From Anthracocystis setariae (Eukaryota; Basidiomycota; Ustilaginomycetes; Ustilaginales; Ustilaginaceae), in the NCBI GenBank assembly GCA_928724745.1, contig CAKMXJ010000037.1, positions 620,001-684,000 of the forward strand: a stretch of DNA of 64,000 bases, read 5' to 3'. Under the pieces are notes generated by a model that had not been told where the DNA came from, ran no database searches, and was given only the letters and a program-made list of their open reading frames with translations. Shown here in pieces: positions 1-64,000 of the stretch (position 1 is the first letter of the stretch; the number at the start of each line of letters is the position of its first letter). A program made the translations under genes and the position numbers.

Positions 1-86
1 GGAACGGAAAAGGATGGGATGAGTGGATGATTTGGTGGTAGACTGGGGAGATGATTGGGGGGGGGCAAGATAAAAAAAAAACCAAT

Positions 87-2765
87 TTAGGCGAGATAGT
101 TGTAGATGGTTCTTTGGGATTGATCTCGTTCGAGGTATTCTCTGTCTATGAGGGATTCGATGCGTTTTTTGATGGTTTGAAGGTTTGGATTGAAGCGCGA
201 GGTGAGTTGAGCGACGGTTTCCTGAACGAGTTCATTGTGCGAGAGTTGTTTGCGATTCTTCATGATGCGAACAATGCATGCTTCGACGAGCTGCATTCGT
301 TCCTGTTCGACCTTCTCGTTGGTAGCTTGCCTTTCCTTGACGGATTCGACGCGAGCGGCGATTTGCTGGATCTTGAACCGAGCCAATGGACACGTGAAAG
401 TGTGGTTGAAGCCAAACACATCGTCCTTGTTCACCTCGCGACCTTTCGGCGCCTTGGTGAGAATGCGGAATTTCGCACACGCCAACGACTGCAGTGTTCG
501 CTGCAAATCCTGATCGGGAATGTTGGTAGCCCGTGCAATGTCGCTGTACGATAATTCCTCGACGCCTTCGTCGAACAAGAGCAGTACGACAAGCGCAAAC
601 GTCGACACGTTGATCTCGTGCGTCCGACTCTTGAACCTCACCTTAACGTCGGCACTGCCCAGATTGGAATGCCAGCTCAACACGCGCCCATTATGCTTGG
701 ATTGGTAGAACTCCTCAAACCTCCGCCTCACCTCCATCATTTGCTCGCCCATGGTGCATGCGGGCGCCTGCGCACTGATCGGCCAATTCGTACTCGTCAA
801 GACGTTGACGCTGATCGCAAACGGCATCGGTCTCTCGCTATTCTTGAGCGTACGGTTGAACTCCTCCATGGTCTCCTCGCTCGTTTTCATGTCGTTCAAC
901 ATGCCCTGCAGCTTGGCTACATACCCATGACCCGACTCGATCTTGAGCTTGGCCATCATCCCACGCTCGGCATCATCCGACACACTTCGACCCTGCAACA
1001 GTCGCTTGGCGAGGTGCTGCTTGTAGTAGCGCTCAAACGTATCCTTTTCGTGCAGGAAGCGGAACACCGAGATGGTGTTGCGCAACACCTCGTCCACCTC
1101 GGTCTCGGTCTTACCCTTGAGACCCTTTTTGAGATTTTCGTCGATGAATAGCGAAATGAACTCGGGAGCGCGCTTGTTTGTGTTGATGAACGACTCGAAT
1201 GCTTCGTTGATCGCTGTCTCGCACCCAGTGTCGTTGGCAAATGCGCTGCTGAGCAGAGTGTCGAACTTGTTCTTGAACTCCAACACGTCTTCGACCCACC
1301 GAATCGCCGTCGCCGCCTGGGGAGTGGACGCCTCGCCCTCGGCAGCCTTAGCTTTGCCTTTCGCTGACGCGGGAGCTGCATCTTGTGCTTCTGGCGCAGG
1401 CGGGGTATCTGTCGACAGAGCTTGACTGGAGACTGCGTCGTTGATCAGTTTGCCCCTGGCGGCAATGTACGTCTTGAGGCCGAGACGGAGGGTGTGAGGG
1501 CCTTCCGAGACCTTGTTAAAGAGCGTGTACATGCGGCCGAGGTCGTCCTTGCGATCGTCATCCAGCATGGTGACCAGGCCAGAGCCGGGCATGTCGATGA
1601 TGGTGGCGAGATGATTTGCAAGCAGGTTTTTCTCGAGGAGGTGCTGGAGCGGTTTGGAAGTTTCTGGCTTTAGGAAGACGGCGACGCGATCGGCTTCCTC
1701 GTGCAATCTACGGGCGACATGTGCGAGGTACTTTGCGGCATCGCCTGCGTCAAGCCAACGATCCGCCTCTGCGGCGTAGAATGCTGCCGAGGTGTGCAAA
1801 AAGGCAGGCTCAAAGTCGGTTGAATATACGGAAGCTTCTGGATTTTGGTTGAGCGAGGTGGTGGGCCTGTGCTGGGTGAGATCTGCGAGCATGTCGACGT
1901 TGGACTTGACGAGGGAGCGGCTGATAGCCGATCCTTCTCGTTCGATCTGGATGTGGGTGAGCAAAGTGCTGTAGAGGTAGATGTGGATGGGGTATTTGTT
2001 GGATCGAATGACCGAGTCGCGGAAGATCTCGAGACCGAGCTTGTTGATGGACGAAACCTTGTGGTTGACAACATAGACGCGATCGACGTACTTGAGGACT
2101 TCGGAGAGCTTGGACATGCAGCTGCGATGGTCAAGCCAAGTGTCTCGAATTGCAGTCATGAGACGTTCGCCAGCCTGAATGCGGGCGACAGCATCGGCAC
2201 GATCGCCGGCTTGAGTAGCCGACATGGTGGCTGCCGCCGCTGCAGTCGCGGAGGAGGAAGAGCCACCTTGAATGCGGTCCAGGTTGCCGGTGAACGTTTC
2301 AGTGACAGAGGCAGAAGCGGAGGTGGAGGTGGAGGCGGTGGCTTTGGCCTTGCCCTTAGCATTGTTGGTGGCGGTATCGGGATTGGTGCGAGAAGAGGAG
2401 GCCGGCTGCGAATGGTGTAGCAATGAGTCCGGCAGAATGATTGCTGAAGAGACCGAGGCGGCACCACCGGGTGGGAAAGCGGGGATGATCTTTTCGCGGC
2501 AAAGCTTGTCGAGATGCTGTTGAACCTGCTTTTTGACGCCGTGGTAGAGCATGTCGCCCTGCTGGTAGAGGACGAGGTTGTATGCATAGCGGTAGTGCTC
2601 CTCGTAGCTGAGTTTGGAGATGTTGTGGTTCTGGATTTGGGAGATGGCATGGGCGAGCCTGAGCCACATGTCATCTATGGAGATGTCGAGACCCATCTTC
2701 TTTGGAGGCTTGAGCTTGGTGCCGCGAGTACCACCAGGCCTACGCATGGAGCCTGGGGCGTTCAT
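87..2765 (-). CDS. CUL3: Cullin-3-type scaffold of a ubiquitin ligase
   Basis: Cullin, the elongated scaffold of a RING-type E3 ubiquitin ligase; CUL3 members bind BTB-domain substrate adaptors at the N-terminus and Rbx1 at the C-terminus. From the methionine at 2765 the protein has 892 residues, longer than animal CUL3 because of Ser/Ala/Thr-rich low-complexity inserts near residues 120-200 and 450-480. The N-terminal cullin repeat, the cullin-homology block (DTFERYYKQHLAKRLL) and the C-terminal winged-helix end (ending in YNYLA) are all visible. The NEDD8 acceptor motif IVRIMKNRK puts the modified lysine at about residue 836. The frame stays open for 34 more codons upstream, but those translate a GAGT microsatellite, so I chose the downstream methionine at 2765, followed by a basic N-terminus. 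CUL3 rather than CUL1 or CUL4 is judged by overall resemblance only. No intron is needed. Confidence 0.9.
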   Translation of the reverse strand: MNAPGSMRRPGGTRGTKLKPPKKMGLDISIDDMWLRLAHAISQIQNHNISKLSYEEHYRYAYNLVLYQQGDMLYHGVKKQVQQHLDKLCREKIIPAFPPGGAASVSSAIILPDSLLHHSQPASSSRTNPDTATNNAKGKAKATASTSTSASASVTETFTGNLDRIQGGSSSSATAAAAATMSATQAGDRADAVARIQAGERLMTAIRDTWLDHRSCMSKLSEVLKYVDRVYVVNHKVSSINKLGLEIFRDSVIRSNKYPIHIYLYSTLLTHIQIEREGSAISRSLVKSNVDMLADLTQHRPTTSLNQNPEASVYSTDFEPAFLHTSAAFYAAEADRWLDAGDAAKYLAHVARRLHEEADRVAVFLKPETSKPLQHLLEKNLLANHLATIIDMPGSGLVTMLDDDRKDDLGRMYTLFNKVSEGPHTLRLGLKTYIAARGKLINDAVSSQALSTDTPPAPEAQDAAPASAKGKAKAAEGEASTPQAATAIRWVEDVLEFKNKFDTLLSSAFANDTGCETAINEAFESFINTNKRAPEFISLFIDENLKKGLKGKTETEVDEVLRNTISVFRFLHEKDTFERYYKQHLAKRLLQGRSVSDDAERGMMAKLKIESGHGYVAKLQGMLNDMKTSEETMEEFNRTLKNSERPMPFAISVNVLTSTNWPISAQAPACTMGEQMMEVRRRFEEFYQSKHNGRVLSWHSNLGSADVKVRFKSRTHEINVSTFALVVLLLFDEGVEELSYSDIARATNIPDQDLQRTLQSLACAKFRILTKAPKGREVNKDDVFGFNHTFTCPLARFKIQQIAARVESVKERQATNEKVEQERMQLVEACIVRIMKNRKQLSHNELVQETVAQLTSRFNPNLQTIKKRIESLIDREYLERDQSQRTIYNYLA

Positions 2766-2795
2766 GATGGGCAAATTAGAGAGGGTGAGCCAGCA

Positions 2796-2826
2796 GTGAG
2801 TGAGTGAGTGAGTGAGTGAGTGAGTG
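2796..2826. repeat. GAGT tetranucleotide microsatellite
   Basis: About eight tandem copies of GAGT (read as CACT on the gene strand) lie in the presumed 5' leader of the cullin gene. They would encode a His-Ser-Leu-Thr repeat if the upstream methionine at 2867 were used, which argues against that start. Confidence 0.9.
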
Positions 2827-4202
2827 ATCGAGTAGCTGGAATCCGCAGGGTGGTGTGTGAGTGTCAATGTGTGCGTGTGCGTGTGTAGAAAGCAAGCGTG
2901 CGTGCGGAAGCAGGGAGCGGGTCAGAGAGCTGACAGACAGGATGCTGATGTGTAGTTGAGCGGTTTGTCGGACGTGCCGCGATGCTGACTAGGTTGGGAT
3001 CGTGTCTATCAGAGTAGATGGGCGGCTCAGCTCTTGACAAACGATCCCAAGGCAGGGTGGCGGGGGGGGGGTCTGAGCTCGGCGCTACTGGGAGAGCACG
3101 TATCGGATGGATGCGCAACGAGGGCGTGCCTGTGTTAAACAAGCCTAAGCTCTTTCTCCAAGATGTGTTGTTGCCAATATATGGATAAGCTTGCGTTGGT
3201 GCAGTGATGAGCAAAGTGAGCTATGCAATAATTGTGCTGCACCGAAGCGTGTTGGAAAATTACAGGTAGGCCTCGATGTTGCTCCACTCGAAACAAAGAC
3301 AGACGCACAGTGCAGTGCAGTGCAGTGCAATGGTTCAACTAGGCTGCCGCTGCCGTGCGAGATGACTTTGTGTGCACTTGCGCAAATTTGGGCTGCTGTG
3401 TGTTACATTCTGACGCGTCCACACGCCGAGAAGAGTTATCACGTACGGACTCGATTCGCGGTGGATTACAGTACAGTACAATTGGCCAGGCTTGAGGTTT
3501 TGGGTGGAGCAATACAACAAATTCTATTCAGGCGGATGCATTTCAAAGCGATACGGCAGAGAGGAGGATTGCGAATACAAAATGCAACCAACTCAAGCCA
3601 ACTCAAAGCAGCTCAAAGTCCAGCTGCATTCAGAGCTTGGGCTTGGGCTTGGGCTTGGGCTTGGCTTGGTGCTTCTTGGCTTTCTGGTGTTGGCTGCCTG
3701 CTCATCGGGAGGCCCGGTTCTGTGCGTCGAGTGAATGAATGAATGAATGAATGAATGAATGAATGATTTTGACCAAACGGGGCTTGGTGCTGTGACGATT
3801 CGCTCACCGCGACGGGGCTTTAGTGCGCTCGCCAACTTTCCGCCTTTCTTATTGCCGCTGTTTGCATCCGCTCATGCGTTACTCGCTACTATCTCCCATC
3901 ATACCGCTCGGCGCACCGTCCGAACCCGCTTGCAATCTCACCCTCACCCTCATTCGCACTCGCACTCGCACTCGCACCTCCAGCTCTGACAACCTATCCA
4001 TCTCCGTACAAGCCACTCAGCCGACCGCATACCACATCCGGTGTTTCTCTCTGCAGCGGCGTCACCATTCATCACCTATCTCTTCCATCTGCCGACCCGA
4101 CCGACCTGCTGCATCTGCCAGCGCTGCCTCCTCCAGCTCAAAGCCGCTTGCTCACTTCACTGGTAGCACGTACGCGCTCAGCTTGCTCCACTTGCATCCA
4201 TT
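2827..4202. other. Divergent intergenic region with simple repeats
   Basis: Spacer between the divergently transcribed cullin and Sds3-like genes; no convincing coding frame. It contains a G10 run near 3061, a CAGTG repeat (about 3308-3330), TACAGTACAGTAC (about 3470), a GGGCTT repeat (about 3636-3664), a GAAT repeat (about 3733-3764) and a CACTCG repeat (about 3955-3978). ORFs here translate the repeats and are not supported. Confidence 0.7.
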
Positions 4203-6415
4203 ATGGCCTCCTCACTCGACCGTCAGCAGATCGCACCGCAGATGTCCGGTCCAAAGCGGCACGTCAATCATCCAGACCGATACGACCATCCACCTATGCC
4301 GCATCACATGCATCAGGATCCTTATCAGAACGCTCCAAGTAAGTTTCTTCTCTACCAACATCTTTTTCTCATCTCTTTGCGACAAGCAGCCATCTCCATG
4401 CCCTCTCACCTATGTCTACAACAACAATGCTGACCCCAGTCCATCGTTTGCTGCCTTCCATCCGCCATCCGTCCCGTTTCTGATATCCATTTCAACTCCA
4501 CATAGGCTACCCACCTGGTCCTTCCTATCCCTCTCGCGCTGATCCAGGCCGTCCGCCGCCGGGCATGCATCATCATCATCGACCACCTTCGCCACCGCCC
4601 ATGTCTCATCGTGATCCACGCGCGGCTATGCCTCCTCCCCCTTCTGCAATGATGGCTATGCCTCCCAACGATCGATACCCCATGCCTCCTTACCGACCAA
4701 GTCCCGGCCCTGGTCCTCACCCGCCTTCCCCTTCGTGGCAGAACCAGCAGCTCTACCAGGGCCCTCCACCACCCGCCGCAGCCGGTCTTCCACCTCACCT
4801 CCACCAGCCAGCCTATAACAACGTCCCACCTCAGCTCCGTGACTCGCCCCACATGCCACATCACATGCCTCTTCCGCCCCCTCATCATGCTGGTGGTCCA
4901 CCGCTGCCGCCACACAATGTAGTTGGCGCTCCAGCTAGTGCCATTTCGGAATCCCACGCCAAGCACCTCGCATCGCCCGCTTCGGCTAACCGCAAATCGC
5001 CCAAACCATCAGCCAAGACTAATCGCAAGGAAAAGAAGGAAAAGGATGCCACCACTGGCTCTGCAGCTATGGCCAAGAATGCCAGCACCGAAACCGTTGC
5101 CTCCAAGCGCACCAACAACAAGGCTGACAAGGCGGCGGCGGCGGCGGCGGCAGCTGCAGCAGCTGCTGGTGCTGCTGGTGCTACTACTATTGATACTGCT
5201 GCTGCTGCTGGTGCTACCAATGCTGCTGCCAACACAGCCGCTTCCAACATCGCAGCTTCGCAGGCCGATACCAGCGCGCCCGCAGCGACCGAGAGCAAGA
5301 AGGACAAGAAGCGCAAAGAAGTCATTGATCGCATCCACCGAATCCACTTTGAGACGATCGAAAACCGCGACGGCCTCTATCAGGAACTCTATCACGCGCT
5401 CACTTCTTCGTACACCACACTCCTTTCCAACCCCGCCAGGTCAAGACACTACACGCTCGAGCTCACACGTCTCACCTTGGAACGCGATGCGGCACTACGA
5501 GAGACGGCTCTCCTCCACGCTCACCAGCTCGAATCCGCACGCTTGGCATACGAGAACGAGAAGCACAAAGTGGATGAGGAAGCGCGTCTGGCCAAGCGTG
5601 GCGCTCGAGAAAAGTTGCTGGCGGTGGTCGAGGCCACCAAGAAGAGGCTGCAGGAGGAGAAGGAAGGTGGCGATGTTGCCGTCGACGCCTTCTTTGACAG
5701 TTGCCAGCGACCACATACCACAAGGAAGCTGCGTGACAAAGCGACAAGCCGCAGAGCAGGTGGAGGCGGCGCCACCGAGGACGACAGCGATGCTGCCAAG
5801 CGAGTCAATGGCCACGCTGGCGCGTCAGGGTTGGGCATGGTCAGCGGTCTTCAAGAGCTTATCGCGCTATCTGGATTTGGTCGTGACGAGGTTGGTGGCT
5901 CAGGTCGACTGGGACTCACGTCTGGACTCGACCTTGGCGGCCTTGGTCTTTCGTTTGGCGGCGGAGGCGATCTGCTCTCTGGCGCAGGTATGGGCGACAG
6001 CAGCTATATGGGTGGAATGAGTCGCAATCTGAGCGTCATCGGTGGTGCCAACGGCACGGTCGGTGGCGTCAAAGGCGGTTCCAAGAAGAAAGGTGCATCA
6101 AAGGCAGCCGCCGCCGCCGCCGCCGCCGCCGCTGCTGCAGCTGCATCTGCCGCTGCTGCCCGCGAAGCCTCTGCTACTGGTGGTGACGACGATGATCCGA
6201 ACAGCAGAGTGGCCGCAGCAGCCGCCGCCGCCGCTGCTGCTGCGGCTGCTGCGGCTGCGGCTGCTGCATCGGCCGTTGTGACGACATCAGGTGGAAGGTT
6301 GAGATGGGATGCAGGCAAATCGCTCAACCAGCTGACGCCGGCCAAGGACTTTGAGATCGAGTCGGATCTGATCAACATCCGCAAGACGAATGGCAAGCGT
6401 GCAAGGCGCAAGTAG
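4203..6415 (+). CDS. Sds3/Dep1-like subunit of a Sin3 histone deacetylase complex
   Basis: Two exons, 4203-4338 and 4506-6415. The intron 4339-4505 has GTAAGT and ATAG ends and joins the frame exactly, giving 681 residues. Residues about 1-170 are rich in Pro, His and Met and probably disordered. A charged coiled-coil region (about 315-440, from KKDKKRKEVIDRIHRIHFE to KKRLQEEKEG) resembles the Sds3-like domain, and the C-terminal LTPAKDFEIESDLINIRK segment resembles the tail of Dep1/Sds3 proteins. Known members bridge Sin3 and the Rpd3-class deacetylase and act in nuclear repression. Three long alanine runs (about 254-268, 530-546, 563-582) and a Gly-rich segment (about 420-510) separate the domains. 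The family call rests on pattern recognition and could also be a BRMS1-type paralogue; the gene model is firmer than the function. Confidence 0.62.
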
Positions 6416-8292
6416 ATGCGGCGCCACCACTATGTAGCTCTATGTACAAGTTTTCGGTTCTCGAAGATACCTTTATGCTCTGATAGTAATGCAATGCAAC
6501 ACGTAACTCTCGTCTGGATGGGTCGGTCTCTGTCTCGCAATCACATCGGGGACAGGTTGCAGATCTGGCGATTTTTTTTTTTTTTTTTTTTTTCAAAAAA
6601 AATGGTGAAATCTGCGATCAGATCGGCTTGAAAGGCAAGAAAGATCCAAAATGGAAGATCCAACGGAAAAAGTTGTTGAGGCCACACGACGGAGCTGGCG
6701 GAAAAATTCACCGGTGCGGTAGGGTATGCACCAAGTGCAATGCGCAGGCTTTCAGGCGAAATTCCGAAAAAAAAAAGAACCAAAGAACCAAAGAAGGCGT
6801 AGCTGGCGGGGGAGGCGCGGCTCTATCGGATCTTGTTCCGACAAGCGCTTTTTTTTTTTTTTTTGGCTGACGTGACGATGCTCGTGTGGGAACTCGATCG
6901 CGGACTTGGAAGTGTGTCTCGGTGGTCGATAATAGTATTGGTTGTCTGTGCAGCTGTTGTCTGCTGCGATGGATCGAGGGATGGACGAGGTGAGTTTCGG
7001 TTGAACCAAGTCCATCTGCACGGGTTTTCCGCGGGATCCCAGCCAAAGCGAAGCGATCTTTTGCGAACGGTACGGCTATGATACTGTAGCTCGTTGTAAC
7101 TAGGCTGCTATGCGATCATCACTGACACATAGGGGTTTGCTGTATGAAACGTTACAAAGCGGACGTAGCGATAAGGATTGTGAGGAGATGGCGGACCATA
7201 GCCCCCGCACTGCGCTTAACTAACTGTAACTGTGTACCCAAGTAACAAATGGGGTGGGCGCGATTCACATTCGGCCCACGCCGATCCGTGGGGTGTGCGG
7301 TAGTGGATGCAATCAGAAAAGCACATGGTCGAGTGACTGTGACCTTGTGATTGCTACAGCACTTTACTACTGTACAATACAGTACAGTACACTGGCCTAT
7401 GCCGAACAAAGATTGCCCAATGAATCAATCTACTCGGCTCAGCCAATTTCGCCCCTCGCTCGGTCTCTTGGTTGCAGCGGCGATATCAGGATTATTCTCA
7501 CACTCCAAAGGCGGGCACAATCAGCTCAGATTTCTCTGCCAACATCACCAGCCATTCAGCCCCCTCTGTGACTCGGATTGGCTCCAGTCATTCGGCATTA
7601 TATGGTACGTGTGCGGCGTGGACCAACCAACAGCACAGGTTGCAGCACAGCAGCCAAAAAAGATCTTCGGTGGTGCTGTATGACCAAAAGTGGTACAGTA
7701 GCGTGCCGTGCCGGTGACAGTGTATTACCGCGGGTTGACTACTTTGACCGTACAGTACAGTGCGACGACAAAGCTGGGCTGCCGTGAATTTGACCGATTT
7801 CTCCACTTTACGCCGTTCGCCCTCTCAACATTCGTGATTCCATTTCTGCCTTTCTTTGCTTGCCAAACTCGCAAAGATTTGCGAGAAGGTGCACTAATGG
7901 ATTGCAAAGACCGATGTCATATTTTTTTTTTTGGTCAGTTACAGTGAAACCCAAATTGTTGGTTGGCTGGCTGACTGACTGGCAGCACAGTTCTGCCGCT
8001 CTGCTGCCCTAAAACTTGTTTCCGCTATCGCCGCCGACTCGTTGCCATCTACATGTCTATCCTACAACATCATATATACAGCACTGCGACCTACATCGCT
8101 TTGTCGGTCAGTGCCATATCGGTTAAAGTCTCATCTGGTATGACCAAGTTCAACTTTCGGCTTACATAACTACACCCTTCGTGCCCTCGGCAAAAACCAT
8201 CTACCGTATCGCACCGCACCGCACTGCATACCACATCGCCGTCCTCACCACCAGCCCTTGTCACCACAACCACCATCAACTGCTTGAACGCC
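6416..8292. other. Intergenic region without supported gene
   Basis: About 1.9 kb between two plus-strand genes. It holds a T21 tract followed by A7 (6571-6602), an A10 run (about 6768), a T16 run (about 6849-6864), a T11 run near 7921, and two clusters of TACAGTAC (about 7376-7391 and 7750-7760). The end, about 8040-8292, is pyrimidine- and ACC-rich with no long reading frame, consistent with the promoter and leader of the MFS gene. Confidence 0.6.
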
Positions 8293-10410
8293 ATGGCTCA
8301 TTCTAGTGGTGATCATAATAACGCCTCGGCACTCCATTCGCCCACAGAAACCGCCGTCGCAGCCACCATCTCTTCTAGCAGCACTACACCCGTCTCATCC
8401 CCAATAGACACCTCCAAGAAATCTTGCATGCCTCCAGACCTAGAGTCTCAGTCTGATCATCCACCCGCAGCATCCGCAAGCAGCCTTGAGCGCCCCAACT
8501 CAACCGAGATGGCTTCCAAGCTCGACCATGCCCACTCCGACCATATTACCCACACCCTTGACCGCGACCACGACCACGACCACGACCCCGACCACGTCCA
8601 CCCAGATCATCACGATGGTGCGACCACCTCTGCACCCACTCCAGATAGCGTAACAGATCACAAGGTCCACCTCTCGGACCAGACCAACTTCCTTCCAACC
8701 AAGCAGGTCATCCTCTGTTTCGCCGGTCTCTCTGCAGCTCTGTTGGTCGCCTTGCTAGATCAGTCCATCATCAGCACTGCTCTTAGCACCATCACCGAAT
8801 CCTTCCATGCCGGCAATGAAAGTTCCTGGCTGTCCACCTCGTATCTTTTGACATCCACCGCAGCCAGCCCACTCTACGGCAGATTCAGCGACATCTTTGG
8901 CAGAAAGACGTGCGTCATTGTCGCGCTCGTCGGCTTTTTGATCGGAAGTGCCCTTTGTGCCGCCGCACAGTCTGTCACCCAACTCATCGTCTTCCGTGCT
9001 TTCTCCGGTCTGTTCGGAGGTGGCATCGTGTCTCTGGTCATGGTCATTGTTAGCGACGTCGTCACGCTACGAGAGCGTGGCAAGTACCAGGGCATGTTGG
9101 GCGTCGTTGTTGCCATCTCCAACGCCAATGGTCCGCTTGTCGGCGGTGCACTTGCCTCTGTCGGCTGGCGTTGGTGCTTCATCATTGCCCTGCCCATCAG
9201 TGTCGTCGCCCTGATCAGCGTCATCTTTCTGCTCCCGCTCAAAAAAGTGGATGGCAGCGTCAAGGAGAAGCTCGCCAAGATCGACTACCTAGGCACCGCC
9301 CTCGTCCTGTCGGGAACCACGCTGTTGTTGCTAGGACTCAACTGGGGTGGTCAGCAGTATGCCTGGTCTAGCCCACATGTCTTGGTGACGCTCATCCTGG
9401 GAGCTTGCGTTTTTGTCGTCTTTTTCCTTGTCGAGGCTCGATTTGCAGCGCTGCCACTTGTTCCTATGCGCCTTTTACACATCACAACCGTGTGCAGCGT
9501 TCTGGTACAGACGGCCTGCTCTGGCGGTTTGTTCTACATGCTGCTCTTCTTTGTTCCACAGTTCACCCAAGTGGTCAAGGGCTATTCGGGTGTCAAAGCA
9601 GGCGTCACCCTGGTTCCGCTCATGGCTGTTCAGGCGAGCTACGCAGTGATCGCCGGTGTCATCATCTCCAAGACGGGCAAGTACAAATTCATCATCGTCG
9701 CTGGCTTTGCCATCTTCGCCACGGGCGTCGGTCTGCTCTCGACGCTCAACCAGCACACGTCGCTGGCAAAGATGATTGGCTTCCTCATGCTGTCGGGTTT
9801 CGGCGCTGGTGGTACGCTTCAGACCACGTTGGTCGCCATTCAAAATGCCGTCGAGCGTAAAGACCTTGCCGTGGTCACTTCGGCGCGCAACTTTATGCGT
9901 CTCTTCGGAGGAACACTTTCGCTCGCCATCTCGTACACCATTCTCAACAACACGGTTCGCAGCCAAGTCAAAGGCTTGCCAGCGGATGTGATCCGTCAAG
10001 TGGTGCGCAAGCCGAAGCTCATCACCGACGGACACTTTGACGAGGCAACCTCGCAGGTGCTGATGGACGCGTACGTGCTGGGGTTTAGGAACGTGTTTAG
10101 GTTCGGCCTCGGGCTGATCTTGCTCGCCTTTGTGATTACGCTGCTGTTCACCAAGGAGTTCAGCCTAGACAGGAATGATGATGCCAAGAGGAAGGAGGAG
10201 GGTAAGCAGTGGATGGCGGAGAAAAAGCAGAAGAAACTCGCCAAGAGCGCCGCGCAGAGCAGGAGAGCTTCGCATGAATCAAGTCATGCTGTCAATACGC
10301 AGCAGAAGGATGGTGAGGTTGAGAATGAGGAGGCGCAGGCGCAGGCGCAGGCCCAGGTGGATTTGGAGAAAGGTATTGTTTCGCAGTCCACTTCGCGGGT
10401 AGTTGGGTGA
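8293..10410 (+). CDS. MFS drug/toxin exporter of the DHA2 (14-helix) family
   Basis: Plasma-membrane proton antiporter of the major facilitator superfamily. The ATG in CGCCATGG at 8293 gives 705 residues; an in-frame TTG nine bases upstream is not a credible fungal start. Residues about 1-135 are hydrophilic, with a His/Asp run (DHDHDHDPDHVHPDHH). Transmembrane segments start near residue 138 (VILCFAGLSAALLVALLDQ). The family A motif is present (LYGRFSDIFGRK), as is the motif-C-like NANGPLVGGALAS. About 14 hydrophobic segments can be counted to residue about 620, followed by a basic Lys/Arg-rich cytosolic tail with a QAQAQAQ run. The His-rich N-terminus might bind metal, but that is speculation; the substrate cannot be told. 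No gene cluster surrounds it. Confidence 0.9.
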   Translation: MAHSSGDHNNASALHSPTETAVAATISSSSTTPVSSPIDTSKKSCMPPDLESQSDHPPAASASSLERPNSTEMASKLDHAHSDHITHTLDRDHDHDHDPDHVHPDHHDGATTSAPTPDSVTDHKVHLSDQTNFLPTKQVILCFAGLSAALLVALLDQSIISTALSTITESFHAGNESSWLSTSYLLTSTAASPLYGRFSDIFGRKTCVIVALVGFLIGSALCAAAQSVTQLIVFRAFSGLFGGGIVSLVMVIVSDVVTLRERGKYQGMLGVVVAISNANGPLVGGALASVGWRWCFIIALPISVVALISVIFLLPLKKVDGSVKEKLAKIDYLGTALVLSGTTLLLLGLNWGGQQYAWSSPHVLVTLILGACVFVVFFLVEARFAALPLVPMRLLHITTVCSVLVQTACSGGLFYMLLFFVPQFTQVVKGYSGVKAGVTLVPLMAVQASYAVIAGVIISKTGKYKFIIVAGFAIFATGVGLLSTLNQHTSLAKMIGFLMLSGFGAGGTLQTTLVAIQNAVERKDLAVVTSARNFMRLFGGTLSLAISYTILNNTVRSQVKGLPADVIRQVVRKPKLITDGHFDEATSQVLMDAYVLGFRNVFRFGLGLILLAFVITLLFTKEFSLDRNDDAKRKEEGKQWMAEKKQKKLAKSAAQSRRASHESSHAVNTQQKDGEVENEEAQAQAQAQVDLEKGIVSQSTSRVVG

Positions 10411-10772
10411 ACAAGGTCTGTCTACAAGTCTGATGTCGTTTGTTTTTCGCATCTATGTATTTCTAGCAATCAAGTCAGTCGATCATATCCTCACACATAC
10501 AGAAGAGGTATTGCCAACATTGTCGACATGGTTCGGTGTGCGCTTGTACTGTAGGATTCGATGCTGATGTGGGGGTTGAGAAGTTTGACATAAATTTTGG
10601 TGGGTAGAGTTGGTAGTAGAGTGTGGATACAGTATGCGGTTAGGTTTGAAGCGGTACAGTATGCAGGGCCTTCTTTTTTTCATTTCACATGTGAGGTGGG
10701 GGCGGGGGCGGGGGGGGGGGCACGGGGACTACAGCTTTGTGCGGGGGGTGACGGAGAAATTCATTTTGAGCC

Positions 10773-10803
<31 letters not shown>

Positions 10804-10904
10804 CATTTCGTCATATAATACATTGCCGCCTACTGTATGCTTACCTTCTTCCACCCTTCCTGCCACCTTGTTATCTTCAACCCACTCTAACCCCACCATT
10901 CACC
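10411..10904. other. Intergenic region with G-run and poly-T tract
   Basis: Downstream of the MFS gene. It contains a G-rich block with four or more G-runs (10698-10720, G-quadruplex potential), a second G run near 10743, and a T25 tract at 10779-10803. The last 60 bases are pyrimidine-rich and lead into the small ORF at 10905. No other coding signal. Confidence 0.6.
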
Positions 10905-11207
10905 ATGATCACCGACCTAATCCTCCTCTTAATCACCTTCACCATCATCGGAGGACTCTTCCTCCTAATCTCCTCCTCCATAACCCCCCCTCCCCCCAAC
11001 TCCACCCACAAAAAACCAAAACTATCCCCCTCCCACACCTTCACAAACACCTCAATCGATTGGAACCAAAACCAACTCAACCTCAAAACCTCACTCCGTC
11101 CCAAATCCCAACAACAAATCCTAGAATCCGCAGACCAACTCGGCAGAGACAGCGGAAAATTCATCTCTTCTCACACAGACAGCTTCTCCTTCGGCAAAAT
11201 GCAATAG
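10905..11207 (+). CDS. Possible small single-span membrane protein
   Basis: 100 codons starting in a good context (CACCATGATC) after a long pyrimidine-rich leader. The first 25 residues form one hydrophobic helix (ITDLILLLITFTIIGGLFLLI), followed by a polar Pro/Ser/Thr/Gln-rich tail ending GKMQ. It fits a tail-out signal anchor of a small membrane protein. It ends 34 bases before the end of the convergently oriented Rad2-like gene. I recognise no family. It may be a chance frame in untranslated sequence; the start context and the single clean hydrophobic segment are the only support. Confidence 0.35.
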   Translation: MITDLILLLITFTIIGGLFLLISSSITPPPPNSTHKKPKLSPSHTFTNTSIDWNQNQLNLKTSLRPKSQQQILESADQLGRDSGKFISSHTDSFSFGKMQ

Positions 11208-11241
11208 TGTTTGGATTCATAACATTCAACCCAGACTACTA

Positions 11242-14200
11242 CTACCTGCTACTACTAGCACTCCTCCTCTCCCTAGCCCTCAGACTAGCCGAATCAACAC
11301 TAGCACTTCGACTCGGTGGTAACGATCCCACATCATCCAACGACATGTTCCTAGCAGCGTGCAGTGTCGCCCTCCCTCGAGCACCGCTACCTCGAGCCCG
11401 GAAAGTTGCCCCCCTACCCCGACCCCTGCTTGTACTGATTGTGCGTCTTCCCCTCCCACAACCAGCTTGAGGCGGCGCCGGCGGCGGCGTCTCTTCAATC
11501 CCAGAAGATGAGGAGGAAGACGCTGAAGAGCTCAGCTCATCATCATCATCATCGTCGTCGTCATTGGTGTTGCGCAAGGTCCTCTTCTTGCTCTTACTCT
11601 TGCCCTTGCCCTTGTTGTTGTTGTTCTTCTTCTTCTTCCGCTTTCCTCCATCGTCCTCCTTTCTTGCCCCACCCTCGAGCGCGTGAATCGCCGCATCCAA
11701 CTCAGCCCTCCTCTCCTCCCCACCCATCTCATCGCCACCCACTTGGTCTCTTGTCACAATCGGCCGACGCTTCGCCATCTCCTTTCCCAACATCTCCTCG
11801 GGCACCACCGTCGCGGGCTGAATCCTGGCGCTCACCACCTGAACATCATCGTCATCGCTACTACTCTCGCCCTGCGCATCCGCCTCCTCGCGCCGCACCA
11901 CACGCTTCTTGCCCTGATTGGCAGCACGGAACCCATTGATCACCTCCTGCAACCGATTCGACCCATACGTCACCTTGCTCCTACCGGCATACACACCCGT
12001 CCCCGCGGACCTATCGAAAAACCCATTGCGATCCAACGTAACCTGATTACCCCTCGCCTTACTCCTCGCATTCTGGCGTTCAATGATCGGCACCAGATAC
12101 TGATCCGTCTTGCCCACCGGCCAATGCAGATACTCGCCCAGAAACGTGCGGAGCGAATCAAGATCGGGCATTCCCCACGCAAACGGCTCGTCACTCTCAT
12201 CTACACTGGGCGCGTAGTACGCATCCAACACTGCCGGCTCGGGCCACCGCGACTCGAGATGCACCTTGTTGCGCAAATTCCTCTTGATCCGCCGCATCGT
12301 CTTGCCGCGCGTATCCTGTTCGGTGTCTTGACCCATCTGCACCTTGACCCACCAGTCGCGGAATTTCAGCAAGCCGTCCTCGCCCGGAAACAGCGCCAGC
12401 AATTCCATCGCCACCACCGGCCCCACGCCCGTCAGCCCGTCCGTGTAGTCCGAGCCAAGATAGTATGCAAGCCGCACGAGCTTCTCGCGATCCAAGCCTA
12501 GCTCGCGCTGCATGTCCGAGAGCAGGAAGCACTCGACAATCTTGTTGTTGTTGAACATGTTTTTGTAGATCCGCGTCCCGCCAAACAGAAACACGTCCGA
12601 ATCGTCGGTGATGATGCCATCGACCAGCCGTCTCGAGACCAACTCGGCACACTGCGCCTCCGCCTCCATGGGAGCCGTGATGTACGGCAGTCCGAACAGC
12701 CGTAGCATCATCTGAATCTCCTGCGCCATCTGTTTGGTGATGTCCTCTTCGGAGCGACGCGAGTTGGCAAACTCGGCACGTAGCGCGTTGACTTCCGACT
12801 CGACTTCACGTTGCACGTCGAGCAGCGAGCGGTTCTTGGTCGCCGACAAGAACGCGACGAATTCGTTCTGGTCGGCGTTGAGCCGTGCGATCTCGTTCTC
12901 GTCGTCCGTGTCGAGCGCATCCAGTTCTTCGGCGGTGGGAAGCGGGAAGCCGTCCGCGCCGATGACGACGGCTTCCGATTCGGGCGACGGCGTCGGCGAC
13001 CATTCCATCGGGGTGAGCTGTCGACTCGGCGCATCATCTTGCATCATCGACGCAGGGGGAGACTCGGCCATGTGCTCGACGGCAGCAGAAGCGATATTGT
13101 CAAGCGCAACAGCCTCGGCGTCTGCACCGTCCCCAGTCACGCCGGGACCCTGCGCACCGCTGGACCCACGCTCTGCAACCGAAAGCGAAACAGGCACGCC
13201 GGGATCATCGACGTCGATAGACTCCTCAGCTGGATTGGACACCTGCTCATCCGCAATTTGCACTGGATCCGACTCTTCAGCGGCGTCGGTGGCTGACGAC
13301 GGCGCGACGGCCTCTTCCGTTAGCTCATCGACTTGATCCTGTGGCTTTGCCTCCGTCGTTGATGATTGCGGCTCGATCATCGCGACCTCATCCGCCTCGT
13401 CTGCCTGAGCTGCGATCTGTCGATTCACCTCCTCGGGAGTTGGCGGCAGATCCTCTTGCTGCGGGGCTACCTTGAGCTTGGAGATCTCGAGTCGTTGCTG
13501 CGAGGCTGACCTGGACGGCGGGCCCATTCGACCCGCCGCCGGTCGTGGAGGCGTCTCCACGCCTACAACCTCTTTCGCCATCGGTGGGACTTGTTCCCTC
13601 GGTGCAGAGACGCTTGGCGACACTGCTGGCTCAGCCTTTTCGTGTCCATTGGTAGACGACGACGACGACGACGACGACGAACGACGTGCCGCACGCAGAC
13701 TTGCGGCGAGACTCTTGCGTGGAGGAGGCGGCGGCGGCGGCCGCCTGCTTGCCTTTGCAGTTGCGTTCGTGTTGCGTCCGACGAGTGCGGCCAGCTCTTG
13801 CATGTGATCGCTCTTGCTGGCGGATTTGTCATCATCCGCAGTTCGGACTACAGGGGGTGGCGAGGCAGGTTGAAGTGAGGTTGCCATGTCCGGTAGTGTA
13901 GCGTCTGTGGCAGGTTCGACGTCTTCAAAGTCATCTTGGTCAATGTCAAGGCTGTCTTCGTTGATGGTGTGCCAAGGCATGGGTGCCGACTGTGAAGCAC
14001 TGGCGGGAGCGTTGAGAGAGATGGCATCGTGCAGCGAAAGAGGCTCTCCGGCGCGATGAGCTGTTTTCATGCCGCGCCGAGGGACATACTCTTGGTGCCA
14101 GGAAGCATTCTGGGCTTGACTTTCAGCGATGGCGCGCGCGAGATCCTCAGCCTCGTCCTCTTCCACTTGATCTTCGACATGCTGTATCATGTGAAAACCG

Positions 14201-15711
14201 TCATCGTCATCGGAGGTGGCGTCGACATCGATGAAAAGATCTGGTTCCGTAGACTTGCTAGCCGCAGAAGCGTGTTGCTGACCGATGAACAGCGGTCGTT
14301 CTCCGCGCCTTTTTCGAGGCCGAAGCTCGAAAGCATCGTCATCATGGTCTTGAAAGCCGGCCTCCTTGCGCTTCTGCCTGGCATGGAAGCGAGCTCGTTG
14401 TTGAAGAAGCTGCAGAGCTTTCTCCTTGCGCTTGTACGGATCTGCCTCTTTGTGCAGCTCGTCGAGCTCAGGATCTAGGGCGCGACTGGCGGCAGACGAG
14501 GGCGATGCTATTGTTGGAATCTCGACATCGTCCATCTCGATCTCGACCTCGGACTCGGTGTGATGCGCCTCATCATCGGTGATGTGGATCTCGTCGGGCT
14601 CATAGTCGACATCGATAGCCTTTTGCTGCGTTGCACCGGCATCTCGCACGCCCAGAACAAACCCAGCTTCAGCACCAGGGTTTCGAACCAAAACGTACTC
14701 TTTGTTTCGCTCGCCCGCAACACGAATCGGCACTTTGATGTTGGCTTTACCGATTTCGTCGGTGACCGTGAGCACTTTCTGGGTCAAGTCGTTTCGCGTC
14801 TTGAGGCCTGCGATCTGTGCACGAGAGAAGTCGATCGGGGTTGGCGCCGTGGCGAGCATGGACTGTAGACGCTTGTACGACGTCATTCGTGATTGCGCGC
14901 GGAGATCGCCTACAAGCTCGTACTGGAGCTCGGGGGGCAAGCTGCGAAAGAGGTCCGAGTTGGTGTCGAGATCGTCGGGTGCGATTGTATTCATCACTGC
15001 ACGAAGCTCGTCCTCGGTGGCGAATCGATAATCTTTGCGCCTTGCCTTTTTGCCATTGGCGGCTGTGACCGAATTGAGATCCTTTTCCATGGCCGGCAGA
15101 GCATAGGGGTCTTTGTGGTAGTCTATCTTTCGTGCAGCGGATTTGGTTGGAGAGCTGGTGTTCTCGCGGCTTGGTGCAGCTGAGGAGGCTGGCTCGGTGG
15201 AATGCAGGTCGCGAGTCGCTAGTGCTCTAGGATTGCGAGATTGTAAGTCATCAAAGTAGACGGTGTTGTGTGCCAGTGCAGCGGCTTGATCCCCAGTCGA
15301 ATCTGGCTGAGCAGTAGAAGATGAGGCTTGATTGTGAGCTTGTGCGACATGTTTGATGGCGGCTTGCCTCATCTGGGCAGCGAGAAGCTTCTGTGCGGTA
15401 CGTGCATGCGACTCGTTAGCCCCCTGCTTTCGAGCCTTTCGTGCTGAGAGCGTCTTGCGCTTCATGACGGGGGCTGCGCCATCAAAGACAAATACAGGAC
15501 GAACACCATGAAAGAGAAGCTTGAGGATGCGCCAGAGGAAACCGAGGATGTGTGCGTTGGACAAAGTGCGACCTTGCTTGTCGCGCATGGCCATCTGAAA
15601 GTGGTAGAGCCATAAGGACGAGTCGATAGCGAGACGCTTTCCCTCGAGCGTCTCGATCTTGATTGGGCGAGCGACGGGCTGAAGTAGCTGCCATAGGCCG
15701 TGTACACCCAT
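11242..15711 (-). CDS. RAD2: Rad2/XPG structure-specific endonuclease
   Basis: DNA-repair flap/bubble endonuclease of nucleotide excision repair that makes the 3' incision; acts in the nucleus. The methionine at 15711 (MGVHGLWQLLQP) is the canonical start of the family, giving 1489 residues; nine codons upstream are open but not family-like. The XPG N-domain covers about residues 1-110 (LAIDSSLWLYHF and FVFDGAAP supply catalytic aspartates). The long spacer typical of Rad2/XPG, not of Fen1 or Exo1, follows to about 970. The XPG I-domain is at about 990-1130, with MEAEAQCAEL and TDDSDVFLFG carrying the acidic metal ligands, then the helix-hairpin-helix YYLGSDYTDGLTGVGPV. The C-terminus is basic, with KKKKNNNNKGKGK, a run of aspartates and an RGRGR-rich tail. 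The spacer has acidic stretches like those that contact TFIIH in known members. Single exon. Confidence 0.93.
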   Translation of the reverse strand: MGVHGLWQLLQPVARPIKIETLEGKRLAIDSSLWLYHFQMAMRDKQGRTLSNAHILGFLWRILKLLFHGVRPVFVFDGAAPVMKRKTLSARKARKQGANESHARTAQKLLAAQMRQAAIKHVAQAHNQASSSTAQPDSTGDQAAALAHNTVYFDDLQSRNPRALATRDLHSTEPASSAAPSRENTSSPTKSAARKIDYHKDPYALPAMEKDLNSVTAANGKKARRKDYRFATEDELRAVMNTIAPDDLDTNSDLFRSLPPELQYELVGDLRAQSRMTSYKRLQSMLATAPTPIDFSRAQIAGLKTRNDLTQKVLTVTDEIGKANIKVPIRVAGERNKEYVLVRNPGAEAGFVLGVRDAGATQQKAIDVDYEPDEIHITDDEAHHTESEVEIEMDDVEIPTIASPSSAASRALDPELDELHKEADPYKRKEKALQLLQQRARFHARQKRKEAGFQDHDDDAFELRPRKRRGERPLFIGQQHASAASKSTEPDLFIDVDATSDDDDGFHMIQHVEDQVEEDEAEDLARAIAESQAQNASWHQEYVPRRGMKTAHRAGEPLSLHDAISLNAPASASQSAPMPWHTINEDSLDIDQDDFEDVEPATDATLPDMATSLQPASPPPVVRTADDDKSASKSDHMQELAALVGRNTNATAKASRRPPPPPPPRKSLAASLRAARRSSSSSSSSSTNGHEKAEPAVSPSVSAPREQVPPMAKEVVGVETPPRPAAGRMGPPSRSASQQRLEISKLKVAPQQEDLPPTPEEVNRQIAAQADEADEVAMIEPQSSTTEAKPQDQVDELTEEAVAPSSATDAAEESDPVQIADEQVSNPAEESIDVDDPGVPVSLSVAERGSSGAQGPGVTGDGADAEAVALDNIASAAVEHMAESPPASMMQDDAPSRQLTPMEWSPTPSPESEAVVIGADGFPLPTAEELDALDTDDENEIARLNADQNEFVAFLSATKNRSLLDVQREVESEVNALRAEFANSRRSEEDITKQMAQEIQMMLRLFGLPYITAPMEAEAQCAELVSRRLVDGIITDDSDVFLFGGTRIYKNMFNNNKIVECFLLSDMQRELGLDREKLVRLAYYLGSDYTDGLTGVGPVVAMELLALFPGEDGLLKFRDWWVKVQMGQDTEQDTRGKTMRRIKRNLRNKVHLESRWPEPAVLDAYYAPSVDESDEPFAWGMPDLDSLRTFLGEYLHWPVGKTDQYLVPIIERQNARSKARGNQVTLDRNGFFDRSAGTGVYAGRSKVTYGSNRLQEVINGFRAANQGKKRVVRREEADAQGESSSDDDDVQVVSARIQPATVVPEEMLGKEMAKRRPIVTRDQVGGDEMGGEERRAELDAAIHALEGGARKEDDGGKRKKKKNNNNKGKGKSKSKKRTLRNTNDDDDDDDDELSSSASSSSSSGIEETPPPAPPQAGCGRGRRTISTSRGRGRGATFRARGSGARGRATLHAARNMSLDDVGSLPPSRSASVDSASLRARERRSASSSR

Positions 15712-16353
15712 GATGAGACTTGTGCCGCGCTGCAACAAGCAGCTGCAAGATCAACGAGATGGCAGGATGTTGGGAAACAACCGACGGGGTCGTATTGGCC
15801 ATGTGCTACGACCGACATGTGAACGATCGCATCAGGCGGAGCGCACTGGCGATGCGTCACGAACGGCGACGTACTTGAGCCAGATAGCTGGATACGATAG
15901 GATCAGAGTGTAAGTGCATGAAAGAGAGTGGTTCGAGGTAAGAATCTCTTTTCCAGGCTGAGCATTTTATTGCCAAAATCCAAACTGAGCTGAGCAATGG
16001 CAACTGGCCTGTGCGTCAGCGTGCTGCGTGGGCTGCGTGGGCTGCATAAAAAAAAGGGGTCCAAATTATTATATATTTTAGCGCGGATCCGAGCAAAGTG
16101 GAGCTTTTTCACTGTGACTTGGCAAGGGTCCAATCACAATCACAATCACGTGAATGAACAAAGGTTAGGCTTTCACCATCATCTTATTCAACGTTGCCAA
16201 GACTTGGGACTCGCCGACACCGTGGATCGTCCAGAGAGCTTAGCTTGATACGATACGATACGATACGATACGATACGAAAAAGAGTATGCTGCGTGCTTG
16301 ATCCAGCTACGCTGCTCGAGCTGCGCTTCGCTGCGCCTCAAGTCCAAGTCAAG
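15712..16353. other. Divergent intergenic region with ACGAT pentamer repeat
   Basis: Spacer between the Rad2-like and Oca1-like genes. Tandem ACGAT (about six copies) lies at 16249-16278, an A8 run near 16048 and CACAAT repeats near 16134-16147. A frame open from a GTG at 16294 runs into the Oca1-like gene but has no ATG before 16354. Confidence 0.7.
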
Positions 16354-16830
16354 ATGCTGGTGCCTCCACCCAACTATGGCATGGTCGAGGAGAACTTCTA
16401 CCGATCTGGCCAACCGGATCAGCTCAACTTGCCCTTTCTCGAAAAGCTGGGTCTGAAGAGCGTTATCTGGCTTGCTCCCGAACAGCCTGAAGCAGGATTC
16501 TTGGATTTTTGCGTGGACCAAAAGATCGAGTTACACCACCTCGGCGTGCTTTATTCGACCAATGCTTGGGATCCTATCACGGAAGAAGTAGTGCTGCAGG
16601 CACTGCACCTGCTCGTCCAACCGGCAACATATCCAGTGCTCGTCATGTGCAATCTCGGTCGTCACAGAACAGGCACTGTCGTCGGATGCTTCCGCAAGCT
16701 GCAGAGATGGAATCTGAGCGCAATCCTCGACGAGTATCGAAGGTTCGTGGGTGGCCAAAAGTATCGCATTCTCAACGAACAATTCATCGAACTCTTTGAC
16801 GAGGAGCTCGTGTTTGGCGCAAGCTACTAA
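16354..16830 (+). CDS. OCA1: Oca1/Siw14-family protein tyrosine phosphatase
   Basis: Small dual-specificity-type phosphatase of the fungal Oca/Siw14 family, whose members act on inositol pyrophosphates or in oxidant-induced cell-cycle arrest. The first ATG in frame (16354) gives 158 residues beginning MLVPPPNYGMVEENFYRSGQ, where the VPP-N and YRSGQP motifs match the family's N-terminus. The signature C-x5-R loop is CNLGRHRTG, with the nucleophile Cys99 and Arg105. Further family features are FLEKLGLKSVIWLAPE and EYRRFVG. The upstream in-frame codons start only at GTG and are not needed. The Oca1 branch is preferred over Siw14 because of the GRHRTGTVVGCFRKLQ context. No sign of damage. Confidence 0.88.
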   Translation: MLVPPPNYGMVEENFYRSGQPDQLNLPFLEKLGLKSVIWLAPEQPEAGFLDFCVDQKIELHHLGVLYSTNAWDPITEEVVLQALHLLVQPATYPVLVMCNLGRHRTGTVVGCFRKLQRWNLSAILDEYRRFVGGQKYRILNEQFIELFDEELVFGASY

Positions 16831-17070
16831 ACTCGACACTACACCACAAGATCCTTTCGGTTTCCGCCATCAGCCGAGGCTTTTCATCAAGAGCATCTTA
16901 TCTCCAACGTTTGATCTCTTGGACTGTATACTGTATCAGCTGTAATCGATCACCTGCGTTGCGTTGATCGTTGATGCTTTGTGCATGTTTGTCCGGATTG
17001 CCGTACATGATCACGTCAAGCCTTTACAACGACCAACCTTTTCAAGGTTACGTCTGCATGAGCCTTTCCT
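16831..17070. other. Host sequence up to the transposon nest
   Basis: About 240 bases after the Oca1-like gene with no coding signal. This is the last stretch without recognisable transposon sequence; an LTR-like TGTTGGATCTC begins at 17071. Confidence 0.6.
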
Positions 17071-17241
17071 TGTTGGATCTCAGAGATCCAAAAGTCATCT
17101 CGCACTTGGGCTATTTCACTTGACAGCACCCAACACACAAGCTTGCATGTTAAAACATAACAATTTAGAACAGAAAAAAAACCTCCGGGAGTCTGCATGT
17201 GCAAATAAAGGAGGAACAAATCTACCCATTTACCGAATATG
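17071..17241 (+). repeat. 5' fragment of a family-D LTR
   Basis: Starts TGTTGGATCTCAGAGATCC and aligns base by base, with gaps, to the first about 170 bases of the complete family-D LTRs at 25216 and 49675 (shared AGTCATCTCGCAC, AAGCTTGC-TGTT, GGAGG-AACAAA). It stops where copia A is inserted, and the sequence past copia A (25174-25215) does not continue this LTR, so it is truncated. It already carries C-to-T changes in the family palindrome. Confidence 0.75.
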
Positions 17242-18041
17242 TGTTGGAACGCAGAGTTCCATACTTCGTCTCTCACTAAGAACATTTCACCGTCGGGACA
17301 CAAAACCCGACGTCGGGTTTTATGACCCGAGTGCGGGTTTATACTCTTAGCCGGATTTGGACAACCACGACACTTTTCGTGAGAAACCACCCGAAACCCA
17401 CATATGCGCCCAAGACACACGATTCAAGACAGGAGGTTCGAGACATCGTGTCAAGACCCGCGGTCGGGTTTTGAGATTCCGGATGCGTCACCTAGGAGAA
17501 CCCAGAAGTACTCTACCCGACCGAAGTACACACTACACGAAAGCGAGAAAACATCAAACGACCGAACTAGGAGTTCACGCCGTGGATACGGTAGCATTCA
17601 TCAAGGGACGCCCAGTACGAATGCTGGGAAGCATCTCCTAGTATGTCTCAACGTGTATATAAGTGCTCCCTCGTCATGACCCGTCAGCGCTCTTGGAATA
17701 CATCGAATCTTTCCCCAATTTACTCTTACCATACCTTCTCTCCGACAACTCGTCGAGTAGTCATCAAAGTACTTATAGTATTTATTGTTCAAGCTTCCTA
17801 CCTCTGCGAAGACGACGTGAGCGTACGAAACCCGACGTGGATCTTTGGAATAACAACAAAGATAACGTTCGGATATCCTAAGACTTCCGGGATTCTAACA
17901 AAACCCGCAGTTTGTCAGAACCCGACGTCGGGATTGATCACCCGACGCCTACTTCCGTAAGTCGCGCTCAAAAGCCATAATTAACTACTTATTCTTGGCT
18001 TTGCCGTAAGGCCGCCATTTCTCATTTGCTATTCTTTCACA
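17242..18041 (+). repeat. 5' LTR of copia A
   Basis: 800 bp, TG...CA ends. Contains a perfect palindrome (17304-17319) and related partial ones near 17456 and 17919. A GTAAGT at 17957 and a TAAC branch-like site lie upstream of the LTR end, where the last A and the first G of the primer-binding site form a TTTCACAG splice acceptor. Confidence 0.95.
17656..17663 (+). promoter_or_regulatory. TATA box of the copia A LTR
   Basis: TATATAAG about 385 bases before the LTR end, the expected U3 promoter position. The same octamer is at 24788-24795 in the 3' LTR. Confidence 0.7.
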
Positions 18042-18053
18042 GGTTATGAGCCC
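18042..18053 (+). other. Primer-binding site (half initiator tRNA-Met type)
   Basis: GGTTATGAGCCC directly follows the LTR. Its complement GGGCTCATAACC matches the conserved anticodon arm of initiator tRNA-Met, the site used by Drosophila copia and yeast Ty5, which prime from a cleaved half-tRNA. The gag-pol ATG (18046) lies inside it. Confidence 0.8.
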
Positions 18054-21000
18054 AAAGCCTGCTGGAAACTCGAACGATATATACTTGAATACTCGATCCC
18101 GCTCTCGAGTCGATTCGATCACCGGAGAACACGAAAACCCCGAAAGAAATTTACCGAACCCGACGACGGGTTCCGAATACACCGAAGAAATCATGCAATC
18201 CATCGACGGGGTCCCGCATAATTCCCCCGGATTGCCGAAATTGACACAGGCACGCGACTATTACCAATGGAAGGACCAATGCATCGACATTCTCATGCAA
18301 AAGGGTGCTCGAATCTATGGAATCATTAAGGGGACTCTACCCCGGCCTGAAGCCTCTGACCCCAAGCACGGAGAGTGGATTAACGCCAACTTTACCGCTT
18401 GCGGCATGCTACGAAGCAGTCTCTCAAGCGAGATCAAACACACTATCGCGGACCTCGAAGACGCGCACACAATCTGGAAAACCCTCGAAGAACGGTTCGC
18501 TAAAGCCATGAAATGGCAACTCGAGGAAATGGAGACGGAGCTCAACAGTCTCAAGCAAGATAGACGAACCATCGACGGATTCGTCAGCCGAATCACCGAA
18601 CTGTCAGACCAGCTGACCATGGCAGGCATTACAATTAGCTTCAACAAGAAGTACAGCGTGCTAATGAAGGGTCTCCGCAAGGAATATGATAACATCCGAG
18701 CACAAATTGAGGAGACCTACCGAGCACGCCGAGAGACAAGCGAAATGATCGTCCGAAGGGGCGACAACGAAGTCGAGACCCTGGTTGTCGAGAGTGCCGT
18801 CATTAACGAGAAGGTAGAGCTCGACAACATCGTTACTCGCCTGCGAAGCGAGGAATTGCGCCTTGGTATCAACGTTCAGGGCATGCACCAGCGAACCCGG
18901 GTCGGGTCATCGGCATACTATGCCGGACAAGAAAACAAACGTAAGGGTCAACGAAACCCGAAGCGAAACCCCAAGACGAAGCCAAAAACGCCAATCGAGA
19001 AGATCACTTGCTTCAATTGTCAAGAAAAGGGACACTATGCGAACAAATGCCCGAAACCCAAGAACCCGACGTCGGGTTCCCAGCCGAACACCAAAACTGG
19101 TGAACCCGGGCGCGATAACGTCTACTCCGCTAGTGAGTTCACACACCCGCGGTCAACAATGTGGTTAATGGACTCGGGTGCCAGTCGACACATCTGTTGT
19201 AACAAGACTCTATTTCGGGATCTTAAACTCGGCGTAACCATGCGACCCATCTGGGTGGCAAACGAAGTTCCGGTCAAAATCGAAGGGCTCGGCACAGTAG
19301 ACCTCGAAGTCAATATCGGACGAGGAAAAACGAACAAGATCACACTGTCGAACGTGGCTTACATACCATCTTTCGGCGTCAACCTCCTCTCCACAGGAGT
19401 GATGAGGAAGAAGGTGGAAATAGTCACAAACGACCGTGAAACCATCGCCCGAACGACAGACGGCAGGATTACATGCAGAGGCGTCCACATTGGACCCCTC
19501 ACGTATGTCGACCAAGTCGGCACCGACTTTGCAGGAATGGCAGCCGAACACGAGGCTAACACCACAAACTGGCACAAACGCCTTGGTCACCCTGGTCAAG
19601 CACGCTTGGAAGAGATTGCGAAGGTCGTTCCCCAAGTAACTCTCAATCCACGCACACCCGCGAAGTGCGAGACGTGCCAGATCGGAAAATCGCATAAACA
19701 GCCGTTTTCTCGAAACCCGACGTCGGGTTCCACAAAACCCCTGGAACTTGTACACACCGACGTCGTGGGTCCGATGCCCGACGAAACTCCTCAAGGTCAC
19801 CGCTACGCTGTCACATTCATCGACGATTTCTCAAGATTCACCGTCGCTTTCCTACTCACGAGGAAGAGTGAGGTATACGGCCACTTCTTGGAATACAAAA
19901 CAACGATGGAGAAACAAACCGGCCAGTCGATCAAAAGAATCAGGTCGGACAATGGAGGCGAGTACACGAGTAAGGAACTAACAGAGCTACTTCGAGGAAA
20001 CGGGATCATCCACGAACACACCGCTCCATACACGCCAGAGCAGAACGGGGTTGCAGAACGAATGAATCGCACCCTGTTTGACTTAGCTCGTTGCATGATG
20101 ATCCAGTCATCCTCACCGTATCATATGTGGGGAGACGCTTTCCTCCACGCGGTCTACCTCAATAACCGATTCCCAACGAAGGGCGCCGGGATGAAGATCC
20201 CGATCCAATTGTTGCGTTCCATTACACCTGACTTCTCCCTCGCTCGAACGTTCGGATGTGCTGCATGGGCACACGTTCCAGAAGAAAGAAGAGATAAATT
20301 GGAGCCCCGTGCACTAGCATGTGTCTACGTCGGCATCGCTGCAGGAACGAAGGCCTTCAAGTTATATAACGTAGCCAAAGATCGATACATTACGACGGTC
20401 CACGCAACATTCGACGAAGGGACTTTCCCCTTCTCGTATGATACCGAAAGTTCAGTGCGGTTTGCAAAACCCGACGTCGGGTTCGCGAACCCGCCCAGAA
20501 TTGACACAACGACGAAGGAAATCAATATTCCCCCTCAGTCAAATGACCAAAATACCGAACTTCGACAAGAAACAAGAGAAAACTTTACTAGCTGGCCTTA
20601 CCTTACTCCCGAAGAGAGAGCGGCAGGGATCCAGACTCCACCTGGATCGCCACCAAGTTCACCACGCCTGGACGCGCTCGCAGCTCTCGAGGAAACCGAC
20701 GGGGTCGAAAACCCGACGTCGGGATTGGACGATTCGGACCCAATCGGGCTACTCGACGACGAACCACGAACAATCACTCAGGCTTTCCGAAGACCCGACT
20801 GGGAATTGTGGAAACAGGCAGTAAATAGAGAACTTGCGTCGCACAAGAACAACAACACCTGGAATCTTGTGACCCCCCCGAAGGACGCAAACGTCATCGG
20901 AAGTCGATGGGTCTTCAAGATTAAGCGAAAAAGCGATGGAACAATTGACAAGTACAAGGCTCGCTTGGTAGCACAAGGATTCGCACAAAAACACGGCATA

Positions 21001-22353
21001 GATTACGACGAGACCTTCGCACCCGTCGTGAAGCTTGCGACACTCCGTCTGCTCATGATACTAAGTCTACAGATTGGATTGACTATCTACCAAATGGATG
21101 TCGAGACCGCCTACCTCAATGGTGAAATCGACAAAGATATATACATGCGACCACCGCCTCGTGAACCCGACGCAGATCCTCACACCCCGGGTCTACTTTG
21201 CAAGCTAAACAAGTCATTGTACGGTCTCAAACAAGCTGGTCGTACTTGGTACCAGAAAGCAGACTCGACTTTGCGGGGAATGGGTTTCAAGCGCAGTAAC
21301 CACGATTCCGCACTCTACATCAAAAACCCGACGTCGGGGTCCGAGACTCACCCGCTCGTCCTCACACTTTACGTGGATGACATTCTTATTTTTGCTCGCT
21401 CTAAACCCCTCGCCGAAAGCGTGATGAACGACCTCAGGAAGCACTTCAAGATGACGGGTGGAGAACAGCTTGACTACATTCTAGGTATTCAAGTAAAGCA
21501 ATCGTCGGACTCCATACACTTGTCCCAAACCAGCTACATCCGACGACTACTTCTCACCTACGGCCTCGAGTCAGCTAACATCGTACACACTCCGCTCAAC
21601 CCGAGTGCCAACATAGCAGAAGGGGACCTCCTCTCCTCATCAGAACATTCCAAATATAGGAGCATGGTCGGCCAAATCCTCTACATTGCGACATGCACGC
21701 GGCCAGACATCAGCTACGCTGTACAGAGACTCAGCCGCGAACTTGCAAATCCGCATTCCAATGCTATGGTTCAAGCGAAGCATCTGCTACGTTACCTCAA
21801 GGGAACAGAAACCCACGGTCTGGAGTATAAACCCGCCGTCGGGTTTCCAACTCACGATGTGAACCTTGATTTCGGATCCCTATTTCAGACATTCACCGAC
21901 GCAGACCACGCGGGGGACACGCTGACTTCGAGATCAACGTCGGGAATTGTTAATACGGTCAACACTATGCCATACAGCTGGATTTCTAAGCTACAGTCCA
22001 TCATCACGGACTCTACGACGTACGCTGAATACGTAGCTATGGCTGAAGCAGCAAAGGAAATTACGTGGTGTCGATGGCTGGTCGAAGAACTCGGCCTGAA
22101 AGTCAAGAACCCGACGCAACTTATGGTGGATAACCGCGCGGCCATCGAACTCGCCAAAGAGCCCAAGTTCCACAACCGCACCAAGCACTTTCGCCTCAAA
22201 TATCACATTACCCGATCATACCAAGCAGAAGGATTACTGATCGTGAAGCCAGTCTCAACAACGAACCAACTGGCTGACATTCTCACTAAGGCATTGGAAA
22301 AGAACAAAGTTCAAGTCAACCGCGAGAATCTCCACATACTTCCCACGAATTAG
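18046..22353 (+). CDS. Copia A Gag-Pol polyprotein
   Basis: 1435 residues in one frame, as in copia elements that do not frameshift. Order: Gag capsid region (about 60-280, with WKDQCIDILMQKG), CCHC knuckle CFNCQEKGHYANKC (322-335), aspartic protease LMDSGAS (Asp376), integrase HHCC zinc region (HKRLGHPG) and DDE core (HTDVVGP, RSDNGGEY, EQNGVAERMNRT), reverse transcriptase with YVDD at 1109-1112, and RNase H starting FTDADHAGD (about 1283). Several inter-domain linkers contain the in-frame palindrome AACCCGACGTCGGGTT, read as NPTSG or KPDVGF. No stop or frameshift is seen. Residue 1434-1435 are ...TN before TAG. The start is fixed by the primer-binding-site ATG, shared by all three copia ORFs here (MSPxPxGNS). 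Confidence 0.95.
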   Translation: MSPKPAGNSNDIYLNTRSRSRVDSITGEHENPERNLPNPTTGSEYTEEIMQSIDGVPHNSPGLPKLTQARDYYQWKDQCIDILMQKGARIYGIIKGTLPRPEASDPKHGEWINANFTACGMLRSSLSSEIKHTIADLEDAHTIWKTLEERFAKAMKWQLEEMETELNSLKQDRRTIDGFVSRITELSDQLTMAGITISFNKKYSVLMKGLRKEYDNIRAQIEETYRARRETSEMIVRRGDNEVETLVVESAVINEKVELDNIVTRLRSEELRLGINVQGMHQRTRVGSSAYYAGQENKRKGQRNPKRNPKTKPKTPIEKITCFNCQEKGHYANKCPKPKNPTSGSQPNTKTGEPGRDNVYSASEFTHPRSTMWLMDSGASRHICCNKTLFRDLKLGVTMRPIWVANEVPVKIEGLGTVDLEVNIGRGKTNKITLSNVAYIPSFGVNLLSTGVMRKKVEIVTNDRETIARTTDGRITCRGVHIGPLTYVDQVGTDFAGMAAEHEANTTNWHKRLGHPGQARLEEIAKVVPQVTLNPRTPAKCETCQIGKSHKQPFSRNPTSGSTKPLELVHTDVVGPMPDETPQGHRYAVTFIDDFSRFTVAFLLTRKSEVYGHFLEYKTTMEKQTGQSIKRIRSDNGGEYTSKELTELLRGNGIIHEHTAPYTPEQNGVAERMNRTLFDLARCMMIQSSSPYHMWGDAFLHAVYLNNRFPTKGAGMKIPIQLLRSITPDFSLARTFGCAAWAHVPEERRDKLEPRALACVYVGIAAGTKAFKLYNVAKDRYITTVHATFDEGTFPFSYDTESSVRFAKPDVGFANPPRIDTTTKEINIPPQSNDQNTELRQETRENFTSWPYLTPEERAAGIQTPPGSPPSSPRLDALAALEETDGVENPTSGLDDSDPIGLLDDEPRTITQAFRRPDWELWKQAVNRELASHKNNNTWNLVTPPKDANVIGSRWVFKIKRKSDGTIDKYKARLVAQGFAQKHGIDYDETFAPVVKLATLRLLMILSLQIGLTIYQMDVETAYLNGEIDKDIYMRPPPREPDADPHTPGLLCKLNKSLYGLKQAGRTWYQKADSTLRGMGFKRSNHDSALYIKNPTSGSETHPLVLTLYVDDILIFARSKPLAESVMNDLRKHFKMTGGEQLDYILGIQVKQSSDSIHLSQTSYIRRLLLTYGLESANIVHTPLNPSANIAEGDLLSSSEHSKYRSMVGQILYIATCTRPDISYAVQRLSRELANPHSNAMVQAKHLLRYLKGTETHGLEYKPAVGFPTHDVNLDFGSLFQTFTDADHAGDTLTSRSTSGIVNTVNTMPYSWISKLQSIITDSTTYAEYVAMAEAAKEITWCRWLVEELGLKVKNPTQLMVDNRAAIELAKEPKFHNRTKHFRLKYHITRSYQAEGLLIVKPVSTTNQLADILTKALEKNKVQVNRENLHILPTN

Positions 22354-22372
22354 GAAAACCCGACGACGGGTT
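18157..22372. repeat. Dispersed family-A palindromes in copia A coding region
   Basis: Copies of AACCCGACGTCGGGTT or one to three changes from it at 18157, 19063, 19714, 20468, 20710, 21325, 21829 and 22357 (starts). Seven lie in frame in Gag-Pol linkers and one just after the stop. More occur in the LTRs (17304, 17919) and near 22579. Confidence 0.85.
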
Positions 22373-22950
22373 TCTCCTTTCATCAATTAATCATCAAGAT
22401 CCGTATATGCACACCCACAACCCGACGCGCTTTCCCTGAAGAAAAAAAAAAAAAAACATCAAAAACAACACAAAATACTTGAACAAGACCAACACAGAAA
22501 ATAATAATAAAAGCCAACAAAATAACTGGACCCTGCATGAACACGCGACCCAAGATACAGTAACACCCTTCGGATCACAGAACCCGACGTCGGGATTCTA
22601 CATTCAGCACGAAACCTCGAAACTCAAGACAGGATAACCAAAACTACAAATAAATTACCGCTAACACCACAGTCACTTATATGTCACATTGCGCAATCAC
22701 ATCCACCGAGATGAAACGCGGCGCATCCGACAGCACTCTCTATCGGGTCATAAGACCCGACGTCTGGCCCTCACTACATGCTGCGCCACTTGCGGAACGA
22801 TCCGAACAAAGCGTTACAATACAACGGGCTTGGATAGAGGCGCGGATCAAAGAAAGAACCCTCAGCACGCCTCCTCACACACTCCACCCTCATACCTCTC
22901 TCACTACCACCGCTACCAACACCAACTCGACCAAAACGCAGCAAGAAACA
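22354..22950 (+). other. Inter-ORF region of copia A
   Basis: Holds AACCCGACGACGGGTT at 22357-22372 and AACCCGACGTCGGGAT near 22579, an A14 run near 22442, and a stretch 22681-22950 that stays open in the frame of ORF2. That stretch is well conserved with copia C over its first 30 codons (MSHCAITSTEMKRGASD) and then diverges before MGKRLS, so it might be coding or hold a promoter for ORF2. Confidence 0.5.
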
Positions 22951-24294
22951 ATGGGCAAAAGACTCTCTAAAGCCAAACGAGATGCTCTGGCCAAGGCCAC
23001 GGAGGCCAGACGCAAGAGGAACGCCAACGCCTACGACGTTAGCAACACCAATTCTACTGCCGTCGCCAACGTCGACACCAATTCGAACGATGCCGACACC
23101 GATGCCTCCCCTCTAGAGGGTCAAGTAGAGGCAATGGAACTCGACGACGAACAGCCCTCTCTGCCAGCAAGCGAGAGCTGCCTTTCCCTCAACATCTTGC
23201 CCCCTGTCAGCAACGACATGGCCGTGGACGACACTCGGAGCAGTCTTGACAGCAGTCAACAACCTGCCAGCCCTCAACCACAGCCCTCTGCCACAAGCGG
23301 CATGGCTCTCTCAACCGAAGAGCCGGCGAGCTCCAACGCCATCATCGCCGATAGGGAAGGCGGTGATATTAACTCCACGACGACCGCGCTCCCCAAAGCC
23401 GGTCACAATCTTCGCCTCCGCAGCCGTCCACTTCCTGCGTTGAGGCCGACCACTTCAACCACCGAGGAAAGAAGCCTCTTCCTCCAATCCGACGACTCCC
23501 TCGCCGACGGCGACTACGAGGACGATCCAACCTTCCGACACGGCGACGAGGACCAAGACAAAGGACGAGGAACGAGCACACGCGCTTGTGTCACCAACGC
23601 CCCCGTCCGGGCCATCGAACTCGTTGAGGCGACCATGGTCCCTCATCGCCAACGAGTTGTCGGCGCCGCCGCCATCGCGGTCGCGGCCTCAGAAGCAAAC
23701 TTCGAGGCCGACGAAGTACAACCCGCCGGTGGATCTATGGAACACCCCCTCCCCTCGCACCTGGCATGGTCGGGGGCTCTCACTCCGGGGGTTCCATTGT
23801 CAAAACAAAAGCGCTTCGTGGTCCCAGCCGGCGTAGTGCTCAATTTACGACGACACTTCGCTCGGCTGGACGAACCTCACCACCCCGACCTCGTGGTCAT
23901 GGAACCAGGCTGCCGAGAGTGCCAACTCATCGGAGTGCACTGCTCATTCGGCGCCGGTGTGAACCATCAAGGGAAGAAACGAGACCCCGCCCGCGGGTCT
24001 TGTGATCACTGTATGATCATCTCGAAGCCCTGCCGAGGGTTGGGGTACGAGGGCAAGAAAACGCAAAAGATTGCCCTCGTCGACAGTCTCCGTGGCAAGC
24101 TCTCCGAAGCCAAGGAGATCTGCATCGACACACTCGTTGCCTCCCGTACAGGGAAACCACCTCCAAAGAAGTGGGATCCCTCGTACTTCATCAAGATCCT
24201 GGGCCAAATCGAAGAGTTTGTCGATAAGCGTGAGGCACCCGGCCCGCGCAATAGGTTTGCTCAAGCATCCGGCTCTGGTACCTCGGGTCCTTAA
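22951..24294 (+). CDS. Copia A accessory ORF2, Zn2Cys6-like cysteine cluster protein
   Basis: 447 residues from MGKRLSKAKRDALAKATEAR. I chose this ATG because copia B has the matching MARLSAKQRASLKKATEAR start; an earlier in-frame ATG at 22681 would add 90 residues. Residues about 1-30 are basic, about 30-250 Ser/Thr/Asp-rich and probably disordered. A conserved block (QPAGG...HPLPxHLAWSG...RFVVPAGVVL, about 250-295) precedes six cysteines: C321-x2-C324-x6-C331-x19-C351-x2-C354-x6-C361. That spacing equals a fungal Zn2Cys6 cluster apart from a longer central linker. A helical tail follows (about 375-430). Copia elements normally have no such gene. Possible roles are DNA binding or regulation; an RNA-binding or envelope role is less likely, as there is no signal peptide or membrane span. 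Function is unknown. Confidence 0.75.
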   Translation: MGKRLSKAKRDALAKATEARRKRNANAYDVSNTNSTAVANVDTNSNDADTDASPLEGQVEAMELDDEQPSLPASESCLSLNILPPVSNDMAVDDTRSSLDSSQQPASPQPQPSATSGMALSTEEPASSNAIIADREGGDINSTTTALPKAGHNLRLRSRPLPALRPTTSTTEERSLFLQSDDSLADGDYEDDPTFRHGDEDQDKGRGTSTRACVTNAPVRAIELVEATMVPHRQRVVGAAAIAVAASEANFEADEVQPAGGSMEHPLPSHLAWSGALTPGVPLSKQKRFVVPAGVVLNLRRHFARLDEPHHPDLVVMEPGCRECQLIGVHCSFGAGVNHQGKKRDPARGSCDHCMIISKPCRGLGYEGKKTQKIALVDSLRGKLSEAKEICIDTLVASRTGKPPPKKWDPSYFIKILGQIEEFVDKREAPGPRNRFAQASGSGTSGP

Positions 24295-24373
24295 GATCCG
24301 TTGCAAATTCCATTACTCCGTTGCAAAATAGTTGACTGTGCCTGATGTTTGTGAAGTGTTCGACGCGGGGGAC

Positions 24374-25173
24374 TGTTGGAACGCAGAGTTCCATACTTTG
24401 TCTCTCACTAAGAACATTTCACCGTCGGGACACAAAACCCGACGTCGGGTTTTATGACCCGAGTGCGGGTTTATACTCTTAGCCGGATTTGGACAACCAC
24501 GACACTTTTCGTGAGAAACCACCCGAAACCCACATATGCGCCCAAGACACACGATTCAAGACAGGAGGTTCGAGACATCGTGTCAAGACCCGCGGTCGGG
24601 TTTTGAGATTCCGGATGCGTCACCTAGGAGAACCCAGAAGTACTCTACCCGACCAAAGTACACACTACACGAAAGCGAGAAAACATCAAACGACCGAACT
24701 AGGAGTTCATGCCGTGGATACGGTAGCATTCATCAAGGGACGCCCAGTACGAATGCTGGGAAGCATCTCCTAGTATGTCTCAACGTGTATATAAGTGCTC
24801 CCTCGTCATGACCCGTCAGCGCTCTTGGAATACATCGAATCTTTCCCCAATTTACTCTTACCATACCTTCTCTCCGACAACTCGTCGAGTAGTCATCAAA
24901 GTACTTATAGTATTTATTGTTCAAGCTTCCTACCTCTGCGAAGACGACGTGAGCGTACGAAACCCGACGTGGATCTTTGGAATAACAACAAAGATAACGT
25001 TCGGATATCCTAAGACTTCCGGGATTCTAACAAAACCCGCAGTTTGTCAGAACCCGACGTCGGGATTGATCACCCGACGCCTACTTCCGTAAGTCGCGCT
25101 CAAAAGCCATAATTAACTACTTATTCTTGGCTTTGCCGTAAGGCCGCCATTTCTCATTTGCTATTCTTTCACA
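24374..25173 (+). repeat. 3' LTR of copia A
   Basis: 800 bp. By eye it differs from the 5' LTR at three sites only (near 24399, 24653 and 24709), each a CpG in the 5' copy changed to TG or CA. Confidence 0.95.
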
Positions 25174-25215
25174 ATATGTTGACCTCCCGGTCACCGGAAT
25201 TCGCGCTCTTTGGCT

Positions 25216-26141
25216 TGTTGGAGCCCGGGGTTCCAAAAGTCATCTCGCACTCAGAGTATCTTGCTCAACAGAGCACCAAATACGCAAGCTTGCATGTTTC
25301 TGTTCAACAACTCAAGATAAGAACCCACAAGGCACGTGCATGTGCGTTAAGGAGGAACAAACTTTAATAATTTCCCAAATATCAAGGGGTAGACCCTCAA
25401 AACACGCTGTTACTGAACAGCCAAGCAATCTGGTGACCATACACGTGAGCTCACGTATTTGACAGCAACACTCCCCTTGATCCCTCACCCATCATCACAG
25501 ACTTGAGGTACAATGGAGGTCATCTTCCGTGACGACAATGGGTAACCCTCAGAATCAAGGGTGAACCCCATTTACGGACCACATTGATCCCAACCAATCA
25601 GAAGAAGGACAACAAACAAGACATACGGTGATGTCCTCAACGAGGAGGAAAGACACGCAAGGATTGCGTGTTTAGCAACAAACACTTGTCAGTCATGGGA
25701 CCTTCTGGAGTAAGGCTATAGCAACAATGGTTGTCACTTAGCCATATACATTTGCTCATGCCATATGTATATATAGAGGTTGCATTCTACTGTGTGGTAA
25801 TCGGAAATCTATCAAATCATCAACCAACAAAGTGTGTTCCTAACATACAACCAAGCACACCAACACGCAGGCTTGCATGTTTGTCTTTCACGTAATAATC
25901 CACCAAGCTTCCTAACCTGCAGCGCCCACCAGGACAAGTGTTGTTATTCTCAGTCTACTTGTGCAGGCTTTGCCGCCAAAGAAGATTAACAACCACTTAG
26001 TGATTACAAACACATCTTCAAGGTCATAACTTGAAGTAAACCAAGGATTGTGGTAAACACGCGGCCTTGCGTGTTCACAATCAAACTCAGACGTCTGCTC
26101 ACCAGGCAATAGTGATCAGACAAACTGTAGATTCTAATACA
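25216..26141 (+). repeat. Solo or residual family-D LTR
   Basis: About 926 bp, TGTTGGAGCC...CTAATACA, colinear with the solo LTR at 49675-50588. TATATATAG at 25768-25776 is its promoter. It has five decayed copies of the ACGC-N6-GCGT palindrome. No target duplication is visible (TGGCT before, GCTGA after), so one flank has been rearranged. The 42 bases between copia A and this LTR match nothing I recognise. Confidence 0.8.
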
Positions 26142-26409
26142 GCTGACACCAGGTGACCCAGTCACCAAGCTCCGTCACCGGATATACAGGATGATATCGG
26201 CCAATAGCAGAGAGACAGGGAAACTCAATTATATCTTCATGTTAACAGGCCTCCATTCTCACGCTCTTTTTGCAATACAAGAAGAAGTATAGCACAGAAT
26301 ATCAGAATCCATCTTGTGAGTGTGTGCTGTGGCAAATGCAACCTAGAGGACTACCATCATCTCCGCCTCCTTTATTGTCTGTATAAGCTAAGCACCAGCG
26401 TTTGCTACT
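26142..26409. other. Spacer before the Crypton gene
   Basis: No coding signal. It is AT-richer than the host genes and probably the upstream end of the Crypton element; the element's short terminal repeats could not be identified. Confidence 0.4.
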
Positions 26410-27183
26410 ATGCCGCCTTCAATTTGCCAGCGTTACACCATCCAAAGCTACGAGCTGTCTTGCGCACCAAGTGCCGCAATGCAGAGCGCCTTGAACAAAA
26501 TTGCTGCCAAGCATTGCGAGGTCCGTCCGTACAACACAGGACGCTCATACAGCCAACATCAACAAGAGTGGTTCAAGTGGTGTGATGAGCAGAGCGGCGG
26601 CAAATTTGACGGCCACAAGAGGCGAGTTAAGCAAGTCTTGTAGACAGTTGATGACGTATTGCAATGCCTAAAGCCCTATTCTACATCGTCTTAATTGCAG
26701 ATACACCGTTTCCCCGTCCAAGACAGCTTTCTTTGTGGAAGAATACGTACTGAAGAAGCCACGGCTGCGCAGGCCATCCAAGAAGGCAAAGACATCATCT
26801 CATGGTAATGACATGACCTCACCAGTGTTCTCCATTCCTGCTGCGAGTTTGCCTGTGTCCGCCGATAGCACTTACAATACAGTTCTGTCAACCGTTTACC
26901 CCGCCAAACTTGTTGATGAGCAGGAAGGACAGGTTAATGAAGAAAAAGCTCAAGACAACACTGCAGACAACGGGCTCGCCTTAAACACAGTCAAGGCATA
27001 CATAACCGCCATCATTGATCTGTACCATCTACAAAGGTTACAAGGCATCAACAATCACAATCATCCTTGCAAAGGCAAGCTCAAGTATCTGCTCCAGATC
27101 TGACACCTGCAACAAGGCAAGAAGCACAAGGCAATGTACAAGGATTGTGGCGACGGCACTCTGCTTGATGGCATCTCTCACAA

Positions 27184-27391
27184 TGTCATAACCAAGTTAA
27201 GGTTAAGGTTCTGACGTGCAGTGAGCTTGAGCTAAAGTGAGTGATCGATGTCATTTCAATGGAGGCAGTGTGAGTGAGACAAGATTCACAGGGAAAGCGG
27301 AACCAGCAAAAATAGGAGTTAGCCCAATACTGCAAATCGGGCTTGGATTGGCGATCTGGGAAGCGTAATAGGAATGAGACGTCTCATGACA
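27184..27391 (-). repeat. LTR of element H (3' copy)
   Basis: 208 bp, near-identical to 28633-28840. Confidence 0.9.
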
Positions 27392-27520
27392 TTCCCCCCG
27401 CAAAAAAGAGAGCACTCGGACGAGACAAGGAGTGCAAAAAAGTCAGAAACCGGAAAGAAGGATCTCGGAAATGCGGAAATTGGGAAAAAAGGAACTCGGA
27501 TGAACGGAAATTGGAGGAAA

Positions 27521-28492
27521 TTAAGGTGGAGGTTTGTGCACAGACCTCCAAGGTTCCTGTAAAGCACGGAGTTCTTGCAGGAAACCGGAAATTGAGGAAA
27601 CTTCCTGGTACCGTGCAAGAAGCTTGAGTGAATTGGGAAGTCCAAGCCAGATATTGTGGATTGTGTCCCAATCATCATGTGAGTGGTACGCGGCGCGTAA
27701 CAGTGACAGTTTTGCGTAAAAGTAGCACATGATGTCCTCCGTGTGAGGCTGCCATTTCTGCAGTTTGGCGGTCCGACGGGCGACCGAGATATCTGTTCCA
27801 AAAGCGTCGTTGAGCATAATTTGCCAGATTGGCCAAGATTGGCTGAGATCTCACCAATCACAATTGGTGATCAAGCTGTACCAGTGCTGAGCCGTCTTAG
27901 TGAGGCAGAGAGGCAGCTGACTAAGCATTACAGCGACAAAGGAAGGTTTGTGATTCTGAGAATCCAGCAGAGATTCAACTCGTGCGAGAAAGAACTGGAC
28001 TGCATTGCTGGAACCGTCAAAGCAACCAATATTGTCCGGCAACAGGCGGATTTGGTGGTGGGACGGCTTTGGATTGGTGGGGCTGACAGCTGCAGAAGCT
28101 GGAAGGTTAGAGTCTTTGGCGTCATCAGAGTTTGCAGCGTTCTTGGACAGCTTGGAAACGTCAGAAGTAAGGTTTTTGGGTTTGACATTGGCGTTCTTGG
28201 GCGCAGAAGCTTCATTTGATGTCACTAGAAGCTTCAGAAGCTGAGAGAGTGTGTCATTTGTGACCTGTTGCGCAAGTTGAAGCCTGTCAAGAGACGCTGT
28301 GACAGCTTGAAGCGAGTCAGCTAGCGCATCAAAACGCTGTGTTTGCTGCTTTTGCATGTCAAGGAGCTGCATGACAACGTCTGGGGCTGGTTCTGACAGC
28401 TGTCCAGGATTGCCTGGCATGTCGTTTTTGGATTCCAGAGGTGGAAGAACTGTTTCCGGAGGCGTAAGGCGTTGATTGCGGCTTTGGGTCAT
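27521..28492 (-). pseudogene. Gypsy-type Gag with premature stop (element H)
   Basis: From MTQSRNQRLTPPE at 28492. A predicted coiled coil (about 40-80, MQLLDMQKQQTQRFDAL) precedes a retrotransposon-gag domain (GCFDGSSNAVQFFLARVE, then after a stop KLQKWQPHTEDIMCYFYAKLSLLR and IWLGLPNSLK). A TGA at 27851-27853 splits the domain in frame; the context TGG-TGA-GAT suggests a former CGA. No protease or polymerase follows. About 323 codons in total. Confidence 0.7.
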
Positions 28493-28632
28493 GTTTGGCA
28501 GCCGTCAAAAAGCGAGTTTGGTGGGCGTGGTGGGACAAAACTCTCGGAGTCCGTGTAGAACATCTTGTGATTGGTTCCAGGAACGTGGTACAGCTGTTGA
28601 GGTGTGTGTCGAACTCCGCCCTCTTGTCACCA

Positions 28633-28840
28633 TGTCATAACCAAGTTAAGGTTAAGGTTCTGACGTGCAGTGAGCTTGAGCTAAAGTGAGTGATCGATGT
28701 CATTTCAATGGAGGCAGTGTGAGTGAGACAAGATTAACAGGGAAAGCGGAACCAGCAAAAATAGGAGTTAGCCCAATACTGCAAATCGGGCTTGGATCGG
28801 CGATCTGGGAAGCGTAATAGGAATGAGACGTCTCATGACA
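28633..28840 (-). repeat. LTR of element H (5' copy)
   Basis: 208 bp, TGTCAT...ATGACA, partner of 27184-27391. Confidence 0.9.
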
Positions 28841-29212
28841 CACAACGAGCAGATTGCCAAGCTGGCAAACGATGGCTTCAAGCGGAACAACAATGAAGGC
28901 ATCCACAATTGACTCATGATGCTTATCTCACACTTTGCGCTTTATTGTGGTGACAACACTTGTGGCATTGAGCTTTGCAACTTGTTTTTGATGGTCCTGG
29001 ACCAAGACAGCGCTCATGGAACTTGTCAAGCTTTGATCATCACAACACGCAATGGAAAGACCAATCAACATGGGCGAGTCAATATGGCGGGTGTGCTAAG
29101 GAACAAGAACGTCAAGATGTGTGCTATTGGCGGCTGTCAGCGGTCGGGCGCCTGGTAATTAGGCCGATCTTGTTTCGAGAGCGGTGCGGTCCTAAGGGGC
29201 TGGGCCGCCGTG

Positions 29213-30326
29213 TGTCACAGGCAGAGAAGCCGAGGCGGCGGAAAGCTGGTTTTTCGGCCGCTCTCGGCTCAAGCGCGGTTGAGAGGGCTACAGTCAACCG
29301 CCCTCGCATTCGGGTGAGGGAAGGTACGTGACCAGCAGTGCGCCGAATTTAGTAGTGGCGTTACTCACGGGGGGCAAAGTTGGAGCGGTGGAAAACACGC
29401 TTCTCGGCCGCTCTCGGAGTGAGTGCGGCTAAGAGAGTCTCTTTCAGCCGTTTTCGCCCATAGCGATCGGATTGCGGCAGTTCGACGGCGCAGAGACGCC
29501 GGATCGCGACAAACGCCATCTCGAGGTGATCAGCAGGTGAGGGACAACATCTCGGACGCTCTCGGAGGCTTGGAGGTGATCAGCTGCTTGTACCACGGCT
29601 AGTACATGTGCACACGCGGGCCGTGCAGCTAGACAATAGGCTAGCGCTGGATCGGTCTTGCCATAGGGGCTTGGAGCTGTCATACTTAATGTCTCCTCAC
29701 CTGGCTCGTAGTGGATGAGCTCCTCATCCACTCTACTTCTTACAACACAGTCTCTAAGCTCAGTATAGCTTCTTAACGTCGTCTTCACGATCATTCAGTT
29801 TCTAGTTCAGTAAGTTGCAATACAAGTAGCATTGCAGCTTCCTCGCGTGCCTCCGTTCAAGTCGGAGAACAGCTAGACCTCGTCGGTACCGGTATCGACA
29901 CCGCAGCGCGTAAACGCTGCCTACAGGCTGACATCGGGACGTCAGGCCCTACGCCGTCGCCGTAACAGCTTGGTGATCACTCCCAGTGTTCACCTAATCA
30001 TCTAAACAGCTTCCTGTCTCGTCAAGAGCGCTCGCGGGACACCAAGCTAACACACCGTAATACCGAGTACGCCGTGCTGCCGCTGAACGGAGCGCCAACA
30101 GCGTCAGTCGGTAATAGGTCGAACGCGGTTGAGAGGCCCACACTCCACCGCCGCCGAGTCGAGTGCGGCCCAGTCGCCTTTATCGGACCGCCGACGTATC
30201 TGCGCAACCCACCTCGTACTTCCCAGTTGCACAGGCGCGTAACCCAAACTCGGCGGCCCAGCCCAACAGGACCGCACCGCTCTCGAAACAAGATCGGCCT
30301 ATTTACCAGGCGCCCGACCGCTGACA
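29213..30326 (+). repeat. 5' LTR of element F2
   Basis: 1114 bp, TG...CA. Contains repeated GCCGCTCTCGG and GCGGTTGAGAG-like motifs, and on its minus strand a 116-codon ORF (29444-29794) that recurs in the other F LTRs. Confidence 0.88.
29444..29794 (-). other. LTR-internal ORF, possibly coding
   Basis: 116 codons (MIVKTTLRSYTELRDC...), identical in translation in the other F2 LTR (31296-31646). The drifted F1 copy (32637-32879, plus strand) keeps the frame for 80 codons with a few substitutions, then has TGA where F2 has CGA. No known domain. It may be non-coding LTR sequence. Confidence 0.25.
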
Positions 30327-30918
30327 TTAGAGTGGCCTCGGCCGTGAACCTCACCGGAGAGGTAGGAATCCGGGAAGGAGAGGTGGGGGGCGCGTACAGG
30401 TCCGGCGAGGAGCGTACGTAGATGGGCAAGCGAGGGGGTGAGATCGAACCTCTTGACGATGGCGAGCGCGACGGACCAAGGAACAACGGTACCAGCAAAG
30501 AGCCGACCCCATCAGACGGAATCCGGCTCGGTGGAGGGGTCACGGGGGCTGGCTCAGTGACACCGATAGGGGACGCAATGGCGTCGGACGGAGCAGCAAC
30601 AGCAGATTCAACCACGACGTCGGGCGCGGCAGTCACAGTAGCCACGGCCACGGCGTCCGGCGAGGTAGCAGAGGCAATCTCGGCTCCTCCGTCGGATGAA
30701 ACAGCAGCAGCAACCGCAGCCATGGGGACAGGCACGTCAGCAGTGGCGGCAACGACGGTTACAGCAGGCGTGGTATTACTGGTTGACGCCACCGGGGCAT
30801 CACTGGCGCTGGACGACAAGTTGGAGGCGGAATCGGCATCGGCTGGCGTCTTGGCAAGCCGAGCCGATCGACGCGAGGGAACGGTCGAAGCAGGAGAGGG
30901 TTTCTTCTTGGGCGCCAT
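30022..30918 (-). CDS. Antisense ORF of element F2, probably a truncated accessory protein
   Basis: 298 codons from MAPKKKPSPASTVPSRRSARLA. About 198 residues lie in the interior; the rest reads out through the LTR (29213-30326) and is probably not natural. The N-terminus is basic, then Ala/Val/Ser/Pro-rich and low in complexity. Start position and direction match the antisense accessory gene of gypsy E, whose N-terminus is also basic (MPATRSSTRRG), but the cysteine cluster is absent here. I infer that F2 lost the interior containing it. No enzymatic motif. Confidence 0.45.
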   Translation of the reverse strand: MAPKKKPSPASTVPSRRSARLAKTPADADSASNLSSSASDAPVASTSNTTPAVTVVAATADVPVPMAAVAAAVSSDGGAEIASATSPDAVAVATVTAAPDVVVESAVAAPSDAIASPIGVTEPAPVTPPPSRIPSDGVGSLLVPLFLGPSRSPSSRGSISPPRLPIYVRSSPDLYAPPTSPSRIPTSPVRFTAEATLMSAVGRLVNRPILFRERCGPVGLGRRVWVTRLCNWEVRGGLRRYVGGPIKATGPHSTRRRWSVGLSTAFDLLPTDAVGAPFSGSTAYSVLRCVSLVSRERS

Positions 30919-31064
30919 AGTGCTGATGGCGACGAGGGGGCTGAAAGTGATGATGGTAGTCCTTCAGCCTCATCACTCAGCCGCCGTCAAGCTCACAACG
31001 GCTGGAAGATGCGCAGCCCATTTCATTTCGCCTCGCAGGAGCTCGGGTCTCGGACGGGGGGTAA

Positions 31065-32178
31065 TGTCACAGGCAGAGAAGCCGAGGCGGCGGAAAACTG
31101 GTTTTTCGGCCGCTCTCGGCTCAAGCGCGGTTGAGAGGGCTACAGTCAACCGCCCTCGCATTTGGGTGAGGGAAGGTACGTGACCAGCAGTGCGCCGAAT
31201 TTAGTAGTGGCGTTACTCACGGGGGGCAAAGTTGGAGCGGTGGAAAACACGCTTCTCGGCCGCTCTCGGAGTGAGTGCGGCTAAGAGAGTCTCTTTCAGC
31301 CGTTTTCGCCCATAGCGATCGGATTGCGGCAGTTCGACGGCGCAGAGACGCCGGATCGCGACAAACGCCATCTCGAGGTGATCAGCAGGTGAGGGACAAC
31401 ATCTCGGACGCTCTCGGAGGCTTGGAGGTGATCAGCTGCTTGTACCACGGCTAGTACATGTGCACACGCGGGCCGTGCAGCTAGACAATAGGCTAGCGCT
31501 GGATCGGTCTTGCCATAGGGGCTTGGAGCTGTCATACTTAATGTCTCCTCACCTGGCTCGTAGTGGATGAGCTCCTCATCCACTCTACTTCTTACAACAC
31601 AGTCTCTAAGCTCAGTATAGCTTCTTAACGTCGTCTTCACGATCATTCAGTTTCTAGTTCAGTAAGTTGCAATACAAGTAGCATTGCAGCTTCCTCGCGT
31701 GCCTCCGTTCAAGTCGGAGAACAGCTAGACCTCGTCGGTACCGGTATCGACACCGCAGCGCGTAAACGCTGCCTACACGCTGACACCGGGACGGCAGGCT
31801 CAAAGCCGTTGCCGTGACAGCTTGGTGATCACGCCCAGTGCTCACCTAGATATCTAATTAGCTTCCTGTCTCATCAAGAGCGCTCGCGGGACACCAAGCT
31901 AACACACCGTAATACCGAGTACGCCGTGCTGCCGCTGAACGGAGCGCCAACAGCGTCAGTCGGTAATAGGTCGAACGCGGTTGAGAGGCCCACACTCCAC
32001 CGCCGTCGAGTCGAGTGCGGCCCAGTCGTCGTTATCGGACCGCCGACGTATCTGCGCAACCCACCTCGTACTACCCAGTTGCGCAGGCGCGTAACCCAAA
32101 CTCGGCGGCCCAGCCCAACAGGACCGCACCGCTCTCGAAACAAGATCGGCCTATTTACCAGGCGCCCGACCGCTGACA
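31065..32178 (+). repeat. 3' LTR of element F2
   Basis: 1114 bp, same length as the 5' LTR and nearly identical apart from a cluster of differences around 31775-31870. Confidence 0.88.
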
Positions 32179-34913
32179 CCGTGTTTGTGATACGCGCCTG
32201 TGCAATTGGGAAGTATGAGGTGAGTTGCGCAGGTACGTTGGCGGCCCAATGAGGGCTATTGAGCCGCACTCAATTTGACGGCGGCGGAGTGTGAGTTTCT
32301 TGACCGCGTTTGACCTTTTCCCGACTGACTGCTGTTGGCGCTCCATTCAGAGGAAGCACAGCGTACTCGGTATTACGGCGTGATAGTCTGGTGTCTTGCA
32401 AGCGCTCTTGACAAGACAGAAGACTGATGAGCTGATTAGGTGAACACTGGACGTGATCACCAAGCTGTTACGGTGACAGCTAAGGGCCTGACGTCCCGAC
32501 GTCAGCTTGTAGGCAGCGTTATGTGCTGCAGTGTCAGTACCGGTACTGACGAGGTCTAGCTGTTCTCCGACTTGAACGGAGGCACGCAAGGAAGCTGCAA
32601 TGCTACTGTATTACAACTTACTTTACTAGATACTGAATGATGGTGAAGACGACGTTAAATAGCTATACTGAGCTGAGAGACGGTGTTGTAAGAAGTAGAG
32701 TGGATGAGGAGCTCATCCACTACGAGCCAGGTGAGGAGACATTAAGTATGTCCGCTCCAAGCCCCTATGGCAAGGTCGATCCGGCGCTGGCCTATTGTCT
32801 AGCTGCACGGCCTGCGTGTGCGCATGTACTGACCGCGGCACAAGCAGCTGATCACCTCCAAGCCTCTGAGAGCGCCTGAGATGGTGTCCCTCCTCTGCTG
32901 ATCTCCTCAAGATGGTGTTGTCGCGATCCGGCGTCTCTGCGATGTCAAACGGCCGCAATCCAACCACTATGACCAGAAGCGGTCGAAAGAGACTCTCTGG
33001 GCCGCACTCGCACTGAGAGCGGCTGAAAGGCGTGTTCTCTACCGCTCCACTTATGCCGCCTGGGAGTAACAACACTGCTCAATATGACGCACTGCCGGCA
33101 GCGTACCTCCTCTCCTCCAATGCCAGAGCGGCCAAATTTGATCAACCGCGCTTGGGCTGAAGGCGGCCGTAAAACAAGTTTTCCGCCGCCTCGGCTTCAC
33201 CGCCTGTGACAGCGGCCTTGCCTTCCACCTTTTCAACAAGTTCCACCTCGGCGCTTCTCCACGCATCAACAAGTCGGAGATGATGCAGTTTCCTGACTTC
33301 ACATTGAGCAAGGCTTGGTACAACCTCAAGCTGTTTCCAACATCAAAGTCCGCCACAGAGCCGATGTCGTACCAGGCTCAGCAAAAGGCCTTCAGTGCGG
33401 CCTTTGAGCGTCAGGGCATCCATTTGTCCAAAGTCACCCATCTCATGCGCTCCACAGGTGCAAGGATTGCCGATCTGAATGGCGCTGATACCAAAGACAT
33501 CTGCAGGTCCGGTTGCTGGGCGCAGGGAGCAATAGGGGGTATCAATTTCTGCGGACTTCCGAAAGCACGTGCTTTTGATTTTGCGGACTTTTTTTGGATA
33601 TTGAGCGCCCCACAACTGCTGCGTGCTTTCAGACGTGTTTTTCACTCGATCTGCTCATCTGACCCCGATTGCACTGATCGGCTTGTTGAACTATCGCTCC
33701 TCGTCACCTTGCTTGACTCAATCAACATCTTTTGTACACACATCTGAGCGAACTGATTTGCTTGTTATCATTGCAATGTAGAAGGAATTGAATGCGAAGG
33801 GTTACATGAGAGCTTGGCCTGTGGATGTGACAGAATTGCTGCCCTCGACGTCGTTGTTCTCGTCGTTGTCTTTGTCCTCGTCTTCATCCTCGTCAGAGTT
33901 GTGGCGACGATTAGCTGCTCTTGCTTGCACTGCAGCATATGCAGCAGTGCCCTTTCCATGGCGCCTGGACTCCGGTGTTGAGTCCACCTCCATCCGAGCA
34001 GTTGAATGAAACAGAGCCTGAAACATAGACTCACGAAGATCATGCGCAAGTGCGGTCCTGCGATTTGAGAGAGCATTTTGACTCATGTTGCGAGTATCGA
34101 GGTCGAGCTCTTCCTCGTAGCGCTGCTGGTTAGCACGTCGTATGGCTCTGATTTCGTGTTCTTGGTCTTGCGCTTGCTCTTGATTGGTACATTCTGCTCG
34201 CTCAAACTGCTGAGCAGCGTCCTCGGTCACAGCCAGGAGTTCAGCAAGGTTGTCAGGCTGATCATATTGACTGGCAAATGTGTGAGCGATGATACAAGCC
34301 TGCATCGTCTTTGCTGCTGTGTTGAGGTCTTGAACTCGATAGATGTTTCCGCGGTAGTCCTTCAGGCATTGAAATCGGTTCTTCAGGTATGCGATTGCGT
34401 TCTCAACTCGGCCTCTCACCCTTGAAAGGCTGGCGTTGAAGTGCTTGAGGTCGCGGCTCTTGTCGGCTTGGATATGGTGGAATGGTCCTACGGTGAAAGG
34501 CGAAAAGCCGTATCCACCATCAACCCAGATAAACTCACCTTTGTCAAGATAAAGACGGGGTTTCTTTAAGATGTTGCTTCCAGAGGTCCATACTCGTGAA
34601 TCTTGAACGCTACCAGGCTGACCAACAACAGACTCGACAATGCGCAGTGAGTGTGGCATGATAACCAAAGCAACGTTGATTGAGAAGATTCCCTTGTAGC
34701 TGTAGTGCTCCTTGGACATCAGGCCTGGTCGAAATGCAAGCTTGAAGTGTGTTCCATCCACAACAAGCCATCCTTTTCCCCACTCTTCAACACCGGACGT
34801 CCTGCGAACCCAAGCTGCAGCCTTCTGTCGTTCCTCCTCACTGGCAAATCGCATGACTTCTCTATTGAGTTGGTTGAGCCCGTCGACGGTGACAACGGAG
34901 ACAGAGGCAAGCT

Positions 34914-35833
34914 TGTTGGATCACATAGATCCGAAAGTCATCTCATACTTAGAGTATTTTACTTAACGGCACTAAACACGCAGGCCCGCGTGTTTGAACG
35001 CAAGGGGTAAAGAACCGAAATAGCACGCGCGCGAAATAATAGGGAATAATATTCGAACCCCACTTCAGGAAGAAGGGTAAACCCTGGTTCCGCGCCGTCG
35101 TGGACATCAAGACTAGCTGGACACCTCACACGCGTGGTTGCGTGTTAAATATACAGCTCCTCGCGATCACCTACTCGACGAACCAATCAGCTCAAGTTGG
35201 GGTTATGATACGAACAAGACTCAAGGGTCATAATGGGTCACCCTCATAATCAAGGGTGAACCCCATTTGCGGACGACGTTGCCCCGAACGAATCAGAGGT
35301 AAGCTGCTAGTAGACCGTTAGGGAATAGTCCCGGAATGGCGAGGACACACGCAAGACCGCGTGTATAGAAGCACAAATCTCAGTCGACATGGGACGTTAT
35401 GAAGTACGGCTACAGCGACAAGAGATGTCACTTTGCCGTATTTGAGAATCAGCGCCACATGTATATATAGAGGCCGCAAGACACCCTACAGGGATTGTAA
35501 TATCATCGAATCATCAACTAACTAAGTGTGTTCCTAACACCTAACCAAGTACACCAACACGCAGGCTTGCGTGTTTGCCTCTCACGTGGTAACCTACCAA
35601 GCTTCCTAGCCTACAGCGCCCACTCGGACAAGTGCGGCTAACCTCGCTTCGCTCTTGTTGGCTTTATCGCCGAAAAGGGTTGACAATTAACTTAGTGATC
35701 CCAAACACACTTCCAAGACCGCTACTTGAAGTGAATCAAGGGACGCGGTGAACACGCGCCCTTGCGTGTCTGCAATCACACTCGAACGTCTACCCACCAC
35801 GCTACAGTGATTAGACGCACGTAGAATCTCACA
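34914..35833 (+). repeat. 5' LTR of copia B
   Basis: 920 bp with TATATATAG about 375 bases before its end and five palindromes of the type ACACGC-N-GCGTGT (near 34975, 35128, 35344, 35553, 35751). Related in its 3' half to family-D LTRs. Confidence 0.95.
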
Positions 35834-35845
35834 GGTTATGAGCCC
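35834..35845 (+). other. Primer-binding site of copia B
   Basis: GGTTATGAGCCC, same as in copia A and C, with the gag-pol ATG inside (35838). Confidence 0.8.
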
Positions 35846-38800
35846 AAGGCCTACTGGAAACTCGGAAGGTAGCTACAAAGGAACCCGATCGCGAACCCGT
35901 CGCTCCGATTCGATTACTGGTACACCCAGTAGAGACGACGAAGAATCTACCCTATCCCTAACTCCACCTCCTACAGTACAAACCCGCAACGTTGCGTTTA
36001 CAATGGGTACGGAGATTGATCAAACGAAACTTCGCTTGCCAAAGCTCGAGCAAGCGAAAGACTACTACATGTGGAAGGACAGAACCATAGATGTTCTTAT
36101 GCAAAAGGGGATCCGCGTCTACGGAATCATCAAAGGGATCTTCCCCAAACCTCCGGAGTCCGACCCCACGTACCTCGAATGGCTCAACGCCAATCTCACA
36201 GCATGCGGAATGCTTCGAAGCTGCATGTCAATCGACATAAAGCACACGATCAGCGATCTCGAGGATGCCAGGACCATCTGGATCACCCTCGAAGACCGAT
36301 TTGCCAAGTCAATGCGATGGCAACTCGAGGAAATGGAGACCGAGTTCAACAGTCTCAGACAAGAAAAGCGGACCATCGACGGCTTCGTTGGCAGAATCAA
36401 GCAGCTTGCCGAACAACTGACGTTGGCAGGCTATAACATAAGTCATCACAAGAAGTACAGCGTCCTCATGAAGGGACTACGCAAAGAGTACGAGAACATC
36501 GCGTCGCAAATCATGGAAACGTACAGAGCTCGCCGAGAGCAAACTCAGATGATTATCCACCGCGAAGGGGATGAAAACGAGAGGTTCACAATGGCAAAGG
36601 CACACATCGACGAGAAAGTAGAGTTTGACTCCATAGTCACAAGGTTGCGTGGCGAAGAACTACGCCTCGGACTCCACTCACACGGTCTGGACCAACAAAC
36701 AAAGCAAAACCAGTCAGCCTACTTCGCCAGCGACGGAAAGAAGACGAAGAGGCCAAACACGCAACGTCGTAGGAAAAGAACTCCCATCGAAGAAATAACC
36801 TGCTTCAATTGCAACGAAAAGGGGCACTACCAGAATAAATGTCCAAAGAAAACGAAGCAGGAGAACACGCAAGGTTGCGTAAAAGACGGCAACGTCAACA
36901 ATGAAAACGCCTACTCCGTTAGCGAGTTTACCCATCCGCGTTCAACTATGTGGCTCATGGACTCAGGAGCTAGCAGGCATATCTGTTGCAATCGTTCTCT
37001 TTTCACAGACCTCCGTACAGGTGTATCAATGAAACCCATCTGGGTGGCCAACGACGTACCCGTCCAGGTCGAGGGCGTTGGCACAGTGCACCTAGATGTC
37101 AACGTCGGACAAGGAGACGTCAACAAGATCATGCTAACGAACGTAGCTTACATCCCATCCTTCAATGTCAACCTCTTATCCACAGGAGTGATGAGGAAGA
37201 AGGCGGAGATCACCACCAACGATAAAGAAACCATAGCAAGGACAAAGAGTGGCCGCATCACTTGCAGGGGTGTACATATTGGACCACTCACGTACGTTGA
37301 TCAAGCAGGTATTGACTTTGCAGGGCTAGCCGCAGAACACAAGGAGCCTGATCGATGGCATAAGCGTCTCGGCCACCCTGGAGAGCGACGTCTGGAAGAA
37401 ATCGCAAAAGAAGTCCCAACAGTCACGTTGAGTGCAAAGAAAAACCGCCAACTCTGCGAAACGTGCGAGATTGCCAAGTCCCACAAGCAACCGTTCAAGC
37501 ACGCAACGCCGCGTGTTGAACATCCGCTTGGCTTAATCCACACGGACGTCAAAGGACCAATTCCCACCGAAACTCCTCAAGGATACAAGTACGCGGTCAC
37601 ATTCATCGACGATTTTTCTCGACACACAATGGTGTACCTGATCACTCGCAAGAGTGAGGTGTTCGGCTGCCTTCAGGAATATAAGACGACCATGGAGAAG
37701 CAAACCAGATACCCACTCAAGAAGCTCAGATCCGACAACGGAGGAGAATACACAAGCATGGAAATGGATACCTTCCTCACTTCCCACGGAATCCTGCATG
37801 AATTCACATCCCCATTCGCACCTGAACAAAACGGCGTTGCGGAAAGGATGAACAGGACATTGTTCAACACTGTACGTTGCTTGTTGATACAATCCCATGC
37901 TCCTGACACACTATGGGGCGATGCTTTACTTCATGCAACCTACTTGAACAACAGATTACCGACGAAAGGCAATGGTGACAAGATCCCGATCAAAGTCTTG
38001 TACGACAAGATGCCAGACCTCTCTCTTGTACGAACTTTTGGTTGTGCAGCTTATGCTCACATTCCAACGGAGAGGAGGTCCGCACTCGATGACAGAGCTG
38101 TCTCATGTGTCTACCTAGGGATTGCGGCAGGAACTAAGGCTTATAAGTTGTACGATCCCGTCGAGAAAAGGTACCTGACGCAGGTGCATGCAACCTTCGA
38201 CGAAGAGTCTTTCCCTTACAAAGGTTCTCCCGAGAAACAACTTGGCTTGCCAACACGCGACGTCTGGAGTTCGGAACAACAGCCTGCCCCGCTCACACAG
38301 GCTTCAAATCAAGGAAATGACGAAGGGAACGATGGCAGCCTTAGCAGGTGGCCGTACCTCACCGAACAAGAGAGAGAACAAGGACTGACAACCCCGCCAG
38401 GTTCCCCACCAACGTCGCCGCGTCTGCAAGCCCTCGCAATTCAAGAATTCAATGACGAGTTGGAGCACGCGACGTTGCGTGTTGACGAACCAGACAGCGT
38501 TGGGTTACTCGACGACGAACCTCGAACAATCATGCAAGCCTCCCAACGCCCAGACTGGTCGCTATGGAAAGAAGCTATCGATAAAGAACTCAACTCTCAC
38601 AGCGAGAACGATACATGGCGTTTGGTAACGCCACCTAACGGGGCCAACATCATTGGGAGCAGATGGGTCTTTAAAGTAAAACGCAAGTCCGACGGATCGA
38701 TAGATAAGTACAAGGCTCGTCTTGTAGCACAAGGCTTCGCTCAAAAACATGGCATTGATTATGACGAGACCTTCGCTCCGGTAGTAAAACTGTCCACATT

Positions 38801-40124
38801 GCGATTACTCATGATCATCTCATTACAAATGGGATGGAGTATCTACCAAATGGACGTGGCCACAGCCTACTTAAACGGGGAGATCGACGTAGACTTATAC
38901 ATGAGGCCACCCCCCACGGTCGAAGAGTCTCGAGGGACCCCGCAAGGTCAAGTGTGCAAGCTAAATAAGTCGCTTTATGGACTTAAGCAGGCAGGTCGAA
39001 CATGGTACCACAAGGCCGACACCACGCTCCGAGAAATGGGATTTAAGCGCAGTGAACACGACTCCGCCCTCTACTTCAAACACGCGGGCCCGCGTGTTGA
39101 AGATCAACCCATCATCTTAACCCTGTACGTCGACGACATCTTAATCTTCGCCAAAACACACGAGTTGGCGAAGAGTGTTATGGATGAACTCCGAAAGCAC
39201 TTCAAAATGACTGGCGGAGACCCGCTCGACTACATCCTGGGAATCCAAGTCACCCAGTCTCCACAGTCTATACACCTTGCCCAAACCAGTTACATACACC
39301 GTCTACTGGAAACCTACGGCCTTGCGTGTGCAAACATAACGCATACACCCATCAATCCAACTCACGATCTCAAAGGAGGAGATCCTCTTTCACCTACAGA
39401 GCACTCCACCTACCGAAGCCTCGTCGGCCAGGTCCTTTACATTGCAACATGCACACGCCCCGACATTGCTTATGCCGTCCAGAAACTCAGCCGTGAGCTT
39501 TCCCGACCGCACCACAACGCCATGGTGCAGGCCAAACATTTACTCCGATACCTCAAAGGGACCGCCTCACACGGACTACGTTACACACGCATAGCTGACC
39601 TCACACCCGCAACCTCGCGTGTTGACCTTGGACAGTATTTGCAGACATACACCGACGCAGATCACGCGGGGGACACTATTACTTCGCGATCAACTTCGGG
39701 GATTGTTAACACCGTCGCAGGAATGCCATACAGCTGGTTATCAAAACTTCAGTCCATCATCACAGACTCAACGACCTATGCCGAGTACGTAGCCATGGCC
39801 GAAGCTGCAAAGGAGATCATCTGGACACGCTGGATCGCATCCGAAATGGGACTCAAAGTTGACACACCCACACAGCTCATGGTCGACAACCGAGCAGCAA
39901 TCGAACTCGCAAAAGAGTCAAGATTCCACAATCGAACTAAACACTTCAGGCTTAAGTATCACATTACACGAGAATATCAAGCTAACAATGTCTTGACGGT
40001 GAAAGCCGTGTCCACTAGCGACCAATTGGCCGATATGCTAATGAAAGCTTTGGAGAAGAACAAGACTCAGGCAAACCGCGAAGCATTAAACATCAAAACT
40101 CCGACAAACAACGTTGTGGAGTAA
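35838..40124 (+). CDS. Copia B Gag-Pol polyprotein
   Basis: 1428 residues, uninterrupted. Same domain order as copia A and alignable along its whole length: Gag, CCHC knuckle CFNCNEKGHYQNKC (322-335), protease LMDSGAS, integrase (HKRLGHPG, HTDVKGP, RSDNGGEY), reverse transcriptase with YVDD (1097-1100) and RNase H (YTDADHAGD). The linkers that hold NPTSG in copia A hold HATPRVE, HATLRVD or HAGPRVE here, encoded by family-B palindromes such as the perfect 20-mer at 39079-39098. Sequence divergence from copia A is large enough to call a separate family. Confidence 0.95.
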   Translation: MSPRPTGNSEGSYKGTRSRTRRSDSITGTPSRDDEESTLSLTPPPTVQTRNVAFTMGTEIDQTKLRLPKLEQAKDYYMWKDRTIDVLMQKGIRVYGIIKGIFPKPPESDPTYLEWLNANLTACGMLRSCMSIDIKHTISDLEDARTIWITLEDRFAKSMRWQLEEMETEFNSLRQEKRTIDGFVGRIKQLAEQLTLAGYNISHHKKYSVLMKGLRKEYENIASQIMETYRARREQTQMIIHREGDENERFTMAKAHIDEKVEFDSIVTRLRGEELRLGLHSHGLDQQTKQNQSAYFASDGKKTKRPNTQRRRKRTPIEEITCFNCNEKGHYQNKCPKKTKQENTQGCVKDGNVNNENAYSVSEFTHPRSTMWLMDSGASRHICCNRSLFTDLRTGVSMKPIWVANDVPVQVEGVGTVHLDVNVGQGDVNKIMLTNVAYIPSFNVNLLSTGVMRKKAEITTNDKETIARTKSGRITCRGVHIGPLTYVDQAGIDFAGLAAEHKEPDRWHKRLGHPGERRLEEIAKEVPTVTLSAKKNRQLCETCEIAKSHKQPFKHATPRVEHPLGLIHTDVKGPIPTETPQGYKYAVTFIDDFSRHTMVYLITRKSEVFGCLQEYKTTMEKQTRYPLKKLRSDNGGEYTSMEMDTFLTSHGILHEFTSPFAPEQNGVAERMNRTLFNTVRCLLIQSHAPDTLWGDALLHATYLNNRLPTKGNGDKIPIKVLYDKMPDLSLVRTFGCAAYAHIPTERRSALDDRAVSCVYLGIAAGTKAYKLYDPVEKRYLTQVHATFDEESFPYKGSPEKQLGLPTRDVWSSEQQPAPLTQASNQGNDEGNDGSLSRWPYLTEQEREQGLTTPPGSPPTSPRLQALAIQEFNDELEHATLRVDEPDSVGLLDDEPRTIMQASQRPDWSLWKEAIDKELNSHSENDTWRLVTPPNGANIIGSRWVFKVKRKSDGSIDKYKARLVAQGFAQKHGIDYDETFAPVVKLSTLRLLMIISLQMGWSIYQMDVATAYLNGEIDVDLYMRPPPTVEESRGTPQGQVCKLNKSLYGLKQAGRTWYHKADTTLREMGFKRSEHDSALYFKHAGPRVEDQPIILTLYVDDILIFAKTHELAKSVMDELRKHFKMTGGDPLDYILGIQVTQSPQSIHLAQTSYIHRLLETYGLACANITHTPINPTHDLKGGDPLSPTEHSTYRSLVGQVLYIATCTRPDIAYAVQKLSRELSRPHHNAMVQAKHLLRYLKGTASHGLRYTRIADLTPATSRVDLGQYLQTYTDADHAGDTITSRSTSGIVNTVAGMPYSWLSKLQSIITDSTTYAEYVAMAEAAKEIIWTRWIASEMGLKVDTPTQLMVDNRAAIELAKESRFHNRTKHFRLKYHITREYQANNVLTVKAVSTSDQLADMLMKALEKNKTQANREALNIKTPTNNVVE

Positions 40125-40142
40125 CACTCGACGTCGCGTATT
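35981..40142. repeat. Dispersed family-B palindromes in copia B coding region
   Basis: Palindromes of the type AACACGC-N6-GCGTGTT, more or less decayed, start at 35981, 36864, 37500, 38252, 38466, 39079, 39605 and 40123. Each is at the place that aligns with a family-A palindrome in copia A. The one at 39079-39098 is a perfect 20-mer. Confidence 0.82.
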
Positions 40143-40561
40143 TGCCTTGTACATATTTTTCCCGACCCGACTCGACCTTGACAGATCCGACCAAACAAGA
40201 AAATCCAAGAAATCGGAGGGGCACCCCCCATCAACAAAAAACACGTAAAATATCTAAGCCGACAGCCAGGCACCAAAAACACAACCTCGCGTGTTCAAGA
40301 TTAAAGCCACACGCAAGCCCCAAACCCTGCGCCAACGCCACAGACTTCATATCGGCGCATCCGCCTCACAAAGCGTGGAGGCGCAATCACCAACACTCGA
40401 CACTGAGTATCCATACCGGACTCAGTCACACACTCAATAGCCGCAAACAAAGAGTTTATCACTGTGGCTTACGCAACTACAGAAGTCAACAGAACATCCC
40501 TACAGGCTCGTTCATTAACACCACCATCTCTCCTACACAAGCATTGTCGCCATCCATCACC

Positions 40562-41737
40562 ATGGCTCGACTCAGCGCTAAACAACGCGCTTCCCTCAAG
40601 AAGGCGACCGAGGCTCGCAAGCGCCTCCACGCCAACAACATCATCGCTGAGCCAACGCCAGCGTCCACCTCCTCCCATCCCTCTGCCGAAATGGCCATGG
40701 ATATCGACGAGTCCTCTGCCACCGACGGCACGGCTCTAATCACCGCTCCCTCGCCCACCAACAACGGCGAGGCATCACCATCGACATCAAGGTCCTCTGC
40801 CACGTCGGGCATGACCACTCCTATCGTTCCGCCCCCGGTCACATCAAGAGGGGGCGACATCACTCAAGCCTCAGGACCATCAAGCGAGGCAGTTGCTGCG
40901 TCACCGATGACCAGCAACAGTAACGTCACTAGGCTTCGGCCTTTGTTCCTCAGGATCAGTGACGGAGCCGAGGCGCCTCCAAGCCCTCGCACAGGGGAGG
41001 ATGATGACGTGGTCATCCCCTCTGCCGACAACAACGACGACGAGGACGACGACGATGGACCAGCCCCCATGCGCCGTCGTCCATTACACTTGATTACGGC
41101 GGACCTCACGGCCGCCCTCCCTCATCACTTCCGCCCCCGGCCTGCCTCGACGCCGCAGCCGGCAGGTGGAAGCCTCCTCCACCCTCTACCAAGCGACCAG
41201 GCATGGTCTGGACTTCTCGACGAGTCCAAAGCCCTCGACAAGCAGCATCGATTCGTGGTCCCGGCTGGGACGGTCAGAGCCGGCATGTCTGACTTCCCGA
41301 AACTCACGGACACAATCGAGGATGGCTTCGTCGTCTCGACCCCAGGATGTACCCCTTGTGTCGAGGCCGGCGTCTACTGCACGTACGGCGTCGGCAAAAA
41401 CCACAAGGGGCGTCCAAGGGTCCCAACATCCCACGCTTGCGATCATTGCATCGTAGCAGGAAAGCGTTGTCGAGGAGGTGGATTCACTGGATATTGAACG
41501 AAGAAAGTCACACTCTTCGAACAGGCACTGGAGCAGCTGGAAGAACTCGAGGAGGCGGCCAAGGAGGCCATTACAGCCAAAGCCCTCAACAGGCCCACGC
41601 CACGATCCTATGATCCGACGAACATCATTAGGATTGCTAGTACTTTACGAAAAACGCTCGAGAAGCGAGAAGGCCCCCTCCGCAAGAAGCGCTCGCGTGT
41701 TCAAGATCCCAGCGCCGCTTCTAGTTCTCGCTCGTGA
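40562..41737 (+). pseudogene. Copia B accessory ORF2 with a premature TGA
   Basis: Starts MARLSAKQRASLKKATEAR in a CACCATGG context. Intact length would be 391 residues, as in copia B' at the right end. Cysteines C263-x2-C266-x6-C273-x19-C293-x2-C296-x6-C303 are all present, as is the block QPAGGSLLHPLPSDQAWSG and RFVVPAGTV. A TGA at 41495-41497 (codon 312) stands where B' has CGA, cutting the C-terminal helical region (VTLFEQALEQLEELEEAAKEA) from the cluster. The truncated product could still carry the cluster. Spacer 40125-40561 before it holds decayed palindromes at 40123-40142 and near 40279. Confidence 0.8.
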
Positions 41738-41802
41738 ATTCCAAATTTTCCCATTGCGTGTCCTGTCTGTGCCATGTGAGTGAAGTACTCGATGAGAGGG
41801 GC

Positions 41803-42722
41803 TGTTGGATCACATAGATCCGAAAGTCATCTCATACTTAGAGTATTTTACTTAACGGCACTAAACACGCAGGCCCGCGTGTTTGAACGCAAGGGGTAAA
41901 GAACCGAAATAGCACGCGCGCGAAATAATAGGGAATAATATTCGAACCCCACTTCAGGAAGAAGGGTAAACCCTGGTTCCGCGCTGTCGTGGACATCAAG
42001 ACTAGCTGGACACCTCACACGCGTGGTTGCGTGTTAAATATACAGCTCCTCGCGATCACCTACTCGACGAACCAATCAGCTCAAGTTGGGGTTATGATAC
42101 GAACAAGACTCAAGGGTCATAATGGGTCACCCTCATAATCAAGGGTGAACCCCATTTGCGGACGACGTTGCCCCGAACGAATCAGAGGTAAGCTGCTAGT
42201 AGACCGTTAGGGAATAGTCCCGGAATGGCGAGGACACACGCAAGACCGCGTGTATAGAAGCACAAATCTCAGTCGACATGGGACGTTATGAAGTACGGCT
42301 ACAGCGACAAGAGATGTCACTTTGCCGTATTTGAGAATCAGCGCCACATGTATATATAGAGGCCGCAAGACACCCTACAGGGATTGTAATATCATCGAAT
42401 CATCAACTAACTAAGTGTGTTCCTAACACCTAACCAAGTACACCAACACGCAGGCTTGCGTGTTTGCCTCTCACGTGGTAACCTACCAAGCTTCCTAGCC
42501 TACAGCGCCCACTCAGACGAGTGCGGCTAACCTCGCTTCGCTCTTGTTGGCTTTATCGCCGAAAAGGGTTGACAATTAACTTAGTGATCCCAAACACACT
42601 TCCAAGACCGCTACTTGAAGTGAATCAAGGGACGCGGTGAACACGCGCCCTTGCGTGTCTGCAATCACACTCGAACGTCTACCCACCACGCTACAGTGAT
42701 TAGACGCACGTAGAATCTCACA
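41803..42722 (+). repeat. 3' LTR of copia B
   Basis: 920 bp; three differences from the 5' LTR noted, all at CpG positions judged against the B' LTR. Confidence 0.95.
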
Positions 42723-43751
42723 AAGCTTCGGGTCTCGGTTTAGTTTAAGCTAGCTTCGGGTTTCCGCTTGTAGCTTGCTTCCGATTTTTCCCTGCTTTAC
42801 GGCTTAGCCGACAGCCGGTCAGCTGACGCGACTCATTTTTTCGGCTGATCCGGCCGGCTGAGTCTCTATTAATACTCGCTTCTTGCCACCGTCCTTTTCT
42901 CTTCAAATCATCATCTATCTAACTCCAGCTTGACTGCTAGCTTGCTTGATCGACTTATCTTCTGTAATAAGCCTTCTCTTTGACAACGGTGCGGTCAGTG
43001 TAGCTGATTAAGCTACCAACGCTGGTACCACATTGCAGGGCAGAGTCACGCTCCCCTGCTCCGTTACCAGAATGACCGAGCCTGTAAAGAGCGACAGAGA
43101 CGATCTCTCGAACCTTTGTAAGAGGGAGTGAGCCATGACCAAACGCCTGAGTACGCTGTAGTCGACCTGTGAGATTGTCAAAGGCTTTGGGTGACATGCG
43201 AACAAGGCCTCAAAACATCGGCTTGTTATTGACGGCGTACCCATCAAGGAGATGGATCAACTTCTGCGCCCGGTTTTGAGCGTGCACGCGAGAGACAGTA
43301 TATCTTTGTTGTTGTACCATTGCATAGAGGTAAATGAGTTGACGTGAGGTTGCATGTTTGTTGTCTAGAACGTCGTCGAAGTCTTTGTCATCATCGGAGG
43401 ATGTAGACATTGAGTCCTCGGACGCTTCGTCGTTTGCGTCTTCGAGTTCAGCTTTGACACTGATTTCAAGCAGGCGCGCGATATCGTTGAGTAGCTTCTG
43501 CTTGTTGCTTGTTCGCACCATGTTGCTAGGGCTGTTATTGTAGAGATATGTGATTGGTTTGGCTGTGGTCAGACGATGGAGATGATGGTAGGGCTAGACC
43601 ATGCGTGTAGGCAAATTTTTTTTGTTTAATAACGCCACTTTTTCAGTATCCTCGCAGGTCTCACTCGATACTAATAAATGGTCTCTGAATGTTAGTGAAT
43701 GGTGGTGGAGTTACATTGCTGTGCGAATATCAGTACATGACGTAGAAGAGT

Positions 43752-45139
43752 TTACATGCTGTCAAAGAGGTCAGGATTGTAATGAGGTGCTGGAGGAACA
43801 TTGCCATGAGGGACATTATTGATACCAAGAGCTCGGAGGACATCCACCAAAGCAGTGCGCTCATTTGCACGTCTCCTCTCCTCGCGTTCTTCGCGTTCAC
43901 GCTCCCTCTCACGCTCACGCTCATCCCTTTCTCTCTCCTTCTGCAGCTCGGTCTGGAGCTTCATCTCCGTGCGCTTGGTCTTCTCCTTCTCGCACTCCAG
44001 CTTTATGGCATAGCAATCCAGTTCAGACTGATAGAAAGCCTCTGCGATAGAATCTCGTTTGGCCTCAATTCCTGAGCTTCGCCTGCGCTTGTTGCCAAGA
44101 TGTGGCGTCTCGCGATTTGACGACGGCGAGGACAAGCGTTGGATGGAGGTGAATTGGCGGAGTTGGAGAGGGGGAGTGCGGGGTTCGTCGTCAAGAGCAG
44201 ATGTGCCTGCAACGTTGGCGGCAGTGGCGCTGGTGGCGGTGTCGGTGGTGGAGGTAGAGGAAGAGACCAACGCTGGATCGATCATACTCATCAGGTCAGG
44301 CAAGCCTCAAGCATGGCCAGAGTGACTTGAGCCTTGAGTGTCGTCGTACATGTCAAAGTCGTTGTTATCGTCGTTGCTGTCAATGGCTGGCGTTGTGATC
44401 AGGATGTTTGGGGCGCTCTGGTACCGATCCATCATCATCTCGTGCATTTTCTCAAACCATGGGTTGGCATCAGTGAGGGTTTTGCGGGAGTTGTAAGCCT
44501 ATACACAAGAGGAAAGAAGAGATCAAACTATGTGTTAGCACAAAAGCATCTCTTCGAAAACAGCAAAACACTTACAGGATTAGAAGGATTGATATCGCGA
44601 AGGAGCGTGCCAGCTCCGGTCAACGTCAGCGTGGCCTTCAGCTTCTGGTACGATGTAAGGAGACGACGAAGCTTTGTCTTGATGCGATCGGTGTCCACCA
44701 ATGAGTCGGCCTCTGCAGGGAAGATGAGCTTGAAGATGTCTGCGTGGACACAGTCCTTACGCAAGGTGCTAGTTGGGTCCTCCGCCATGTTCGTTCGAGA
44801 AGGCAGCAATGCGCGCTGGTAGCTTTCGTTATTGTAAATGATACTGACCAACTGGTAGGTTTCCTCCTTCGTCCAAGAGTGGTTCCGGCGCTTGCCTGCA
44901 GTGACGGTGCTGGCCTTCTTTGCATTGGCACAAGCTCTGGTAGTGATTGACGATCGAAATGGCTGTACAGACGCTGAGCGAGAAGTTGTTGCTGACCCAG
45001 GCTGTGAATTGGAAAGAGGAGCGTTGGCACCTCGCGCGGCTTGCGCATGCTCTTCATATGCATGAGAAAGTTGACTGTCATTGAAGTTCAGAACACCACT
45101 AAGCTCCGCCGCATCCATGTCTAGCTCGTTAGTTGACAT
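43752..45139 (-). pseudogene. Myb/SANT-like partner protein of the PIF/Harbinger element
   Basis: PIF/Harbinger elements usually encode a second, Myb-like DNA-binding protein that brings the transposase to DNA and the nucleus. Exon 1 is 45139-44576 (188 codons), the intron 44575-44507 or nearby has GTAAGT and TATAG ends, and exon 2 begins AYNSRKTLTDANPWFEKMHEMM. The trihelix-like region is KRRNHSWTKEETYQLVSIIYNNESYQ...DTDRIKTKLRRLLTSYQKLK (about 85-180). An in-frame TGA at 44307-44309 (probably from CGA) precedes the rest of the frame, which includes a charged coiled coil (EREREREREEREERRR) and ends at 43752. Its 5' side is cut by gypsy E 21 bases upstream of the ATG. Confidence 0.75.
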
Positions 45140-45160
45140 TGTGTTGAGAGTTGATGGTAG

Positions 45161-45521
45161 TGTTATGCTCCTGGGGTCTTAGAACCTCGGAACGTGGCGG
45201 TGCGTCTGTGTCGAGGCCAGGGGCGTGGTACCGGGTGTTGCTCCCGGGATCGTTGCCAAGATAGCGGAGCGGGTGAGCGGGAGATCGGGAGAAGGTCTGA
45301 TATTTCCACCTACTAGAGTGAGTAAGCTAAAATACAATCGACGTCCTAACGTGAGTGTGATGGGATCAGGGTGTGGGGTTATGTGGCCCTCCCGGATACC
45401 CCCTCCGGGAGATGCCGCAGTCTGCCCCAATCACCGATCCGGGACCTCATCGAGGGAACTACCCCCGCCCATGTTAATACTAAAACCAAACACTAACTCT
45501 CCCGATATCCCAATCATAACA
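45161..45521 (-). repeat. 3' LTR of gypsy E
   Basis: 361 bp bounded by the perfect inverted ends TGTTATG...CATAACA. Followed on the plus strand by TTA and a C13 run, the complement of a GGGGGTAA polypurine tract. Confidence 0.75.
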
Positions 45522-45722
45522 TTACCCCCCCCCCCCCGGGAAGGCCGACGTCCCCGTGGCCTACTTGGTACTCCCGGGCCTTAAGCTCCACCCGGGAGGC
45601 TCCCGGACCCACCACGCGTGGTCCGCGCTGAGAACAAAGGGACCAGGAACGACGCTTTGTGTGCCTGGCGGGGCGTGCGCGGCGGAGCGTGCGCAGCGGG
45701 CTGAGCGCTAACTTCTCTTTTG

Positions 45723-45730
45723 TATATAAG
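45723..45730 (+). promoter_or_regulatory. TATA box of the antisense gene in gypsy E
   Basis: TATATAAG 82 bases before the ATG at 45812, outside the LTR and pointing against pol. Confidence 0.6.
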
Positions 45731-45811
45731 ACTCGCCTCGCTCCCGTTCCTGGTTCCTTCCCTTCCCCCACAACCTCGTTCCTCAACGCCCGGAACACTA
45801 TTTCCTTCAAG

Positions 45812-47734
45812 ATGCCTGGTAAGTACCGTCCGGGACCCGGGAGACGGGTTATGATCATGTGCTGACGTTCTCTTTTTTTTCCTTTTACCATAACAGCAAC
45901 AAGATCTTCCACCCGGCGAGGTGGCTCCGGCGCTGGGGTGTCGGGAGGCTCTGCCCCCGCCCCCGGCAACAACAATGACGTGGACGAGTCCCGGGGCGTG
46001 AGTGCCCCGGAGGTAGTGGACGAGTCCCGGGGCGTGAGTGCCCCGGAGGGTGTGGACGAGTTGGGCCGCTATGTGGCTCAAGAGGGAGACGTAGTCTCCC
46101 TGTATGTGGACGAGTCCCCCGTGCTCCCGCGCGGGGAAGCTGGCCCCGATTTGGTCCCGGGTGTCCAGGGCGTGGACGAGTCCCCGGCACAGGCTTTGGC
46201 CCCGTGTCGGGAAGATGGGCAGCAGGCTCCCGGGCTCCCGGGCCCAGAAGCCAGCACCGCGACGGCCCCTCCCAGTGGGGCTGTCCCCGGGCCTTCGAGC
46301 GTGGCCGCCCCGACTCCCGGGGCTGGCGTAACGATCGGGGATCCCGGGAGGCTGGCAGAACTGGTCCGGGAGGTCAGAGCACGGGGTACCCCTCCCGCCT
46401 CGGAGGGGTATGGGCACTGTTGGTCTTGCGCCAACAGTAAGAAAAAGCCCCACCCCCAGTGCTCCCTGGGGTACGCGCATCGGGATGCCGGGGGTCCGGA
46501 GGACCCCCGGGATGGCCAGCATGCCGCGTGCGAGAGGTGCCATGTTGCGGGGTATCCCTGCGACTGGCAAGGGCGCGTCCCGGACATCACGGGACGTCAG
46601 GAGGGCGGCTTCCTGATGGAAGCCTATCTTGTCCTCCGGGCCCGGGGTGTCCGTCCTAACCCCGGGATGCCCTTTACGTCCTTCTCGGCGGCGGACCTGC
46701 CGGGGTATCTGGCGGCCGAGTACGCCCCCGCGCGTGCTCGGTACGAGGCTCGGCGCCAGGCCAAAGTGGGGACTCGTCCCCGGGCCCCTGAGTCTCCCGC
46801 TGGGCCGTCCTCCGGTGGGGGCACCAATGTCCCGGGCTCCCGGCCTCCCCGGGGTCAACGGGGGTGGAAGCAAACCACCCTCGTCCCCGACGCTCCCCTG
46901 GCCCTGCGCCAGGTTTGTCCCTTCGACGCTCCGGGGGACCAACATATGGCCGGGGCCCGGGAGGCAGCATCCCACGCGGCGGGAGTCATCGCCGCGTTGG
47001 TGCAGGTCCTTCGCCGGACCGCTGCCGTGGGAGCGGAGAGGCGTCTCGAGTGGTCCTCTCGGGACAAGAACATCCTCCGCTACCTGGAGGGTGTGAATGG
47101 TGCTTTCGAGAGCATCACCCGGGAGCTTGGCGTCCCGCCTCCTCCCCCGCCCCCGATGGTGCCCGCGCCTGCCCCTGCCCCTGTCCCGGTTCCCGCCCCC
47201 GCCCCTGCTCGCGTGGCGGCTCCCCCGCGGCCCAATGCTGAAGCTGGGCCGTCCCGACGCCGGGGTTCCCCTCCCCCGGGATACGCTCCGGCCACCCCGG
47301 AGTTGGCGCGTGCCAAGAGGCAGCGTCCCGGGACGCCCACGCGGGAGCAAGCTCCCCGGGCCAGTGGCTCTCGGCCACAGACGGGAGGAAAGCGCCCTCC
47401 TCAGACGGGGGGTAAGCGCCTCCCGGGGAGCTTCCAAACGGGCGGGAAGCGTCTCCCGGTGGGTGGACTCCGCCCTCCCTCTCCCGAGCCGGAGAGGCGT
47501 GCCCAGCGCCGCCGTGCACAAGCAGTGGTACGGGACATGCGGGCCCCGATCCGTTCCCGCCGTAGGGACAGCTCCCGGGAAGACTCCCGGGGCGAATCCC
47601 GCGACGAGGAGTCCTCGGGGGCGGAGGGCCGAAGCCGGGAGTCCGGGGAGGGCTCCGACGAGGATGTGGTGATGGTGGACTCGGACGTATACAAGTCCCA
47701 TCCCCGCTCCCCTCCACGTCGGGGGCGTCGCTAG
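45812..47734 (+). CDS. Antisense accessory gene of gypsy E, cysteine-cluster protein
   Basis: Two exons, 45812-45818 and 45897-47734; the 78-bp intron has GTAAGT, a poly-T tract and AACAG, and joins ATGCCTG to CAACAAGA in frame. 614 residues starting MPATRSSTRRGG. The N-part has two copies of VDESRGVSAPE. Cysteines: C177-x2-C180-x10-C191-x22-C214-x2-C217-x6-C224 (YGHCWSC and AACERCHVAGYPC), resembling the copia ORF2 cluster. A conserved-looking helical region follows (about 240-290), then Pro/Ala-rich stretches and a basic C-terminus with Arg/Ser/Glu-rich repeats and HPRSPPRRGRR. TATA box upstream and AATAAA downstream make a complete transcription unit opposite to pol. Function unknown; a DNA-binding regulator is my guess. 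The frame is intact. Confidence 0.7.
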
Positions 47735-48085
47735 GCCCCTGGGAGCCGTGTTGCGTCTTGTGTCCGGGATCATTAGGATCCCGGGAATAAAATTGTGTTT
47801 GCCGTGAGTTCCCGCGTGTTGAGGGTGTGTGTGTGTGCGTGTGAGTGAGGATGAGAGTGTGGGTGTGTGTGTGAGTGTGTCGATGAGCCTTCTGTCCCCT
47901 GGGCGTGGTGACCGGGTCGAGGGGACACCAGGAGCGAGCGAAGTTTGGCGGGACGCCTGACTCCCGACAACTGTCCCGCGTCCCGGATCGGGCTGGTGCG
48001 TCCTCCGTTCCCTGGCTGATGCTTCCCAAGGTGACCCCGCCGGCCGCTCCCGCGCTAGAGTCCAAGGGGCGGGGGCAGTTGGGAG
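47735..48085. other. Convergent spacer inside gypsy E
   Basis: Between the end of the antisense gene and the end of pol. Contains AATAAA (47786-47791) and a GT-rich microsatellite (about 47820-47882). No gene. Confidence 0.6.
47786..47791 (+). terminator. Polyadenylation signal of the antisense gene
   Basis: AATAAA 52 bases after the stop codon, followed by GT-rich sequence. Confidence 0.5.
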
Positions 48086-49674
48086 TCAGCAGTCCCGGGA
48101 GCTAGCTTGGCTCCCGGACTGCCGCTGATGGAATTCCTGGAGCAACTCCTGGCTATTCTCTAAGTGAGCCGCTGGCTCCCAGGTAGGTTGGGTGTGCCCC
48201 GCCCACTTCACCCGGTACTGTAGCCCCCGACGTGTCTCCTGGGAAGCTAGGATATCTTCCACTTCGAAATCCTGTCGGTCGTCCTCCAGGCGCCGGGACG
48301 TCGGGGCGTGCTCGGAGGGCCGGGTGTCTGGGGAGTGCGGTTCCAGGAGGCTGACGTGAAAGACCGGGTGGATTTTCCAGGCAGGCGGGAGGTCCAGCTT
48401 GTAAGCCCGGGGGCCTACCGCCTGGAGGACACGAAACAGTCCCGCTAGCGGGTTCCCTAACTTCCGGGACGGTCGATCTTGTTGGAGATGCCGAGTGCGG
48501 AGTAGCACCATATCACCCCCGGAAAAAGACCGGTCCATCCTGGAACGGTTGGCATAGCGTGACATAAGACTGGCAGCGTGGTCGATGTTGACTTGACAGT
48601 GTTTGAGGAGCTTCCGGAAGGACGAGTCGGAGGGCGGAGCACCATCCGGGGAGAGGGCCGGAGAGCCGGGGAGGGTTCGCGGAGTGAAGCCAAATAGGGG
48701 TAGGGTGGCCGGGAGCCCGGTAGTAGCTGACGCCCTATTGTTAAGCGTAAGTTGGGCGTACGGCAGCCATGCAGCCCAGTTGTCTTGCTGGTAGTTAACA
48801 TAGAATCGGAGGAAAACTTCTAAGTTCTGGTTGATACGCTCAGTTTGGCCGTCGGTCTGCGGGTGATAGGCTGTTGAGAGGGCTGGGGTGGTCCCAAGGG
48901 CGGTTAATATGTCCTTCCACAAAGATGCTATGAAAGTGCGCCCCCGGTCCGAGACGATGGTGTCTGGGAGTCCAAAATAGGCGAAGACGCGGGAGAACAG
49001 TAGGTGGGCGAGGTCTTTAGCTGTATTGGACTTCCGAGCCGGGAGGAAAAGTGAGTATTTGGTGAGGCGATCGACGACAACAAGGACGGAGTCGAATGTG
49101 AGGCCACCGGCCCGGGAAGGCGGGAGACCTTCAATATGGTCCATGGTGATGGTCCCGAACGGCCGGGACGGGGCTTCAAGCGGGAGTAGCAGTCCATAAG
49201 GCTTATGCCGGGGTGCCTTAGCGCGCCTACAGGCTCCGCAGGTCCGGACGTACTCCGTAACATCATGCTTAAGGGTCGGCCAGGAATGGTGACGGCGGAC
49301 TAGTTCGAGGGTCGCGGCCACTCCCGGGTGTCCCGCCGTTGGGTGGTCGTGATAACGTTCTAGGATTTGTTTAACTTCGGTGGGGGACACGGGACTGGTC
49401 GAGAGAGGGTCGGGGGCCGGGACTACGTCAGATATTCGGTGCGCAGCCGGGGCCCGCTGTTCCGACAGCCCGGACTCTTGGAACAGGTAGGGGGGTAGGA
49501 GGACCGCGACGTTAGCAGGGTCATGCTGATGATTGGCAGTGGTGGTGTTGGGATGACCATTGGAGCGCCGGGACAGAGCGTCCGGGCGGGTTGCCTGGGT
49601 CCCGGGTCGGTACGTGATGGTGAACGTGAACTCCCCGAGAGCCATGCTCCACCGGGCCTGCCGCCTGTTAAGTT

Positions 49675-50588
49675 TGTTGGATCTCAGCGATCCGAGAGTC
49701 ATCTCGCACTCAGAGTATCTCACTCGACGGCACTGAATACGCAAGCTTGCGTGTTTTAACGCGTCGATCCCTGCGAAATGTACGCGCGTGCAATTAAGGG
49801 AGGCAAACTTTACACATTTTCCGGAATATCGAGGGATGGACCCTGAAAACACATTGTTGCCGAACACCCAAGCGAGCTGGTGACCACATACGCGAGCTTG
49901 CGTGTGCAACAGCAACCACCCCCTCGAATCCTCACCAACCATCACAGAACAGGGCACGATGAAAGATTACACGCCGGGATAACAATGGGCAACCCTCATA
50001 ATTAAGGGTGAGCCCCATTCACGGACCACGCTGAACCGAACCAATCAGAGGAAGGACAACAAAACGAGATACACGGCGATGTCCTCAACGAGGAGGAAAG
50101 ACACGCAAGGATTGCGTGTTTAGCAACGAACACTCGTCGGTCATGGGACCTTCTGGAGTAACGCTATAGCGACGATGGTCGTCACTTAGCCGTATACGTT
50201 TGCTCACGCCATATGTATATATAGAGGTTGCATTTCACTGTGTGGTAAATCGGAAATATATCGAATCATCAACTAACAAAGTGTGTTCCTAACATACAAC
50301 CAAGCATACCAACACGCAGGCTTGCGTGTTTGTCTCTCACGTAGTAACCTACCAAGCTTCCTAGCCTACAGCGCCACTCGGACGAGTGCGGTCAATCTCA
50401 CTTCGCTCTTGCTGGCTCTATCGCCGAAGAGGATTGACAATTGACTTAGTGATTTCAAACACACTTCCAAGATCGCAGCTTGAAGTCAGTCAAGGAACCC
50501 GGCAAACACGCGCCCTTGCGTGTTTGCAATCATCTTTGAACGTCTACCCACCACGCAATAGTGGTTAGACGCACGTAGAATTTTAACA
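49675..50588 (+). repeat. Solo LTR D in gypsy E
   Basis: 914 bp, TGTTGGATC...TTAACA, with a perfect 5-bp duplication AAGTT (49670-49674 and 50589-50593). It cuts the RNase H-integrase junction, and the frame ...FQTKRQL-NRRQAR... rejoins when removed. TATATATAG near 50217. Five good palindromes of the ACACGC-N6-GCGTGT type. Confidence 0.92.
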
Positions 50589-51133
50589 AAGTTGCCGCTT
50601 TGTTTGGAAATATTGGAGGGCCTGGTGGTCGGTGAGTACCTCAAACGGCTCCTGGAGCCCGTGGAGATAATGTCTCCATTCCTGCAACGCGTCCACGATT
50701 GCTAGGAGCTCCTTATCGTGTATTTCGTAATTGCGCTCTGCGGGCTGCATTTTCCGCGACCAATAGGCTACCGGGTGGAGCCGGTGTGTCGAGGGCCGGG
50801 GTACGGCCTCGGGGTCCGTCCCCGGGATGGCGTACCACTGTGAGAGTACGGCGGCCACGACGTAATCACTAGCATCTGTCTCGATCACTGTGAGCCGGGA
50901 GGGGTCAAAGTGTTGTAGGATTGGGGCGGTAGTGAAGGCTTCTTTGAGACGGGTGAAAGCCTCCCGCTCCTGAGGCTCCAAGTTGATCTTACCGGCAGCC
51001 TTGTTCTTGAGCCGATCGGTGAGCGGGGCTGCCACCCGGGAGTAGTGCCGGATAAAACGACGGTAGAAATTGGCAAATCCTAGGAAAACCTGGATGTCCC
51101 GGATTGTGACCGGTTCTGGCCAGGACGTCACCG

Positions 51134-51932
51134 TGTGAAATTATAGCAAATGAGAAATGACGGCCTTACGGCAAAGCCAAAAGGGATAAGTAGTTACTTC
51201 TGACTTTTGAGCGTGACTTACGGAAGTAGGCGTCGGGTGATCAACCCCGACGTCGGGTTCTGACAAACTGCGGGTTTGTTAGAATCCCGGAAGTCTTAGG
51301 ATTACCGAGCGTTATCTTGTTATATCAAAGATCCACGTCGGGTTTCGTACGCTCACGTCGTTTCGCAGAGGTTAGGAAGCTCGAATGAGAAATACTGTGA
51401 GTACTCGACAATTGCTCGACGAGTTGTCGGAGAGAAGGTATGATAAGAGTAAATGGGGAAAAGATTCGATATATTCCAAAGACATTAACGAAATCGCGAC
51501 CAACGGGCGTTTATATACATGTTGTGTCCGTGATGGTGCTTCCCAACGCCTGCACTGATCGTTCCTTGGGGAATGTTACAATGCACATGGCGTGATCCTC
51601 TTACTCGAGTCGTCGGTACCTGTCTTTCGCTGTGGGGTCCGCCTTCTGATTGTATTGGGAGGATCCGTAGTTTCTTCCTGAGAACGCATCCGGAGTCATC
51701 AAACCCGACCGCGGGTTTTGAGACGAGGTTTCGAACCTCCTGTCTTGGAACGTATGTTTTGAGCGTGTGTGTGAGAATCTCCGCGATTTTATTTGACTCG
51801 CGTTGCAGCTTGCTGAATCCGGCGAAGTCCAACATCCCGCATGCGGATTGCCAAACCCGACGTCGGGTTTGTGGCTGAAGGGTGGAAATACTTGAAGCGC
51901 GAGACGTTTACGTGGAATTCCAAGTTCCAACA
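51134..51932 (-). repeat. 3' LTR of copia C
   Basis: 799 bp. Differs from its partner by a few substitutions and a 4-base deletion near 51319. Confidence 0.92.
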
Positions 51933-52012
51933 GCCCCCCACGTTGAGCACTTCACACACTTCAGTCACAGTCAATCATTATCGCATCGGGGCACCGGATT
52001 TCATGATGGGTC

Positions 52013-53368
52013 CTAATGACCCGAAGCGCCGGAACGAGAAGCTTGCGCGTACCTGTTACGAGGGCCCGGGGCCTCGCGTTTGTCGACGAGTTCTTCAGCC
52101 TGGCCGAGGAGTTTGATGAAGTAGGAAGGGTCCCACTTCTTCGGCGTTTGCTTGCCAGTCCTTGAGGCCACGATCGCATCGATGCAGATCTCTTTCGCTT
52201 CGTTTAGCTTGCTTCGTAGATTGTCGATGGTAGCCAGTTTCTTCGTCCTTTTCCCTCCGTATCCCAGCCCACGGCAGGGCTTCGAAATGATCATGCAATG
52301 ATCGCAAGACCCGCGGGCGGGGTCTCGCTTCTTTCCCTGATGATTGATACCCGCGCCAAATGTACAGTGCACTCCGATGAGTTGGCACTCTTGGCAGCCC
52401 GGGTTGACGACCATAAGGTCGGGGTGAAGGGGTTCGCCCAGTGGAGTGATGTGCCGCCGTGAGTTGAGCACCACTCCGGCTGGGACGACAAAGCGCTTCT
52501 GCTTTGATAATGGTACCCCCGGTGTGATGGCCCCCGACCATGCCAGGTGCGGGGGAAGGGGGTGTTCGGCTGTTCCGCCGGCGGGTTGGACTTCGTTGGC
52601 CTCGAGATTGGCCTCTGAGGCTGCAACGGCGGCGGCAGCAGCTCCTACGGCCCGTGGACGGGTGGTTGCCATGCTCGCTTCGACGAGCTCGATCGCTCGC
52701 GCCGGGTTGTTGTTGTTGTTGTTGGAGGTACGAGCTGGGACGCTGTACCTCTCGCTGCTGTCCATGTCTTCGTCCTCGTCGGCAAGCGGGTCCACCTCGT
52801 AGTCTCCGTCGCGGAGAGAGTCGTCGGAGTTGAGGAGGAAGAGGCCTCTCTCTTCGGGGCGATTACCCGTTGTCGTTAGTGGTGCTGGTCTCAACGTGGC
52901 GAGGGGTCGGCTGCGGAGACGAAGGGAGTTGTTGACGATGATTCCGCCGGTCTGAGGAGACACGGCGACCCGTGGCAATGGAACGTCGTTGGCCTGCGAC
53001 GGCACAGCGGTGGTATTGGTACTCGTTGCTCCAGTGTCGTGCGACGCCATGCCTTGGTTTGCAGCGGGCGGTAATGGTGGTTGGACGTCAACAGCCATGT
53101 CTTCTGCGACAGCGGGCCGAGTGCTTGAGGGAGAAGAATTCTCGTTTGCTGGAACTGAGTGTCCCTCATCGAGATCCATGGCCTCTTCTTGACCCCGTGC
53201 TGGGGAGGCTTGGGTGTTGGTTGAGATTGGGGTTACGCCATCGTTTGTGTTGGCGGCGATGACTGAGGAGGAGGTGGTAGTGTCCGTTTCGTTGGCGGAC
53301 TTCCTTCTCCTGGCCTCATTGGCCTTGGCGAGGGCGTCTTTCTTTGCTTGGGAAAGTCGTTTTCCCAT
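52013..53368 (-). CDS. Copia C accessory ORF2, Zn2Cys6-like cysteine cluster protein
   Basis: 451 residues from MGKRLSQAKKDALAKANEAR (53368); the frame is open to an ATG at 53629 as in copia A. Cysteines at 325, 328, 335, 355, 358 and 365 with the same spacing as in copia A (CQECQLIGVHC...CDHCMIISKPC). The conserved block TAEHPLPPHLAWSGAITPG and the C-terminal region (KKWDPSYFIKLLGQAEELVDKREAPGPRNR) are nearly identical to copia A, while the Ser/Thr/Asn-rich middle differs by many substitutions and length changes. This uneven divergence supports real constraint on the cluster and the tail. Function as for copia A ORF2. Confidence 0.75.
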   Translation of the reverse strand: MGKRLSQAKKDALAKANEARRRKSANETDTTTSSSVIAANTNDGVTPISTNTQASPARGQEEAMDLDEGHSVPANENSSPSSTRPAVAEDMAVDVQPPLPPAANQGMASHDTGATSTNTTAVPSQANDVPLPRVAVSPQTGGIIVNNSLRLRSRPLATLRPAPLTTTGNRPEERGLFLLNSDDSLRDGDYEVDPLADEDEDMDSSERYSVPARTSNNNNNNPARAIELVEASMATTRPRAVGAAAAAVAASEANLEANEVQPAGGTAEHPLPPHLAWSGAITPGVPLSKQKRFVVPAGVVLNSRRHITPLGEPLHPDLMVVNPGCQECQLIGVHCTFGAGINHQGKKRDPARGSCDHCMIISKPCRGLGYGGKRTKKLATIDNLRSKLNEAKEICIDAIVASRTGKQTPKKWDPSYFIKLLGQAEELVDKREAPGPRNRYAQASRSGASGH

Positions 53369-53943
53369 CGTGTCCTGTGAAATGGTGTTTGTGGTGTTGG
53401 GGTTGGTGTCGGTAGGGGTGATCAGGTCGGTTCTTATAAGTAACGTAAGTGCTTTGTCTCTGTTTCGATCCGCTTCTTTGGTTCTTAGGGGTGTAAAGCT
53501 TTGTTCGGCATGTTCCGAGGGTGGCGCAGTGTGAGGTGAAGGCCCGACGTCGGGTCTTATGACCCGATAGAGAGTCTTGTCGGATGCGCCGCGTTTCATC
53601 TCGGTGGATGTGATTGCGCAATGTGACATATGGGTGGCTTGTAGTGTTAGTGGTGATTTATTGTAATTTTGTGAGTCAAGGGCTGAATCATGTGGATTTA
53701 GGCTGGAAGTGTAATCCCGACGTCAGGTTCTGTGATCCGAAGGGTGTTGCTGTATCTTGGGTCGCGTGTTCATGCAGGGTCCAGTTATTTTGTTGGCTTT
53801 TATTGTTATTTTCGGTGTTGGTCTTGTTCGGATATTTTGTGTTGTTTTTGATGTTTTTCAGGGAAAGCGCGTCGAGTCGTGGGTGTGCATATACGGATCT
53901 TGATGATTAATCGATGAAAGGAGAAACCCGTCGTCGGGTTTTC

Positions 53944-56900
53944 CTAATTTGTGGGAAGTATGTGGAGATTCTCGCGGTTGACTTGGACTTTGTTCTTTTC
54001 CAATGCCTTAGTGAGAATGTCAGCCAGTTGGTTCGTTGTTGAGACTGGCTTCACGATCAGTAATCCTTCTGCTTGGTATGATCGGGTAATGTGATACTTG
54101 AGGCGAAAATGCTTGGTCCTGTTGTGAAACTTGGGTTCCTTGGCGAGTTCGATGGCCGCGCGGTTATCCACCATGAGTTGCGTCGGGTTCTTGACTTTCA
54201 GGCCGAGTTCTTCGAGCAGCCATCGGCACCACGTAATTTCCTTTGCTGCTTCAGCCATAGCTACGTATTCAGCGTACGTCGTAGAGTCCGTGATGATGGA
54301 TTGTAGCTTAGAGATCCAGCTGTATGGCATAGTATTAATCGTGTTAACAATTCCCGACGTTGATCTTGAAGTCAGTGTGTCCCCCGCGTGATCTGCGTCG
54401 GTGAATGTTTGAAGTAGGGACCCGAAATCAAGGTTCATGTCGTGGATTGGAAACCCGACGGCGGGTTTATATTCCAGACCGTGGGTTTCTGTTCCCTTGA
54501 GGTAACGTAACAAGTGCTTCGCCTGAACCATAGCATTGGAATGCGGGTTTGCAAGTTTGCGGCTGAGTCTCTGTACAGCATAACTGATATCAGGTCTCGT
54601 GCATGTCGCAATGTAGAGGATTTGGCCGACGATGCTCCTATACTTGGAATGTTCTGATGAGGAGAGGAGGTCCCCTTCTGCTATGTTGGCACTCGGGTTG
54701 AGCGGAGTGTGTACGATGTTGGCAGATTCGAGCCCGTAAGTCAGAAGGAGCCGTCGGATGTAGCTGGTTTGGGACAAGTGTATGGAGTCCGGCGATTGTT
54801 TCACTTGAATGCCTAGAATGTAGTCAAGCTGTTCTCCACCCGTCATCTTGAAGTGCTTCCTGAGGTCGTTCATTACGGTTTTGGCGAGGGGTTTAGAGCG
54901 AGCGAAGATGAGTATGTCATCCATGTAGAGTGTGAGGACGAGCGGGTGAGTCTCGGACCCCGACGTCGGGTTTTTGATGTAGAGCGCGGAATCGTGGTTA
55001 CTGCGCTTGAAACCCATTCCTCGCAAAGTCGAGTCCGCCTTTTGGTACCAAGTACGACCAGCTTGTTTGAGGCCGTAAAGCGATTTGTTTAACTTGCAAA
55101 GCAGACCCGGGGTGTGAGGATCTGCGTCGGGTTCTCGAGGCGGCGGTCGCATGTATATATCTTTGTCAATTTCGCCATTGAGGTAGGCGGTTTCGACATC
55201 CATTTGGTAGATAGTCAATCCAATCTGTAGACTTAGGATCATGAGCAGGCGGAGTGTCGCTAGCTTCACAACGGGTGCGAAGGTTTCGTCGTAGTCTATG
55301 CCGTGTTTCTGTGCAAATCCTTGTGCTACCAAGCGAGCTTTGTACTTGTCGATGGTTCCGTCGCTTTTTCGTTTGATCTTGAAGACCCATCGACTTCCAA
55401 TGACGTTTGCGTCCTTAGGAGGGGTCACAAGGTTCCAGGTGTTGTTGTCCTTGTGCAACGCAAGTTCTTTGTTCACGGCCTGTTTCCATAATTCCCAGTC
55501 GGGTCTTCGGAAAGCCTGAGTGATTGTTCGTGGTTCGTCGTCGAGTAGCCCGATTGGGTCCGAACCATCCAATCCCGACGTCGGTTTTTCGACCGCGTCG
55601 GTTTCTTCGAGGGCTGCAAGCGCGTCCAGGCGTGGTGAGCCTGGTGGTGAACCAGGTGGAGTCTGGATCCCTGCCGCTCTCTCTTCTGGGGTAAGGTAGG
55701 GCCAACTGTTTGAGTCTTCCGATGTGTTCTGTTGTAGTTCGGCGCTTTGATGATTTGACTGGGGGGGAGTATCGATTTCCTTCGTCGTTGTGTTAATTCT
55801 GGGCGGGTCCGCAAACCCGACGTCGGGTTTTGCAAACCGCACTGAACTTTCGGTATCATGCGAGAAGGGGAAGGTCCCCTTGTCGAATGTTGCGTGGACC
55901 GTTGTTATATATCGATCTTCGGCCACGTTGAATAGCTTGAAGGCCTTCGTCCCTGCAGCGATGCCGACGTAGACACATGCCAGTGCGCAGGGTTCCAATT
56001 TGTCCCTTCTTTCTTCCGGAACGTGTGCCCATGCAGCACATCCGAACGTTCGAGCGAGGGAGAAGTCAGGTGTAATGGAACGCAACAGTTGGGTCGGGAT
56101 CTTCATCCCGGCGCCCTTCGTTGGGAATCGGTTATTGAGGTAGACCGCGTGGAGGAAAGCGTCTCCCCACATATGGTATGGTGAGGATGATTGGATCATC
56201 ATACAACGAGCCAGGTCAAACAGGGTGCGATTCATTCGTTCTGCGACCCCGTTCTGTTCTGGCGTGTATGGAGCGGTGTGCTCGTGGATGATCCCATTTC
56301 CTCGAAGTAGCTCTGCAAGTTCCTTACTCGTGTACTCGCCTCCGTTATCCGACCTGATCCTTTTAATCGACTGGCCGGTTTGCTTCTCCATCATAGTTTT
56401 GTATTCCAAGAAGTGGCCGTACACCTCACTCTTCCTTGTGAGTAGGAAAGCGACGGTGAATCTTGAGAAATCGTCGATGAATGTAACAGCGTAACGGTGG
56501 CCTTGGGGAGTTTCATCAGGCATTGGACCTACGACGTCGGTATGCACAAGTTCCAGGGGTTTTGTGGAACCCGACGTCGGGTTTCGAGAAAACGGCTGTT
56601 TATGCGATTTTCCGATCTGGCATGTCTCACACTTTGCGGGTGTGCGTGGGTTGAGAATTACTTGAGGGACGGCCTTCGCAATCTCTTCCAGGCGTGCTTG
56701 ACCAGGATGGCCAAGGCGTTTATGCCAGTTCGTGGTGTTGGCCTCGTGTTTGGCCGCCATTCCGGCAAAGTCGGTGCCGACTTGATCGACGTACGTGAGG
56801 GGTCCAATATGGACACCTCTGCATGTGATTCTGCCATCCGTCGTTCGGGCGGTGGTTTCACGGTCGTTTGTGACTATTTCCACCTTCTTCCTCATCACTC

Positions 56901-58251
56901 CTGTGGAGAGGAGGTTGACGCCGAAAGATGGTATGTATGCCACGTTCGACAGTGTGATCTTGTTCGTTTTTCCTCGTCCGATATTGACTTCGAGGTCCAC
57001 TGTGCCGAGTCCTTCGATTTTGACCGGAACTTCGTTTGCTACCCAGATGGGTCGCATTGACACGCCTAGTTTGAGGTCCCGGAATAGAGTCTTGTTACAA
57101 CAGATGTGTTGACTGGCACCCGAGTCCATTAACCACATTGTTGACCGCGGATGTGTGAACTCACTGGCGGAGTAGACGTTGTCACGCCCGGGTTCACCAG
57201 TTTTGGTGTTTGGTTGAGAACCCGACGTCGGGTTCTTGGGTTTCGGGCATTTGTTCGCATAGTGCCCCTTTTCTTGACAATTGAAGCAAGTGATCTTCTC
57301 GATTGGCGTTTTCGGCTTCGTCTTGGGGTTTCGCTTCGGGTTTTGTTGACCCTTCTGTTTGTTTTCTTGTCCGGCGTAGTATGCCGATGACCCGACCCGG
57401 GTTCGCTGGTGCATGCCCTGAACGTTGATGCCAAGGCGCAATTCCTCGCTTCGCAGGCGAGTAACGATGTTGTCGAGCTCAACCTTCTCGTTAATGACGG
57501 CACTCTCGACAACCAGGGTCTCGACTTCGTTGTCGCCTCTTCGGACGATCATTTCGCTTGTTTCTCGGCGTGCTCGGTAGGTCTCCTCGATTTGTGCTCG
57601 GATGTTATCATATTCCTTGCGGAGACCCTTCATTAGCACGCTGTACTTCTTGTTGAAGCTGATTGTAACGCCCGCCATGGTCAGTTGGTCTGACAGTTCG
57701 GTAATTCGGCTGACGAAACCGTCGATGGTTCGTCTATCTTGCTTGAGACTGTTGAGCTCCGTTTCCATTTCCTCGAGTTGCCATTTCATGGCCTTAGCGA
57801 ATCGTTCCTCGAGGGTTTTCCAGATTGTGTGTGCGTCTTCAAGGTCCGCAATAGTGTGTTTGATTTCACTAGAGAGACTGCTTCGTAGCATGCCGCAAGC
57901 GGTAAAGTTGGCGTTAATCCATTCTCCGTGCTTGGGGTCAGAGGCTTCAGGCCGGGGTAGAGTCCCCTTAATGATTCCATAGATTCGGGCACCCTTTTGC
58001 ATAAGAATGTCGATGCATTGGTCCTTCCATTGGTAATAGTCGCGTGCCTGTGTCAATTTCGGTAATCCGGGGGAATTATGCGGGACCCCGTCAATGGATT
58101 GCATGATTTCTTCGGTGTATTCGGAACCCGTCGTCGGGTTCGATAAATTTCTTTCAGTGTTCTCGGGTTCTCCGGTGATCGAATCGACTCGAGAGCGGGA
58201 TCGAGTATTCAAGTATATATCGTTCGAGTTTCCAGCAGGCGTTGGGCTCAT
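53944..58251 (-). CDS. Copia C Gag-Pol polyprotein
   Basis: 1435 residues, the same length as copia A and nearly identical in sequence, starting MSPTPAGNSNDIYLNTRS from the ATG inside the primer-binding site. All domain motifs match copia A, except that the reverse transcriptase box reads YMDD and not YVDD. YMDD is a working variant in other retroelements. No stops or frameshifts. Linkers carry the same in-frame palindromes; the one near 55572-55587 has a damaged arm (EKPTSGLDG). Confidence 0.94.
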   Translation of the reverse strand: MSPTPAGNSNDIYLNTRSRSRVDSITGEPENTERNLSNPTTGSEYTEEIMQSIDGVPHNSPGLPKLTQARDYYQWKDQCIDILMQKGARIYGIIKGTLPRPEASDPKHGEWINANFTACGMLRSSLSSEIKHTIADLEDAHTIWKTLEERFAKAMKWQLEEMETELNSLKQDRRTIDGFVSRITELSDQLTMAGVTISFNKKYSVLMKGLRKEYDNIRAQIEETYRARRETSEMIVRRGDNEVETLVVESAVINEKVELDNIVTRLRSEELRLGINVQGMHQRTRVGSSAYYAGQENKQKGQQNPKRNPKTKPKTPIEKITCFNCQEKGHYANKCPKPKNPTSGSQPNTKTGEPGRDNVYSASEFTHPRSTMWLMDSGASQHICCNKTLFRDLKLGVSMRPIWVANEVPVKIEGLGTVDLEVNIGRGKTNKITLSNVAYIPSFGVNLLSTGVMRKKVEIVTNDRETTARTTDGRITCRGVHIGPLTYVDQVGTDFAGMAAKHEANTTNWHKRLGHPGQARLEEIAKAVPQVILNPRTPAKCETCQIGKSHKQPFSRNPTSGSTKPLELVHTDVVGPMPDETPQGHRYAVTFIDDFSRFTVAFLLTRKSEVYGHFLEYKTMMEKQTGQSIKRIRSDNGGEYTSKELAELLRGNGIIHEHTAPYTPEQNGVAERMNRTLFDLARCMMIQSSSPYHMWGDAFLHAVYLNNRFPTKGAGMKIPTQLLRSITPDFSLARTFGCAAWAHVPEERRDKLEPCALACVYVGIAAGTKAFKLFNVAEDRYITTVHATFDKGTFPFSHDTESSVRFAKPDVGFADPPRINTTTKEIDTPPQSNHQSAELQQNTSEDSNSWPYLTPEERAAGIQTPPGSPPGSPRLDALAALEETDAVEKPTSGLDGSDPIGLLDDEPRTITQAFRRPDWELWKQAVNKELALHKDNNTWNLVTPPKDANVIGSRWVFKIKRKSDGTIDKYKARLVAQGFAQKHGIDYDETFAPVVKLATLRLLMILSLQIGLTIYQMDVETAYLNGEIDKDIYMRPPPREPDADPHTPGLLCKLNKSLYGLKQAGRTWYQKADSTLRGMGFKRSNHDSALYIKNPTSGSETHPLVLTLYMDDILIFARSKPLAKTVMNDLRKHFKMTGGEQLDYILGIQVKQSPDSIHLSQTSYIRRLLLTYGLESANIVHTPLNPSANIAEGDLLSSSEHSKYRSIVGQILYIATCTRPDISYAVQRLSRKLANPHSNAMVQAKHLLRYLKGTETHGLEYKPAVGFPIHDMNLDFGSLLQTFTDADHAGDTLTSRSTSGIVNTINTMPYSWISKLQSIITDSTTYAEYVAMAEAAKEITWCRWLLEELGLKVKNPTQLMVDNRAAIELAKEPKFHNRTKHFRLKYHITRSYQAEGLLIVKPVSTTNQLADILTKALEKNKVQVNRENLHILPTN

Positions 58252-58255
58252 AACC
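58244..58255 (-). other. Primer-binding site of copia C
   Basis: GGTTATGAGCCC on the minus strand, next to the LTR end at 58256. Confidence 0.8.
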
Positions 58256-59058
58256 TGTGAAAGAATAGCAAATGAGAAATGGCGGCCTTACGGCAAAGCC
58301 AAAAGGGATAAGTAGTTACTTCTGACTTTTGAGCGTGACTTACGGAAGTAGGCGTTGGGTGATCAACCCCGACGTCGGGTTCTGACAAACTGCGGGTTTG
58401 TTAGAATCCCGGAAGTCTTAGGATTACCGAGCGTTATCTTTGTTGTTATATCAAAGATCCACGTCGGGTTTCGTACGCTCACGTCGTTTCGCAGAGGTTA
58501 GGAAGCTCGAATGAGAGATACTGTGAGTACTCGACAATTGCTCGACGAGTTGTCGGAGAGAAGGTATGATAAGAGTAAATGGGGAAAAGATTCGATATAT
58601 TCCAAAGACATTAACGAAATCGCGACCAACGGGCGTTTATATACATGTTGTGTCCGTGATGGTGCTTCCCAACGCCTGCACTGATCGTTCCTTGGGGAAT
58701 GTTACAATGCACATGGCGTGATCCTCTTACTTGAGTCGTCGGTACCTGTCTTTCGCTGTGGGGTCCGCCTTCTGATTGTATTGGGAGGATCCGTAGTTTC
58801 TTCCTGAGAACGCATCCGGAGTCATCAAACCCGACCGCGGGTTTTGAGACGAGGTTTCGAACCTCCTGTCTTGGAACGTATGTTTTGAGCGTGTGTGTGA
58901 GAATCTCCGCGATTTTATTTGACTCGCGTTGCAGCTTGCTGAATCCGGCGAAGTCCAACATCCCGCATGCGGATTGCCAAACCCGACGTCGGGTTTGTGG
59001 CTGAAGGGTGGAAATACTTGAAGCGCGAGACGTTTACGTGGAATTCCAAGTTCCAACA
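58256..59058 (-). repeat. 5' LTR of copia C
   Basis: 803 bp, TG...CA on the minus strand, with the family palindrome at 58979-58994 and the GTAAGT donor-like site kept near its end. Confidence 0.92.
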
Positions 59059-61511
59059 ACCGCGTCCACCTTGCCGGGATCCATGCTGATCCCGCCGGGA
59101 CTGACCTGGTACCCGAGGAATTTGACGGACGAGGTCCTGAAGTTGCATTTTTCCGGGGCACAGTACAACTTGTGGTCCCGGAGGCGCCTTAACACCTCCC
59201 GGACGTGAGAGGTGTGTTCTGCGGGGTCGGCCGAAAAAATGAGGATGTCATCCAAATACACTATTACAGTGACGTCCAAGAGGTCGTGGAGGACGTGGTT
59301 CATAAGACGCTGGAAGGTAGACGGGGCGTTACATAGCCCAAAGGGCATAACTAAGTACTCATAGCTCCCGTACCTGGTCCGGAAGGCTGTTTTCCATTCG
59401 TCGCCCTCCGCGATGCGAACAAGATTGTAGGCCCCCTTAAGATCCAATTTCGTGTAAATCTTAGCCCAGGAGAGGCAGTCCAGGTGCTCGGAGATCAGGG
59501 GAATCGGGTACTTGTCTTTGACGGTGATGCTGTTGAGGGCCCGGTAGTCGACGCAAAGGCGGAGTTTGCCATCTTTCTTCGGGACGAAGATGATAGGGGC
59601 GGCTGCCGGGCTCTTGGACGGCCGGATGAACCCTATCTCAAGCATCTTATCAAGATAGGCCTTAAGCTCCTCCATTTCTCTCCCGGAGAGGGAGTATAGT
59701 GCGCCATGTGGGATCTGGGCTCCGGGGAGGAGGTTAATCTGGTGGTCGTGAGGCCGGCGAGGCGGGAGCACATCGGCGTTGACCTCATTGAACACGTCCG
59801 AGAAGTCCCGGTACTCTTCCGGGAGGCCTGGGGCCCGGGATGGCTCCAAGGAGCTGGGGTGGATAGCGAAACAGTTCTCCCCCGGGACGGGATCCTGTCC
59901 ATTGGTAAGCAGCGGGGGGCCGGTAGGTTGAACCGGGGTGGTGGCATAACCCCCTCCTCCCGGGAGCGGGAAGTGCATGGTTTGGGTTTGATAATTGAGT
60001 ACCGGTTTGGTCTTCTCAATCCAATCCATTCCTAGGATGATATCATAATCGGAGATGCGGGGTGCGACATAGAATTGATGACTCGGGGTAACCGGGACTC
60101 CTGCAAGGCTGACCGATGCCCTGAGAGTGTGGGTGATATCCTCTGAGCGGGAATCGAAGGTTGCTGTACGCACCGGGGCCCGGAGGGCCTCCGGGACGCC
60201 CACCTCCCGATCCAGCATGGCCCTGTCCACAAAAGAAGCGGTAGCGCCCCCGTCGATTAGGGCCCGGGCCCGGCACCCGGCCAGCGTGACCCAGCACTCA
60301 TACACCGGGATGCTGGGGTGTCGGTGTACCCGGATGGTGTCCCTGCTGATCACCGGCTCGGCGGGGGGGATGAGGGCCGCTACATGGCTCCTGAGATCCA
60401 CGAGTCCCGGGTCCTGGCGAAGTTGGGCGATGTTGGCCCTCACCGGGGGAGATTGAGGATGGTCGGTGGACTCAGGGTCCCACTCCGGGTCATAGGAAAG
60501 GACGGAGCGGTCATCGGGTAGGTCATCCTTGCCGTTGATAGGTGTGGCTTCGTCCTCACCGGACCACCGGGTCTCCGGGACGTCCGGGACCAGGGGTTGG
60601 ACCAGAAGCTCGCCGTTGGCGGGGTCCAGGATAGCCACGTTGGCCCGGAGGGGCCGAGTCTGGGCGGCCTTTGGGCAGTCCCGGACTGCGTGGGGGCCCC
60701 CGCACCCGTAGCAGAGGTTGTTTTCCCGACAATACTTGCGGACCTTGTCGGGAAGCTCCCGGCTGGCCAGCCTGGGGCGGGGCGGATCACCCCGCTTGTT
60801 GGGGGCCTCGCGACGGGGTACCGTCGAATTGGGTGAGCGACCGCCCCGAAGTTCGGGGCGGCATTCCGGGCGACCCGGGGTGTCTGGGTGACCCGGGGTC
60901 ACCAGGCCGATCTCGTACATTCGCTGCTCGGTTCGGATAGCGGTGTCAATGTACTCGTGCAGGTCGTAGGTCTCCACGTGGAGGAGCTTCTGCCGGAGGC
61001 TCTCCCGGAGGCTAAGCTGGAAAGTCGTCAGCAATTGCTGATTATCGGTAGCGTTAGCCTTAGTGGCTAGGGCCAAGAACTCGGCAGCGTGAGCGCTGAC
61101 GCTTCCCGATTGACGCAGCCGCTGGAGCTTGACCCGGGCGGTGTGTCCCGGGTTAGGATCCCCATAGGTGCGGCGGAGATCGGCGCAGAACGTGTCCCAC
61201 TTGTGGAACAGGTTGATTTCCGGGCGGGCCTGGCGCAGGTTGCGGAGCCGCTCCCGGGGTACACCCGAGATATGGGCTAGGGCCCATAAGACACGGCGGG
61301 GATCGGAGGGGAAGCATGCCGGGTTAAGATCGAAATGGAGGGTGCATTGTTCGATGAAAGCCTCCAGCTTGTCGCGCTTACCGTCCCAGGAGGGGGCGGC
61401 AACGCTATTTTCCGGGGTCTTGACCCGGGAAGAATAGTCCTCCGTAAGGTCCCAGTTGGGAGCCACAACGGGAGCTCCTGGGGGCACCGGCTGGGGATTG
61501 GACCCGCGCTC

Positions 61512-62431
61512 TGTGAGATTCTACGTGCGTCTAATCACTGTAGCGTGGTGGGTAGACGTTCGAGTGTGATTGCAGACACGCAAGGGCGCGTGTTCACCGC
61601 GTCCCTTGATTCACTTCAAGTAGCGGTCTTGGAAGTGTGTTTGGGATCACTAAGTTAATTGTCAACCCTTTTCGGCGATAAAGCCAACAAGAGCGAAGCG
61701 AGGTTAGCCGCACTCGTCCGAGTGGGCGCTGTAGGCTAGGAAGCTTGGTAGGTTACCACGTGAGAGGCAAACACGCAAGCCTGCGTGTTGGTGTACTTGG
61801 TTAGGTGTTAGGAACACACTTAGTTAGTTGATGATTCGATGATATTACAATCCCTGTAGGGTGTCTTGCGGCCTCTATATATACATGTGGCGCTGATTCT
61901 CAAATACGGCAAAGTGACATCTCTTGTCGCTGTAGCCGTACTTCATAACGTCCCATGTCGACTGAGATTTGTGCTTCTATACACGCGGTCTTGCGTGTGT
62001 CCTCGCCATTCCGGGACTATTCCCTAACGGTCTACTAGCAGCTTACCTCTGATTCGTTCGGGGCAACGTCGTCCGCAAATGGGGTTCACCCTTGATTATG
62101 AGGGTGACCCATTATGACCCTTGAGTCTTGTTCGTATCATAACCCCAACTTGAGCTGATTGGTTCGTCGAGTAGGTGATCGCGAGGAGCTGTATATTTAA
62201 CACGCAACCACGCGTGTGAGGTGTCCAGCTAGTCTTGATGTCCACGACGGCGCGGAACCAGGGTTTACCCTTCTTCCTGAAGTGGGGTTCGAATATTATT
62301 CCCTATTATTTCGCGCGCGTGCTATTTCGGTTCTTTACCCCTTGCGTTCAAACACGCGGGCCTGCGTGTTTAGTGCCGTTAAGTAAAATACTCTAAGTAT
62401 GAGATGACTTTCGGATCTATGTGATCCAACA
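61512..62431 (-). repeat. 3' LTR of copia B'
   Basis: 920 bp, near-identical to both copia B LTRs. It keeps CpG at sites where one of the copia B LTRs has CA, so it serves as a reference for the direction of change. Confidence 0.93.
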
Positions 62432-62496
62432 GCCCCTCTCATCGAGTACTTCACTCACACGGCACAGACAGGACACGCAATGGGAAAATTTGGAAT

Positions 62497-63672
62497 TCAC
62501 GAGCGAGAACTAGAAGCGGCGCTGGGATCTTGAACACGCGAGCGCTTCTTGCGGAGGGGGCCTTCTCGCTTCTCGAGCGTTTTTCGTAAAGTACTAGCAA
62601 TCCTAATGATGTTCGTCGGATCATAGGATCGTGGCGTGGGCCTGTTGAGGGCTTTGGCTGTAATGGCCTCCTTGGCCGCCTCCTCGAGTTCTTCCAGCTG
62701 CTCCAGTGCCTGTTCGAAGAGTGTGACTTTCTTCGTTCGATATCCAGTGAATCCACCTCCTTGACAACGCTTTCCTGCTACGATGCAATGATCGCAAGCG
62801 TGGGATGTTGGGACCCTTGGACGCCCCTTGTGGTTTTTGCCGACGCCGTACGTGCAGTAGACGCCGGCCTCGACACAAGGGGTACATCCTGGGGTCGAGA
62901 CGACGAAGCCATCCTCGATTGTGTCCGTGAGTTTCGGGAAGTCAGACACGCCGGCTCTGACCGTCCCAGCCGGGACCACGAATCGATGCTGCTTGTCGAG
63001 GGCTTTGGACTCGTCGAGAAGTCCAGACCATGCCTGGTCGCTTGGTAGAGGGTGGAGGAGGCTTCCACCTGCCGGCTGCGGCGTCGAGGCAGGCCGGGGG
63101 CGGAAGTGATGAGGGAGGGCGGCCGTGAGGTCCGCCGTAATCGAGTGTAATGGACGACGGCGCATGGGGGCTGGTCCATCGTCGTCGTCCTCGTCGTCGT
63201 TGTTGTCGGCAGAGGGGATGACCACGTCATCATCCTCCCCTGTGCGAGGGCTTGGAGGCGCCTCGGCTCCGTCACTGATCCTGAGGAACAAAGGCCGAAG
63301 CCTAGTGACGTTACTGTTGCTGGTCATCGGTGACGCAGCAACTGCCTCGCTTGATGGTCCTGAGGCTTGAGTGATGTTGCCCCCTCTTGATGTGACCGGG
63401 GGCGGAACGATAGGAGTGGTCATGCCCGACGTGGCAGAGGACCTTGATGTCGATGGTGATGCCTCGCCGTTGTTGGTGGGCGAGGGAGCGGTGATTAGAG
63501 CCGTGCCGTCGGTGGCAGAGGACTCGTCGATATCCATGGCCATTTCGGCAGAGGGATGGGAGGAGGTGGACGCTGGCGTTGGCTCAGCGATGATGTTGTT
63601 GGCGTGGAGGCGCTTGCGAGCCTCGGTCGCCTTCTTGAGGGAAGCGCGTTGTTTAGCGCTGAGTCGAGCCAT
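62497..63672 (-). CDS. Copia B' accessory ORF2, intact
   Basis: 391 residues from MARLSAKQRASLKKATEAR. Same six-cysteine cluster (263, 266, 273, 293, 296, 303) as copia B. The arginine after the last cysteine in copia B (CRGGGF) is Gln here, and codon 312 is CGA where copia B has TGA. The C-terminal region is helical and acidic (FEQALEQLEELEEAAKEA), then basic (LRKKRSRVQD). It is the best template for the family-B protein in this window. Confidence 0.8.
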   Translation of the reverse strand: MARLSAKQRASLKKATEARKRLHANNIIAEPTPASTSSHPSAEMAMDIDESSATDGTALITAPSPTNNGEASPSTSRSSATSGMTTPIVPPPVTSRGGNITQASGPSSEAVAASPMTSNSNVTRLRPLFLRISDGAEAPPSPRTGEDDDVVIPSADNNDDEDDDDGPAPMRRRPLHSITADLTAALPHHFRPRPASTPQPAGGSLLHPLPSDQAWSGLLDESKALDKQHRFVVPAGTVRAGVSDFPKLTDTIEDGFVVSTPGCTPCVEAGVYCTYGVGKNHKGRPRVPTSHACDHCIVAGKRCQGGGFTGYRTKKVTLFEQALEQLEELEEAAKEAITAKALNRPTPRSYDPTNIIRIASTLRKTLEKREGPLRKKRSRVQDPSAASSSRS

Positions 63673-63690
63673 GGTGATGGATGGCGACAA

Positions 63691-64000
63691 TGCTTGTGTA
63701 GGAGAGATGGTGGTGTTAATGAACGAGCCTGTAGGGATGTTCTGTTGACTTCTGTAGTTGCGTAAGCCACAGTGATAAACTCTTTGTTTGCGGCTATTGA
63801 GTGTGTGACTGAGTCCGGTATGGATACTCAGTGTCGAGTGTTGGTGATTGCGCCTCCACGCTTTGTGAGGCGGATGCGCCGATATGAAGTCTGTGGCGTT
63901 GGCGCAGGGTTTGGGGCTTGCGTGTGGCTTTAATCTTGAACACGCGAGGTTGTGTTTTTGGTGCCTGGCTGTCGGCTTAGATATTTTACGTGTTTTTTGT
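63691..64000 (-). other. Inter-ORF region of copia B'
   Basis: Colinear with 40230-40545 of copia B; no ORF start of its own. Confidence 0.6.

Follow-up and report, generated by a model that had tools for sequence, protein, structure and literature searches.

Several copia retrotransposon families of the smut fungus Anthracocystis setariae carry short dyad-symmetric DNA words that sit at homologous positions in Gag-Pol and differ in sequence from family to family, and they also carry an accessory frame, ORF2, with a conserved six-cysteine domain. Taken together, these features make it probable that each element encodes, in ORF2, a DNA-binding protein that acts as a dimer and has the dyads as its sites, providing a family-private form of self-recognition whose most likely use would be family-restricted derepression. 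The analysis covers a window of 64,000 nucleotides and further copies from the same genome. Sampling comprised 63 ORF2 and 80 reverse transcriptase (RT) matches; sites were read in 10 copia elements spanning both LTRs, three in the window and seven fetched, as well as in L040 and L041, which lack paired LTRs.

Elements and Sites in the Window

The window elements belong to the Ty1/copia class, with gag, integrase and RT following in that order in one ORF between LTRs. The domains Retrotran_gag_2, zf-CCHC, rve and RVT_2 occur in sequence, and the LTR pairs measure 800 and 920 bp. The features of copia A, its relative A2, copia B and a gypsy element are collected in Table 1. The copia A word, AACCCGACGTCGGGTT, is present in seven copies inside Gag-Pol at ≤1 mismatch, and its sites follow one another at about 0.2–0.9 kb across the LTRs, Gag-Pol and the ORF2 leader, with a single 1.9 kb gap that spans ORF2. 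In copia B, a stop soon 3' of the six-cysteine domain shortens the ORF2 frame, which continues in the second B copy. A third family, C, has its own dyad, CAACAYT-N8-ARTGTTG, and the first LTR site falls at +62 to +66 in the scanned elements of all three families.

Table 1. Features of the window elements and positions of the recurring words
Feature	Position	Strand	Sites and details	Basis
Copia A 5' LTR	17242..18041	+	800-bp direct repeat, 99.6%; motif at 17304 (perfect), 17455 (3 mismatches), 17919 (1 mismatch)	motif scan
Copia A Gag-Pol, 1435 aa	18046..22353	+	motif at 18157, 19063, 19714, 20468, 20710, 21325, 21830	Pfam Retrotran_gag_2, zf-CCHC, rve, RVT_2; scans and shuffles
Copia A motif 3' of Gag-Pol stop	22357..22372		begins 4 nt past the stop codon	motif scan
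Further copia A motif	22581-22596		upstream of ORF2, ~85 bp from the frame	motif scan
Copia A ORF2, 537 aa	22681..24294	+	basic stretch; low-complexity N-terminal part; six-cysteine domain (cluster from 23911); predicted helical hairpin	purifying selection
Copia A 3' LTR	24374..25173	+	motif at 24436, 24587 (weak), 25051	
Copia B 5' LTR	34914..35833	+	dyad at 34975, 35127, 35346, 35556, 35751	
Copia B Gag-Pol, 1428 aa	35838..40124	+	dyad at 35981, 36864, 37498, 38252 (half-site), 38464, 39079, 39604; weak extra 37866	Pfam domains, motif scan, shuffles
Copia B dyad across Gag-Pol stop	40123..40142		overlaps the stop	motif scan
Second copia B dyad past stop	40276-40295		2 mismatches	motif scan
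Copia B ORF2 frame	40142..41497	+	six-cysteine domain, cluster from 41348	
Copia B 3' LTR	41803..42722	+	dyad at 41864, 42016, 42235, 42445, 42640	
Gypsy accessory ORF, 622 aa	45866..47734	+	antisense to gypsy pol	
Copia A2 ORF2, 538 aa	52013..53629	-	cluster from 52396 downward	
Copia A2 Gag-Pol	53944..58251	-	A motif (≤2 mismatches), 7/7 codon positions as in A	
ORF2 of second B copy	62497..63690	-	complete six-cysteine domain; copy runs off the window end	

A sequence-only reading of the window had paired eight places in copia A with eight in copia B, and all 16 bear the family motif at ≤3 mismatches. Most of its start coordinates stand, with corrections for B 37500, 38466 and 39605 (now 37498, 38464 and 39604) and for A 21829 (now 21830). 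The pair that it placed just after the stop codon is so placed in A, and the B member overlaps the stop instead. ORF2 with its six-cysteine domain, family C, the LTR sites and the gypsy parallel go beyond that reading.

Word Excess and Homologous Position

Word counts were set against 200 synonymous-codon shuffles per Gag-Pol, a comparison whose figures are inflated because the consensus words were picked after inspection of the sequence. The A word (≤1 mismatch) occurs seven times in A (shuffle mean 0.14, maximum 1) and six times in A2 (mean 0.14, maximum 2). For the B dyad, four sites at ≤2 mismatches (mean 0.59, maximum 2) and eight at ≤3 (mean 1.90, maximum 4) were counted in B, and five (mean 0.67, maximum 3) and eight (mean 1.88, maximum 5) in B2. 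The excess over synonymous shuffles is clear in A and B. Support for family C from the count alone is weak, with four sites (mean 1.08, maximum 4) and eight (mean 2.85, maximum 6) in C1 and, in the shorter frame of C2, three (mean 0.43, maximum 2) and four (mean 1.69, maximum 5). The shuffles do not support a general surplus of palindromes in most elements: counts are 23 in A (shuffle maximum 22), 22 in B2 (20), 25 in F2 (23) and 48 in F1 (28), and the other eight tested sequences lie within or at the shuffle range.

The positions of the sites provide evidence that is independent of the post hoc choice of consensus. Four of the eight B sites lie exactly on the column of an A site (random mean 0.04, p ≤ 5e-5), a number reached in 0 of 1427 shifts, and seven of the eight lie within six columns (random mean 0.46; seven reached in 5 of 1427 shifts). 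Sites no more than two columns apart account for three of eight in the A/C1 comparison (p = 5e-4) and four of eight in B/C1 (p = 5e-5). At columns 663, 1021 and 1229, a site is present in A, B and C alike and in identical codon phase. The proposal that palindromes occupy homologous columns while their sequence is swapped between families is therefore upheld by these alignments.

As originally suggested, what is kept is the DNA word rather than the peptide. The A word is read in more than one frame (NPTSGS, also KPDVGF and KPAVGF), as is the B word (HATLRV, TRNVAF and TRDVWS), so that one word yields different peptides. Between A and A2, the word has changed at 1 of 112 nucleotides and the remaining Gag-Pol at 280 of 4193 (p = 0.01); B and B2 differ in the same direction, without significance (6 of 98 against 489 of 4186, p = 0.11). 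Several sites do lie close to domain borders, as they would if they encoded a repeated peptide such as a protease cleavage site between polyprotein domains. Nevertheless, this idea is hardly credible and is refuted by the frame differences and by the occurrence of sites in LTRs and past the stop; site 21325, moreover, falls within the RT match.

A further possibility is that the dyads act as RNA hairpins of the genomic RNA, with a signalling role in packaging, dimerisation or reverse transcription. Inspection suggests that stems of 7–9 bp with loops of 4–6 nt are possible for the B and C words. However, G-U pairs are not in excess over A-C among the arm mismatches (GT 14, AC 30 and other 49, from six related elements that are not independent), and B site 38252 retains an intact left half-site beside a broken right arm, as expected of protein half-sites. 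RNA hairpins are thus disfavoured and seem very unlikely.

Privacy of the Words

For A, B, C, F1, F3 and the gypsy element, each word is frequent per kb in its own family and infrequent outside it; for E, the contrast is less sharp. Genome-wide, at ≤2 mismatches, the A word is found at 255 places (13 for the reversed control), the B word at 337 (75) and the C word at 549 (92). The words are not enriched in the two host stretches of the window (1–16000). A fourth stretch, formed by the L033–L035 flank pieces and only presumed to be host, is rich in simple repeats, and three control ORFs of the synonymous-shuffle test applied to F3 (45581, 48086 and 59034) sit in the gypsy element and thus are not host controls.

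The words also differ where ORF2 differs. Agreement in the ORF2 C part is 47% for B2/C1, 41% for A/B2 and A/C1, and 34–38% for E against the others. The B and C words both have the form AACA...TGTT with 14 bases separating AAC from GTT, and the A word has AAC...GTT with 10. On these sequence comparisons, kinship among the words appears to parallel kinship among the ORF2 proteins.

This pattern bears on whether a host DNA-binding protein reads the words, either as hijacked enhancers or as silencer sites that mark the elements, and leaves ORF2 with another job. Such a reader would suit F1, which is dense in its word and has no ORF2, and CCGACGTCGG has a GACGTC core resembling bZIP sites. A separate host protein would be required for each family, though, and the unenriched host stretches and the joint differences of word and ORF2 also count against a host reader, which we regard as unlikely.

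The ORF2 Domain

In A, B and C, the ORF2 domain has the spacing C-x2-C-x6-C-x19-C-x2-C-x6-C followed by predicted helices, and so resembles the Zn2Cys6 (Gal4-type) regulators of PF00172, in which two C-x2-C-x6-C halves also precede helices. Fungal Zn2Cys6 regulators commonly bind CGG-triplet dyads as dimers. The ORF2 domains deviate in the spacer from the third cysteine to the fourth, which is 19 residues long where about 5–12 is the norm of the family, and in Pfam scores far below threshold (best 11.2 bits against a cut-off of 21, with matches in four of nine ORFs, all sub-threshold). Zinc binding and dimerisation are presumed for the ORF2 protein.

Of the 180 window frames that reach 100 aa or more, 5 show the six-cysteine pattern, and each of the five is a retrotransposon accessory ORF; the pattern did not occur in 20 shuffles of each of the 180 frames. 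Among the 10 copia elements that were followed to both LTRs, nine have a six-cysteine ORF (A, A2, B, B2, C1, C2, E, F3 and F2), F1 being the sole element without one. Two C-x2-C-x6-C halves are present in all of these ORFs except that of F2, which shares a longer first cysteine loop with the gypsy ORF.

Purifying selection on the domain is strong. In the C part of ORF2, dN/dS is 0.089 (A/A2), 0.061 (C1/C2) and 0.096 (B'/B2, with synonymous sites near saturation), close to the Gag-Pol values of 0.065 (A/A2) and 0.063 (B/B2), and in the N part it is 0.30 (A/A2) and 0.55 (C1/C2). Across the 41-residue cluster, A and A2 differ at 3 residues, B and B2 at 9, and C1 and C2 at 6, while differences between A, B and C number 20–25.

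Structure prediction places a helical hairpin C-terminal to the cysteines (block pLDDT 74–88); the cysteine region is poorly modelled (42–49), with a short helix beginning at each C-x2-C. A Foldseek search with this model gave no match at E ≤ 0.001, and a PDB sequence search gave none at E ≤ 10 for the ORF2 domain profile and three weak matches for the F3 ORF, none named as cysteine-cluster kin. Neither the protein collection (7996 candidates scored in one search and 791 in another) nor the viral contigs yielded ORF2 homologues. Because relatives were found in this genome only, co-evolution is judged on few families that share one common history.

Possible Roles of ORF2 and Its Sites

In the explanation we favor, the accessory ORF of each family would encode a sequence-specific DNA-binding protein, with a Zn2Cys6-like domain and helices that would suit a dimer. 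The binding sites of that family's protein would be the recurring dyads. Since the sites are spread over the LTRs, Gag-Pol and the ORF2 leader, the protein would coat copies of its own family only. Its most likely use would be family-restricted derepression, opening or activating its own copies against host silencing by RNAi and DNA methylation. Domains of silencing genes are present in the genome (one Argonaute match, three RdRP and four C5-DNA-methylase, a pair of the latter perhaps from a single gene), and thus there may be silencing to counter. If the specificity of the protein shifted, the sites would change as a set, staying where the element tolerates them.

A plainer and less likely role is that ORF2 binds the dyads as an ordinary self-encoded transcriptional regulator, either an activator or a copy-number repressor, which acts through LTR and internal enhancer sites and has no part in silencing. 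The shared placement of the first LTR site in A, B and C and the site shortly upstream of the A ORF2 are what such a regulator would use, and internal enhancers occur in copia elements such as Ty1 and Ty2. On the other hand, the sites extend through 4.3 kb of coding DNA and keep to conserved columns, which goes beyond the needs of a promoter.

ORF2 might instead tether the integration complex to existing family copies, so that insertion is nested and does little harm. Nested elements do occur in the window, and another copia RT lies within 30 kb of five of eight B and 8 of 18 A copies (76 of 80 RT rows, with four fragmentary or remote rows left out and families assigned by identity band). This clustering is not clearly above that of E (6 of 16) or F3 (3 of 10), an A neighbor is present for 2 of the 18 A copies, and copia A of the window is inserted in a B-type LTR and not in an A copy. 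Tethering appears improbable.

Comparison With Known Systems

The closest parallel to the favored derepression role is VANC of the VANDAL elements, MULE DNA transposons of Arabidopsis, for which binding and anti-silencing have been shown (PMC5735166, PMC10398659). In that system, an element-encoded accessory protein and a short family-specific motif, dense in its own family and rare in other transposable elements, differ jointly between families (PMC5735166, PMC10398659); the same features are seen here (in part for E), with binding by ORF2 being presumed. The elements differ in kind, being DNA transposons there and LTR retrotransposons with a cysteine-cluster protein here, and the VANC motifs described are mainly non-coding tandem repeats in one orientation (PMC5735166, PMC10398659). 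No such non-coding tandem-repeat motif was found in the present elements, whose sites, unlike those of VANC, are single dyads at fixed places, seven of them within the A Gag-Pol.

Sireviruses, plant copia elements, contain a symmetric CGG-CCG motif (PMC2829016). They resemble the present elements in being Ty1/copia, in having an extra gene and in repeating a symmetric motif in the LTRs and upstream of that gene, and the copia A word likewise has a CCG/CGG core. The Sirevirus motif, however, is placed in non-coding regions and the extra gene there is ENV, with no self-encoded reader described in the passages on the motif (PMC2829016), whereas the present sites extend into Gag-Pol.

The pairing of word and ORF in fungal LTR elements is not described in the titles and abstract openings covered, nor does the main text of a study of smut LTR elements contain "motif" or "palindrom" (PMC9603552). 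Self-specific regulation, in which a transposon protein acts through a motif of its own element, is known from plant DNA transposons; the present LTR retrotransposons would follow a similar logic, but their sites are superimposed on coding sequence and fall in homologous columns across families. The elements may hold a natural record of joint change in one protein and some 15 putative binding sites, provide several related protein–word pairs for decoding a divergent cysteine-cluster domain, and perhaps help to explain how closely related retrotransposon families are kept apart.

Other Families and the Gypsy Element

There is about an even chance that fungal LTR retrotransposons, copia and gypsy alike, share a general means of self-recognition, formed by a private word in coding sequence and a cysteine-cluster reader that are replaced together. 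If so, selection on the word would shape the amino acids of the polyprotein itself, and between families entire sets of sites would switch sequence while their places in the protein stayed fixed. The remaining copia elements are mixed in this respect. The densest word is that of F1, with 65 TGCGCA in 4.5 kb, yet F1 lacks ORF2, and its top 7-mer is not above a second-order Markov null (48 against a median of 49). F2 shows the reverse, a cysteine ORF in an element that has no enriched word. The F3 word beats the Markov null over the whole element (18 against a maximum of 10) and, within Gag-Pol, does not exceed the null from synonymous shuffles (z 6.1, null maximum 8.0). The top 7-mers are borderline against the Markov null in C1 (12 against 11) and C2 (11 against 12), and the E word is only partly private, CGACGTC occurring at 2.7 per kb in A and 2.1 in E because it sits within the A word.

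The gypsy accessory ORF has the pattern C-x2-C-x10-C-x22-C-x2-C-x6-C in an element rich in CCCGGGA. Additional ORFs, some of them antisense, are known from plant LTR retrotransposons (PMC7264820); the terms DNA-binding, zinc, motif and transcription factor are absent from the text of that review. In its antisense orientation, the gypsy ORF of this window is like those plant frames.

Family-Specific Palindromes at Shared Gag-Pol Positions

The genome containing the window spans 21.5 Mb in 36 contigs, and its copia retrotransposons were compared by placing their palindromic sites on the columns of a protein alignment that comprised A, A2, B, B2, C1 and E. The family A word (a 16-mer) and the family B dyad (AACACGC-N6-GCGTGTT) coincide exactly at columns 663, 925, 1021 and 1229, and the other three A sites lie 3, 5, and 6 columns from the nearest B site, which bears out the sequence-only reading that the two families carry different palindromes at paired Gag-Pol positions. 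A weak B site (column 786) is without an A partner. Family C, absent from that reading, uses a word of its own, CAACAYT-N8-ARTGTTG. This word sits at columns 663, 1021 and 1229, and at column 1404 it coincides with a B site; the remaining four matches (391, 947, 1391, 1439; 3 mismatches) are more than 2 columns from any A or B site. The LTRs of A, B and C gave no mutual matches in BLAST, and a multiple alignment of LTRs this dissimilar may be steered by the words themselves; the first LTR site is at +63 (A), +62 (B) and +64 (C).

Principal features of the window
Feature	Coordinates	Description
Copia A (LTR coordinates)	17242-18041 and 24374-25173	Gag-Pol, 1435 aa; downstream second ORF, 537 aa
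Copia A2		Second copy of A, opposite strand
Copia B (LTR coordinates)	34914-35833 and 41803-42722	Gag-Pol, 1428 aa
B-related LTR	17070-17241 and 25215-26135	Holds the copia A insertion
Additional B-related LTR pieces	49674-50591	Variant dyads AATACGC...GCGTGTT
DDE_Tnp_4 transposase ORF	33802-34854	Adjoins copia B
Direct and inverted repeat patch	27178-33120	Left of DDE_Tnp_4 ORF
Gypsy with chromodomain	44600-49970 and 59000-61500	Rich in CCCGGGA/CCGGGAC; apparently one element split by copia A2
Gypsy cysteine-cluster ORF	45866-47734	622 aa, antisense to pol

With at most one mismatch, the A 16-mer occurs at seven places in A Gag-Pol, against 0.14 under synonymous shuffling, as well as at 22357 and 22581 and in the LTRs at 17304, 17919, 24436 and 25051. 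The B dyad occupies seven places in B Gag-Pol, one of them a half-site, with a weak match at 37866; further copies lie at the stop and at 40276, and each LTR holds five. At up to three mismatches, motif scans detected no A word in B and no sites from 22597 (A) or 40296 (B) to the respective 3′ LTR, and A2 has one 3-mismatch site at 53541, close to the 5′ end of the frame of ORF2, the accessory ORF downstream of Gag-Pol. All three words are absent from E, F2 and F3 Gag-Pol; F1 Gag-Pol has a single C-like match, and A, A2, C1 and C2 have one B-like match each. The C pattern matches B four times and B2 six times (at most 3 mismatches) because the B and C words have ends in common.

Words in Other Families

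Own-family words reach 3.5 (A), 2.3 (B), 2.6 (C), 2.4 (E, ACCGAC), 14.7 (F1, TGCGCA) and 4.7 (F3, CGAWGTC) per kb, and 5.2-6.7 per kb in gypsy (CCCGGGA). In other families they stay at about 1.2 per kb or less, except for the F3 word in F5 (2.7 per kb; locus L041), possibly a relative, and for CGACGTC, a second word of E that is equally frequent in A. Three families, however, run counter to the pattern of word plus ORF2: F1 lacks a second ORF between its LTRs, in F2 no word accompanies the cysteine ORF, and the F3 word in Gag-Pol is not significant against synonymous shuffling. Host stretches too have 7-mers exceeding the Markov null, which in the two host stretches of the window are simple repeats.

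F1 (L037, 747-5236; also L040, about 1500-5000) is a 4.5-kb copia packed with TGCGC, which occurs 228 times over the two strands, and carries 65 TGCGCA palindromes. Its word is the densest among the families read, and drops sharply in density near the LTRs.

ORF2 as the Predicted Reader

The dyad sequence calls for a dimeric reader, and mismatches in the arms do not favor RNA pairing. Of the proteins seen here, ORF2 alone is both family-specific and DNA-binding in appearance, and the words are likewise family-specific. The closest ORF2 pair is B and C (47%); their words have AACA...TGTT in common, AAC and GTT being separated by 14 bases. For A, the ORF2 figure is 41% against both, and 10 bases separate AAC from GTT in the word. 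With few families, all of shared descent, this parallel between word and ORF2 relationships is suggestive and does not amount to a statistical test. Taken together, at the sequence level in one genome, the simplest account is that the predicted ORF2 protein reads the dyads of its own family. As to purpose, the genome carries Argonaute, RdRP and DNA-methylase domains, for which reason counter-silencing is our first choice: putative ORF2 binding to the dyads would counter silencing, as VANC does (PMC5735166). Self-activation of transcription ranks second.

In A, ORF2 has a basic stretch and an N-terminal part of low complexity, followed by two C-x2-C-x6-C motifs with a loop of 19 residues between them and then by two predicted helices; in B, the frame stops shortly past the cysteine domain. 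The six-cysteine pattern occurs in 5 of 180 window frames of at least 100 aa, every one a retrotransposon accessory ORF; the region scores below the Pfam cut-off and gives a poor structure model. The C part is under strong purifying selection, the N part less so, and in the 41-residue cysteine cluster 3-9 residues differ between members of one family, against 20-25 when A, B and C are compared with each other.

Genome-wide, there are 63 matches to A ORF2, in several groups, and 80 to RT. Among A copies, full-length RTs are 97-100% alike, and ORF2 of the other full-length copies is 63-76% alike. Between A and A2 (18046-24294 vs 52013-58251), synonymous divergence is about fourfold higher in ORF2 (1.1) than in Gag-Pol (0.27), and the two genes therefore have different histories, likely through module exchange between elements.

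A further B copy reaches into the window across its right end. Five of 18 A-type RT matches (contigs C6, C8, C15, C11 and C26) lie less than 8 kb from the first base of their contig, which may reflect a subtelomeric location or assembly breaks at A copies.
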